64,000 nt of DNA from Branchiostoma floridae (lineage: Eukaryota > Chordata > Leptocardii > Amphioxiformes > Branchiostomatidae): contig NC_049986.1 in NCBI RefSeq assembly GCF_000003815.2, forward strand, positions 17,227,542-17,291,541, in the 5' to 3' direction. Below, in pieces: positions 1-64,000 of the stretch. Under the pieces are notes generated by a model. That model was given only the letters and a program-made list of their open reading frames with translations, had not been told where the DNA came from and made no database searches. Both the position numbers and the translations under genes were made by a program. Numbering within the stretch: the first letter of the stretch is position 1; each line of letters begins with the position of its first letter.

Positions 1-1347
1 GAATCAAGTAAGATTCAATTTGAGGTTGTGCCCGTGAACTGACGAAGACAAATTTGAATTGCCTACGATACAAAGACTTAAATACAGTTAAGCCAACATC
101 ACGCTCGTAACGTTGTCCTTGTACATAAATCTCTATTAAGAACACTGGTGGTCAAATTCTATGCTCTCTTTGATCTTTTGGAAAACAATTTAGAGTGGCA
201 ATAATCAAATCTAATTACAACCCTTGTCCTGAGCATTTCCATGAGAGGACACTCAGCGAGCAACGAGCTCATATCTCTTTCTCACCCCCCCCCCCCCCAC
301 ACACACACACTCTCTCTCTCTCTCTGTCTCTTTCTCATTGATTTCTTCCCGTTTGTGGTTTGAGATCTGTAACAGTAAAGTTTACTTCGCTTCCCTCTCC
401 GACCTCCTTGTCTTCTATCACTTTGTCTGCCCATCTCACTCCCTCTCTGCAAGTGTTACTACTTGCTGGGCAATTGTTCAACTCGCTAAACCTGTATCCA
501 TCTACCTGTGTGCAAATCACATCCCTTCTTACTCCGTACTATATCAGCTTGTTCGCCAGCGTATCATGACACGTAGTCTTTGTGGACTTTCCCTGTTTAT
601 CATTTGATTAGAAACCGTATCTTCATGTCAGCTTTATCACTTTTGATACCTTTGTGTTGTTGGTTTTTTGCAAAATGCGTTTCATTGCTGTGATATCTAA
701 AATGAAAGTTGGTTATTCCTTCTACAGCTAAATTTTGTTTAATTAAATCTTATGTTTTATTTTTCTTATTATGCTTTCTATATCTGTCATATAACAGTTA
801 TATTGTGCTATGTCACCTCTCTACATATTTTGGTTATATATGTTGCCTGACGTTCCCAACGTCTTGGCAAACTAGAGAGAAGCCATTGCATGTATTGTCA
901 ACCCAACCCGTTTAGAAGTGGTCAACACTTGGATTCGAGGGACCTCTTTTTACAATTGTCACATGTATGTCTACTAGCTGTGTCCTTGCTATCAGCCTCC
1001 GGACATGAACTTGCAAATAAGCTTTCTTGTATTATAGCTATATATCACACGCTAGGTCTTTATTGAATTTGATCATGCTACAAAACTGATATTTTCTATC
1101 ATTCATATGCTCACCCTAGTCTAAATCCATCGCATTGTATAACACAAACATATTATGCACACGCACAAGTAATGTATTGCATTTTCAGTTTTTATTTCTA
1201 ATTCTGTTGTAGACCATATGGTGCAAGTAAGATATTCTTGAAACCGCAGGTGTCCTAGTCAGTATCGGTCGTTCTCATCAAATGATGTTTCCTGTTGGTA
1301 CAAAAGTACCTTCTTCGATTTAGCCTCATTCGCCCATGGAACCTGCT
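1..1347. other. Left flank, no supported gene
   Basis: This stretch is AT-rich and has no exon I can support. A poly-C run at about 285-298 passes directly into CA and CT microsatellite (299-327). The short open frames around 335-607 lie across or beside this simple sequence and show no recognisable domain. Confidence 0.6.
1191..1196 (-). promoter_or_regulatory. Candidate polyadenylation signal of G1
   Basis: An AATAAA on the minus strand lies about 150 bp beyond the G1 stop codon. It is the nearest canonical hexamer seen downstream of that stop. Confidence 0.4.
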
Positions 1348-1810
1348 TTACCACGTCCCCCTGGGACCTCCTTTACCACGCCCCCCCTGGCCCCTGGGAC
1401 CTCCTTTACCACGCCCCCCTTGGCCTCTGGGACCTCCTTTACCACGTCCCCCTTGGCCCCTGGGGCCTCCTTTACCGCGTCCCCCCTGGGCCATGGAACG
1501 TCCTTTACCACGTTCCTCCTGGCCTATGGAACCTTCCTGACCACGTTCCCACTGGCCCACGGAACCTGCTTTTTCACCTCCCCCCTGGCCAATGGAACCT
1601 GTTTTTCCACGTCCACCCTGGGCCATGGAACCTCCTTTACCACGTCCCCCCTGGCCCATGGGGCCGCCTTTACCACGTCCCCCCTGGCCCATGGGGCCTC
1701 CTTTACCACGTCCCCCCTGGGCCATAGTATCTCCTTTACCACGTCCCCCTTGGCCCATGGAACCTGATTGACCATGCCCCCCTTGACCCATGGTGCGCTG
1801 TTTTCCACGC
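1348..1810 (-). repeat. 33-bp coding minisatellite in the G1 tail
   Basis: The 3' half of the G1 tail exon is a tandem array of 33-bp units encoding 11 residues of the form GPMGQGGRGKG. The last units (GPRGQGGRGKG) are nearly identical, which points to recent unequal exchange. Older, more diverged units of the same length (GGRGQGGQKGK) lie at about 2010-2150. Confidence 0.85.
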
Positions 1811-4800
1811 CCCCGTCCTCCTTTATCTTTAGGACCCCCTTGACCTCCTTGGCTCATGGAACCTACCTGGCTACGGTTTTGTCCACCCTTTGGACCTGTC
1901 TGGCCTGGGCCTCCTCTGCCCTTTGATCCCCCTGGACGACGTCCTCTGCCCCTGGAACCGACTTGATCACGGTTGGGACCCCTCTGGCCTGGTTCACCTT
2001 TGCCCTTTGGACCCCCTTGGCCACGTCCTCCTTTGCCCTTGGATCCCCCTTGCCCACGCCCTCCTTTCCCTTTCTGTCCACCTTGGCCACGCCCTCCTTT
2101 ACCCTTCTGTCCCCCTTGGCCCCGCCCTCCTCCACCTCCGTTAAATGGACCATCCTCCTCCTCGGCTTCCTCTGATTCATCTCCTTCTTCGGGTTCCTCC
2201 ATATATTGCTCACCCCCCTTCATACCCCCACCGCCATTTTTGAAACGGCCCTTGCCTCGCCCTCGACCACCTGGTCCACCCCTCTTATTGTAGCCTTCGT
2301 CCTTCTCATTCCCGTAACTTCTCAGTTCTCCATTGTCTCCCGTGAGACCTTCAGGACCATGTCCTCCACGCTTCGTGTTTCCTTTCCCTCGACCGTTCCC
2401 TCTCTGTCGCCTTGCAGCCTTGGCCTTCTCCATACCCTTTCTTCTGCCTGCTCCGCCGCGCCATTCGTCTTCTGGAGATTCGTTTGCCTGGTCTTCATCG
2501 TGGTCGTCTACGTCATCTGATGGTTCTGCGTCATCTTCTTCAAGGTCAGAGATGGCTGAATCTAGACCCAGACTGTTTGGAAAAATGAAAAGGTATTGTT
2601 TTGTTTTCACAGAATCAATTTCAATGAATCGGACTTACAATTCAGTTAGTATTATCAGAAAACAAATGTGTCAGTAAACATTTTTTGAATACTTAAACCG
2701 CCATAACCATTGGTGAAGAAAGTAATTGCAAGAAAAACTAGAGTTCAACGAACCCATCTCTTCGCCAAATAATCATGCCTTTATTTAAGACTTTAAGGTC
2801 TTATTGTTCCTCACAAACACACAAACATTACCAAAACCAGACTGTGACCTGACATATGACCTGGTAGCATCCCTGGTCAATCAGAATTTCATGCTTGTCA
2901 ATTTAGACTTTGTCCCCAGTGTAAGGGCGTCCTCCAGCAAACCATCTGTATAACAGCTGTGTCCATAGATATAGGTCAAAATGAGATATATAGAGCACAG
3001 TTTATTTCTGTTAATAAGTTTTGCTGCAGTACCTTAGGAAGCCGCTAGGGGGCCCACTATCATAATTTATCTTCGTTTTCCTGACCCCTACCCACCTACC
3101 AAATATCATCAGGATTTTTTCAAGGCTTCTCGAGTTATGCATTCCACAAACAAAAGGACGCACAGACTCGGCCTGCTACCGTCCTAACGGAAAATGCTAC
3201 GTCAACTATTTTCAAACACAACCTTCCTTTCCGCAGCCGCTACTTAAATACTAAATATCATGAAAATCCATACACAGCTTCTTGAGTTATATGCTGTTGG
3301 CATGGATTTATGAACTTTCCTCATTAATTATGCAAATAAGCTACTAATTTGCATAATTAGTATTACATTGTATAAGTCATCACTCATTCTATCTACATAC
3401 CGAAAATCCTGATGATCTGTTTACACGTTGTCAAGTTATCCTCGTCCAAAGTTTGAATGGAAATCGGTGCCTGCAGTTCCCAAAAAGCCGCTAGGGGGTC
3501 CAAACTCACAGCACTTACTCTCTGTCTCAAGGGCTATCTACCACTCAAAAATCATGACCACAGCATGTCCAGAACACGAAGTGCCAAAATTAAAAGTTTT
3601 GCTGCAGTACCTTAGGCAGCCACTAGGGTGCCCATTATCGAACTTGACCTTCGTTTTCCTAACCCCAATCCACCTAACAAATATAATCAGGATCCATTCA
3701 AGGGTTCTCGAGTTATCTTGCTTACAGACAAACGCACTTACATACAAATCCCGCTACAGCACCATAGGTAAGAGCCAGGTAAACCATTTTCGCACTTGAC
3801 CTTCCTCTCCAAAACCGCTACACACCTACCAAGTTTCGTGAAAATCGCCCAGCTAGATTTTGACTTATGCTGCCAAAAACAAACCGCAAAAAACATACCA
3901 AGCTCGCTGCAGTACCGTAGGAAAACGCCAGGTAAACCGTTTTCAAACTTGGCATTCCTTTCGACAACTGCTACACACCTACCAAAAATCACAAAGTTCC
4001 ATCCACAATTTCTCGAGTTATATGCTGTTGACCTACATACAGACCCAAGTCAAGCAATCTCATACTCTTCTTGGCGAAGAGAATGAAAGAAAGGAAGATC
4101 TCAATGCATGTTACGTTTGCAAATGAATACAAAAGGCACGAACCTGGATAGCACGTCGCTATCCAGCTCAGACAATGGGGTTTCGAGGAGCTCCCTCAGG
4201 AGCTGATCTGTTGAAGAAAAGAAAAGTATGTGGAATGCTCACTCACACGAATACACTGTTCACAAAACAATGATATAAAGAGGTTTTCTTTTTCAAAATC
4301 ATTCTTTTTATTGTCAATGAATAACATGAGTAACACATGGCACACATGAGTAACATTAAAACTGAAACCTAAAATCTGAACACGAAAGACTGATCATAAA
4401 ACGTCGTGAGTAACCCTACCATTGTACAGAAAAATAATGGGATTTAACTCGATAGGACAATATGTAGTCTACCTCACTTCCCAATGTGCTTCTGAATCTT
4501 ATTTTGTCGTTGAGCTATAATAGATTCTAATTTTTGAAAATAGGAAACAAATGAAATGAAACCAGATAAATCAACATGTATTCCAATATTCAAATACATA
4601 ACATTTACCTGAAAGAATCATGACATTTGACAGAACTAATATGTATATAAAGAGTTTGATAAGACATTGAGAAGGTAATATACTTTTACCTGAAACAAAA
4701 TAAAACTTTACGCACTGAAATTAACAGAATTACTTATAGCGTTGAGGACACACCTTGTATTTCCTCCTGTTGACCATCGTCATCTTCCACGTTGTCTTCT

Positions 4801-4928
4801 ATCGTCAAGAGTTTGCTCTTGGATGGGATGTCCTGCTGGTATGGATGAGGAGCAGATTCTCCCAGAGATACAACTGCACAGAGGAGAAGCCCACAAAGCA
4901 CACCCCGTAGGATGTAGGGACGAACCAT
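1348..4928 (-). CDS. G1: secreted protein with basic Gly/Arg/Lys/Gln 11-residue repeats
   Basis: No named family is recognised. Exons read 4928-4754, 4207-4144 and 2572-1348 (175+64+1225 nt, 487 aa). The phases are 0-1, 1-2 and 2-stop, and all junctions are GT/AG. The ATG at 4928 precedes a clear signal peptide (hydrophobic core GVLCGLLLCAVVSLG, likely cleaved near residue 26). A short acidic and Gln-rich segment follows, then a Leu-rich segment in exon 2 (LLRELLETPLSELDSD). The tail exon opens with a strongly acidic block and then turns very basic and Gly-rich. Most of it is built of about 11-residue units such as GGRGQGGQKGK and GPMGQGGRGKG, close to but not a true collagen GXY register. 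It probably acts outside the cell. A possible decayed coiled-coil exon lies at 4526-4473. The tail exon and signal exon are well supported; the small exon rests on phase and splice sites alone. Confidence 0.72.
2850..4060. repeat. Array of diverged interspersed-repeat copies in a G1 intron
   Basis: Several imperfect copies share a core beginning GCTGCAGTACCTTAGG and containing CCGCTAGGGGG. They occur near 3022, 3472, 3600, 3755 and 3908, each followed by text such as CACCTACCAA and CTCGAGTTAT. The unit is roughly 130-170 bp apart in places. The short open frames across it are by-products of the repeat. It separates the small G1 exon from its tail exon. Confidence 0.7.
4473..4526 (-). pseudogene. 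Possible decayed coiled-coil exon of G1
   Basis: The segment has an AG acceptor and a GT donor in the phase 1-1 frame seen in exon 2 of G2-G6. It reads ESIIAQRQNKIQKHIGK and then an in-frame TGA just before the donor. Using it would truncate G1 at about 75 residues. A second donor four bases inside (GTGAGG) avoids the stop but ends in phase 2 and would have to join the tail exon directly. It may be a relic, a poison exon or coincidence. Confidence 0.3.
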
Positions 4929-4994
4929 CACGTATGAGTCAAGTTTCTCTGTAAGTAGTTCAGATCAAGATGAAACCAAATTTGTGATCGCACT

Positions 4995-5002
4995 TTTAAA
5001 TA
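4995..5002 (-). promoter_or_regulatory. TATA-like box of G1
   Basis: TATTTAAA reads on the minus strand about 70 bp upstream of the G1 ATG, comparable with the TATA boxes of the neighbouring cluster genes. Confidence 0.5.
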
Positions 5003-5009
5003 CTATCCA

Positions 5010-7183
5010 AGGGTATATCATTTGCTTACGTATACCAACAGCTAGAATACGATCTGCAGTTACTGCTTGTGTGGCCCCAACAGGACATTGAGTTAGCCTT
5101 TAAGGTCATGAGAAGTAACTTTCATCTTTGGCGATATGCAAAATAACATTGAACTACGTCATTGGTGTAACTGGATAAAGATATTTGGCATCCATTTTGG
5201 CCTTCGTCTAAGTTCACGTAAATGGAATTAAAAGCTTGTCGTTTGAACTATGTGGGGAGTCCAAGGCCACATGAATTGATGCACTAATTCATATGTTATT
5301 GTATTGTTCTTGTAGAAAAATTGGAAATTTCATCTGACTTTCCCGTGGGATTCCTTTCATGTTTTGTTCACAGTTCTTGCACTGGGAAGAGTGACAGACT
5401 TGTATGACATTTTTTTTATACAGAGCAGTGATGAGAGTAATGACACAAGTAAAAGGAGCGCCATAGCCCGCTCGTGACCTTGGTCGTGAAGGAAAAGATA
5501 CTTAAAAAAACGTGGAAAATCAAAAAGCCGCAACACGTCTTCTGTACAATACAGTCAACAGTTTTCTAACTATAGGATTAGTTATCTAAACACCAATCAT
5601 TGCTATCTTCAGACAGATAAAGCAATCTGACTTTCAAGGTGGCCTTTCCGCAAATGAGGTATGAGGTTTTAGTGACGACGGAATCTTCCATGACTGATGC
5701 CTCAACGTTGCGCCTGTTTTGGACGGGGAGGCTCTTTTTATTATTTCAACAGGTGAAATAACCATCAAACCACCTCAAGACGTAACAATTACGTGCAGGA
5801 TGGGAACAAGCTGCGTACATGTAATACCCCATTCCTCGTCCATACCATCGGCGAGGTGATAGCGCTCTCGCTGCGATGGCACTCCCACCGCGCTCTCAAG
5901 GCGCTCCCATGGCGACCTTGGCAATCCCGATTGGCTCTCGCCGCGATGGGCATATTTGCCAACGCCGTGATAGCGCCGCCCTGGTGGAATGGGGGCCTAA
6001 GACCGGTACCGGACTGGTGAATTTGCTCTACCCATGCAGTGTTGTGTTGCATCATGAACACATCACTATGTTTTACTCATGTTAGGAAACATTGATATAA
6101 AAAATATATATATATAAAATCTATATGTGATTTCAGCTATCACAGTTTCTTCCTCATGGAAGAGTAAAAGTAATCGTTTAAAATTATAAAGACATACAAA
6201 ATTATCAATCGCTGTCTATTTAATCTGCAGCTGACTATTACAATAGCGGTCGTTTTCATCATGATGCATCTTGTGTAGGTAGAAAAGTATGCATCTAATT
6301 AATAAGCGTAAAGATTCCGGCCTTGATTAAATAATATTCATTCGCTTAAGCTTCTTTCAACCGGTGCATGGCCTTTTAGGTGCGCAGTTTTTACCAATGG
6401 TGAAACCTTTTCTGGTGAGCTTCATATTCTTTGAGACCTCAGAGTTGGTTACAGATCATCCACACACGACTGTTCTATAAACCTTATAATCTTACTGATA
6501 ATATTTTGATGTTTTGTATCTGTATGTAGCTTAGTAGTTGTTACCATACTTTGTATACTGTACAATTGTCGAGCGATAAAGTTCATTCATTCATTCATTC
6601 GTTCATTCATATATACATGTAGCGTTTTAACAATCTTATAAAACACAAGCATGCACTTGTACTCGAGATAAAAGATGACAAAGACAATGTGTCATTTTCA
6701 CAGTTTACTTGTGACCCTGGTGTGAATTACACATTTTTTAAAAGATGAAGCATTCACTGCATGGTTCTAAAGAACGTTACGACACTTAGCCTGTAAATTC
6801 AATGTCCATTTTCCGGTCCAAATCAGTCCTCCGATTGCACACAAAATACGAACATAAACACACACACACAGTTCTTTTGATGACTATTAAACGTATTTCC
6901 CTATACGACTAAGGTAGGAAGTTATTGGAAAATGCTGCGTTGAAACGAAGGGAACCTATGGTGTTCAATAGCCGTGTAACTAATGATATCTCGTTTCGGT
7001 ACAATTTGAGTGAAATATCCTTAATGCGGTGCTAGTTGTCATTGCCTGTCAAGATCTTCGGGAACAAGCTGACCAGAACAACATTTGAAGATCTTTCTGC
7101 ACAAAACTAATAATCAATGCGTGAAAATAATATTCCGGGTCCAGAAACCTCAGCTACTTCTCCGATTCTCACTGCCATCCTCG
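5010..7183. other. Intergenic, G1 to G2
   Basis: No gene is supported. It holds a locally GC-rich block (about 5795-6040) with partly self-complementary text, a short TTCATTCA-type repeat near 6582-6608, and otherwise AT-rich unique-looking sequence. Confidence 0.5.
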
Positions 7184-10022
7184 CTAAACTCCTCTTGTTC
7201 CTCCTGCTTCATCCATCCCCCTCCCCTCGGTTTGTTTCCCCCGGAATGGTTGGAATCCCCCTTTTCCCCGATTCTTTCCCTCAGACCTGTTCCTCAACCA
7301 TGCAAATTTGATTCGTTTACGTGAAAGATTGCCTCTCTCGTTTCCTATCGCGCCATCGTCACCGAGCCTCCGTTCATCGCTTTTGTCCGGGATGAAGTCA
7401 ACGTCCTTGCGGGAACCGAGTTTCCTGTTTCCAGAGATCACGGCCCTAGCCCTCCATCCACTACCGACTCTTGTCTGCCTTTCTTGTCCTTTCAAAGCGC
7501 CCTGACGATTGTGCAGTCTGTGGATGTCAACAATACACATTTGATCTGTGCTTACGTGTCAGCGGTAAACATTTTGTTCCTTACTGTACCGAAACGTTGC
7601 CTTTGGTAATAGTTATTCTCCAAGCAGGGTTTGGGTCGCGGAGATAGGAGTGGTTGGGTTTTCTACAGGGGGAGCGAGCCGGCCGAAAAATCCGTAACAC
7701 TGCTATCTCCGCGATCCAACCGCTGGGGAATGAGTATTAGTAATCTTCATGTGAACACAGCAAAAATACAGCGACTTTCGTATTCATAATAATGTCTTGT
7801 TGCAAGTTGATATTAGATTTTATGTGTAACAAAAGATAACATCAGTGGATGATAGCCAAAGACGGAAAACGAGCCAAGCTTTATCGTGAATACATAAAGA
7901 GTACTGCTGCACATGACTTGTGTGTTTACATATAGAATGTAAAGCATATAAACTCTTATTGTGCCAGATTTGTTCGTTACTTTCCCAAGCACTTTATATG
8001 TAGCTGAGAGCTGAAAGGTATACCCACTGCTGATGCAAAACCTTATCTGTCACTGTGTTGAGTATACAGTGGTTTGTAAGCATAACATTAAGCAGTTTAG
8101 GAGCAACAGTGTAAGAATAACATACCTTTCCTTGGGTATCTTCAATGTGGAAAATATCTTTCTGCCTCTTTCCTTCCCTTCCGGACTATCTGTAAACATA
8201 TGAGGAGCATGCAATCTTTAAATCTCTTTCTTAATCCTTAAAATATTTATATATACAATTTGACAACATAGCATGTCCAGGTGGTAATAAAAGTTTACCT
8301 TTCTTCTCTTTTTTCCCCATCAACTTTTCCACGTTGCTGCGTTTCTTTCCGTTCCCTTCCAGCGTCCTCACCTTGCTGACCACGCCAGCCGTCATGTTTT
8401 CTGTTGGAGATAAAAGAAGTGGCTACAACAGTTGCAATATTTGTGACATAACAAAAATCCTGTGCGTCCAACACAATCAAAGACAAATTAACTGCATGCT
8501 CTGTTCTAAATGACGCCAATCCACTTTGTTTACCCGAACGATTGCCTTTCCCGTTTCTGAGCCCCCGTTCACCGCTTTTGTCCGGGATGAGGGTAGTCTT
8601 GCGGGAACCGAATTTTCTGTTTCTAGAGAAGTTGGCCCTGCTCATCATCCACCCTCTCCCTCCTTTTGGCTGGCCTTCTTTTCCATACAAGGTTCCTTTC
8701 CGATGATGTGCTAGTAGTCTGTGGAGATCAACAATGCATATCTGATTTGTGTCAGCACTAAACATTTATGGGTACGGATATGTCAAACCTGGGCCGTTAT
8801 TTTTCCGTATCCTTAAGAGATACGGCCATATTACGGGCGGAGACGAGATACCATTCGTGTCCACCCGTATATGGTTGTATCCTTTGAGGATACGGAAAAA
8901 ACGGCCCCCTGTACCGATACGTTGTATTTTGTAATAGTTATTCTCCAAGCAGTGTTTGGTTCGCAGGAATAGTAGTGGTCGGGAATTTTACCATGGCAGC
9001 GTACCGACCACTACTGTCTCCACGACCAAACCACTGATTGGAGACTAGGTAATAGTTATCTTCATGGAAACACAACAAAAGTACAGCTTTGTTCGTTACT
9101 TTTCCAGCTGAGAGCTGAAAAGTGGAACCACTGCTGAGGCAACACCTGACCAGTCACAATGTTGAGTATATATACAGCGGTTTGTAAGAATAACAAACCT
9201 TTCCTTGGGTCTCTTCAATCTGGAAAATGTCGTTTTTCCTCTTTCTTTCTTTTCCGGGCTATCTGTAAACATAAGAGAAAGCATGTAATTTTTTTTAATC
9301 CCTTTCTTATACTTCAAAATGTTTATATATACAATTTGACAACATGTCTAAGTGGTACTAAAAGTTTTACCTTTCTTCTCTTTCTTCTCTTTCTTCCCCA
9401 TCAACTTGTCCACGTTGCTGCGTTTCTTTTCTTTCCTTTCCAGCTTCGTCACTTTGCTGACTACATCATCCATGCGTTTGCTCAGCCGCGTCATGTTTTC
9501 TGTTGGAGATATAAGAAGTAGCTTTACAACAGGCGGCACAATATCTGTGACATGATTTTTTTAAAGTCTTGTGCGCCTAAATAATCAAAGACAAATCAAA
9601 CTGTACACATAAAGATGTGCCAATAAATTAACATCAGCCTTTCTTAAACTATATTAACTTTGGATGCTGTCTCTGCAGTGTAGAAGAAGGATGTTGATGA
9701 TTTGTCTCGTGATCTCAGCAACAAATATCTCTCAAACTGTCTGAGACCTACCAGTGATTTCATCGAATCGCTCATTGATGAGACTTGTCTGCAGTGTCCG
9801 CAACTTGTCGTCATCTGGCGTTGTCTTTGAGAGCCGTTCTTCCGTCGGGGGCATTGCTGCCTCGTCATCTAGCGTTGTCTTCGAGAGGCGTCCTTCCGTC
9901 GGGGGCATTGCTGCCTCGTCATCTAGCGTTGTCTTCAAGAGGCGTCCTTCCGTCGGGAGTATTGCTGGGTAGCCCGTCTCTACCAACACCAGCAGGACGA
10001 GTAGTATTGGGATGGACCTCAT
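7184..10022 (-). CDS. G2: secreted Lys/Arg-rich coiled-coil protein with internally duplicated exon block
   Basis: No named family is recognised. Exons read 10022-9752, 9499-9371, 9262-9199, 8718-8534, 8400-8299, 8189-8126 and 7517-7184 (1149 nt, 382 aa). The phases are 0-1, 1-1, 1-2, 2-1, 1-1, 1-2 and 2-stop. The ATG at 10022 starts a signal peptide (SIPILLVLLVLVETG). Residues of about 22-75 contain three 18-residue repeats built on PTEGRLSKTTLDDEAA, then DDKLRTLQTSLINE, shared with G3 and G4. Exon 2 is a charged coiled coil (NMTRLSKRMDDVVSKV) ending in a Lys-rich run. Exons 5-7 are a second copy of exons 2-4: both copies share KKRSNV, GSRK and IPDKS motifs. The protein is strongly basic. 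Whether one transcript uses all seven exons or two alternative ends exist cannot be told from DNA. Confidence 0.7.
7617..7733. mobile_element. Inverted-repeat element (MITE-like), copy 1
   Basis: The ends pair imperfectly over about 30 bp: the left end contains GTCGCGGAGATAG and the right end CTATCTCCGCGATC. It has no coding capacity. A homologous element sits at the matching place in the other half of the G2 duplication. Confidence 0.65.
8769..8925. mobile_element. Hairpin element inserted in one G2 duplicate
   Basis: The element is self-complementary. TTTTTCCGTATCC near 8812 pairs with GGATACGGAAAAA near 8888, and GGTACGG near 8771 pairs with the CTGTACCG side near 8910. It interrupts the intron of the upstream copy only, so it arrived after the duplication. 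Similar open frames appear on both strands because of the palindrome. Confidence 0.7.
8938..9046. mobile_element. Inverted-repeat element (MITE-like), copy 2
   Basis: This is the counterpart of the element at 7617-7733, with ends TTCTCCAAGCAGTGTTTGG and CCAAACCACTGATTGGAGA. It occupies the same position in the other duplicate. Confidence 0.65.
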
Positions 10023-10112
10023 GGTCACAGTTTTCTGTTCCTCCTTCTCACCGAACAGACTTCTATCGACCAGCTAACCGGTCGTATCTCCCTCCGTGTG
10101 AGCTGTCCAAAG

Positions 10113-10120
10113 TTTATATA
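10113..10120 (-). promoter_or_regulatory. TATA box of G2
   Basis: TATATAAA reads on the minus strand about 90 bp upstream of the G2 ATG. Confidence 0.7.
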
Positions 10121-11339
10121 CCGTCATATGAACGTGATAAGTTCCAATGACTGTTCGCTGGCCGCGTTAACGACAAGGCCTTATTAAGTTGTGGTGATTA
10201 ATGGATCATGATGACTACTGCATCATCAAGGTAGCACAAATGCACGCTTTGTTCTCAAGAACAATATGGCATAGTTGGCTCCCAAAAAAAGCTAATCTTT
10301 AGCGCCTTATCAGACGACTGCCCAAGCCATCAGCAGTCTACGCAGTTTGGTTCTCACGCTTTCTTATGATATCCTGGTGCTTGGATATTGCTATAGCGAT
10401 ATTAATTTCGGTAAAATGTTGTAGCCTTTCTCTCATAAATTGCTGTATTCAAATTGTAATGATAAATTGCAAAGGAATGTGATTAAAATCCCTTGATCTC
10501 CTTAGATATCATTACATTTACATTTTTGGCATTTCTTAATCATATTTTACATCATGTATTGGCCTCTTGTGTGAGCTGTGAGAACAAAATAATGGCGTCA
10601 CAAACAGCCTGACTCTAGAAATGAATATGCATTCAGAATCAGCAAGACGTTTTTGTTAATATGGCCTAAATGTTTTCTTACGACGGCAGAACTTCTACCT
10701 CGGCAGTGAATTTGTTGGACTACATAGATCAATTATTCTGTACATGCTGTTATTGGGGAACATTTAGCAATGATTTAAGATTTGGCAGAATTTGGGAGAT
10801 CAAAGACTTTAGGTTCCTTGTTATCTCACATCAAAATCGTTCTGGAAGTGATATCTTAAACCAGCTAGTACCTGATTGTCACTTCTGTCGTCCTTATGGG
10901 AATTGTTTACGTGGTGTTTACGGCCTGAAAGTCTAGAATAGCACAGAATGCACTCATCTATCTTTATCAGTTATCTTTCATATGAACATTCGACAAGGGT
11001 TGTTTGCACGTTAACACCGCTTATTACAGGGGCTTCAAGTGGAAATAACAAGAAGTATCATTGACTGATTTAGATTATGATATGAATAAAGATATATACG
11101 CGCGACCAGCCCGAAAGCTAATTGCAAACAAAGTAAAAAAGCGGTACTGTATTTGACTGCACATCGTGAGACCATGGCTTGATTGTACCATAGAAGTATT
11201 TCTCAGTATTCTCTACCAGAGTGCCGACCTTTGAATCAGTTACAGAATACGCAAAAAAACTTCCTGCAAATACTACACTAGACATTGTCATTAAATATTG
11301 CTCGTATCTTTCTTATGCTTTCTCGTTGAATATATATAG

Positions 11340-11432
11340 CCTGGTATCCAGTCGTATTATAGCTCCTGAGTCCCTTCTGTCCTCTCCGCGGAAGAGAATC
11401 GGGAGCTATGATACGGCTGGGTACCAGGCTAC
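11340..11432. mobile_element. Short hairpin element
   Basis: TAGCCTGGTATCCAGTCGTA at the left pairs with the right end, which reads TACGGCTGGGTACCAGGCTA. The inner stems ATAGCTCC and GGGAGCTAT also pair. It is about 90 bp, non-coding and MITE-like. Confidence 0.7.
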
Positions 11433-11664
11433 ATTTAATAGACTTTAAAATATGTATATTAGCGTAATTTTTAGAGTTGTAGTTGTGTTGAAATAATGAC
11501 AATACGGTAGGATTTATTGAATTGTGTTTTATTTCGTACATGCTCAGGTGAAGCACATGAAGCGTTACAAGGAGGTGATACTGTGATGTGTGATACTTAA
11601 GTCCATTTCACAGTCTAGGTCAACTTCGATTTAACTAGTCGACTTATTATGTTCACATAGAGGC

Positions 11665-11875
11665 ACTTACACATACACACACAAAAAACACATGCGCGAG
11701 CACGCACACAAACACACACATACACACACACACGCGCGCGCACACATACTTTCATACATACACCACTACACACACACACACACACACACTTTCATACATA
11801 CACCACTACACACACAAAGACACAAACACACACATACATACGAACACACAGACGCACACACGTACACACACAAAA
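11665..11875. repeat. CA-rich microsatellite
   Basis: The tract is long, imperfect (CA)n with interspersed CATACA and CG steps. It includes a duplicated segment TTTCATACATACACCACTAC. Confidence 0.9.
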
Positions 11876-11957
11876 TGAAGAAAACGAACGTGATTAGAAT
11901 TTACTGCAGTGATTTTTTTTCTTTTCCTACAGCATAGCCTTCATGTTACCAGACACG

Positions 11958-11963
11958 TTTATT
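11958..11963 (-). promoter_or_regulatory. Candidate polyadenylation signal of G3
   Basis: AATAAA on the minus strand lies 40 bp past the G3 stop codon. Confidence 0.55.
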
Positions 11964-12002
11964 CTTGTTTCATTTGGCGGTCAAGATCGATTGACTGACA
12001 GC

Positions 12003-13372
12003 TCATCCACCAAACAAACTAGGGAAAAAACTCGAGAAAAAGTTTAACCCTTTTGTGACAGGGGAACCATCTGACTGCTGTTCATTGTTACCACCCCGCA
12101 TGTCCCCGGCCCCCTGCCTTGGTGGGTACCCAGGACCAGGACGGGAGTTCCTTCCAAAAATGGGGACCTGTGCCAGGGAGTCCCTTCCGCCGTGTGGTGC
12201 ACGTGGTGGTGGCGGCGGTGGTGGATTCTGCCGAGACGATGGTCTGCCACCCATGCTTGTGTTCTGGCCTTTCAAGCCATCTGTAGACGGAAGGAATCTC
12301 ACTGTTAGACGTCGTCATATATTGATTTTCGTGTTTCATTTGTCAATGATATTTATATTTAAAACCTTTTTTTTTCATTTCTGTCTTTCCTCATTGTCCT
12401 AGCAAAACCGACAATACACTCAGACTATTGGCTTGCGCTTTGAACTTGCCTCCAATAGAACATTTGTTATATATTTGATAGCTCACTTTAAAGCTTATTG
12501 ACTGGATTCCTTATTCCTTATTGACTGAAAAATCCTACCTGGAAATTGTTTAAGGATTTTGCAGGTTATCAAGAAGATACTATTTAACAGTCTTACCTTT
12601 TCCTTTCACCTGTTTCTTCAGATCTTCCATCTCCTTCTCCAGGTTTCTCATCTTGTTCTTCATGTTCTCCATTTGGTTTCCTAGCCTGGTCGTGCTGGCT
12701 GTTAAAGGCGACAAAGATATTACTACTATAGTAAACACACAAACAAGCTCCTTATCCAGTAGACCTACTCAGCCCTCAGTCCCTTCACAGCACCATGTAC
12801 ATGGCGAGATTCTAGAAAACTGCAGTTACGGTACATACCAGTCAGAACAAACCCGGTAAATGTGCATCTGTGTTAAATACTTGCACCGCACCCAGACGAA
12901 ATTGAACTGCTCCTTCATACAAGTAAGCTATTAAACCATCTTTTGGAAAGTGATCGACTAGGTATTTGCTGAATAATCCTATACAAATACTGCTTAGAAT
13001 CACCTACAATGGAAAAGATTACAACGATTATTTTTTATGGATTGCCCTTCATTGATTCATGTGTTGAGACGTTGACAATACTGTTGTTTCTTGATCAACC
13101 AATCATATTTGTGACATCCAAGTGACACGCAGTGATGAAGTTAAAACAAAATACTATTTGGCGCGAGTATCATCAGCTGGCCTGTTGTCTACTTCGACAG
13201 GTGGTTATTACATTAATGTTTTGCTGATCTCACCTGAGATTTCTCCGATTCGCTCATCAAGAATCTTCTCGACTTTCTGGAACTGATCATCATCTTTAGT
13301 CATCAGGTCAAAGGGAGCGGCCAGGCAGCCGGTCACAACCAGCAGAAGAAGAAGTGGGACCACCATGGCCAT
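12003..13372 (-). CDS. G3: small secreted coiled-coil protein with Pro/Arg/Gly tail
   Basis: No named family is recognised. Exons read 13372-13234, 12698-12597 and 12280-12003 (139+102+278 nt, 172 aa) in phases 0-1, 1-1 and 1-stop. A strong signal peptide (VVPLLLLLVVTGCLA) is followed by KDDDQFQKVEKILDERIGE, closely matching G4 and, less closely, G2. Exon 2 is a coiled coil with clean heptads (LGNQMENMKNKMRNLEKEM). The tail carries a run of seven prolines, GRNSRPGPGYPP and a hydrophobic Phe-rich end (LNFFSSFFPSLFGG). It is the shortest member and lacks the separate phase 1-2 exon of the others, so its last exon starts in phase 1. It is likely extracellular and probably oligomerises through exon 2. 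Confidence 0.8.
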
Positions 13373-13471
13373 GGCCTCCTGTTGTTGCTGTTTTTCTTAG
13401 GGTGGAAACTTTTCCACAAATACCGGCCGAAAACTTCGTGTGGATCTGCCTCAGCACTTGGTTCCGCAATG

Positions 13472-13479
13472 TTTATATA
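13472..13479 (-). promoter_or_regulatory. TATA box of G3
   Basis: TATATAAA reads on the minus strand about 100 bp upstream of the G3 ATG. Confidence 0.7.
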
Positions 13480-13934
13480 GCGTGGTAAGGATGTGATACA
13501 GCACTCTGGGTGGTATTTGACCGTACTCAGGACACATAGTTACTAATCTGTCCCAAAGCCGTACAGTGATTATGGAGTGTTTCGGAGGAAAATTTCGTTC
13601 ATTCGATCAGACAGAATTTTATGATTAAAACTGTAGATCCTTTGAGCACGTTAAGACTAAGTATAACATTGCTGTTACTGTGGTGCTTAAACCCCTGTTT
13701 GAGTCTCGTGGGATTTCAGCCGTAAACGCATTTCCTCGTTGCCATGGAACTTTCAAACAACATCCTTTAAGTTCACGATTGAATTCTTATTTGATTTTGA
13801 ATTCTTTCTATCAAAACAGTCTAAAGACAATCATTCTTTCCATTAAAATCACTGCGTTAAATATCATCTCGCACGATATGATATAGCCAACATATTTTTT
13901 AAAATTTTTTTCGTATCTATACAAATTCTCTTTA

Positions 13935-14225
13935 GACGGGTGCAATGGCCGAGTGGGTAGAGTGTTCGCCTTGCATACGGTAGGTCGTGAGTTCAATCCC
14001 TGGCCGAGTCATACCAAAGACTTTAAAAATGGTACATGCTGCTTTCTCTGCTTAGCACTCAGCATTTGGGAAAGAGTATGGAAGTTGAACACACACCACT
14101 ACCAGTGGACTAGCCCCCTGCTGTAGTGATTGCACAAAATTGTGTGGCCCAGGGCTACTGAAACGGAGGTGGGCGCCTCCCTATGCGCCATCAGGCGCGG
14201 GAAGGAACTAACACCAACTAACTAA
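13935..14225 (+). mobile_element. tRNA-derived SINE
   Basis: The head resembles a tRNA gene, with an A-box-like TGGCCGAGTGGGTAGAGTG and a B-box-like GGTCGTGAGTTCAATCC. An unrelated body follows, and the end reads GCGCCATCAGGCGCGGGAAG plus an AACTA-type tail. An inverted relative lies at 48430-48642. The head cannot be called a functional tRNA because the acceptor stem does not close and the SINE body follows directly. Confidence 0.8.
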
Positions 14226-15321
14226 TACAAATTCTCGATTTTTATTAATACTCTAGCGCGTAACAGTTGATTATAGATGATTCCATCCGTAACCATTGAT
14301 ATGTAGTTTGAAGATGTAGTAGTAATATTGAAGATGTACAAATTGTATGTGAATATGTACAAATTGTATACGGAGAGGATGATATGAAACGTAAGTCAGT
14401 GATCAAAATGACGATAGCGGTCGCTTCAAATGTTGGGGAAATTTTTTGCCTGAATATGTTAGAAATAGTACCTTATAAATATGATAATTAGGTACCAGGA
14501 CGCTTGAAGATAATGTCTCGACGTCTCCCTGGTGATTATCATCATCATGCACTACAACCAGGCCACGGCATTCTCATTCGCATCTAGAGGGTCCCAGTTG
14601 GAGATGTGATGGTCATTAGATTTTATTCCTCTTATCATGTCAAAGTTATCAGGTCACTCCTTTTGATGCGAACAAGTAGTGTATGGTGTAAATGTTTCGG
14701 CAATGTTTGCAAGGCTTCAAAAGACAATGTGAAGATACTGGCTGTTCGGCTGAAGATCTGCCCAAGGCTATAGAGGATAGGGAAGGATGGAGGGAGAGAG
14801 TCATGTCCGGATGATGATGATGATGTACACAAATTTGACAGTGATTATGTTTTTGGCGTTATATTTCTCTACATCTTATTTTCATTTTACCGTTATTTTT
14901 AGGCTTTGTGGGTACGTTGCCTTGCATTTTGAATGAACTCTGAGATGTTATATTCTATTCCATACAAGACGTCGTGTTGGCTGTTCTACGCTGTTCTTGC
15001 CACATGGCTGACTTTGGAATGATATGCTATACTCCACACGATAAGCTTTCAAAACACTTTCATTCAGTTTTATTATCAATGCTAAACCTATCAATTGAAA
15101 TGTTGTACCAAGGCTATTTCGGCAGCAAATATGCATTATTTGTTATTTAGGATTTTAGCAATACTGCAAGACTAAAACTTGTCAGGTTTTGTCCGGGATG
15201 GCTACCGCACTTCTTTTTATCTCAACAATAAACACAACCATCCGAGCTTTCATAGCGGACCTGGAAAGTGTTGTGGAGAGTAAATAAAGACAACGACAAT
15301 TCCATCTCATTATTTGTGCTT

Positions 15322-15327
15322 TTTATT
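15322..15327 (-). promoter_or_regulatory. Candidate polyadenylation signal of G4
   Basis: AATAAA on the minus strand lies about 260 bp beyond the G4 stop codon. Confidence 0.35.
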
Positions 15328-15584
15328 TCTGACATGTCTAACATTGATGTGTTTGGAAACAACAAGGAAATCAGACAAATTAGTAGACATTAAATCAAAG
15401 TCCATCATCCAGTCCAGGTCATAGGTGTCGTCCAATAACCAACGGTACACGAAGTGCTAAATTGTGTTTTACATACAACTAAAACAAGAGGTCTCCAAAG
15501 TGCTCAACATTTACTACACCGTACTTTTTTTTCGTTGCCTTTCGACGGAAAAGGACATTATTCGCCACTGGCGGTATATGCTTC

Positions 15585-17838
15585 TTACATGCTCCTAAGG
15601 AAATCCATCAAACTGAACTGTCGCATATCCCGACCACCTTGTTCCCTTCCATCGTCACCACCCCTCTGACGGGACCACCCACCCCGACCACCTCCCCTGG
15701 GACCCCTTTCCTGTCGCGGCGGGCCCCTGCGGTATCCCCACATCGACTGAAAGTCTCGGGGTGGAGGACGGCGTCGTTCCTCGCTGGAGTCACCAGATCC
15801 ATCTTCTTTCTTCTCTTTGCTTTTCTTTTCTTTTGAGCTGTCAGCATCCTCCTCTCCCGAATGTGGTTTGTCTTTGCGCCAGCCGCTCTTTCTTCCCCTC
15901 CCGCCCCGTTCCCGACCGCCCTCTCCTCCTCGGGGTGGCGGATGGCCAAAACCGCCTCGTTCCCGACCGCCGTCTCCTCCTCGGGGTGGCGGATAGCCAA
16001 AACCGCCTCGTTCCCGACCGCCCTGCCCTCCTCGGGGTGGTGGATGGCCATCGTCATCACCCCTGTAAGGTAACGAAGAATACGCTATATGTAACTGCAC
16101 CATACTGTACATCAACCGATGTGCTGACAGATTATTCAGAGAGGTCACCAAGGATTCCCCAAACGTGTTAGACCTTATCGATAAACAGATATTGCACAAC
16201 TCATCTTCCACGAACATGTCGTTTGTTGTAAGATTGAACGACGCTGTGAGGCGTACAGCTTATATCTGATCGTTGATTATCCGGGAAGACGTTAAGAGAG
16301 AATGAGACCTTAAGTTTATTTGCATGCCCGAGGGCTAATTGCAAGTACATGGTCTGAACATAGGAGATATACAAGTGACAATGAACAGTTATAAACGACA
16401 TTCTACTCGAATACTTGTGTTGGCTATTTCTAAACAGCTTGGGTTTGACTTCTTTATTTGGAAGCCAAGGGAGACGAAAAGCTCCCCTTTTTCCACTCTG
16501 TGGGTTCTGCGATTTCAAGAGAAAAGTGGCTTTCTGTTCGTCTGTGAATGTGGGTTTCTGTTCGTCTGTGAATGTGGGGAAGTTGGGATATGTCTTCGTG
16601 GATTCTCTAAACAGAGTGATAAGCCATTGTTTCCATCTACACCTGTCCCCGGGGGATGCCAGCTCTTTTCAGGTCCTCTCTTTTTAGAGATTTACAATCG
16701 TTAAATTTGACAAGACTAGCATATGAGACAAAGTTATGACAATGCCTGTCTAGTTTCTAGGTTTTACTTACCTTTCTTTAGATTTCTTCTTTGGGTGTGG
16801 GGGTCTACCTTTTGGGCGGCCCTTTTCTTCCGAACTATCTAGTATACACAAAGGAGAAAAATATCATTACGAGTATTTGTTTCATTTTACCATGGATTAT
16901 TTTACAGATGCTGTAATGGAAGCAAAATGCCTCTTTAGCTTTGAATGTGTCCAATATTTTCTTTGACTTGTTTTTGTTTGCATACACAAATACGTATACG
17001 TTTGAACAGAAACAGCCATCTACGAGTAAAGATACAATTCTACTCTAACTCTTACCTTCTTCCTCCACGTGTTTCTCAAGGTCTTTTATCTTGTCGGTCA
17101 TGTTTGCCACCTGTTTGTCCAGCCTGTTGACGCTTTCTATTAAACAGAGACATACACAGGTTATGTGTTAATGCCTACATTTCCATTCTCAACTACAAAA
17201 AACACCACGCTGATCGATCAAAGAAAAGGCAAATATGAGTCCATCAAACTAACTAATTTTTTTTAGTTTGGTCTTACGTAACTTACACTAAGTGAGCATA
17301 AACTACAATTATGTAACAACTATACAATCAGACAAACCCTGACAATCAAATATTTGTATCCAATCGTTCGTCTACCATATGACAAGAATGATCACAGCCG
17401 CATATTCAATGTTACCACTAACATACTGCTTAACAGTTCTCCAGTATGAGACTTAAGGTGCACCCTCACTGCACTTGTGTCATGCTTGCGTCACTGCGGG
17501 GTTCGTAAAATACTCAACGAATTTCAGAGATAAAGAATTTTTCTTAACATTTTGTCGTCTTCTAAGTCATACTTTAACGTATTACGCAATATCTAAATTT
17601 TAAAAATATCGGAGAGAATAACAAAACAGTGACGCAGCCTGAACCAAGCTTGACGCAAGTGCAGTGAGAGTGCACCTTTACCTGAGATCTCTCCGATTTT
17701 CTCATCCATGATCGTCTCCAACGTCTGGAGTTTGTCGTCGCCTGCCGTCTGCTCCGGACCGTCCCTGCCTTGAGGAGCGGCGAGGCAGTCCGTGCCGGTA
17801 AGGGCCAGCATGCAGAGCAGGATCGCCACGGACGGCAT
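15585..17838 (-). CDS. G4: secreted coiled-coil protein with RGG-like tail
   Basis: No named family is recognised. Exons read 17838-17682, 17136-17056, 16838-16772 and 16062-15585 (157+81+67+478 nt, 260 aa) in phases 0-1, 1-1, 1-2 and 2-stop. The signal peptide is MPSVAILLCMLALTGTDCLA, followed by DDKLQTLETIMDEKIGEIS, shared with G2 and G3. Exon 2 is a coiled coil (VNRLDKQVANMTDKIKDLE) with an N-glycosylation sequon. Exon 3 is short and basic. The tail has three 17-residue repeats of the form PPPRGGDGGRERGGFGY, a mixed-charge Lys/Glu/Ser block, a second Arg/Gly region and a C-terminal FSLMDFLRSM. RGG tails usually belong to nuclear RNA-binding proteins, but the signal peptide argues for secretion. 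A transposable element touches the exon 1 splice donor. Confidence 0.8.
17456..17677. mobile_element. MITE with 3-bp TTA target duplication in G4 intron 1
   Basis: The terminal inverted repeats start AGGTGCACCCTCACTGCACT on the left and, read inward from the right, AGGTGCACTCTCACTGCACT. TTA directly flanks both ends (17453-17455 and 17678-17680). A TTA/TWA target duplication with no coding capacity fits a PIF/Harbinger-type MITE. Relatives occur at 35410-35644 and, partly, at 56414-56571. Confidence 0.85.
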
Positions 17839-17938
17839 GGCCACGGTGTTCTGTTTCTCGTTCTCCGTGACAGGCACTTACCCGAGTTGTTGGTTAGACG
17901 ACTAGGAGAGCAGATCTGCCGAATTGCAGTTTCCCAGT

Positions 17939-17949
17939 GTTTATATATA
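17939..17949 (-). promoter_or_regulatory. TATA box of G4
   Basis: TATATATAAAC reads on the minus strand about 100 bp upstream of the G4 ATG. Confidence 0.7.
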
Positions 17950-20417
17950 CCGTGATCGGATCCTGATCCAACTCTCTGGGTGGTGGCAGGGCATGATCAA
18001 GACATTAATCCAGTGACTTGCGGAACCATGGCGATTCATTGAGTTAATCTTAAAGGAAGATTTGTGTAAGTCTTAAGTATATTGCTCCAACGGAAATACC
18101 TTTGGGTGTTTATGTAGGCTTTTACCTCATTGGCTGTATTCATATCTCATTTGATCCCCATGGGATTCCAGGATATCGTATTATTTGGTAAAAATGATTA
18201 CGACTACGTTTACGAAATTACCACACACTGAGTAATTTTGTAGAGAGGTTGCCCTTAAATAAAAACAATTGAACTTATTCATTACTGTCAAAGCTGGAGC
18301 TTCGTGGGGTCGTGGAATCTGAACTAAATTTTGTTCTTGGTGTTTTCATCTTGGCTCTTTATATAAGGTATCGAGTTGCGCATTTTGTATGACCCAAAAT
18401 ATGTACGCTGCGACATTGCCTACCTTTTCTTTAAAATGTTTGGGGTTCTCCCGCTATCAGCTGGCCAATATTAGAGAAAGCTACTCCACTGCTTCACTAT
18501 ATCGTGCGATCTCGTGGCCTACTACAGAGTGCATGCTACAAATAATGTGCCCTTGGGAAAGTCACTTATCACGGCTTTCCTAACCCCACCCAAGCCTAAA
18601 AATGGGTACCTAACTTCAGTTGGGGAGGTAAAAGGCGGTGGAAGAAGAGTGTTGAGCTCTAACTTCCCTAGATTGACAAAAAACGAAAACCGCTGTCCTA
18701 TCCTCTCACGGCCTTAAAACGGATGTGGAGACTACTTTTGCCATCAGGAACAGCTGATATATAGTAATGGTAACACTTTACAGAACAGCCATCTTTGCCA
18801 GCAAATGCCAAGTATCTTGAGTGGTTTGGGCCTCTAGCAGTTTAACAACTGCGATCAGGTGTATTTGTCGCAATGGCTGTTTTCATTTGGTGTCGTTCGA
18901 TTGTGACGCTGCTTTTCTGTTGATGCGTACAAGACTGTGTTTTAAATTTGTCAGTGATAAGTATGTTAGCTTCTAAGTAACTTTTTGGTATAAGTTGATG
19001 TGATGTGTTCTGTAAATATTAATGCGATGTAAACACCAAGTCATACACCACAGAAGCCACCACAGCCGACATAAACCATAATTAGGTCACAGAGTATGTT
19101 ACCTACGGTCACTTGTTTGCCCTTGTTTATCATACATTTCTCTCTGTCGTCACGTGCACCGCTGTCGGCTGGTACAGGGTCTCGCGCGGTCGTCATCACT
19201 CATAATCAAATAAACGACTTCATCAAGCTAAGGACATCCTTAATCAAGGAAACAATTACTCCCAAAATTACAAAGTGATTCGCTCACGTCACTGCCTTGG
19301 TTACGCAGAATAGGATTTCAAAACAAACCTTTTGTTGTTCTCATAGATGACGTATGCTTACGTTTTTTAATCTCGCTGGACGTATTACAAGGAAATCAAG
19401 TTACCTTTCCGTGGTCTGTATGGAACAAGCCTGCTCTCTTTGCCTTTGTTATCGACGCTTCGTTCAAGTAATTGATGATGAAAAGCTGTGTATTCTCTCT
19501 TGTTAACTCTAGTTCTCGAGTTTTGACAAAGAGAAATGTGACGATGCCAGTTAAAAGTCCAGGATGTAGTTTACAATTCCAAGCATGATGTTAAGTATGA
19601 CCATGCATGCTTGAGCACTGGCTAGCAGGGAAGCGGTTCTAAATCATGCTATACAGAACAAAGATTGTGAAGGGGTTATTTCTTTTTCAATGATCATGCT
19701 TTCTTCCCTTGTGCTTACAGAAAGTTGACATACATATATATCACAGATACAAATATCTGTGATCATACAATAGTTCTGATTAAACAAACTTAGAGGACAT
19801 AGAACAAAACAGCTAACTAGCCGGATTTCCTGATCACTAGCGTCACAGAAAGGACGAGCCCGTAGTTTCATGCTTCTCAATATTTATTTCACGCTGTGCC
19901 AAACCAAGCTACAAGTTCATGTGCTTCTAAGTTTTGCCATCATGAATTATCAGTGTTGCATTGGTGACATGTTTCAGGAAAGGAACTGCAGTGCCTGTAC
20001 TCAAACAGTGTACAATCGTCAAAAGAACGTGCATAAATTCTGCAAACACCGTGATCAATGCTCACATCAAATTGAAGCAGAACACAGTACAGCATTCTCA
20101 AATTTTGAACAGTCAGATCGCAAACGTACTTCAGATCGCAAACTTTGCGGTACAACACCGATGGAAAGTGGTGGACAGTATTAGGTGATAGTAAGGAAAA
20201 TATTGTTTCCAATATAACAATTCTGGCGAGTATATATTTTTCTGAAAGAAAATGTTCTGTTCAGGATCGGATACCCTAGTAGTTTGCGTTTTCAAACATT
20301 AATTTCAGGTCACCTACATTGTACATACCGCTTCTGCTTAATCCTTTGCGTTTTGTGGAGAGATTTTTTTTCTGCGCTGTTTGTTGTTGTGGTCCTTCCG
20401 TTACCTACTTCCATTGT
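17950..20417. other. Intergenic, G4 to G5
   Basis: No gene is supported. It contains a SINE-like repeat (about 18485-18720) and otherwise AT-rich sequence. Open frames on both strands at 19870-20212 show no domain and no convincing splice context. Confidence 0.55.
18485..18720 (+). mobile_element. SINE-like repeat
   Basis: It shares the phrases GATCTCGTG, TGCCCTTGGGAAAG, TTTCCT and AATGGGTACCTAACTTCAG with the repeat at 50445-50630, in the same order. It is diverged and probably 5'-damaged. Confidence 0.5.
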
Positions 20418-22178
20418 TTACTTTCCGCGTCCACGCCCAAAGGAGCTCCCGAACATGTCTTCAAGACGTCCGCGTACTCCTCCCCTTTCCTCTTCGTGGT
20501 TCTCCATCTCCTCTTCTATTCCCGCAATAACGCCTTGGAACCGTTCGGGGCGACCATGTCCTCCTCCCCTTTCCTCTTCGGCGTTCTCCATCTCCCCATG
20601 TATTTCCCGAAAAATTTCTCGGAACCGATCGGGACGACCTTGCACGTGTCCTCCTCCCCTTTCTTCTTCATCGTTCCCCAACTCCTCTTCTGTTTCCTCA
20701 AACCTAGGGTCTCGGGACCAATCGGGACGACCGTGTCCTCCTCCCCTTTCTTCGTCTTCTTCTTCTTCCTCCTCCTCCTCATCTTCTTCCTCCTCATCTT
20801 CTTGTTCCTCCTCATCTTCTTCCTCCTCATGTTCTTCGTCCTCATCTTCTTGTTCCTCCTCATCTTCTTCCTCCTCATGTTCTTCGTCCTCATCTTCTTC
20901 TTCCTCCTCATCTTCTTCCTCCTCATCTTCCTCTTCTTCCTCCTCATCTTCTTCTTCCTCCTCATCTTCTTCTTCCTCCTCATCTTCTTCCTCCTCATCT
21001 TCTTCCTCCTCATCTTCTTCTTCCTCCTCATCTTCTTCCTCCTCATCTTCTTCTTCTTCTCCCTCCTCACCTCCTTCTCTTTCTGCCCCTTCTTCTTCCT
21101 CCACTTCTTCCCCAAACCCCACTTCTCCCTCAAACACTTCATCTTCATCCGATTCCGCCCCTTCCACTTCATCATTGCTGCAAAAACAGTAGGTGTAGGC
21201 ATTTGGCACTATGTTCTCTCATAGAATATTTTAAGTGTGCATCAAGCTTTCATTCAAAATGTTTCTGGGTCATGATTACATCTTTTTTTTTTAAATAAAA
21301 AACAGGAACTGTATTTACCCGTGTCGCCTGTTCTCGCGTTCTTCACGCCACGCCTCCTGAAGAGTTTCCAGATTGTTGGCCATATTGAAGATCAACTCTC
21401 GCATTTCACGCACCTCGTCTTCGCTTGTAGCATCTTTCGACAGAAAGAAAATATTCAAAACTTTCTATCAAAATAGGAGTCACATACGCACATGGAAAGT
21501 ATGTTAATGCTTAATTGTTCCCGAGAAAATAGACTAAATAACAAAATTGGCTGTTTGAGATTACGCCTGCTTGTTAGGCTGGAAGATTTAAGATACAGAA
21601 AGTAGAAGCACAACCTTTGGCAATCTGCTCTTAGCACAAAGCAACAAAGTCAGTCCTTGCATCCTTGCATGATTTTTAAAAAAATACACCCATGGCAAAG
21701 TGGCTCAAAGAAATGGAAACTCGTAGAAAATGACCTACCTTGATTTGCTACCCTTTTCAGCGTCTTCCCCATTTGTCCCGTGATTCGTTTCTGGTTGTCC
21801 ACGTTGCGTTCCAAGCTGGCAAGACGATCTGTGAAAAATAGGTCCCGTGATGAACGCTCTGCTAGTACTTCGCACATAAAAGCTACATTCTATAAGGTAT
21901 ATTGCGCAATACTTTTGCGAGAAACCGTTGCAGTTTAGGCATCAACTTAGTCAAACAATACAACGACATGAAATTGTACCACAAAAACAAGGACAGGCTT
22001 TACCCTTGAGCTCTTGAATCTCTTCGTGGTCTTGAGTTGCTTCAGGATTCTCCAGCTCCTTAGTCTTCAGCTCCTTAATCTTGGAACGGAAGCGGTCGGT
22101 GGAAAAGCCATTCGCCTCCATCGTGGCCATGAGGAACGTTACCACAAGGGTAACAATTAGCGCCTTGTTGACAATCAT
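20418..22178 (-). CDS. G5: secreted coiled-coil protein with poly-glutamate tail
   Basis: No named family is recognised. Exons read 22178-22004, 21828-21739, 21433-21319 and 21177-20418 (175+90+115+760 nt, 379 aa) in phases 0-1, 1-1, 1-2 and 2-stop. I start at the ATG 22178 because it opens a signal peptide (NKALIVTLVVTFLMATMEANG); the frame extends upstream only by non-ATG codons. Exon 2 (RLASLERNVDNQKRITGQM) and exon 3 (EDEVREMRELIFNMANNLE) are coiled coils whose closest relatives are the same exons of G6. The tail has about 110 residues that are almost all Glu with spaced Asp. Three copies of an EEERGGGHGRP-type motif follow, and the end is basic (FGRGRGK). The result is an extremely acidic, calcium-binding-capable polymer with a basic cap. 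Confidence 0.8.
20751..21065. repeat. Poly-Glu-coding purine/pyrimidine tract
   Basis: About 310 bp is almost purely pyrimidine on the plus strand, built of CTTCTTCCTCCTCAT-like units of 15-18 bp. It encodes the G5 Glu/Asp run on the minus strand. All other frames also stay open: Ser-rich and Leu/Phe-rich frames run across it on the plus strand. Confidence 0.9.
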
Positions 22179-22328
22179 TGTCGATGGATGCAGCACTTTG
22201 GTGGAAACTACTGAAACCTCCCACTATTCTTGCTGCTGCACTTTTCCAATCGCCTATTCCTTTACTCTGTGTTGCTGCTCTTTGACAGCTCGGGTTGACT
22301 GAATGCGTCGTTCCGGGGTATCTGCGCG

Positions 22329-22336
22329 TATTTATA
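22329..22336 (-). promoter_or_regulatory. TATA box of G5
   Basis: TATAAATA reads on the minus strand about 150 bp upstream of the G5 ATG. Confidence 0.6.
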
Positions 22337-22339
22337 GTA

Positions 22340-24305
22340 CCTGCGTTCTTTTGAATTTGAACTCTGAAAATTAGTTTACATACCAGAACAAAGCAACAAT
22401 GATAATATTACTTCTTGAGAGGCCTTGGCATTCTTTCATGTAAGATCATGGACGAAATTCGAAGTGTTCTTTTTTGTCAAACCTCCATCCGCTTTGTCAA
22501 AATCAACATCGGGTGGCCGGCAGTAGTTTATTTGACCAAAAGTCGTGTCAAAAAAATTCACATCGACCGCCATGCATGGCAACTATTGCTTCCCGGCTCA
22601 GATCGCCCTCCGAGTTCTCTGACATGGGACAGGCAGCTGTTTTTAACATGTGGTTGGTAAAGTGTAGAGGGGCCTGAGGGGGTGTAAGGGACTTATCTCC
22701 TACGCTCCCTATCTGTTGCTGAATGTCCTTACAAAATATACTTTTCTACGTAAATACCATCGTGGAAACCCTTACCACGACTAAGCACCTTTGACTTTGT
22801 AACTATCTATGAATAAAAACCAGAAGGCATGTTGTTATGACAGATGTGAAGCGGTGCACGTGCTTCATGAACGGCTAGAGATGTTTTGAGGCATTGACGT
22901 AGTCAACACTTTACCATCAGAGTCAACAATTAACCATTTCTATGGTCCTGATTACTTCGTCTCAACTTTCTTTGTAATCTTGTTACTTCTTTTTGTGTTG
23001 GTCGTTTTCAACTGAGCAAACACTCTGCAAACACCTTTGTAACAACCTTATTTCGTTAGGAAAGGCACGTGCAAAATGTTCCCCTGCAGCGGGGCGAAGA
23101 GCATCCAGGTGGCCTTAAGTAACCGCGTGGTGGTCTTGTAGAAACCCTAGTAATCTCCTTGGTTGCACAATTGGTAAAGATGTCTACTACATCCGTTTTT
23201 CTCACTCGACTCAGATGGAAATGAGCGCCTAGATTCGCGGTATGGATGGTACGTGTTTGAGGAAGTGGAAACACATGTTAAACACGTTAAGAAGCTAGCC
23301 CTCAACATTTAAAGAAAATTGTATGTCTCCTTTACAGTCCATTGAGACCTACCTTTTATTCATTGTATAAAACTAGAGTGTTACCAGCCTACCAGCGCAA
23401 ACTGCGAAACAAACACAAAAATCTTTATCATGTCTGTCATGTGTGCTTATCTATTTAAAGGAAACCTAATTCTAAGGGCAACAACGAATTTCGTTCGTTT
23501 GTTCCATAACATAAAAGTACGTATTTTTCCTGGGTAGAACAATGGCACACTCTGCCCTTGTATGCCACAGCTGCAGGGTACAAAAACAACGTAAGGGAAA
23601 AGCTTATTAGCCGCGTGGGGCATGTTCGGCTAATGAAAAAGATAGCACACTGGTCTCAAGCTTGTTAGTCATTTATTTCAAGCAGTGCCAACAAAATCAC
23701 AAATTTACTATTTCATATGTTACCATCAGTGAGTGATGGCGCGTTTTAGAAAAGAAAAGAAAGCAAAGTTGTGTACACATTTCAACAAACAGGCACCTAC
23801 GCATATCAAAACACCGTACTTAAAGCTTACAAACCAAATCCAAACCAAACACAGATTTCTCACCAATGACAATATAGTTTCTGACAAGTCTAGCCATGTT
23901 ATTGGGGAATGCTTATAATTCTAGGTCACCAGTAACATATTGTTTCATAGTAGGATTTTTTTCAGAAAAATGTCACAGGTTTTATTACCTTAATGTTTCC
24001 CAATCAATTTCACATTACTTAAACATTTTACAAGTTACAAGAGAATGAAGTGAAATCCCATTTTTATCACAATCTCAAGATCTTTACCCTAATTTTCATA
24101 ACTGTACAAACAGTAATTAGTTTCTTCCCAATTGTCTCGCGTTGATGTCTCCCTAGCAAAAAAAATCTCCACAAATGGTAGGCATCCTAAGCTGAAAATC
24201 TGCATTTTTAAACTGTTTTCTCTAATCTACGTTGCTTTGTTGGTACCATGCTGTTTTCGTTCAACTCACCCCTTTATTCATCTTTATTCACTGTCTACTG
24301 AGCCA
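22340..24305. other. Intergenic, G5 to G6
   Basis: No gene or clear repeat family is supported. The sequence is AT-rich with short uninformative open frames. Confidence 0.5.
24273..24288 (-). promoter_or_regulatory. Paired polyadenylation signals of G6
   Basis: Two AATAAA hexamers on the minus strand (24288-24283 and 24278-24273) lie 18-33 bp past the G6 stop. This implies a very short 3' UTR. Confidence 0.6.
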
Positions 24306-26762
24306 TCAGCCGGGGAAGTTAAAACCACCAGGCATAGACCGCCCCATTTGGATGGATGGCTCCAGTGGTGCGATTGCCTCCTCTTCCTCTTCCTGTGGCT
24401 CCTCTTCCTCCTCCGTGTATACGGGCTGCCACTGGGGTGGAGCTAGACCCATTCCACGAAAGCGATCGAGCATCTCACTGAAACCACTCGGAATGATCCC
24501 ACCCACCTCTTCGCTATCATCACCACCGTCACTGGCGCCCGCTGGGCCAGGGTTGGGGCCAAACACTGGGCCACGGAGGGGAGGAAGGATCTCGGGCCCA
24601 TCAGGGTTGGGAACATGCTGTGGGCCAGGGATGGGAAGGATCTGTGGCTCAGGGTTGGGAGGATGCTCTGAGTCATAGATGGGAGGAAAAACCTGGGGCA
24701 TGATGTTGGGAAGATCGCCCCCATGTCCGAAGTTAGGGGGGAATATGGGTAGACGCCCATTCTGGAATGAAACACCTGTGTTGTCGCCGTCATCACCCTC
24801 GTTGAAATCGCCCGGTGGACTCGGTGGACCGGGGTTGGGTCCAGGAATTCCGACGTTAGGGAACAGGGGGAGACGCCCATCACCTGTGTTACCGCCGTCC
24901 CCATCCTCGGTGAGATCACCCTCTTGACTTTGGTCGCTACCTTCACTGGTGCCTCCGGCCCCTTGCTCCTGGTCGTCTTCTTCACCTCCGGGAAACAATC
25001 CCGGCATGGGGCGCGGGATGACAGGTCCCTCCGGCTGCTCTTCATTGTCATTCGATTGGCCGCCGGCGTTGGCATTGCTGAACATAGAATAATTTCACAT
25101 CACCCAAACAGTGTGTACAAAGTGATCTGTAGTGTTGTTTGTTTGTTGTATTTCCTGATTACATTTATATCCAATATGGAATACATAGAATCTTAGATTG
25201 AATAAAATAGAATGAAGAAAACAATCTCACCTGCTTTCTTCACCACCTTGCCGTGAGCGCCACTCATCCAAGTTGTCTACCCTGTGAATCATTGTCTCCA
25301 ACCTCTCACGCATTTGGCGCACATCGTCTGGATCGAGTCGGTCTTTGGAGAAGATGTAAAAGACAAAGCGATACATAAAACGACAAAACTCAAAAAGACA
25401 GAAATCGGTTACGTATATCAGAAAGAAGTTAGTAAGTAGAGTAAGACTGCAAGAAATGTAGGTTGATAGAGGATGCCTACTTGTTGACTTTCTCCATCAT
25501 AAAGATATACTTTCGTGCTACAAATTACAGAACAAATATTGCACAATTTGCAGTGCTCCTTCGTACCAACGGGAATATGCTCAAATCTTATCTGTTGGTC
25601 CATGAATGATTTGTGATGATGGCAAGCACGAATAATCCGGCGTTTGATAATACACCGCACAAAAGTTCACCCAAAGATTACGACATCACGCTAGCTAATA
25701 GAAATGGGTAGAGAAAATTTCCTACCACGAGAGATCTCCGTTTCCTTCATCTTGAGTCCGATCTGCCCCATGGTCCGGGACATGCTGCCTACGGTGCGCT
25801 CCAAGCTTCCAACTCGTGCTGTGTAAATGAATACATAACGATAAACCGTTTTTATGTTTTCCACATCGGCATAGTTATGCAGTAAAAAGTTAGGCGTCTC
25901 TGAAATCAGTCTTGACAGTAGCACTATAACACACTGTACCGTTCTGAAGTAGGTATACATAGCATTCAAGACATGTATATATCTGTATCTGTATCTATAT
26001 ACGCGGCGCTGCATCTATCTGTAAGCGTTCTCTAAAACTATACAGGGAAGATGCACCTATTGTGTTTGGTGATGACAAATTCCACTCTACGATGGTTCTG
26101 GGAAAGTACACATTTTTGAACACATCAATCCTAGATTGGTCACTTTGGAAAGCATGACTGTTGTAGTAGACTGTTGTTGACCCATGTAGTATGAGGATTG
26201 TCATAGTAAAGGTGTTATACTTAAACAGAAATGGTAATCACTCAATAGGTCATTGTTATACGAAATGGACATGTCTAAAAAGAAAAGGGAATACTGTGAT
26301 AATGACTTCCAGTGATCCATGGGTTTTGCAATGCTACGGACTGTAATGCTACTGGTGTCTGGGAACTGCATCTGTATAGCCCGACCCGTCATACCTAACC
26401 ATCGCACATCTGACCGCAGCGTTGTATAAAGCTATCTAGTGAGACCATCCCCAAAATCAAACAAACGCATGCCACCTATACACCATCTGATATCAATTTT
26501 GTGGGTGCTAACTCGGGCTGATACAAACAGAAAGAGCCTTACCCTTCAATTCTTCCATCTCTCGGTAATTTTGACCATTGATGGGCAGATCCTTTGTAAT
26601 TGCAGTCGCCGATTTCTGCTGAGTGGGCCGATCCTTCGTAACCGTAGATTTCTGCGGAGTGTTTTTAGACTTGGGGTTGCGAATTCGAAAGCCCTCGGTG
26701 CCCGACGTCGCCAATAGGACCATCACCACAACTGTAAAAACCCACGTCTTGCCGAACATCAT
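24306..26762 (-). CDS. G6: secreted coiled-coil protein with acidic Pro/Gly/Asp tail
   Basis: No named family is recognised. Exons read 26762-26543, 25818-25726, 25342-25231 and 25077-24306 (220+93+112+772 nt, 398 aa) in phases 0-1, 1-1, 1-2 and 2-stop. The signal peptide (FTVVVMVLLATSGTEG) is followed by a basic Thr/Lys/Pro segment. Exon 2 (RVGSLERTVGSMSRTMGQI) and exon 3 (DDVRQMRERLETMIHRVDN) are coiled coils paralogous to those of G5. The tail begins SNANAGGQSNDNEEQPEG and has two diverged units with GRLP(L/I)FP. It is rich in PNPGP-type turns and acidic clusters, carries a Glu run near the end, and closes with MPGGFNFPG. It is predicted extracellular, acidic and largely disordered. G5 and G6 look like the youngest duplicate pair by exons 2 and 3. 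Confidence 0.82.
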
Positions 26763-26908
26763 GATTGATCTTAGACAGTGACAACCAAAAAACGCTGTTC
26801 TAAGCTGTTCTTCCGAAGTCGTTTTTCAGCTCTCGCTCTCTCCCTTGGTTGATGAAGCTTACCACACCACAGTCAAACCCTTTCTAGTCTGGGTATGGTC
26901 CAGAGGTC

Positions 26909-26916
26909 TTTATATA
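26909..26916 (-). promoter_or_regulatory. TATA box of G6
   Basis: TATATAAA reads on the minus strand about 150 bp upstream of the G6 ATG. Confidence 0.65.
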
Positions 26917-26919
26917 CTT

Positions 26920-28870
26920 TTGCTTTGCTTTGTTGACTGGTCTTTGTTTATTTGTTGACAGTCTTCAAAAACAAAACCCGGAGACATTTGATACCGTTTT
27001 CATCACTTTTTAGGTCATGAATGAATAGGATCTAAGGGTGTCCGTATTAGAGAGGATGTAGAGCAGAACGTGGACATCAGCAAGAACTGTTAGAGGGGTA
27101 ACTTAGTTATCGCCCTTATTATTGTGGAATCGTGTGTCGAACTGCAGGGGTTTGGGCCCAGAACCCAGTGGTCCTGGCCTGGTATCAATTGATAAGCCAC
27201 CGACCTCGTGCCTTTGGTCAAAGCACTTTTAGATTACATAAACTTTGAATTCCTCGTAAAGATAGCAATCAGTTTCCGTTAGGACTGTCCCTGTGATAGG
27301 ACGTTAGATGGAGGTCCCGTGTTTGAGGAGAGCCACACCTCAAGCACGTTAAAGAACCCATCAAACTTATTCAAAAACTAACTAGGGGTCCTTACGGGTG
27401 TCAGCGGTCAGAGGCTACAGTCCCTAGAAGGGGCACCTTGGGGCAGTTACTCTCATCTTGAGGTCACTAGAGTTCGCGCCGTATAACGGCCACACCGGCC
27501 ACTGCTGATTAGCCCGATCTATTCTAAACTCCTCGCCATACAGTCCCGGGTTGCTAGGAGATGTTAGTCAGTCTATCCAATGATAATATTGACAAAACAA
27601 CAATACGATTTTCCCTGCCACTTTCAATGAAAGTACCATATAAGAGGAGAGAGGTGGTTAAAAACTGCCCGTACCTTTTTGCCATTATATATATATTTGT
27701 CTTTATTGCTGATTCTTTTTTTCTTCAGTCAACTGTCTTTAAAATTGTGTCACTTTAGCTAAGGGCAACCCGCCGTACTTGCAAATACGTGCTGTCTACG
27801 TGCCAAAACGTGGGCAATCTTTTGGGATCCGTAAGTGGTAAGTACCGCCTCCGTACGAACTCGTAGGGAATCTGATGGATTTTGGAGCACGCAGACACGC
27901 CGTAGAACTTTACGTGCAGGCAAAACTTTGTGTGCCATCGGGCTGCAGATTCGCCTCCCGTACGTGCCAGTACGGGCGACGCGCCTGCCTTGTACAGCCT
28001 GAACGTTTTCAGAAATACGTGGCGGCATGGCCTCCACAAAAAAAAAGTACGGACAAAGTGCACGTACGGCGCGTTGTGCCCTTAGCTTTTGTGGAGACTT
28101 AACTGGTGTTTTCGCCTTTCTTTGATTTCAAAAGGATCATTTGCTCTCTAGCTTGTGCAAGGTAAATGTAAAGTATAGATGCATGAGGGAACATTTAAAG
28201 ATCTCAAACGCAATAACGATGCTAACAGAAATCCGCAATGCAGGTTTTCATTTATTGAAAGAAGTCAGCATGACAAAATGATAAAATCAAATGCTTATAT
28301 TTACTCTAATTACTCTACCTCGTTTGTTCGACTAGACGGCGATCGCGCTGCCCTGACTCACTGTGACCTAAACAACATATGTGTATCCTTTGCTCTCACA
28401 CTGGGAATATCATACAAATGTGCGTGCGTGTGTGACAGAGGAGACAACAAAACACACAAAGTGTAAAAATATTCCTTCTTTTCTATACAATTCGTTGAGC
28501 CCTGTGTCAAAGTTTAGGTCGCAGAGAGAGCGCAGCGAGAGCGCCGTCCTAGTGGAAAGGGGGTATAATGAATGTTTTTGTGTAACAAGCACCATGACTG
28601 ATTTCGTTGATGAGTCATAAAAAACGATCAGAACCCTCATGTCCACGTCCACTATTGGCAGAGACATTCCAGAACTTTTGTGAGCCAATCGCATAGTAGG
28701 ATCATGACTTTTTTTCAAGGGTAGACTTTCCAACTCATATACATACTTGGGCACAAATGATAGAGTATCAACATTGAAGAAATGCTTGATGACATTCACG
28801 TTTCCGAAATCATTGTGCCGACCGTTTTAACCTTGTACCAAGGGTGCAACACTTGGGTGCTTGCACTTCA
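26920..28870. other. Intergenic, G6 to the lectin gene
   Basis: No gene is supported. It contains repeat-like text around 27120-27480 resembling SINE bodies (GATAAGCCACCGACCTCGTG), and one clear inverted-repeat element at 27761-28083. Confidence 0.55.
27761..28083. mobile_element. CpG-rich MITE with AAGGGCA termini
   Basis: The left end AAGGGCAACCCGCCGTAC pairs with the right end GTACGGCGCGTTGTGCCCTT, and AGCT flanks both sides as a likely 4-bp duplication or palindrome extension. The interior has many TACGTG/CACGTA and GTACGG/CCGTAC pairs, so most of the element folds back. It is clearly richer in CpG than its surroundings. Overlapping open frames are palindrome artefacts. Confidence 0.8.
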
Positions 28871-31800
28871 TCACTTCCCATCTGCTGTAGTCCTTTCGCA
28901 GATGAAGCTGAGTCTATAAGAGCAGTGTGCATCGGCCACCAGATCCTTCCGCCCAGGATCATTCTTGTTGCCAAACACTGTGGATAAAGAAATAAAATAA
29001 ACATTGCACATCAGTACGGCTACAGAAACCTTGTTTTTCCTTAAAGAACATATTAACATCTCCTGGTCGTACATCATTGCACTACACACGTGATATTTTG
29101 TGGGTAGGTTTGGGCCCCTGGCGCCTTTTTCTGAACTGCAGAGGCAAATTAATTTGTTTCAGAATTTGAAAGAGGATAACTCCAAAAAAGGATAACGGGT
29201 AATCATAATTTTTTATCGAACGCTTAAGTGCTGGACGAACCCATAACATGTGGAAGAACTACATTGGAACTGCCTACCGATGTGTGAGCACTTGTAATTG
29301 TTGTGGTCGTTCGGTTCGTTTTGAGCCCAGGGCACGGCATCCACAACAGGAGTTCCATCCGGATACAGCCAGACCCTGTCATCCGTGAACTTGGCGCCAA
29401 ACCTGAAAATACCATATAAACGGATGGAGGTTAGTAAGAGTGGTCTTTACACACTACCAATTGCTTGCTTTTAACTAGCAAATGTTTCAAATGAATGAAT
29501 GAATGTTACCGAAACATTAGTAACATAAAACACTTGGTGGTACAGTGAACTTAATCGTCTAGTGACTTACCGACGTGATGAATGCAGTAACGGATCTTAT
29601 GTTACTCCTCAGTTGTTGTTGTTTTGCTTTTGATTTATTTTCTTTGAATAGCTGTCTTCAATTGCTGCTATTTGCAAAATAAAACCTCCAGAATTTCGAT
29701 AGCACAGGTACGTCATGTGTATGATGTAACTAGCAATTATAGACAGCCATATCCAAATCAATGGAATGATATGAACAAATTCAAATCCAACATGGCAGAC
29801 AATGCTACCATCATAGTCAAGTAACTTCAAACACCCGATACTGGGGTGTCATTTCATACGCTTTTCGACTGGAAGAAATCCGACTTACCAGAACTGGTCG
29901 TCTCGGGATACTTGGTTCTTCATGCGAACAACAAAGCTGAAAGTGGAGTAAAGAACGTATGTTCATGGCTCAATGTCATTGACAGCCTATCGGTGAGTGT
30001 GTTGCATACTTAGGAAACTTGAGCTGACGTCAAACGCGTATTCTAGCGAATGATATTCTGTTCCTGTCACCCCCGATGCATTAAGCATATATTGTACAAC
30101 TTGCAATTAGCCTACGAGCATGAATTTGCAAATAAATAAATAAATATAAAGTATCTTCATTGCTATGTTGGGCATTTTGCATCATAGAGCATTATTCTAA
30201 AGTCGTTGACAGTAGAAACAAAATGAATCATTACACTGAGATCTTACTCATATAAGTATGCGCTTTTTGCCATTACAAGATGGCCTCCATCCGCCTGGCA
30301 AGTTTGCTCCGCCTGTTCGCGATTCAGACGGGCCTCGTGGACTTTGAAACAGTGCTGCATCAGGCATTCTGAACAAACAACATACCAGCAAACTGCATGT
30401 AATCGTGTGCACGTATCAATGTCTTACCAGTACCAGGAAGTCCAATATGACTAAAATGCCTTTACACACAAAGAAAAGAAAAGCTGATACTAAACAGAAT
30501 AAACACAATACCGTTCAGAAAAATAAGCATCTTCCTTTCATTAATTCATTGGTTATGGCACATTTCAATTCATAGTGTATTCATTTTGAATAACCCTTCT
30601 TCTTTGCACTAATACTTCAATGATGCATCCATTTCGCAAAAGAGAGCTCTCGGTACCCACAAAGTATTCGTAAACACCCCCCCCCCCCCCCCCAAAAAAA
30701 TACCTTCATTATTGCCGTTGGACGCCGGAACTGGCTGAGGTTGCATTGGTCCTTGTCTGGGCGGGGATGTTGTTTGAACTTTGGGCTTGCTCTGTCCTGC
30801 CACTAGAGCTTTGATGGTGTCGGTCATGTTATGGATGGCGTTGCTGTTTTGCTTCATCATGGCCGCCAAGTGGTCATATTTTGCTGTGTGACAGTGTACG
30901 GAAGAATTAATAATATGAAATTGAATTGAATTGCAGGTTCTGCATAAAGACACATTGCACATGAGTGTCAGAAACACTCGAAAACATTTTTATTACATTA
31001 TTACTACAGAGCTTTACCCACATATCATCGCTATCGACCAATCAAACATATATAGTTAACATTGTCGTCTATTAAAACTACAAAGACCTCTACAGATATC
31101 CTGTAATTGTAAAAAAAACGTCTAAACGTTCCAGTATATATCCGTTTGTATGTCTTTCAGGTATGATGAAAGCCTATACTTCCTTGTATTACAGTCGTCA
31201 TAAAATATGTAGATAATGCAATACAAGCCAGTCACTACATAATAAAAGAAAGCAACTGGGCAAAACCTTTAAGTTAAAGATTCAGATGTTTCAGATATCG
31301 TCCTTACTATCTTTCATCAGTGACTGAAACATGACGAGTGCTGTCTGAAACGCGTGACTCTTGAAGAGTTTATCCATATGCTTGGTTTATTTTTCATCAC
31401 GAATCTGGCACCTGGATGCCTGACGTTCATTGACGTGCAATTTAAACACGTGCGACTCTTGAAGAGTTTATCCAGATGCTTGTGTTATTTTCTATCATTA
31501 TTGTGGTACTTGGATGACTGGCGTTCATTGACGTGCAAGTTGAACAGGTCGGAAACAAAAACATGCAAAGCACAAGCTTAAGTGTCATAAACGGCGATTT
31601 GTTTATTGAGGCTTACCTTCGTCAAACACAGAAGCGACGGACTTAGTCAGAGTGTCTTTGAGCTTTGTCATGCTGCTCTTCAGATCCTCCACTGTTTGGT
31701 ACTGCTTTGAGAACTTCTCCTCAATGCGTTTTACCTTGCCTGTTGGGGACACAAAGTAAGTGAAGATTCTAAAATTTGAGAGAGGAAATTTGACAATTGC

Positions 31801-32340
31801 AACACACTAACTTTGTTCTAAAATGGTAGCTCGGCCTTGGTCCTGAGTATAGTTTCAGTTTGTTTTGATGAACACAAATTGGTTATCAAAAAGAAACAGG
31901 TGCGTGTCATCTCCCTCAAGCACATCTACTTTTGCCCATAAGCGTATTGAAAAATGGATATCCTCATTTGTAGTATTCCTGTATGTAATGTCTTCTAATA
32001 ACGTAAACCCACCAAATGACCGTTACGAGTCCGTTTCTGGGAACATCTTTAGCGTAAAAAAATGACGTAATGGTAAAGACGGGCTAAGAAACGAACGGAA
32101 GGGGTGTTCGCTCAAAATCCGGCGCACATGTCGCAAAAAGCCGAGTGTTATTTACAAAGCTGATCTAACGCTACAACGTTTCAGTAGAGAGTGAATGGCG
32201 TATAATATATACAAACACAAACCTTCCAGCAATATGAAGGACCTATCGGGTTCCATCTTGGCAGGCGCAGGGGCCATCATGGCTTCCCTCGTCACAACCA
32301 ACACGACAAACACCAGACCAGCTGTCTTTGTTGCCCACAT
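28871..32340 (-). CDS. Secreted C-type lectin with coiled-coil neck
   Basis: This is a predicted secreted carbohydrate or pattern-binding protein. Exons read 32340-32223, 31739-31617, 30883-30704, 30368-30248, 29936-29889, 29402-29278 and 28977-28871 (822 nt, 273 aa). Their phases are 0-1, 1-1, 1-1, 1-2, 2-2, 2-1 and 1-stop. Residues 1-22 are a signal peptide (GLVFVVLVV core). Residues 40-110 form a coiled-coil neck (IEEKFSKQYQTVEDLKSSM), followed by a Pro/Gln-rich linker. The C-type lectin domain spans about 142-273: cysteines at 142, 147, 164, 235, 257 and 265, CQADGGHLVMAKS, DDQFWFGAKFTDD, the EPN motif at 226-228 (mannose-type in this family), and the terminal SFICE. The usual WND is VAD here (residues 252-254), so a calcium/sugar ligand is missing. 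No TATA box is obvious near the ATG. Confidence 0.9.
30677..30693. repeat. Homopolymer of 17 C in a lectin intron
   Basis: On the coding strand this is a G17 run only about ten bases after the donor of lectin exon 3. It could influence splicing or be a length error in the assembly. Confidence 0.85.
31345..31565. repeat. Two-copy tandem repeat of about 105 bp
   Basis: Both copies contain GACTCTTGAAGAGTTTATCC and CGTTCATTGACGTGCAA. They lie in the lectin intron just downstream of exon 2. Confidence 0.85.
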
Positions 32341-33644
32341 GGCTTACAACTTCGTGTGGACTTCGTGTCACTTCGCTTCATCTATTTTACCAGAAGCGTA
32401 CACCAAGCTTGGGTTGACCTATTTGGCCTGGCCTTGAACACTGAATTAAAACCAGTAACGCAATACTTCCAGCTCATTCTGATGTGGATTAATGGTTAAC
32501 ATTGTAAGGCTCGAGACCTACCTGTTACTTATCACTGCTGATGCCGGAGAGCACAGGATGAAGAATTCACACGAAACTTTACACTTCTTTTGGGTTCTTT
32601 TGCTCATATGAAGATGATACGTTTGTGATTCTGAGGTCATATCAGCTGCTGCAATGCTTCAACTGAAATTTACCAAGCTGCATTATGCAAAGCTAACCAT
32701 CCTCCTGGTTTCTTCTGACAATAGACAATAGACAATAGACCATAACCCATGCGGTTGGTCTACTTTAGAATGTGTTGAATGTCACTCCAGCTTGGCAGGT
32801 CAACTAATTAAAAGAATGCGAGTCCTAATTAAATTGCCCCACGTGAAATTAACCCCTAATCTAATTTTGCGGCAATCTTTTGAATCTTACCGAGTTGTCA
32901 TGGAAGAGAGTCATAGTCAGAAATTGCAGTGACACTTAATCCCCTCCGTGGTGATCTTTCAACTCAATCAACAAAACAAGACAACGGCAGAGCACAAACT
33001 GACCACACGTCTAAGGGTGCTTTAAGTCAAGACCACACAAAGTTTTCAACCCAAGTGCCCTGACATTCCATGGATGATACTAATGGCATACAGGAGTTGT
33101 CTTATGACAGCAAAATGTTTACAGCAAGACAGCATTGGGAAATTTACCAGACATGTATGTATGTACAGTTACTATATAAAGTTTGAAAGCAAGTTCGAAG
33201 ATCGAATATTTGAGCTGGAGGTCCCCTAATGATTTGAGAGCGGTTTAACAACCAACGGTGGAAAACTTACAGCTGTCAGAGTTGAACCACACCCTCTATA
33301 TATAGATTTAAAAAGTGGTAAATTCAAGATTTCATTGACGAAGAGACGAGTCGCAAGGTCAATGATGGCACCCACAAACTGTGACGATCGACAAAGTCAT
33401 AATGATTTGTTGTAATTCACCAACAAAATGTGCCCCAACCCCCTCCTTCCCGTCTGGCAGAGTATTAAGGAATTAGACTGCAGAAACGAGTAGGTATAAA
33501 TGACAGATCAACCGAAGATCGAACCGTAGCAAGGGACACATTTTTCCATCTTACTGTTTCAAATCTAGGTACTGACCATGCAGTTCCGCGGAATATCTTT
33601 AAGCTGTAAAGGTTTTTTTTTCAATCCATGACTTCTTGGTGTCA

Positions 33645-33712
33645 TATACTTCTCGGGGTCATTGACTTCTCGGGGTCATTGACTTCTCGGGGTCATTGAC
33701 TTCTTGTTGTCG
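33645..33712. repeat. Short tandem repeat, 18-bp unit
   Basis: About four copies of a TTGACTTCTCGGGGTCA unit occur in a row, the outer ones diverged. Confidence 0.9.
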
Positions 33713-35409
33713 CGTTCTAAGGATGCGCATTCAATATCGAATGAAAGAAATGACTTGTAACACTTTAATCACCATATCTGATGCACTATGACGTCAACGA
33801 CAGTTCGAAAGCCATCAACGCCTCCAACGTCTTCAAATGATGCTGTTACGACGAGTGGCTACTTTCATCGCACAGTTTGAATGTCGTGGATTCTAGAGCA
33901 GGATGTGACACACGGGCACTTTAAGGCCTGTGACAATTTTGGTCGAACATGAAATTCGAACCACTGCGTCACCTTAGGTAACCCCGCCGGGCCGGAGCGT
34001 TTTTAGAACGGTCCAATGTCAGTATCTAATGTTACATTGCGAAAACAGGAACTTACGATGTATGGGTTACACTAACTACTTTTTAAGACATATTAATATT
34101 GAGTGTTAAAGATATTGATCTAGTATTTATCAAATATCGACATAACTAGAAGCGGTTAACAAAAGGGCACCCCCGCGAGAGCTGCAAGTGGTACAGTCCG
34201 AACATGGGTTCCGACCTCCCGGGGTGTGGAGTGGCGGGAAAATAGCGAGGCGCTCATACTTCAAGTAAACAGCAAAATAATGCTATAAATCGATATTTCT
34301 AGCCCAAAATAATAGTATGGCAGTTGACTGATGCCTTATAAGGCTAACTGCTTGCGAAATTTCGCATTGATACAACAGCGATTTAACAGATACAGACATA
34401 AAACATTCATATTTTACCATCGGTTTATGTTACGTACAGTCAAACATGTCTTACTTGGGCGCAGTTCTTGTAGGGTAAGTAGTGTTTCGTCGGCCCCTGC
34501 CCACATCAGGGCACCAGTTTTATTACGAGTTTTGGGCAGATTTAGGTTCATTAAGCCTTAGACCTTCAGAAATCAAGTGGGTCTTCTTGCAATATCTTTG
34601 ATTTCCGTGGCTGTATAGATATTTGTACGAAAAATACCAAAAAATTGTCGAAAAATTCTGTTTTTGCCCCAAAATTGAGCCTTACCTAGGTATAGCGGCA
34701 AGATCCCCAGGCATATTAGATATCACAGAGATATAATCTATTACTCCAGAAAATATGACTCAGTTAGACAATCATTCCATAGTGGGCACAGACCCATTTT
34801 AATAGCATCCCTATTTTTTACCAAAAAATGGTTTTTTAAACCCAAAATATTGAGGATCCACAATTTTCTTGTCATCATATTTTGAATATGGGTGAATTAC
34901 GTTAACTGGCCAAAAATTGTTGAAAACAGATGGTTACATCAAAAGTTATGGCCATATAACTGCTCGACTGAGAATCTACAGGTGTCACAGGCCTTAAACT
35001 GCCTGTGCAGAACATTTCGTCGACAAGGATCTAAGACAGGTTTTCAGTAACAAGATGTCTGAGTATTGTACCATATATGTACGAATGTCTCAAATTGTTC
35101 GAAAGTTGTGGTGAGGCCTTTACTCAGCCACTACCCTATGTTGGGCCATTTCAAATTTTGTGATCGGTTGGTAGCACGCGCAATTTTGTAGGGGTAAAAC
35201 GTAGAGTCAGCTGATTGAGCCCCTCCCCTCCAAACCACATACAAGACCACGACGTTACCTTTACACCACAGAAAAATGCGCTGTCTCATCACAATAAAAG
35301 TAGCAATCAACTGTGTAATTACAACCAGAAATGAGTGACGTGACACCAAATGACTTGTTTACTAAGTTAAACTTTCTTTCATCAAGGATGCCCATGTAGC
35401 ACAGTATGG

Positions 35410-35644
35410 GTGGTATCTCACTGCACTTGCGTCACGCTCGCGTCATTTCGAGGTTCGAAAGATACAGAGGTAATTCAAAGATAAAGAACTAATTTTCTTA
35501 CTTTTTGTCGTCTTCTAAGTCATACTTATACGCATGACGCAATATCCAATTTTTTTTAAAAAATCGGATAAAATAACAAAACAACGACGCAGTGAACGAA
35601 CCCCGCAGGGACGTAAGCTTGACACAAGTGCAGTGAGATACCAC
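35410..35644. mobile_element. MITE related to the G4 intron element
   Basis: The ends GTGGTATCTCACTGCACTTG and CAAGTGCAGTGAGATACCAC are inverted repeats. The interior TTTGTCGTCTTCTAAGTCAT and ACGCAATATC match the element at 17456-17677. Confidence 0.85.
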
Positions 35645-38045
35645 ATTAACAACGCCCATGCAGGGCCCCCAATTGCGTTGCTGGTATTCATGTTTACACT
35701 ACTTTAGTTATCAACAAATGCACTCGGACAGAATTCCCTGAGATCACAAATACATGAACATCCTGACTCCCAAGCTGTTTTTATGTAGTCTTGTCGTTTT
35801 TTGAATGGCGACGGCGTAGATAAACAGCGTTGTTTGACTAAAGAATAGCGAACAGGTGCAATAAGTATACATTAACGTTATATATTTTGTACAAATCGAT
35901 ATAATTGTACAAATAATGGACACAGTTGTTTCAGATCATCTTTTGGTAACTCTCAGTAGACAAACAGGTGGCCATTTCAAAATCTCCGTACTTCTGATGT
36001 GTCGATTAAGCCGTCCCTTTTGGATTACGCGTCCAACTTCCAAGAACTTGGGAATCGTATTTTTCTGGGGCACCGATAATAAACGCTGGTTCATAAGTAT
36101 AGAAGTGACAGACAATTAAATCAAGCAGGCATCCCCACCGCACCAATTCTTTCCCATGTCGCCATGGTGGCGGTCTGTATTTCTGCCACTTACCCATGGT
36201 TAAGCCACGCCACCTATCATCATGTATGGAAATGCAACCATCACGAGATTTAATGCACATGTCCAAGATTCGTGTGTTCTTTGTCAATTTGTGCCACAAT
36301 ATATTGACAGTTCATTGACTGCTACACATCGGCTTCCAACGGCATAATGTCTATAATTAGCTGCGTTATTAACAGAATTGACATTGCTATGCTACGCTTT
36401 TCATCTAACGGTCGCTATGTGGCGCTAGAAGTAAATTATGTCCCCGGACAAACCGGTCAAAATGACAGTTATTGCCAGTAAATAAATGGGATTTTCATGA
36501 TTTTTTTCCACCGAATTTTGCCAACAACCTGTCCGTTTAATAATATGGCTTATTTTTCCATTCAAATACAGTTTAATGTTTCTTTTAATATTTCATAACG
36601 TAACCCCGTTTTGAAAACAATTTATGTTGATTTGACACGAAATCCATTAGGATAGCCATAGCCCTTACATGCGATACGATGCACTGTATATGATGAAAGG
36701 CAAGAAAATAATGTGACCTTAGATTACTCTTATAGTTCAAATATTTTCTAAAATGAACTCGCACCAGACCTTCACAAATAAGTCTTATTACCTATATACA
36801 ATCGTGGCTTTTTTGTTTGTTTGTTGCTGTTTTTTTGTTTGTTAACGTTGTTGTTTTTTGTGAAGAGAAGACAGACAAGCAACTTATTAAACAACTTAAG
36901 AAACATTGTGCGTAATATTTTGGAACATCGATCAGAACGGGTTTGAGGCAAAAAAAAACTCCTAATACTGTTTCATGAATTCAAACATTAAGGGTGTAAT
37001 CATTTACATTTCAAAGGGATCAGGACACATTTAGAATACCTCATCAATACGGAATGCAATAACAAAATAGTACACAGCACTTTCGTTTCAAGGACCAACT
37101 TATTATGACAAAAGCCCGTGAAAACATAAACAGTAAAGAGCTTAACAATGAAACGTTTGACCATCACTCAAAATACATGGGAAGACAAAGTCACCAACGC
37201 TCTGTCCATTTTGTAGGTGACATTGCAACACATTCGTGAGAACGGCTTATGTGTATAGATGAGTTTAGCGTCAGGAAACTGAGGGTAACTGTCAGACGGT
37301 TTCTGATTTACAACAGGCATAGCCGCGCCGCCATTATGCCAGAGACAGAGATTTACACGCTCCCCCGGATAGAATGGCTCAGGAGGCACCCCCATTTCAC
37401 CGTTGACTGGTTTGTCCCCTTCAGGCGGAGGCGCAACTCTTCACTCTAACGTGGCTTTGCATCCGCCATTTTGTTGTTAGGCAAGTGTTGCGTTGAAATG
37501 AAGGAACGCCCCCTTGTTATCACCCTCTCTTTTCATCAGTCTAGCAACATAAAGACCTGTTTGGAAAAATCTATGTTTTAAGTCATGTTGGAGATTTACA
37601 TATTGATGAACTGGCTGAGATTTCTTACGAAATAATCTCGCAGTTCAAGATTACTCTTTTGCCACATGTCGTGAGCATGAAAGGCGTCAACACTGCTTCG
37701 TGTCTTAGGAGTCCCCATGGACCAATTATCCCACCTGTAATCCTTAACTGCATTTAGCTCATTTAGGCCGAGACCATGCGGGAACAATCAGACTGACTTG
37801 GTGATTAGCTCCCGTGACAATTACAACCCACGTTTGCGGCTACATGTGGAATCATTCAGATTGCCGAGCCGAAATCTGATGAAGTGATAGTCAGGTGCTA
37901 ATCAAAAATTTCACAAGGCATTTGGGAGGTTAAATTTATCTTTGACCTATTTGTAAACAAACCCGCTGATAAAGGAAGAGCCTACAGGGCCATATCTTTT
38001 ATGTATGTTAGGCATCTCCAGTTCCAGCCCGATGTGACGACATCG

Positions 38046-38053
38046 TGACGTCA
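38046..38053 (+). promoter_or_regulatory. Consensus CRE upstream of the GABA-B receptor gene
   Basis: A perfect palindromic TGACGTCA lies about 210 bp upstream of the receptor ATG, in the most CpG-rich part of the upstream region. CRE-controlled promoters are known for mammalian GABBR1. Confidence 0.55.
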
Positions 38054-38265
38054 CCAGTTCTGGGGGAGTGCACATGAAACCTGCAGAAACTACGGGCGCT
38101 CCGCGGCGATCGGTATTCACAGGACTTTACACCGCCGTCATGAGAAGTAGATTGTTTATCGGGCCTACAGCTAGTGATATAAGACTGTTTTACTTTACGT
38201 TTCTTTAGTTCCAGCAAATTGTTGCTTTCAGATAGCTTATTTTTTTAATATAGCTGACCACCAAG

Positions 38266-41200
38266 ATGGTGTCGCTGTCCATGGTGCTGATCTGGTTAGC
38301 GTTCGTGAGAGGACTGTTGCCGGGGGCCAGCGCAGGCAAGCCCGAGAAGACACAGCTGTACATCGGCGGCATCTTCCCCATGACGGGCGGGGGGTGGTCC
38401 GGCGGGCAGGCCTGCCTCCCCGCGGCGCTCATGGCCCTACAGGACGTCAACTACCGGGAGGATATACTCCCAGGGTACCACCTCAACATGATTCACAACG
38501 ACAGTGAGGTGAGCGGGTCCTGATTTCCATACACCATTCCTCACCATTGCCATGTTGTCGATTCACGGGTGGATGGAATGAGGTCACTGGTAGATTTTAC
38601 GGCGTAGCTTAACTTATCGATCGCAAAGTTACCAAGTACAGTATTTCCAAATTTTTAGATTTTTCTAATTTTTGTTTGTAAACCAGGTCTTTTGATAGGG
38701 AATGGTTACTACCTTATCCAATGTTTACATTTTCTCTAACCATTTTCATTTCACTAGAAGAATTGTGACCACGAAAATCATTGCCGTAGATAAAGTTTAA
38801 TCCAGGATTGTGTTGCAGTGCGAATTATAGCCCCGTAAATGTTATGAATTAGGCGTGTGTCATAAGCAGACATGATGATGGAGCGGAGACATGGACACAG
38901 TTCCGTTTTCCCGGACGGCGTAGTGATGCACAGGTGAAACATCACCTGTTCCAGTCATGAAATATTAAACACATCGCCAACGGTGCGTAATGCGAGTCGG
39001 CCTCGGGACTTGAAAACAACATGATCGAGCACAGAATCATAAACTGACAATTCGCATCCAGACACCATATTTTATCAATTTTTAGCCAGAAAGGACGACT
39101 TTTTACTCATGTCAAACTTGAATGTGCAAGTCTTGCTTCAGGTACAGGTAGATGGTCCGCCATAGTTTGGCCCTTTTTGACATGGAAGACGTTTTCACTT
39201 ATACGTGAGGTTGATGCATACATTGATCAAGAAAAGTGTATATCTGAGTTAATCTTATTAACTGTAGGTTGCTATCTTCGGCAGCGTGAGGTAGTTGGAA
39301 TGTATAGAGACATGGGTAGTGATGTCACTCATATTCTCATACACATTCATTGCGCGAGACCCTCGTATAAGCACTGTAGCAGAAACCTGCAAAGCTGACA
39401 TCAAATTTTCCCTTGCCAGAACGATTTAAGCATGGCAGCATTGGATTAATGGGCGCATTTTCAGTCACGAAATCGCGTAAGAGGTAACATGGAAAGGCCA
39501 TTGTCCTGTGATACCGTGTTCGATTGCAATTTTAACGGCAAAACGCCCAATCATCTCCAAAGGGCATTGCGTGAGGGGGAATGACCTTGTGCACGCCTTC
39601 AGAGCGGGAAACATGAATGGCTGTAAGTGGCGTGATTCTTATCTAAAAACTCTGCTCGGTGGATTTTCAAGGACTACCCATACATCTACTTCACTCCAGT
39701 AGGCAGTCTAAACGTTTGTAGAGACTGAACGAATAGTCTGATAACATAGAGGACGCGAAGGTTGATCTTTCAAAGCCTTGGGTTATCATCACCTCCAGTG
39801 ATTTATCACGTGCCTTACTGGAGTCTTATTACTGTAATACCACTTCGGCAGTCTACCCACTGGAATTATCTAACTCAGGATTATTTCAGGAATGATATAT
39901 TGCGATAGTATGAATGAAGGATGACGTTTAAAACAATCGTCCTTTTCTTCATAAAACAGTCCTATATCAAGGATTCTATCAGTGTCATTCACACTTAGTA
40001 TATACTTATATGGTGCTTTTCAGAGCAAACTCGTGGCTGGATATAAAGCATGCTTAAGTCTGGTCAATAACGTCATTTGAGTGGGAAGATATATTCTGGC
40101 ACAGAAGCATGAATGGAAAATTAGCTTATTGGTGTGTAGCACACTATTGAGAACGAATGTAAAAAGACCATGCATTTCCTTTGATACGGTGTTCGATTGC
40201 AGCAGCAAAATATCCAGTCATCAATATAAGAGTCAGCAGTTTCCTTAAATATTTTGTTGAATAACTAATATCTGGGTCTGGGAAGTTGGGTGCTATGATT
40301 TATACTTGTATAGAGTGCAAGGGACATTGTACCACCATAGACATTTCACAACCATAGATAGACGGCGGCTTGATTTAGCCCCAGATCATGCTAACACACC
40401 GTTGTGTTGAATCTTTCCCGTTCGTATTCCTAGCTAAGCTGCCTGCAAACCAGGAACTAATATAAGCTTAGAATTGTACACTTTCGACACTGGTGTGGTT
40501 TTGACATGCATACCGTCCCTCCCATCCCCCTTCTACGCAAAGCAGATCTGACAAGGTTTGATGGATAGGCTAACAAATCCTAGTAAGATGAAGGGTTTAT
40601 TGAATGTTTCTAGCTTTTGGTGAGGTAAGCAGTTATTTCGATCGTGCGCCGTCTCCTGCCGAAGCCTTCATGTGCTGACAACCACTATAGAAATCGTAAT
40701 CGAGAGTCACAGCTGCGATTTTACAACATGTGCCAACCCCACACTGCTCATTATGTTCAATAACATAGTCGAGTCTTGAATGTGTCTGCGTTACAGGTAA
40801 CGTTTTGTCACTCATACAAGACGATAAATATTTTACGGTTTGAAGACAAATCTGACTTGAACTTTGAAAAATGGAAGAGTTATCATAACGACGGTAGCTT
40901 GTTTCTTATAAATTACCAAAATGATGATAGTTTACAGTTGTTGATAACCCACGTTATTTGCCATACATTGCACCTGATACGACTGTTGTGCAGTGAACCC
41001 TGACTTTGCTAGACTATTATGCAAGACCGAGACCCATCCAACCATGTGCTCTGACTTATCACCATTAATTAGATGTACTTCAAATCTTAACAGTTGCGAT
41101 GCCTTAACATGAGCCATCTGAAATCATCAATCATTAATCAATGATAATTCCATAATCAGCAAAATGGGATAAATATGTTTTGACTATATACGCATAACAT

Positions 41201-44200
41201 GTATGCTGAGAGTTCATTTTAAAACTTAATTAAATCAAGAAGGCTTCATATTCAAATGATTGATGGATTCCAGAGTCAGCAAAATGGCATGAATATGTTT
41301 TTGGCTATATACCCATACGATGTATGCTGCGCGTTCATTAGAAAACTTCATCAAATCAAGAAGTTAGTCTTGTCGAAAACATGTGATGACGTGTTCACAG
41401 CTCACTATGATCACCACACTACAGGAATAATGTAAAGGAGGCGGTTGATACTCTCNNNNNNNNNNNNNNNNNNNNNNNNNNNNNNNNNNNNNNNNNNNNN
41501 NNNNNNNNNNNNNNNNNNNNNNNNNNNNNNNNNNNNNNNNNNNNNNNNNNNNNNNATTGTATCTTACTATGTAAAAACCTAACCTCTGCCGGCACTGGGT
41601 TAGGTTTTGACACAGCAAGATACAATACAAAATAGAAAGCCCGATAAAAACGACTAAAAAAGAACGTTAAAAAAACGGCCGGAGCCTAACCTCTGCTTGG
41701 AGAGTAGGCGGTTAATTCCTTAAAGATGCAACATGCACACATATAGGTGCTCTTGTTAAAGGATACACCACTTCTCTCAGCTGTTTGGCAGTGGCAGCGT
41801 TATTTCAAAGGCACCTCATGATCATATGTTACCACCAGCGGTTATCGTGTGCTTTTGAAGTTGGGTTAGGCTTAGGTCCCAATTGTGAAAAGTGGCCCTG
41901 CCAGGCAGTTCACATTTTGTATTTGGCACTTTCAGACATGACCCCTACATGGCCTCATGGAACACCGGGATATCTTTGTGCCCGGCCGGGTTCAGGGTTG
42001 AATTAAAGTCGGACTTAAAATAAACCCGGGACCCGGTAACATATAGACTCCGTGACCTACCCGTGAAGAACACTGAGGGTACCCCGGTATCCGACAGACC
42101 ACCGGAAATGTGTGGCTTCGGAGCCCGACCGGGGCTACATCCATGACGGGCACTGGTGCAATTGCTATCAAAACCAAACAAGGTGTAGGCACAACAATGT
42201 AGGCACACTTTCAATTAAGTTGTTTCCTAACTATGGTCATTACATCAGCGCATTGATTGATTTATTGATTGAAGGAATCTCCCCACCCTTTTGCCATGCA
42301 AAGCTAGCGAAGCATCGATTCAGTAAATCTAGGTCATGGCCAGAGGGATTAACATGAATCAACTGAAGAAATGGTTGCAAAACGCCACTGAAACGTGATG
42401 TTCTCCATCTTGAAGTGTTTAGTTGCACATAGGTCAGCACGTTCCCTTGCCAATAGCAGTGTATATGTCCCTTCCGAAACACACAACCATTCACCTCAAT
42501 AAGTCACTCTGGTGAGCTTCCCGGTGACATGATTGAAGTAACAGGTCCCATTTTCAAAACACTTTGCTATGTTCCTCGGGGGATTTTGCTGTAGCAGGAA
42601 TTATCACATTTCCGATACTTTTTGACACCACAGCAATATTTAATGTGTCACAATCTTGTGTGCTATATTATGATAACCAATGATGCGACGTTATTTGATG
42701 TGACGCTTGCATATTGACGAGTGTTATGTGGTATCTTTTACCAGTCTGCAAAAGCGAAATTCCAAAATGGCTCCATGTATGCATTTCATTGCATTTCAGA
42801 ATCGTTTGAAACATTCATGTGGTGCAGATGAGAATGAGGTACGCATTTTAGTGATTGAACATCTAGGCGCATTGTTTCCGCCTGATCCGTGAGCTTCCGC
42901 CCGATGAATAAGATTAATCCTCTGTGATAAGCGCCTGGGTCCCGTGGCAGCCGGCAGATTTGGTTTACTAGCTACATTTCCGCAGAAATAGACCATTTGC
43001 GTTACAGCCGCGGGGTTACAAATCACAGCGTAGTCGGCTAGACCTCAGTTAAGTTCGACCCTATGTACTGTTCCAAATTGAATCCTCTATTCACAAAATA
43101 GTTAACTGGAAGAGGTAATGGAAATTCACGCAGTCCATTTGGCAGGAGTCCAAGTCTGCATTTAGAGACAAATGCTGCGGAACTACCGCAGATAAAAACG
43201 CCTCGCTGTGCTGTCTATCTGTTTGTGGCAGCTGCAGTTGGCATACTGTTAGGGTATCTATCCATATCGACCGCCTGTCTCACTCACCATTTCCAGAATT
43301 ATAACTTAGCAGCCGGAACACCATCGCACGTAGGAACACGATCATTCTCACACGGATTGGCCTAAGCCTGGCAATGATCACAGATCATCTCACTCTGACA
43401 GAAACAGCTTTGTCTGGACATATGCCCCATCGCTTGCACTTCGCCTTCTCTTACATGTTGCCTATACATGGGCTTATGATATTTCTAAAATTCTAACTAC
43501 GTCTTGACTTAACCTATATTTCGTTCTACATGTTGGCCTTAGATTCTCCGAAAATCAATTCAAGAATATTGCAACTTATTTGATGACTAGTGCTAAAATA
43601 GATAAAAAAAGATGTACGGAGACTATTATATCGCTTTAGCAACTATTCATGCTATTACGACTACTGTATCAGGTACTGCCTTAGGATAGTCCGATTCTCA
43701 ATGTTCTAGTAACGTTTGTCTGACCCATGGTAATGCTATTTTGTACACTGATATCTAATCAGGCCAGCCAGTACTAAAGATGATAGAGCCAGAAGCATGG
43801 GCTGTGAATTAATGGCGGATGAGCAGGACACGGGACAGCAGGATCAGAGAGATGCAGCTAAGTACGTCTAGGATTGACGGCACAGTCGTATGAAGACTGA
43901 CCTTTAAGCTGAAGATTATTTAGCTTACAAAGTCTCTCTTTGCTCTGACCTGTTCCCGTGCCCTTTTACTTAAAGAAATCCGATTCCATCAATTTTCCTT
44001 CCCACTTGTTTCCACCGTGTACGGAGTGTTTGTTTCTAGTGTATCTGTCTTGCGTGTCCGCAGCGTAGTTATTTGAACTCACTGTCAAAATTGTGACAGA
44101 AAGCGAGTGTGACGAAGGTGGCGTCACCGCAGATGCGTCTAGAAGTGACAGGACATATCAAACATGACATATCATTGAGTTGATGGAAGAGGTATTGCTT

Positions 44201-47200
44201 TTGTCCCGTGTTTTTATTATATATTTTTCATAAGGTTGTCACATTCACCGTATACGGTGGAAGTGATCAATTGTCAAATGTAATATTGATAAAAACCTGA
44301 TCATTTTTATAGTTATGAACTGCAATAAAAGATATGCAAGAAATTGAGAGCATTTTACGCAGACGTGAGATATTAGAACTTTTGTTGGTAACTGCTGCAT
44401 TCGAACTTTTGCTCCGGTCCGGTGGAGTCACGTTTCTTGTACCGTGCTCAGTTTATTTTCGGGGCTTCCTGTGCGCCTCAGGGCTTAGATAGGCTTCTCG
44501 TATATTACTGTAAGTGAACGTTAATCGCTAGAAGATCAGCTGACATACCCTCTGGGTGCACATAGCATTCTGTAGGGATCTGCTGCGAAACGCTTGATCT
44601 GCAGTTCCGGACTGCTTGATACATCCACGCCACTGGCAATAAACATTCCACATCCACTCTTCCCTCTGGCTTCTCCTGGTGAAACACTTATTAAAGCGTC
44701 TTACGATTAAAGTGTCAAATGTAATATCGTTCAACACCAACTCTCTGCACTTTTGCCTGTGGACATGAAATAAGCGACTTTGGACGTGTGTTATGAATCC
44801 TAGCCTATGATTAAGACCGTAGTTTTGTAGATTACATCTGAACATCTGTGTCCCAGGACTCCCCAAAGGTTCCTCCTATATTACTTCAGCTGCACCATGC
44901 AATGTTGCCACTCGGGGCAATCGCCTCGGTCCGTAAGTCGTAAACGGTAATGAAGCAACCTTTGACATATAGACTATATAAGATTACATCGTTTCACCTT
45001 GTAGCGTCCAAAGATGGTGGGCTTCATGGCACATTTCCAAATGTCGTGTGCTTCACCTGAGAGGGGTTTGTTAAACAATCAAACAAAAGTATAATCTGTT
45101 CTGAGCGTGAAAAAATCTCTAGTGACATTCTGTTCATCCAGAAACTACGCGGCAACGCAACTGGGTTGCTGTCCCTCCGTCGGTGTCTTGTCGTGCCCCA
45201 CCCACCATTAAACAACCTTTCCCTCCTGTTCGGATAGGGTCATCACATCGCGCTGTACCCAATAAATACCTCCTCCATATTATTTATTACCCTACCACTA
45301 ATGGGGCGACCTCTGGTAAGTTACGTGACCTCTGTGGTTACATCGTCAATTGTAAATCTGATAATGAGGTTCTTTTGACACAGGAGAGTCATTGTTGTTA
45401 TCGCAGCCGATTAACTAGATCATTTTTCCCTCTTCCGGGAGTCTGTTTACGACTTTTAAAAAGATGGCTGATAAAAGTCCGCATGGCAACAATTTTCTGT
45501 AGTAGTGTCCATCGATTTTTCTTGGTCAATAGAAAATTAGCCCTCAGATACTCGTGAGAAAAGGACCTATGCGTTTCCTGACATTGCAACTTTTCTTTGT
45601 TTTCTTAAATCATAACTGCCTTCAGTTGTTATGCTTTTTAAAATGAGTGTTTGCTGTGTCATAAACTAGAACCCTTTTCAGCATCCTTAACAATCAAAAC
45701 GACCACATGATATCGATTCATATATATCCATTGTTGTTTTCAATCAGTGTATCTACCATGCATGTAGCAAATCAAAATATGATAAAATGAGAGTTGAAAT
45801 AACTACGTGATATAGCTGAGTGATGAATGACATCAGACCTCACAACCAAACATCCTGTAATCAGCCAGTGCAGCCACCCAGTCTCAGGATAAAATATGTA
45901 ACCACAAAACAGGACAATGTAGGAGAGACATCTTTGGCCTTCCCTTAATGTAGGCAACCAGGGCATTTATAGCCTTCATCTGGTTTAATGGCCAAAAGTT
46001 CTGCACTGGGATTAGGTTCCGAAAGCGCAGAGAACCCCATTAACGGATAAGGTCTTCTGAGCCGCATGCGTTCTGGTGAATGGACTGTCTTATTCATTGA
46101 AGCAGATCCGTCCAATGGTTTTCCTCTAGTAGCCTGAGACACATAGGTAATGATAGAAACATTCGCGTGATCGCAGAAAGCTGGCGTTGTGATCAATTAA
46201 ACATGAACCTAATGGGAAAAAGCCTGAATTCATGGGCATGGGTATTTTCAAGTCAGAAGTGTGTTGATAAATATTCATCGTAAAATCCTCGTCCTCACAT
46301 TTGCTACTGAGGTGCTGCTCACTTTGAGGACATGCAATGTTTACTTCTTATGATCCAAATATGCTTTCTAGTCATCATTTGAATGGCTGTTTTACGAGTT
46401 ATGCTGTAAGTTAGTTTTAAGTATTGGGTGTAAGACATTTTCCAAGTCTTCTATACTCAAGATTTTGCCTTCCCTGTGTCTGTCACCGACAGTGTTGCGG
46501 AGGTGTCCCTTGAGGTTTGGGGGACGATTACTCTTCTCTCCGGAGTGTATCAATGATGGGTCTGAACACCGCAGAGGGCTTGACCCTACATACTTTCCTC
46601 TTCTCAACACTCGCGAGGCTTACCGTACGCTGACATTTTCATGGGCTTTCTTCGTAAGTCCACATTATCGTGGCGCAAAAAAAAGGGTGAAGTGTGTTTT
46701 TGCCTGGAAGTTCGCAATTCTATGAGAGTAACGCGTTTTTATATCATTCGAGAACATGTTGGTATTATCTTACCATCTGAAAAATAAATCTAGTTGTCAT
46801 CTAGCTGGCTAGATCGTTAGTGAAAGCTCATAATCACCAAAGAACCCGGGAATATTGAAGAATTCACCCATACTAATAGATGTACCATACATAAACGGAG
46901 ACTTAAGACAGCAGGTACCTATTATATAGCTGAACTCACGGGACGTCTCATCACAGTAAATAGGAGTGTAATACAGCGCGTGGGCGTCTGTAATGTAGTC
47001 TGCGTCTGATAACGGAGTCTCTCGCTGTTTAATTGACTCCACTGACTGGTTTTGTTTCACGGCACCTTTGTATCTCAGGCATGTCGGGAACGACGTTGGT
47101 AATGACAGTAATAATCTCTACATTTATAAAGCATTGCACTCTTTAAGGTTTTGCACACTTGTTTGATCTATGCTGTGTAATGCATATTGTGTAATGTGCC

Positions 47201-50200
47201 ATCGTTGTATACCATGGTGACTAGCATCCTTCGTCTTTTGTGTGTTTGTTTGTTTGTTTGTTTTGTTGCCTTTTGTGTTCATTGGACCTATTTTGTGTGT
47301 ATCANNNNNNNNNNNNNNNNNNNNNNNNNNNNNNNNNNNNNNNNNNNNNNNNNNNNNNNNNNNNNNNNNNNNNNNNNNNNNNNNNNNNNNNNNNNNNNNN
47401 NNNNAGGAATGTTCTAGAAAACCTAGATGACAAGTCAACAGTTCCACCTTTCTTGGCTGGTGGCTACCACCAACAACACGTGTCATTGGTACACCATTCG
47501 AGGCAAAGCTCAATGGCTAATTTCTTTTAAAAGACATGATACACACAGCCTATATTAAGCATGTACTAGTATGTCATTCTTTTCTGTTTGCTTTTGAGAT
47601 ATTATATGTATAATCAAAATGCACAGGTTTTTTATAGATGGATTAGGGGATTTTCTGAATGTATTCGTCTACAAATGATGTAAAGAAGTCCACCTGTGTT
47701 ACAACATAACAATATGTCAAAACATACGCAACACGAAATGTTGATGCTACAGGTGTTATTGCCACTATGGTGTTTCATGACTGCCTCCTGGCCCTTTCAT
47801 TTTAACTCTAGTGGATAGAATCGGCCAAATTCAATACCACCAGTGCAATCACTACCGCCCAAAGAGCGGCGTCGACCTCGGTCTGTCTATACAGCTTACA
47901 CTGGCCTTGACTAGAAGAGTCTTATCTCATTTACAGAAAAACCTGCTCGTATATATTCAGCTCTAAAGTGAAGTTTGAAGTTATTCCCCTTGGCAAGTAT
48001 TAAAAGAAATGGTATACGCAGCCGGGTGTGAACCAGATTGTGTGATATAGTGGCAGAAGGAGGAAGTTTCGCTTATCTTTTTTACTGAAAATAAAGCCGA
48101 CAACCGTAAGAGCATATCGACCCGCACACCCGCGGTTGCGCACTTAAGAAGAAAACTTAACCGTAAGTTGAAGTATTCATTTCACTGATCTGTACACTGA
48201 ACATCTTGACAGCTGGCCATGTTGAGAGTTTCATAACATACCCACTGTATAAGCAAATTGAGCGCGCATTAAAGTTACTGCAGTCACACTTCATTCCACT
48301 AGGGCGGCAACCTCGCTGCGACCGAGTGATTTGACAGAACACTCGACAAATTTCATAGATTAAAAAGTTAAAGTTGCCTGTATACCTGTAACAGATGCTT
48401 AGGGTCGGCACTCATCTCCATTTCTACATTGCTGAAGCCACTATGTACAGCAGGGGGCTAGTCTGCTGGTAGTGATGTGTGTTTAACTCTTCCACTACTC
48501 TTCCACATTAGTTCTGAGAGCTAAGCAGAGAAAGCAGTGTGTATCATTTATAAAGTTCTTTGGTATGACTCGGCCGGGGATCGAACTCACGACATGCATG
48601 TACCGAATGCAAGGCGAACACTCTATCCACCCGGCCATGATTAAAACGTATCTTTTTTGTTTGGGGGTCATACTCCCAGATTTTGCATGATATTCCAATT
48701 ATGAAGTCATGGCTTAGATCAAATTTAGGTCTCAGCGCGATCGCCGTCATGAGAAACACATAATACGTTGTATGAGATTGATTAGCCACGTAACAGGTGG
48801 CCACTCTGGAACATACCACGCCTGGAGATGTTTTCATCACTCCGAAATCACCATGGTCACATCTTAGCCTTGCTTGCTTCACATGATGTATAGTATACAT
48901 CTATCCATGGTAACGTTAAATGGAGATTACAGAAGCCTCCCAGTGAAAAGCGTCCACCTACGCATTCGGAGGGAAATTACATTCCCTAATAAAGCACACC
49001 GAATGGACTGTGTGTGCTTCTGCGTCATGGATGAATCTGTTCTAGTGCAGCTAAATGAAGATGATCTTCCCACAGTAGTAGATATGGGAGTCATCTGAGG
49101 TCTTAGGATCCCTGTTTCCGCAGATATCGGGAAAAACTGTATCTAGATCGTGACTTAGAAGCATCAATCTAGTATGTAGGCACTTATAATTAACAACGCC
49201 CCTATCTCCACCAGTCTATTCTCATCAGAAGCCCCGGCGCTGACGGATGAACCACTCCAACTGCAGAAATAGCAGCGTGTTTATTTGTATTTCTCGATAA
49301 GAATTAGAATAATTACTGCGTGATTCCTACTCAATGAGCGGCCAGCTAAACCACATATAACAAAGTTCTGAGTTTTAGCCTTTCTATTGTTGGTAACACA
49401 ACATAAGAGAGATAGAGTGAACGTATTTGACTGACGTTGAGTGCATTTTTTAGCCGTTAAGAGATTCCTGCTGTTGTGACTGATTAGACATCGTGGTAAT
49501 TGGTCCATTCTGGCGGTTTTCCTGCTTTCAGCGCCCAGCGGGGCTTTTAATCCACAAGAGGGATGGCACTCTCCTCTGGTCTGTACTCCGAGCTAGTGAC
49601 TAATCACCCACTACTGGAGCCTAAAACATCCCCGCGGCACCGAATCATTAGGACTTCCTCTGTTTCCTGGTCCTCCCTGGATGCAGGTTGTACGCAGGAA
49701 GTTGTTACAAGGCTCTCAGAGGACGTTTCTTCTGTGGAATGTTTTAAATGGTGCTCCGATGCGAAGGTCCCCGACGGTGATTTCTGTGTGTACCATACTC
49801 TGCGTGTGCAGACATTTGTTCAACCTTCCTACCCTCTTAGATTCTATAATGTAGGCAACTTTTCTGGACGAACTTTTTAATTGGATGCTCGTATACGTTT
49901 GCGGGTTCCCAGAGGATGTCATCCATAGCATTAACATGGCCTAAGGTAGAGAGGCAGCAGCAACAGAGTAAGGGCAAGTCACTATATAATCTCTAAAACT
50001 ATGCTTCACTGCGGGTCTGATATTCGGACCCACTATTGCTCTTACCCTAAACTGTTACTGCGAACACAGATCAGGGCAGAACAAAATAATATATTAATAA
50101 AAAGATATAGAGATAGTGGAACTGGTAATATGCTGTTTCATCCTCCCATCAGTGCACCGACCCTGCTATCTCATATTGCAGGCAGCGTGATGTATGACAC

Positions 50201-53200
50201 AACATTTGGATCTTCAGTGGCCTGGAGCGCCGTCTTCAGCTAATGACGCACACGACGTGCAGTCTGCTTATTAGTGTCATCGTTAAAACAGCTTGATATT
50301 TGATTTGTCTTGCGTTCATCAATTTCAAAGCTCTCCTCATCCACAGAAAATATATCAAAGAATGTGCAGACTTTACAAATTCTTCCAGTGGTAGTGTAAG
50401 CCTATTCTCATACCATACTGCACACTCTTGAATTAGATAGATAAGCATTATGGAACTGTGAGATTCGAGTGAGATCCATGGTTCGAATCCTGCTATGGCA
50501 CCGATCTCGTGCCCTTGGGAAGGGCACTTTAAATGACTTTCCTCACTTCACTCAGGTTAAAATGAGTACATAGCTTCGGTTAGGGCCGTCTCTCGGATAA
50601 GAAGGTATTTGGGGAAGGTATTGTGCCACACTATATGCGCGTAAAAGAGAACCCACCACACCTTTTGAAAAAGAATAAGCTTATGGCCCGGTGTGCGATG
50701 GAGCAAATCCTTCTGTCTGGAGTTGGTGATTCACTTCAAATCACCCCGATGGAGGCCTGGCGAACCTCCGTATCGTATCAGCCACACGGTGATTTACATC
50801 ATTTGCCTGGACGGGAGACCTGCAGCTGGCTCAATGTATAATTGTTGCGCAATAAAGTTTTTATGAAATTGCTAGATCAGACAAAAAATTGTCAGTAACC
50901 AAATAATGTATGAACTCTTGTTACTTATGCTTTACAGTCTAATTTATGCAAATTAGTCAAGAAAATCGAGAAAATTCCACCACACATTTTCTATACTGAC
51001 CAGCCGTTGACTACGGTTTTATTTCCAGTTTAATTATTCTATTCCTCACGTGCGCGTGTTTCAGCAACCATTTCGCCTAGTAATCACCACTTTATGGGAC
51101 CGACCTTAAATCTAATGTACACAGAAATTCACGTTACCCATTCACTTCGCTTGATTGCTACTCAGCACCAGCCAACGGCTTCATCTGATATACGATGTCA
51201 TCAGGATTCTACGTGACGTTAACGTTACTATTTTCAGGGTTGCGTAACATATCTTGGTCCTTGAAACTGATAGCGACTCGTTAATCTCGGTTTCATCTGC
51301 GGTTTGATCCTTCTGCTCTAATCCTGGGCGGTAAGCTCAGCACCACTAGTTGAAAAGAGGGGCTAATCCAAAACTAATTAAATCTTCCGAATCGATGTGG
51401 TTGGTTCATGTTTTGCCACCCGCGAACGGTTGTAATGGTGTAGTACGACACGATCGTCAAAACCACGAAGGCGTTTCTGAAGATCCAGTAGTGCTCTAAG
51501 TGCATACTACTAATCCGATGGGCGGCAACCTCAACACCACTGGTCGAGAAGAGGGGCTAATCAAAAACTAATTGACTTACCGAATCGATGTGGTTGTCTC
51601 ATGTTTTGCCACGAACTGTTGTGTAATATGATCGTCAGAACCACGAAGGCGTTTCTAAAGATCTAGTAGTGCTCTAGGTGCATACTAGTAATCCAATGGG
51701 CGGCAACCTCAACACCACTGGTCAAGAAGAGGAGCTAATCAAAAACTAATTGATTCCCCAAATCTATGTTTTGCCACGAACTGTTGTGTAATATGATCGT
51801 CAGAACTACGAAGGCCCTTCTGAAGAGCTCTTAGTGCTCTACGTGCGTCTTTGTGATGAATACAAAGGTTTATTCACCACTTCAGGTCTGTCACATCAAC
51901 ATAGAACTGATTTTTCCTTTTTCGCATCATGCTGTGATTTTATTTATTGACGGTGAATGCAGTGACTGGCAAGAACATATGTTAGAATCCACTACTCTGC
52001 TAAGCTACCTTTCCTCTCGATATATATGCATCCTGGCTTGATGGTGATTTTCGGCCCTCGGGCATTGGATCTTGGAAGGGAAAGTAAACCTCCATGGCTG
52101 TGCAGTCTTACAGCAACGGAAAGAAAAATGCCAATACCTCCATGGGTGTGCAGTCTTACAACTGAAAGGACAATATCAATTCCTCCATGGATGTGCAGTC
52201 TTACAACGGAAAGAAAAATGCCAATTCCTCCATGGCTGTGCAGTCTTACAACGGAAAGAAAAGTGCCAATTCCTCCATGGGTGTGCATTCTTACAACGGA
52301 AAGAAAAATGCCAATTCCTCCATGGCTGTGCAGTCTTACAACAACGGAAAGAAAAATGCCAATACCTCCATGGCTGTGCAGTCTTACAACAACGGAAAGA
52401 AAAATTCCAATTCCTCCATGGATGTGCAGTCTTACAACGGAAAGAAAAGTGCCAATTCCTCCATGGGTGTGCATTCTTACAACGGAAAGAAAAATGCCAA
52501 TTCCTCCATGGCTGTGCAGTCTTACAACGGAAAGAAAAATGCCCATTCCTCCATGGACGTGCAGTCCAACAGGTGGAAGACGCCTGCTACATACATGATT
52601 TATGTTTTACCATCATTTTCAGATGAAAAACCTACCTAGGTTTGCACAAGTCCATATTTTGTAGCTCTAACATATCGTAGAGTTGTTCACCATATCAAGG
52701 TAAAGTAAGAAAAGTTGCTGTGCAATTTACCGCACCATGTCAGCATTGCATGTATCGCTCATATCATATCAGTCTTCGCATATTCATATCAAATCCATCT
52801 TCTATCACCCACCCTTGACACACCCAGTGAAACACATATCACGACGTCTCTTCCCTCGCAGCAGGTTTCCATTCCTAGAAACCTTCCAAACATCCCAGCA
52901 GTTCGATAAACCGGAGGCCCGCGAAACAGGTGCCACTTCGCGATACAGTTGTGTTCCATTAGTGAACCTTGCCGCAGTAACTGCCCATTACTCACGGAAC
53001 CAAACCGATGTGTTTCATTTATCTAGCGTAGACATGCGCCAGATTTGGACTGGGACAAGCTGAAAGAGAAAAGCTGAGAGACGGCTGTACTTTTGTCTTG
53101 CTATGTACTTTTCTGGACACAGATTACGGACAGACAATATGCAAGAACTGAGCAGACACGGCAAAATGACTTTCCATTTGTATGGAATACATCCGTGGCA

Positions 53201-56200
53201 CAAAATTTCGAAACGTTTCATTACTATTAGGTAACATCAATTTATAGAGTTATGATGATCTTTTCTATCTCTGCCATCAAGTACACATTCAAATTTTGAG
53301 CACGAACGCAACATTCCAGTTTACATGTGATATGAGATATAAATATGTTTTGTCTGTTGGCCCTGCGACATTTTGGAGTCATACGAAAAGCCAGCGAGTT
53401 GCTACCTGCCATATATCTATTTGAATAGTGACCCTTTCATAGGCTTAGTCTAATCCAAATAAGGCTGTGATATCCATTACAAGGCAGTGATATTGCCTGA
53501 CGCCACTGGAAGCTCAGCATTCCTTATCTTGTCTTAGTAGGAGCTATTTTGGGCCTGTCAGAGGGAGATGAGAACAGGTCAAGAGCAATCCTGCCTCATC
53601 CTGATCAAATTTGGGTAGTAACAAGTAGTGTGCTGTACGGAATAGACAGTAGTAGATGTCTGGTACGTACTGGGGGAACGAAGACGACCTTCAGACTTGG
53701 TGGAATGACGAATGGGGTATTGGGAAAACATATGCTAACGTTTCACATGAGTGCACATAAAATTATCATTTGTTGACAGAAATAAGACATGAACAGGAAC
53801 AATACTGACGAGATAAACAGATAACAGACTGCTGACATTGCAAACTCTTTGCACCACCAACTGTAAGTATAATATCGACGGCGATCCTATACCAACATCT
53901 TTATGTCTGTTTATTCTGATGTGTAAATATATAGCTATTCAAACTGTTTGTCCCTCCTATTTGAAAACTACCATCCGTTGACGGTAGTTTGCGATTAATC
54001 ATTTGTATGTATCTGTCTCATGCCTGGCTGGCAATCCATCGTGGCATCCTTATCCTTGACACTCTTTCTACCCCCCAAGACGATTTTACATGAAATCATG
54101 AAGGATCGATAGCTTTAAAGGCGCTTAGGGGGAACTTTGGAGAAGTGGTGAGGGGAATCTTGTTGTTGTGGCACCAAAGGGTCAGCTTTCACTCTGGTTT
54201 TCAGATCTTGCCGTGTGCACTGAGTGACCCTCAAAGCGTGATCCACAAGATTTTCCAGAAAAGTACCTAGTACTTTGTTGTTATCATTTCTCATTACTTC
54301 CCCCCAGTGACTTGAACGTCCTTCATTTTAGCTAACCGACATCTGTGATGGATTGCTTATGTACGCCGGCAAAACTTAGAGCGACTCCATCTACTCTGCG
54401 GATCGGAGAGAGCCAGCCAGTGACTGTGAAGGATTACATAGCCTTTCTGTGACACGCATGGATAGTTACTTTAGATGCCCAAAGCTTCTGGTGTTGAAAG
54501 CCTTACAAAGTCGTCTCAGCAGGATTTTGAAAGATGATTTTTTTTTTATATCAAAAGTTTTTCTTCTACTGTTTATTTCCCAAACTCTCCCGGTCTTTCC
54601 CTTTCTTTCAGAATATTGGGAATTCCTCCTTTCTCTCTTTTTCATTTTCTCTCTATTTCAAAGAAGACTTTTGGCAATCATTGATTGAACAATGTCCTAC
54701 AAATGATTATAGTCGTGTAGTAGTAGTAGAGTTAGACATCGACCAACACAACGCCACTCCCGACAGTGGGGTTATAGCAAGGCGTTATTTTGTACCAGAC
54801 GTGCAATTTTGCTGTAGCTATCTGTCTATAGCTATGTATATTGCTAAAATGGGCATTTGCTTATGCCGAAAGTGCATATATTGATTTTAATTTATAGTGT
54901 AAGATGTTGATCATATAACGATTTACATCCTTTATTGTTTTCTTGCTATGTCATAATTTCATCGGTAGCATGATCAGTTTGGAAGAATCGTAGTATGCCT
55001 TAAAATAAAGAAATTATTTGTTCCCTTTTCTTTGCCTCAACAAATCTAGCTAGCTTTGAACACCCAGAGCTATGTACTGATTGGACCTGAGTCGAGTTTA
55101 GAGTGCGTTTCCAATGGTATAATGTTTGGTTCCCTACGGAGTTGAACGCAAAACATGAAGATTTTCATTCGCAATATTCCTATCCACAAGACCACTTTGC
55201 CACCTTAGAGCAACTTGCCAAATTCATTCCAAACAACACCATGTTCCAATCAACGATCATGTTGGTTACCTGGGAAGCAATGTTTTTTTTTCTTTTCTTC
55301 TAAGCTTCTAGCTATCTTCCAGTGGTTTTACAAATTACATGTACCTAACCCAGTAGAATACGAAAATACTTTCAAGCAGTTACCTGTATTTTACGTTTCT
55401 TATAATAATGATCGTTCAAGCGACATGATCCATTTAATGAGTAGTTAGAGGCAAACGTTTTCGTTACTGCACAATCTTCTAACTCCGTTGGTCATCGATT
55501 CACAACGTAATGGCAGCACTGGGAGGTGCCACTTGATAAATTTCTACCCTGATACCACTTATTGCGAACGTACTTTACTGTACTCTATGTGAGAACGATT
55601 TTATGTCCCTCCTGTCGTGAAGAAACTTGTTTTCCTCTCTCACCAACCTTTCATTATAAAAGCGTCTACTCACAGCCCAGTTTATGACTGCGATGAAAGA
55701 CTTAATGCACCTATGGGAAAAGTAGGGATTGACATATGGGCTAACTGTGGGTCAGCTGCAGGGAATTATTGGGCAGGGCTGCGTTTTTCGTGATTTGTGA
55801 GACTGCTGATGCTCGCTTCATGAACCTCCTGCGTCACTGCCTTCCGTTTATAGGTACTCAGCGGTTCGAAGCAGTTACACTGGGGGTCACGGAGTCGTTT
55901 TGTTCTCCTAAGGGGAGGTCTAGATTTATTTGTTATATCAATGGGCTACATTTGGAATTTATGGTTTGACACAAGCTATTACATAATGTACTTGCTTTAA
56001 ACGTTCAATTGTCACCCCCCCCCCCCCAAGAGGAAACGATTCAACACATCTATATAATATACTACATACACATGTATAATGTAGTATAATGTATGCCATG
56101 TCAAGCTACTAAGTACATTTACATTGCTATATTCCTTTTTATTTTTCTATCATTTTTATTGGTTGCTCGGCAGGCTGTTCATACTTCAGAAACATCAGTG

Positions 56201-59200
56201 GTTCCCCAAAGTTTATAAACAGTAAAATTTAGCAACTCATATATGTTTATGTTATTGCAGTGCAATCCAGGAATCGGCACGAACGTGATGTACCGCCTGA
56301 TCTACCACCCACCTCCCAAACTCATGTTACTGACCGGCTGCAGCAGCGTGTCCACACACATCGCCGAGGCAGCCTACATGTGGAACCTCATGGTGGTGAG
56401 TACCCCCCGCTCTTAAAGTTGTATCTCACTGCACCTGGATCACCGGTGTGGCATTGCGAGGTTCGAAAGATTACTCAACTTCAGAGATTTAAAGAAAAAC
56501 GAATTTTCTTACGTTTTGTGTATTTTGTTGTCTTCTTATTCATACTTTTACGTATTACGCAATATCTTAATTGATAATAGGTGTTGATGCACTTGAAGAT
56601 GTGGAAGCCGTGAGCAACATTCGACTCATTGAAGATGTATATCTTCTAATGTCCATGTATCGTCAGTTTTGTTAACTACATAACCCTAGCCAATATCTAA
56701 CCCTAACCCTGTATCCGCTCGGATGCTCCCCAACCCCATACAGTTACAGCAAACTTTACTCAGTGCTCCGGTCGCAGGTGCATGTGATGGTAACTCTAAT
56801 ATTATCATCGATTAAACGGTCGTCACCCGCAGTTGAAGCAAAACTAAGCCATCCAACTTCCACGCTGCCGTTTTTCGAAAGGCTTATAATGTTGATTTGT
56901 CGTCACATTGGCCACTTTATCACCGCCCGTTCTATCGCCCGAAACACTATTAGTATGGACGGCAGCAAAATTCCTAAATGAGAATAATAAATAATTTGTT
57001 GGAGGGGTGCAGAGCTTGATCCTAAGAAGTAATTGGTTCTAACAGCTAAAGAGCTACTAGCTTTCCTACATAACTATACATGAAGTAAACAGATTAAATG
57101 TACTGTAAAATGACCAAGGATTTACCTTCTCGATACTCTTTGAAAGGCCGCAATGTAGATCTATAACTCTTAGAACCAAGTGATTATAAAGGCGCCATTT
57201 TCGTTAAAAGTGAAACCAGGACCTTAATGATATCTTGCCTGGTGGTCGAAAGATCATTTCGCACATACGTAATGATCATTAATATGATCACTTCTCGACG
57301 GTGATGTTTTTTGGGGGCCAACATTAGCGTGTTTAGTATTGGTTGTCTTGTTATCGTGCCAGTCACACAACATCTGACCTCGACCTTTATGATTCTCCCC
57401 TTCCAAGCTCGCGTATGGATCCAGCTCACCGGCCCTCTCAGATCGAAAGCGGTTCCGGACATTCTTCCGGACCCATCCGTCCGCCGTGCTCCACAACCAG
57501 GCCCGGATCCGGATGTTTCAGTACTACCAGTGGAGCAAGATCTCCATCATACAGGAGACACAGGAGGTCTTCACGTCGGTGGGTCTCATTCGTCTGTTTG
57601 TAGTCACATGACTATGACGCGATTTAGCACCTGCCGTGTTGGTCGGTTGCATTATCGGGAGGTGTTTCTACGGATATGTGATAAATGACACAGATATCAT
57701 ATAAACCTTGATTGTGTATATTTACGTGATGTGTGAAGAAGAAAAAATCAAGCTTCTCAAGGATGGAGAAAGCTATTGGTCTTCTGGTATGCAACAACGG
57801 TCAAATAGTTATACTAAGGGATAGATTTCATTTCAATTTTATTTATTTAGCCAGGTATACACTCTCAGATGAGATCAGAGTAGTCACCACAGCTATTGGA
57901 ATTAAAACATCCTTTAAAACATCCACCCGTATTGGAGGGTGAACGGTGTATGCACAGTTTTTACTTATATATTGGGTAATAATGACCTAGACATGACTGA
58001 TTTGCATCTGCATACTTAGAGATTGTTAGAGGAGAAATGTTTCATTTTTAATTGCTGCCCTCGTCATCTCAGGTCTATTCGATACACCAAGCCACGAACT
58101 GATCCGAAGGTGTATAGAACAGTTTTTTTAGTTCGAATTGCTCCGCGGTCCTTAGCAACACCTTTCTTAAGAAACACTTGTCGCGTGACAGGTGGATGAA
58201 CTTCCATCCGAGTTTTACAGCTGCTTTAGACCTGATTCGCAGCCCTTTCATAAAGATGCGATGTATGAGCCAGAGAAGGATACCATGTAATATCGACATG
58301 ATCCATTTTTGCGGGGTTTTCATGACTATCAAATCTAGTTTCATGATCACATCCATAGCACGGTGAAAATAGCAAATTTCGGTGCCTTACTGAGCAAATT
58401 TTTCATCGAACTTTGATTTCGGGGCATTTGCTTTTCGCTCTCGATTCCGTCTTCAATGACTAGTGAGCTGGCTTTGTATAGCGTTCTGTCTGTGCTCTAG
58501 CGGTGCACTGTTCCATCAATGACATATCTAAAACCGCTTGTGTGAAGATATGAGGCTCCACTCCTCTCTGTAGTTCAAGATTCATCGTATCAATTTTCCA
58601 GCCAATTTAGCTCTGCGCCTTCAATTGCTTGTTTCAATTTCTTGCCTCAGTGACTCATACCGAGGAGTAACCTTTATCAACTGCCATCAGTACCAATAAA
58701 AGAAACATTGAACATTTGATTCCTAAGGGATCTAAGATGAAAAAAGTTGGGGTTTTTTTCATTGTGTTGAAATTCATAAGGTTAGCCTCAGTATCATCAA
58801 TGGGATTTTTTTTCTTTGTTCATAGCTGCAAATGTTTTATTACCTCCTGGCAATAATTTCTCCATGCTTACTGATTACTCTTTTATAAGATGGAGTAAGA
58901 AAAACATTCAATAAAGCATACTGAGATATATTTTTGTGGTCACACAATTGTACAGGAATAGATGAACATGTGAATATTTTCAATTATATTGCCAGTGCAG
59001 CTGTGAACGGATGCTTATAACCTTTCCCATTGATTCTCAGCTTCCTGTGTGATCGTATGCAGATTGCAAAATCACGTATTTGCCGACTACAAATAAGTTT
59101 TCCCCACTACAGAGCTGGTAACAATCAGCATCGTTTATCAAAATACAGCTCTAGCCCACAGCATCATAACGCCAGTCAATTTCAACACGTTACTGGCGCT

Positions 59201-62200
59201 CGCTAATAGCTTTGGGCTCTGAGCAACGGATTTTTCCACATCAGCGGATTGTTCCTTTCCGGTTGTGATATGAAATCAACTGAATACAATTCATAATTAT
59301 GTCTCCACCGCCGGCCGAGTTGATGTTTTTCAAACGTCTGATCTTTTCAAACGTCTCCACCGACGCGTATAGAAGTCGGAGCCAGTCACATCATGGGGTG
59401 TTATTTATCAACAGCTGAAGTGTAGCCGCTGGCAAGCCGAGTATGCAAACGGCTTCAGGAGGATCCGTTATTAATCATTTTACTGGTAAACCCCAAAATT
59501 TAACTTGTGGTGCAAACATCTGCACCTCTAAATCTCTAATTTAAAAGCTATGAGTAACTGCGATGAATCTTCCTCCTTTAGATAGAACATTCCCGACAAA
59601 ACTGGTTTAAGCTATCTTTAAGTAATTTATTCCGTCTGAAACTATTTTATTCTAACGTTATCTGGTCAGAAAACAGGCATCAAAACCCACTTCACATGCA
59701 ATGCGATGAGATCAAGACCAGGTGACAGCCGACAGAACCATGCAACCCCAAGGGGTGTTGGAGACAGAAGATTAATTCTCCTGAAAATAGCTTTGAGCCG
59801 TGTAATGTATCATGATGCCTACCTCGTCTGACGGTGACAGTTGGTGACTGCTTTATATTCAGTCGTTGCATTTGCAATTACTGTATTACAACGACACAAA
59901 ACGTCATGCAGTCAAACAACTACCATACGTGCGTCTATAGATCGCTTACTAATAGTCTAACAACATTCTTCAAATTCCCTCTACATGTAGACATGTTGTG
60001 AGTGATAAATCACTGTCACTCATCTTACATTTTAAGGTACAAACATCCGAAGCAATCATACTGTGCAGTTGTGCTTAGAATATTAGACACGCCGGTGGCT
60101 AAAACATCATTGCTCACAAAGAATGTGATGAAGACTGAACGAAAACGGATGGTCCGTGATGCGTCGGTGTGGGATTCCATCCATTCGTGTTTCAAGAGAT
60201 TTTAAAATCCATATCTCATGCTCTGTTTGGAAGCCAATGGGATTGCTGGCGTTTATTAATTACGTTTTATGATGAAACTTTCATTTCAATGTTAGTTGTT
60301 ATATGAACGTTATGAACAAACCATTCAAGACACATCGTACGTTGCATGGATACTGTTATGCTGATGTTTGCAATTGAACAATACTATGAAAATAGATTTG
60401 TAGCATCCAATCAGCTGCACCAGACGTTCTTTATTTATTGCCATGTCAACTTATGATTCATCTTTTTATCCAGACCATAGAGGATCTGGAGAAAAGAGCT
60501 AAAGAGGCCAACATCACCATAGCTACCAGGCAGAGTTTCCTTTCAGATCCGACCAATGCCGTTCGTAGCCTCAAGGTACGTCATTCTGCCTATTGGTTAG
60601 GCCGTCAATCACGTACAAGCAGGGGGTTCAGCTAGCCGGGAGCTTCAGTCCTTACTTCTTGGGATTGTTATTTAGAGCGTTCTTTCGTACCCAATACAGT
60701 AAATCAGTTTACAGTTACAGCTCATAAAACTCTGATTCTTGAAAAAGACAATAAAGTCGAAACCGGTAGAATACCGTCGTCTCTGAGCTGTCATTTTCCC
60801 AAGCTACGAATGAGCTCGTAAAACTCTTGTAATGGTTAGAAGGGACCACCCAGCCTTTGTGGGAAAGCATGTGTTTGCAAGGTGTTGCTGGCAGATTCTG
60901 CTACTGTTCAAACTTGTGTGATTAAAAGTCTCACGTGTAGTGCACAATTGAACACGTATCATACCCGCTTCACTATAAGTCCCACAAGAGGCCCACTTGA
61001 ATTCAGTTGTAATTATACTTATAGAGGTAGTTTTGAGACGGCTAGAAGTGTTTCATAAATCTTCACTGGTAGTGAATGTTTCCCAAACACGTGGTACTCA
61101 TGGCACGGATCGTTTGTCTTGCAGCGCCAGGATGCCAGGATCATCGTCGGTGTTTTCTACGAGGACATGGCGCTCAAAGTTTTCTGTCAGGTGAGCCGAA
61201 GGACAGACATTCTGAAACATTCTGAAACTTCTTATTACGATGCTTTTCTTTGTCTATAAAGAACCACCTCGCTTTTTGTTTCAGTACTGTCACATTATTC
61301 GCTTGTTATTCTCTATAAAGGGCACAAGAGCGGTAAATATCTTTTTAGATGAAAACAGCTTTATGATAACTGCTATCTTAGTGTCTGCCCACACTATTGC
61401 CAGTAAAGCGTTATCTACGGTCTATTTCGATTCATGCGTAATGGTACGCCATTCACAATCCACAAGGGGTGAGATGTTCTGAATGCTGCGTGTGAGCCTT
61501 TTACATTTCGACCATTAAAATGTCACCGATCATCAGAGGATGTTCGTGTTCGACCTGACTTCCCGAGATAAGACGAGAACTTATGGCTTTATGTCCGTCT
61601 TGGGATCCATTTTCCAACAAATGGTACCGGAAAGGATCCATTTCTGCAGACTAGCCCTTTGGACAAGATAACGTTTATAGCGACCTACATATAGTTCCAT
61701 TTGCTCTATGATATCTCAGAGCACTATAGCTAGTGAAGGCAACAATCCAGAGTCAGAGGTTCAAACCTATCAGTGTCACTCCTGTCACGCCTTTTTATTC
61801 AAAAATAAGGCCATGTTGATTTGATTATATGGATGACATCCGCGCGCGCATTAATTTTCGGCCGTTTCCAAAAATGGAAAAAAAAACGTTTTCAACCATA
61901 CTGCAAATCATACAAAGCAGCTTTAAAATAAGCAAATATATGCCGTGGATTGCAAAAACAAATATCGGTCAAAAGATATTCCAAGGTCAAGGAAGATGTG
62001 AAAGAACAAAAATTGTTGTTCGGTATGCTGTATTCTGTGTGTTCAGTTATCTGTTCAACCTTCCACTTAGATTTCATGATGAAGGCAACTTTTTCTATCA
62101 AACGTTTTTTATCCGCACACTCGCATCAGTTTTGGGGGTTCCCAAAGGATGTCATCCATCAAATCAACATCGCCTAAAGAGTCTTTGGGTTGATGGATGC

Positions 62201-63878
62201 TGTATTGATCCACTGTCCAAGTCAAGTTTAATGATGCTAAATAGAAAACTAAAGTTTTATCTCTAAAGTTTTAAGTCGTACCTAATAGCACGAACAAATA
62301 AGCTTCTGAATTAATGACTTGTCTTAATGAGATGTAAATATACCCAAAGGATTTTACGTGTAATTAAAATCATAACAACTTTAATTGCAAGTGAAATGTA
62401 ATAGGCTACAAATATACTCTAACGCATCACGTTGCGATGATTAGGCGTACAATTATCAATGTGTGCAAACAGATAAGTACTTTGAATGTGTGGAGTGAAA
62501 ATAATCTTGATAGAGCTGGTATACATCAAACCTGCTAATTTAGACTTCTAGTGTTGCTCTTCCTTTCTCCTAGAGAATTTTCTCCCTTTATTGTTTCTGC
62601 AATTTTAAGTGTATGGGACATTTTATTGTCAAACATACCAAACACATGTCTCAAACATGAATGTGTTTGTGTTCTAACTCTCTCAATAGTCTGATTTTTG
62701 CATAAATCATGTTGTAGTGAGTTTTACAGTTATAGCTTACAGGCCTTTTAGTGTTGTACTCTCGGGTGCGCCACTAATGGTACATAGTCTCAAAGCTCAC
62801 AGTTTTTCTTGAAGTTGACGAAGTGTTTGGCTTGATACCCCATTTCCGCTATTTTGACTTGCTAGAGATATTCCTTCCTTTCCTTCAATGATCCTCAGGT
62901 GTACAAAGAGAAGATAGAGATATTTCTTTACTTCAATGATCCCCAGGTGTACAAAGAGAAGATATAGATATTCCTTACCTTAAATGCTCCCCATGTTTAC
63001 AATGACAATGACAATGACAATGACAATTTTACAAAGAGATGTAGATATTTCTTGCCTTCAATGTACAAAGAGAGGGACCACAGGAAGAATAGCTGACAAC
63101 ATCAAGTCAAGTGGAGATATAGATATTCCTTGCCTTGAATGCTCCCCAGGTGTACAAAGAGAAGATGTACGGGAATCGGCACGTGTGGTTTATCATCGGC
63201 TGGTACCCTGACAACTGGTACCAGAAGGTGGAGGAGAACGATGTGAACTGTACTGTGGACCAGATGAGAGAGGCACTGCAGGGCCACTTCACTACTGAGA
63301 TGACAATGAGATCCCTGGACGACACCCCCAGCTTTTCTGGACTGGTCAGAAGTTTTCTTTAATCCAATGCGGTCAATTTTCGTCTTTATCTAAGACACTG
63401 TTATCTTTTGCTCGTACGTTTTATCCCCATCAGAGCCATTGTTTGATGTCCTGATTTTCAAATGTCTTCACAAGGCAACAAGTTATACCATATGTCAATG
63501 TGTTGGACATATGGTAATAACTTATTCCTATTTGATGTCGTTACAAGTACTGTACCACGTTGTTGTATTTTTTTTTCGTTCTGTTACATTACTACAATTG
63601 CTAGATCGGCATCAAGTTCAGGTTTTAAACAGTTCGATGTGATTTATTTTTCTTTCTCGCCTGTATATTATCAATACCATTCAGAACGTGTCACAATTCG
63701 ATGAGGAATTGTTGATCAAACTGAACAACAGCGACCCAAACGACACGCCAGGCTACCCGGAGGCTCCCCTGGCGTACGACGCAGTGTGGGCCCTGGCGCT
63801 GGCTTTGAACCAGACTATCACCAGGCTTACAGAGAAAGGAGTCAACGTGGGGCTGGACAAATTCACATATGATAATAG
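38266..63878 (+). CDS. GABBR1: GABA-B receptor subunit 1, N-terminal part (runs off the window)
   Basis: This is a class C G-protein-coupled receptor subunit that binds GABA. Exons are 38266-38508, 56261-56395, 57408-57578, 60474-60575, 61125-61190, 63150-63344 and 63685-63878. All junctions are phase 0 except the last, which ends in phase 2; together they give 368 complete codons. A signal peptide (residues 1-23) leads straight into the Venus-flytrap domain ([12 protein letters not shown]) with no sushi domains, as in the vertebrate 1b form. Conserved stretches include TGCSSVST (106-113), [11 protein letters not shown] (127-137), FFRTHPS (145-151), [18 protein letters not shown] (254-262) and [18 protein letters not shown] (329-346). 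Positions matching the mammalian agonist contacts S130, S153, H170, Y250 and E349 are S109, S132, H149, Y258 and E330, all unchanged, so GABA binding is predicted. The seven-helix region and tail lie beyond 64000. Confidence 0.95.
41147..41365. repeat. Two-copy tandem repeat of about 121 bp
   Basis: Both copies contain CAGCAAAATGG, GAATATGTTTT-like text, CTATATAC, ATGTATGCTG and AAATCAAGAAG in the same order, starting near 41147 and 41268. Confidence 0.8.
41456..41555. other. Assembly gap, 100 N
   Basis: The exact 100-N length indicates a placeholder of unknown true size. It abuts a hairpin on its right side. Confidence 0.99.
41556..41627. mobile_element. Hairpin abutting the gap
   Basis: ATTGTATCTT and AAAACCTAACC at the left pair with GGTTAGGTTTT and AAGATACAAT at the right, around a small CTGCCGGCA loop. 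It may be one end of a longer palindromic element hidden by the gap. Confidence 0.65.
47305..47404. other. Assembly gap, 100 N
   Basis: A second placeholder of exactly 100 N inside intron 1 of the receptor gene. Confidence 0.99.
48430..48642 (-). mobile_element. tRNA-derived SINE, inverted relative of 13935-14225
   Basis: On the minus strand the head reads TGGCCGGGTGGATAGAGTG and later GTCGTGAGTTCGATCCCCGG. The body then continues through the same phrases as the first copy (CTTTCTCTGCTTAGC, GGAAGAGT, ACTACCAG, CTAGCCCCCTGCTGTA). The 3' end is shorter. Confidence 0.8.
49805..49930. repeat. Dispersed repeat, copy a
   Basis: It shares GTTCAACCTTCC, TTAGATT, AGGCAACTTTT and GGGTTCCCAGAGGATGTCAT with 62048-62165 in the same order. 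Both copies lie in introns of the receptor gene. Confidence 0.65.
50445..50630 (+). mobile_element. SINE-like repeat
   Basis: A B-box-like GGTTCGAATCCTGCTATGGC is followed by CCGATCTCGTGCCCTTGGGA and ACATAGCTTCGGTTAGGG. It is related to the repeat at 18485-18720. Confidence 0.6.
51326..51850. repeat. Three-copy tandem repeat, unit about 178-194 bp
   Basis: Copies start near 51326, 51520 and 51698 with GGGCGGCAACCTCAACACCA-like text. Each includes TAATCAAAAACTAATT, ATGTTTTGCCAC and GTAGTGCTCTA-like phrases. Confidence 0.85.
52080..52580. repeat. 45/48-bp minisatellite in receptor intron 1
   Basis: About eleven units of 45 bp, some 48 bp through an extra ACA, are centred on CCATGGCTGTGCAGTCTTAC and CGGAAAGAAAAATGCCAATTC. 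The unit length is a multiple of three, so several frames on both strands stay open for 150-190 codons. They have no start context, splice signals or homology. Confidence 0.9.
56396..57407 (+). other. Receptor intron 2
   Basis: It contains a partial MITE copy at 56414-56571 (TGTATCTCACTGCACCTGGA, then AGGTTCGAAAGATT and ACGTATTACGCAATATCTTA) and no exon. Confidence 0.6.
56414..56571 (+). mobile_element. Partial MITE, 5' half only
   Basis: The left terminus and interior of the 17456-17677 family are present. The right inverted terminus is missing, so it is a truncated copy. Confidence 0.65.
57579..60473 (+). other. Receptor intron 3
   Basis: Nearly 2.9 kb of AT-rich sequence without a supported exon or strong repeat. 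Confidence 0.5.
60576..61124 (+). other. Receptor intron 4
   Basis: About 550 bp; nothing beyond the splice sites stands out. Confidence 0.5.
61191..63149 (+). other. Receptor intron 5
   Basis: It contains the dispersed repeat copy b (62048-62165) and, at its 3' end, several copies of the start of exon 6 (62893-63135). Confidence 0.65.
62048..62165. repeat. Dispersed repeat, copy b
   Basis: This is the partner of 49805-49930, including GGGTTCCCAAAGGATGTCAT and AAGGCAACTTTTTCT. Confidence 0.65.
62893..63175 (+). repeat. Tandem copies of the exon 6 acceptor region
   Basis: CAGGTGTACAAAGAGAAGAT occurs near 62898 and 62944 and again at the true exon 6 start (63148). Each is preceded by TTCAATGATCC- or GAATGCTCC-like text, with degraded copies near 63030 and 63063 and a TGACAA microsatellite between. 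Confidence 0.85.
63345..63684 (+). other. Receptor intron 6
   Basis: 340 bp, AT-rich, with a pyrimidine-rich 3' end before the exon 7 acceptor. Nothing else is seen. Confidence 0.6.
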
Positions 63879-64000
63879 GTAAGAACAGTTTGTATCTTTA
63901 TTAGTTGTAACGTTTTAGTGACTTGATCTAAACTGACCTAAAAAAAGGTTATAGTCATTTTGAAGTTATTAAGGTTATCAAAAATATAACGTAAACATAT

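Follow-up and report, generated by a model that had tools for sequence, protein, structure and literature searches.

A tandem row of lancelet genes with signal-like first exons and repetitive tails: a possible locus for secreted polyelectrolytes

Organization of the gene row

The window analysed here, a 64,000-nucleotide stretch of the Branchiostoma floridae genome, contains six gene models (G1 to G6) that lie head to tail on the minus strand at 1348..26762, in each of which a signal-like exon is joined by clean splicing to a repetitive last exon. Six genes in this arrangement had been proposed in the original prediction, both end coordinates of which proved exact, but the row extends further, as it continues past G1 with a seventh gene, G0, just left of the window; all seven share one strand and fit into about 32 kb. 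Introns are of the GT-AG type in 19 of 19 cases in G1-G6 and in both known introns of G0, and all 21 are of phase 1 or 2. The last exon base is G at each of the 21 donors, as in the ordinary donor consensus, and a codon split as G, formerly regarded as a shared mark of these genes, therefore carries no weight. With such corrections to the earlier models, the gene layout of the row is well supported as real.

A common plan, with exon phases 0-1, 1-1, 1-2 and 2-stop, is identical in G4, G5 and G6. In G6, exon 1 (26543..26762) encodes a signal-like leader, a linker and the start of a coil (REMEELK), followed by a coiled-coil exon 2 (25726..25818; ARVGSLERTVG..., heptad shuffle p 0.0005), a second coil-like exon homologous to exon 3 of G5 (25231..25342) and an acidic, Pro/Gly-rich tail (24306..25077). 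The first exon of G5 (22004..22178) likewise carries leader, linker and coil start, exon 2 (21739..21828) a coiled coil (DRLASLERNV..., with a heptad p printed as 0.0000 from 2000 shuffles) and exon 3 (21319..21433) a second coil-like segment in the heptad register of exon 2 (p 0.02), while exon 4 (20418..21177) encodes a poly-Glu/Asp tail and then about three 28-residue units, with 149 D+E vs 19 K+R in 253 residues. G4 consists of a signal-like leader with DDKLQTLETIMDEKIGEIS (17682..17838), a coiled coil (17056..17136), a basic Pro/Lys linker (16772..16838) and a mildly basic tail of GGRERGGFGHPPPRGG repeats with S-x-E motifs (15585..16062).

The remaining genes depart from this plan to different extents, and the shared phase plan predicted earlier is exact in G4-G6, recognizable with a doubled block in G2, and shortened by one exon in G3 and G1, as it is in G0. 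In G3 (0-1, 1-1, 1-stop), a leader with DDQFQKVEKILDERIGEIS (13234..13372) and a coiled coil (12597..12698) precede a Pro/Gly/Arg tail (12003..12280). In G1 (0-1, 1-2, 2-stop), a leader with an acidic linker (4754..4928) is followed by a short Leu-rich exon without heptad pattern (4144..4207) and by a last exon (1348..2572) with an acidic start and then 33-bp repeats encoding GQGGRGKGGPM-like units. G2 (0-1, 1-1, 1-2, 2-1, 1-1, 1-2, 2-stop) is the common plan with the block of exons 2-3-4 duplicated internally: its leader exon (9752..10022), which also holds three 54-bp repeats and DDKLRTLQTSLINERFDEIT, is followed by a coiled coil with a Lys-rich stretch (9371..9499), a basic linker (9199..9262), a first basic tail unit (8534..8718), and duplicates of exon 2 (8299..8400, 27 bases shorter), exon 3 (8126..8189) and exon 4 (7184..7517, with the basic tail extended). 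The introns flanking the duplicated block still resemble each other (71.5-91% identity in BLAST pieces), and the duplicated exons are conserved only slightly better than these introns.

Leaders, coils, promoters and charge

The hydrophobic leaders of G1 to G6 are clear, being exceeded in strength by 68, 1, 26, 50, 88 and 42, respectively, of 3568 background ATG frames, and that of G0 is weak, with 494 of 3568 such frames not exceeded. A heptad pattern is present in exon 2 of each of G2-G6 (p<=0.0005 by shuffling), is weak in G0 (p 0.033) and was not found by the same test in G1 (p 0.59), so that the coiled coil once attributed to all six genes stands for G2-G6 and not for G1. G3, G4, G5 and G6 keep the same best register from exon 1 into exon 2, with the qualification that in exon 1 of G3 and G4 the second-best register scores nearly as well and that none of the exon 1 pieces reaches significance by itself; in G2 the register breaks at this junction, and in G6 it is off by one between exons 2 and 3. 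In G2-G6, the amphipathic heptads of exon 2 probably start already in exon 1.

In G2-G6 a TATA-like box is located 98-159 bp upstream of the ATG, and in G0 the distance is 95 bp; its predicted occurrence near the start codon does not extend to G1, where the pattern used detects none. TATAWAD occurs 30-170 bp ahead of 992 of 9741 random points, which for six of seven genes gives a P of about 7e-6, an optimistic value because the distance range was set with the sites already known and because related genes are not independent.

Beyond residue 20, all seven proteins lack cysteine (G0 as far as known), and the charge-hydropathy line places the last exons of all seven on its disordered side. Without the first 20 residues, the approximate pI is 9.85, 10.58, 9.64 and 9.54 for G1 to G4, and 4.05 and 4.34 for G5 and G6; despite the basic pI, the net charge of G1, G3 and G4 is small (NCPR 0.03-0.04). 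G0 is rich in Glu/Asp, with 249 D+E vs 42 K+R in 558 known residues. Tyrosines number 0-4 in G1-G6 and 18 in G0, and their scarcity therefore does not suggest cross-linking of the DOPA type.

Kinship and competing explanations

We would explain these observations, with a probability of roughly 0.4, by at least seven tandem lancelet genes whose predicted products are secreted, cysteine-free and largely disordered proteins, namely coil-bundled polyelectrolytes that condense by opposite charge. The front heptads would associate in parallel in the secretory pathway, within G2-G4 and within G5-G6, and the associated heptads would bundle the tails; one secretory tissue would make both basic (G1-G4) and acidic (G0, G5, G6) tails from TATA-type promoters, and the opposite charges could make these condense, with Ca or Mg ions perhaps taking part, to form a hydrated matrix, a mucus or a cement. 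The assembly part would be kept, whereas the tails would change by slippage and exon duplication. In keeping with this reading, a search of the 513-Mb genome with the fronts of G0, G1, G4, G5 and G6 gave no match below E 0.5 apart from the row itself. The fronts of G4 and G5, compared with solved structures, gave best E values of 0.13 and 0.08. The polymer or material function is what we infer from the encoded proteins.

It is also possible, if somewhat unlikely, that several small secreted families (G0/G1, G2-G4 and G5-G6) with separate jobs lie side by side, phase-1 introns being a general habit of secreted modules. In two shuffle tests (the best 30 of 196 pairs and the best 20 of 45), sequence links were limited to G3-G4, G2 with G3/G4, and G5-G6, no link between G2-G4 and G5-G6 appeared in either test, and the exon 2 profiles of one group did not match the other. 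The front of G1 showed no link to any other, and those of G0 none among 38 pairs, the best being with G1 (6/1000 shuffles). Front motifs noted earlier were confirmed, namely DDKLQTLETIMDEKIGEIS in G4 with close forms in G2 and G3, and SLER(N/T)V in G5 and G6, but the idea of one family was not, no common ancestry of the fronts being detected beyond G2-G3-G4 and G5-G6; in consequence, co-function of the two groups rests on adjacency, strand and layout. Kept fronts with free tails, as originally envisaged, are nevertheless seen in G5-G6, where the fronts align across three exons (0/200 shuffles each) and the tails do not (37/200), rather than in a single six-member family; in G3-G4 the fronts align strongly and the tails marginally (2/200). 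The modular-locus reading is weakened as well by G1, which has no demonstrable coil, and by an adjoining C-type lectin gene with phase-1 signal and coil exons and the same 0-1, 1-1 front. On the other hand, separate families fit less well with a single strand within such a short distance, with TATA boxes in six of seven genes, with the 1-2 then 2-stop ending of G4, G5 and G6, or with the crowding of low-complexity ORFs, since, among the 40 long ORFs of lowest complexity listed for 304 kb, 27 fall in the row's 30 kb and 13 elsewhere (many of the 27 being mirror frames of the same exons). Moreover, sequence similarity between short coils is quickly lost.

An unlikely explanation is that the proteins bind calcium or polysaccharide in a matrix, in the manner of vertebrate secretory calcium-binding phosphoproteins (SCPPs) or of acidic shell proteins, and lack the oligomer-plus-coacervate mechanism. 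This would account for the poly-Glu/Asp tails of G5 and G0 and for the S-x-E phosphorylation motifs, an excess of which is a feature of SCPPs, in G4 (8 vs 1.8 after shuffling). However, these motifs are near the shuffled level in G6 (3 vs 2.2) and below it in G1, G3 and G5 (G0 has 9 vs 5.9 and G2 4 vs 1.9), the intron phases are not those of SCPPs, and mineralisation is not known from lancelets.

Rather improbable, too, is a derivation from a C-type lectin gene in which signal and coil exons were kept and repeats took the place of the lectin domain. The lectin gene lies on the same strand at window 28871-32340, and its lectin domain (Lectin_C 23.5 bits vs a cutoff of 22.6) is preceded by a signal exon (0-1), a coil exon (1-1) and a coil/Pro-Gln exon (1-1). 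Its third exon resembles exon 2 of G4 (0/200 and 7/2000 shuffles), but the pair was one of 196 and of 45 compared, and the remaining lectin pairs reached 140/2000 or worse (best 20 of the 45-pair test); the lectin gene also has no TATA by the pattern used. Among the best 25 Pfam matches per query (the G5 query being its first 163 of 379 aa and the G1 query its first 354 of 487 aa), no family reached its cutoff for G1-G6 and Lectin_C had no match at E<=1.

The chance is slim that the genes encode prepropeptides of cationic antimicrobial peptides, with a leader and acidic propiece from which a variable basic tail is cleaved. Such peptides usually combine a conserved leader with a hypervariable tail, and here exon 1 of G1-G4 is net acidic, their last exons are net basic, and RxKR/RxRR sites occur in G0, G1 and G2; yet G3-G6 have no such site, G0, G5 and G6 are acidic, a propiece needs no heptads, and the tails are long and hydrophilic.

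Finally, repeats do keep several frames open on both strands, and of the five arrays examined only one shows a clear third-position excess (13/16 copy differences in one G1 block, 26/64 and no excess in another), but repetitive DNA with chance open frames is hardly credible given the leaders, the consistent GT-AG junctions with matching phases, the duplicated exon block that keeps its frame, and tandem-repeat (TRF) periods divisible by three in 15/15 rows within exons and 8/21 outside (9/9 vs 5/16 with overlaps collapsed, Fisher P 0.001; one row, of period 25, straddles the G1 stop).

Comparison with known secreted systems

If expressed as modelled, the row is a secreted gene cluster in an invertebrate chordate, outside the vertebrates, and our literature search found no description of such a cluster. 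It would offer a small, naturally occurring system in which to test how the material part of a protein can be replaced when its front is kept, with G5/G6, which share three front exons and not their tails, as an example of tail replacement, and G2 as an exon block caught mid-duplication.

The best-known parallel is found in the vertebrate SCPP clusters, whose proteins are disordered and fast-evolving. Excerpts of two sources describe them as tandemly duplicated secreted genes with acidic and Pro/Gln-rich branches (PMC7807025, PMC12193501), and their introns are given as phase 0 in an excerpt of the first and, for 'most SCPP genes', in one of a third (PMC5118209). The row resembles them in its clustered secreted genes and differs in the coil fronts of G2-G6 and in its introns; membership of the row among SCPPs is ruled out because none of its 21 introns is of phase 0. 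The neighbouring C-type lectin gene, adjoining and on the same strand, shares the signal exon 0-1 and coil exon 1-1, but ends in a lectin domain where the row has repetitive tails, and the sequence link is weak.

Unlike in the molluscan shell, no mineral is known in the lancelet case. An excerpt of PMC4897951 describes molluscan mantle and shell-matrix proteins with repetitive low-complexity domains, such as shematrins and KRMPs, as secreted repeat proteins confined to particular lineages, which are acidic, Lys-rich or Gly/Ala-rich and evolve through slippage and the shuffling of motifs. They are likened to the row by description rather than sequence, and the excerpt describes no coil front for them. 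In the cement of the sandcastle worm, basic Gly-rich Pc-1/Pc-2 and the phosphoserine polyacid Pc-3 are packed by complex coacervation, according to an excerpt of PMC12621633; oppositely charged secreted proteins are common to both, again by description, but the acid is phosphoserine in that account of the worm and Glu/Asp in the row, which also has few Tyr and coil fronts. That the locus is a cephalochordate charge-paired biomaterial kit, with polyanions, polycations and coiled-coil adapters in one place, tails freely replaced, and an origin that parallels the vertebrate SCPP cluster but is independent of it, is a doubtful extension of what the genes predict. In conclusion, the row is best read as a variant of a secreted gene cluster of a known kind, that with 'conserved front, free tail'.

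Gene models and extent of the row

The row of tandem secreted genes put forward for this locus in the original prediction is real, with gene models that splice at GT-AG and leaders that are strong in all of its six minus-strand members, G1 to G6 (1348-26762). Splice models were built by reading the minus strand, and GT-AG ends are present in 21/21 introns listed, including the two of G0, a seventh gene that emerged when 40 kb to the left of the window was examined. The anticipated phase plan of 0-1, 1-1, 1-2, 2-stop is exact in G4, G5 and G6, which have four coding exons each, while G1-G3 differ, as had been allowed for: G1 (stop at 1348) has three coding exons with phases 0-1, 1-2, 2-stop, G3 has three with 0-1, 1-1, 1-stop, and G2, the second exon of which ends at 9371, has seven. 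In G2 the exon 2-3-4 block is present twice, and the first tail unit closes with a donor of phase 1, from which the reading frame continues into the second coil exon. Aligned identical bases amount to 93/102, 54/64 and 138/175 for exon pairs 2/5, 3/6 and 4/7, and to 90/104 and 209/276 for the introns inside the duplicated block, indicating that exons are kept at most slightly better than introns. The codon split as G at the end of exon 1, once listed as a shared trait, is nothing other than the ordinary donor consensus.

The start of G0 is at -3051 in window coordinates (C8:17224490), and the gene consists of a signal exon (-3051 to -3222, phases 0-1), a second exon (-3358 to -3448, phases 1-2) and a strongly acidic last exon running from -3563 until it is interrupted by an N stretch at -4976; a further N stretch, of 2069 bases, abuts the window on its left side. 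Over the known part of G0, its phase plan is common to G1. Just before the gap (-4975..-4860) the G0 tail changes from acidic to Lys/Arg-rich (KGKRKGKGKLKGKL), and this end contains a REKR site. On the other side of the row, G6 is adjoined by a minus-strand C-type lectin gene (28871-32340), whose lectin domain is preceded by a signal exon (0-1), a coil exon (1-1) and a coil/Pro-Gln exon (1-1), a front phase plan like that of the cluster.

TATA-like boxes, expected close to the ATG in G1-G6, were found 95-159 bp upstream of it in G2-G6, as well as in G0, but the pattern search detected none before G1 or the lectin gene. Such a box occurs in the 30-170 range at 992/9741 random points, giving P ~7e-6 for 6/7 genes, a value that is optimistic because the range was picked post hoc and the genes are related and not independent.

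Coding status and composition of the tails

The repetitive, low-complexity last exons of the row are coding. Tandem-repeat rows have a period divisible by 3 in 15/15 cases inside exons versus 8/21 outside, one further row, of period 25, straddling the G1 stop; when overlapping rows are collapsed the figures become 9/9 and 5/16 (Fisher P 0.001). In one G1 repeat block, third codon positions hold 13/16 of the differences between adjacent copies; the other G1 block has 26/64, and the excess is not clear in the arrays tried from G4 (3/5), G2 (1/3) and G5 (29/82). A listing of the 40 ORFs of lowest complexity across 304 kb places 27 within -4973 to 25099, several of these being mirror frames of one exon, and the nine lowest all belong to the G0-G6 row; the remaining 13 are distributed over 51966-52636 (five), 96845-97625 (two) and other places (six). 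At 51966-52639, a 45-bp unit is repeated in tandem some 10 times, with open frames on both strands.

Several local features of the tails can also be described. At 1333-1386 (minus strand) the final G1 repeat unit is 25 bp instead of 33, with the stop codon inside the array, and short minus-strand motifs with hydrophobic or aromatic residues close G3 (12003-12040, FFSSFFPSLFGG), G4 (15585-15620, FSLMDFLRSM) and G5 (20418-20465, LEDMFGSSFGRGRGK). S-x-E motifs number 8 in G4 (15585-17838, minus strand) versus 1.8 in shuffles, the greatest excess among the seven genes.

Relationships among fronts and tails

The reading of G1-G6 as one family was set aside after shuffle tests and profile searches of the front exons, which join only subgroups. 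In a comparison of 196 pairs, lectin exons included, with 200 shuffles each, strong links connected exons 1 and 2 of G3-G4, the G2 duplicates, exons 1, 2 and 3 of G5-G6 and exon 1 of G2-G4, with 0/200 also reached at lower z by exon 2 of G4-G2 (3.6) and by G4 exon 2 with lectin exon 3 (4.6). When the hydrophobic pattern was preserved (45 pairs, 2000 shuffles), 0/2000 was obtained only for G5-G6 (exons 2 and 3) and G3-G4; G4 with lectin exon 3 gave 7/2000, and G2 exon 2 dropped to 155/2000 with G4 and 301/2000 with G3. Exon profiles of either group, G2-G4 or G5-G6, did not match the other, and G0 and G1 fronts gave no clear alignment (best 6/1000 shuffles, 38 pairs tried). As for the tails, all 200 shuffles were exceeded by just two of 28 pairs, one formed by the G2 units and the other by G0-G1 (z 4.6), and the latter likeness may be explained by the acidic and Gly-Lys tracts that these sequences have in common. 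The notion of paralogous fronts carrying unrelated tails thus holds for G5-G6 (tails 37/200, no link), but is less certain for G3-G4, whose tails are marginal (2/200).

The genome (513,431,437 bases in 431 contigs, with the window at 17227542-17291541 of contig C8) was searched with the fronts of G5, G4, G6, G1 and G0, which returned self-matches, plus two G3 exons for G4 (E 0.013 and 1.66) and two sites on other contigs for G6 (E 0.8 and 2.2), taken as noise; a hybrid front query matched G2 and G4. This search scores only the best candidates, exon by exon, so that distant paralogues could escape it, as exemplified by G5 and G6, which did not match each other. Six Pfam queries yielded 2, 34, 9, 28, 3 and 0 families at E<=1, none reaching the cutoff among the best 25 per query; the best matches of these, PI3K p85 inter-SH2 (E 1.4e-5) and Tektin (1.5e-5), both to G3, look like coil cross-hits. 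Solved structures gave 29 sequences at E<=1 for the G4 front (best 0.13) and 5 for that of G5 (best 0.08), and no description of the cluster was found in the titles and abstract beginnings covered by a literature search.

Secretion, proposed assembly and parallels in known systems

Ranked by a simple hydrophobic-core measure against 3568 background ATG frames, the leaders of G1 to G6 are surpassed by 68, 1, 26, 50, 88 and 42 frames, respectively, and that of G0, which is unremarkable, by 494. No cysteine occurs after residue 20 in any of the seven proteins (G0 over its known part). A coiled-coil exon had been attributed to all six genes; the heptad pattern of exon 2 exceeds that of shuffled sequences in G2-G6 (p<=0.0005), but not in G1 (p 0.59), and that of G0 is weak (p 0.033). 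The best register is equal in exons 1 and 2 of G3, G4, G5 and G6, the top register of exon 1 being nearly tied with the next in G3 and G4, and differs in G2; between exons 2 and 3 it is equal in G5 and one off in G6. Exon 1 pieces by themselves do not reach significance (p from 0.08 to 0.52). A coil interrupted by an intron with its register kept is likely, though not proven, judging from these sequence patterns. The approximate pI of G1-G4 is basic (9.5 to 10.6), G5 and G6 are acidic, and G0 is acidic by composition.

Starting from the observed layout, coding tails, heptads in G2-G6 and charge, it can be proposed that the fronts would drive oligomerisation, that the proteins of the row would be secreted together and that basic G1-G4 and acidic G5, G6 and G0 would condense by charge. 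The earlier single-family and "material" claims reach beyond the evidence; the row itself deserves expression data.

With respect to known systems, SCPP genes have phase-0 introns according to PMC7807025 (most SCPP genes, according to PMC5118209), and membership of the row in this group is rejected on intron phase. Molluscan mantle proteins, as presented in PMC4897951, offer an evolutionary parallel. The closest functional parallel appears to be tubeworm cement, in which, according to PMC12621633, complex coacervation packs oppositely charged proteins, the basic ones being Gly-rich.
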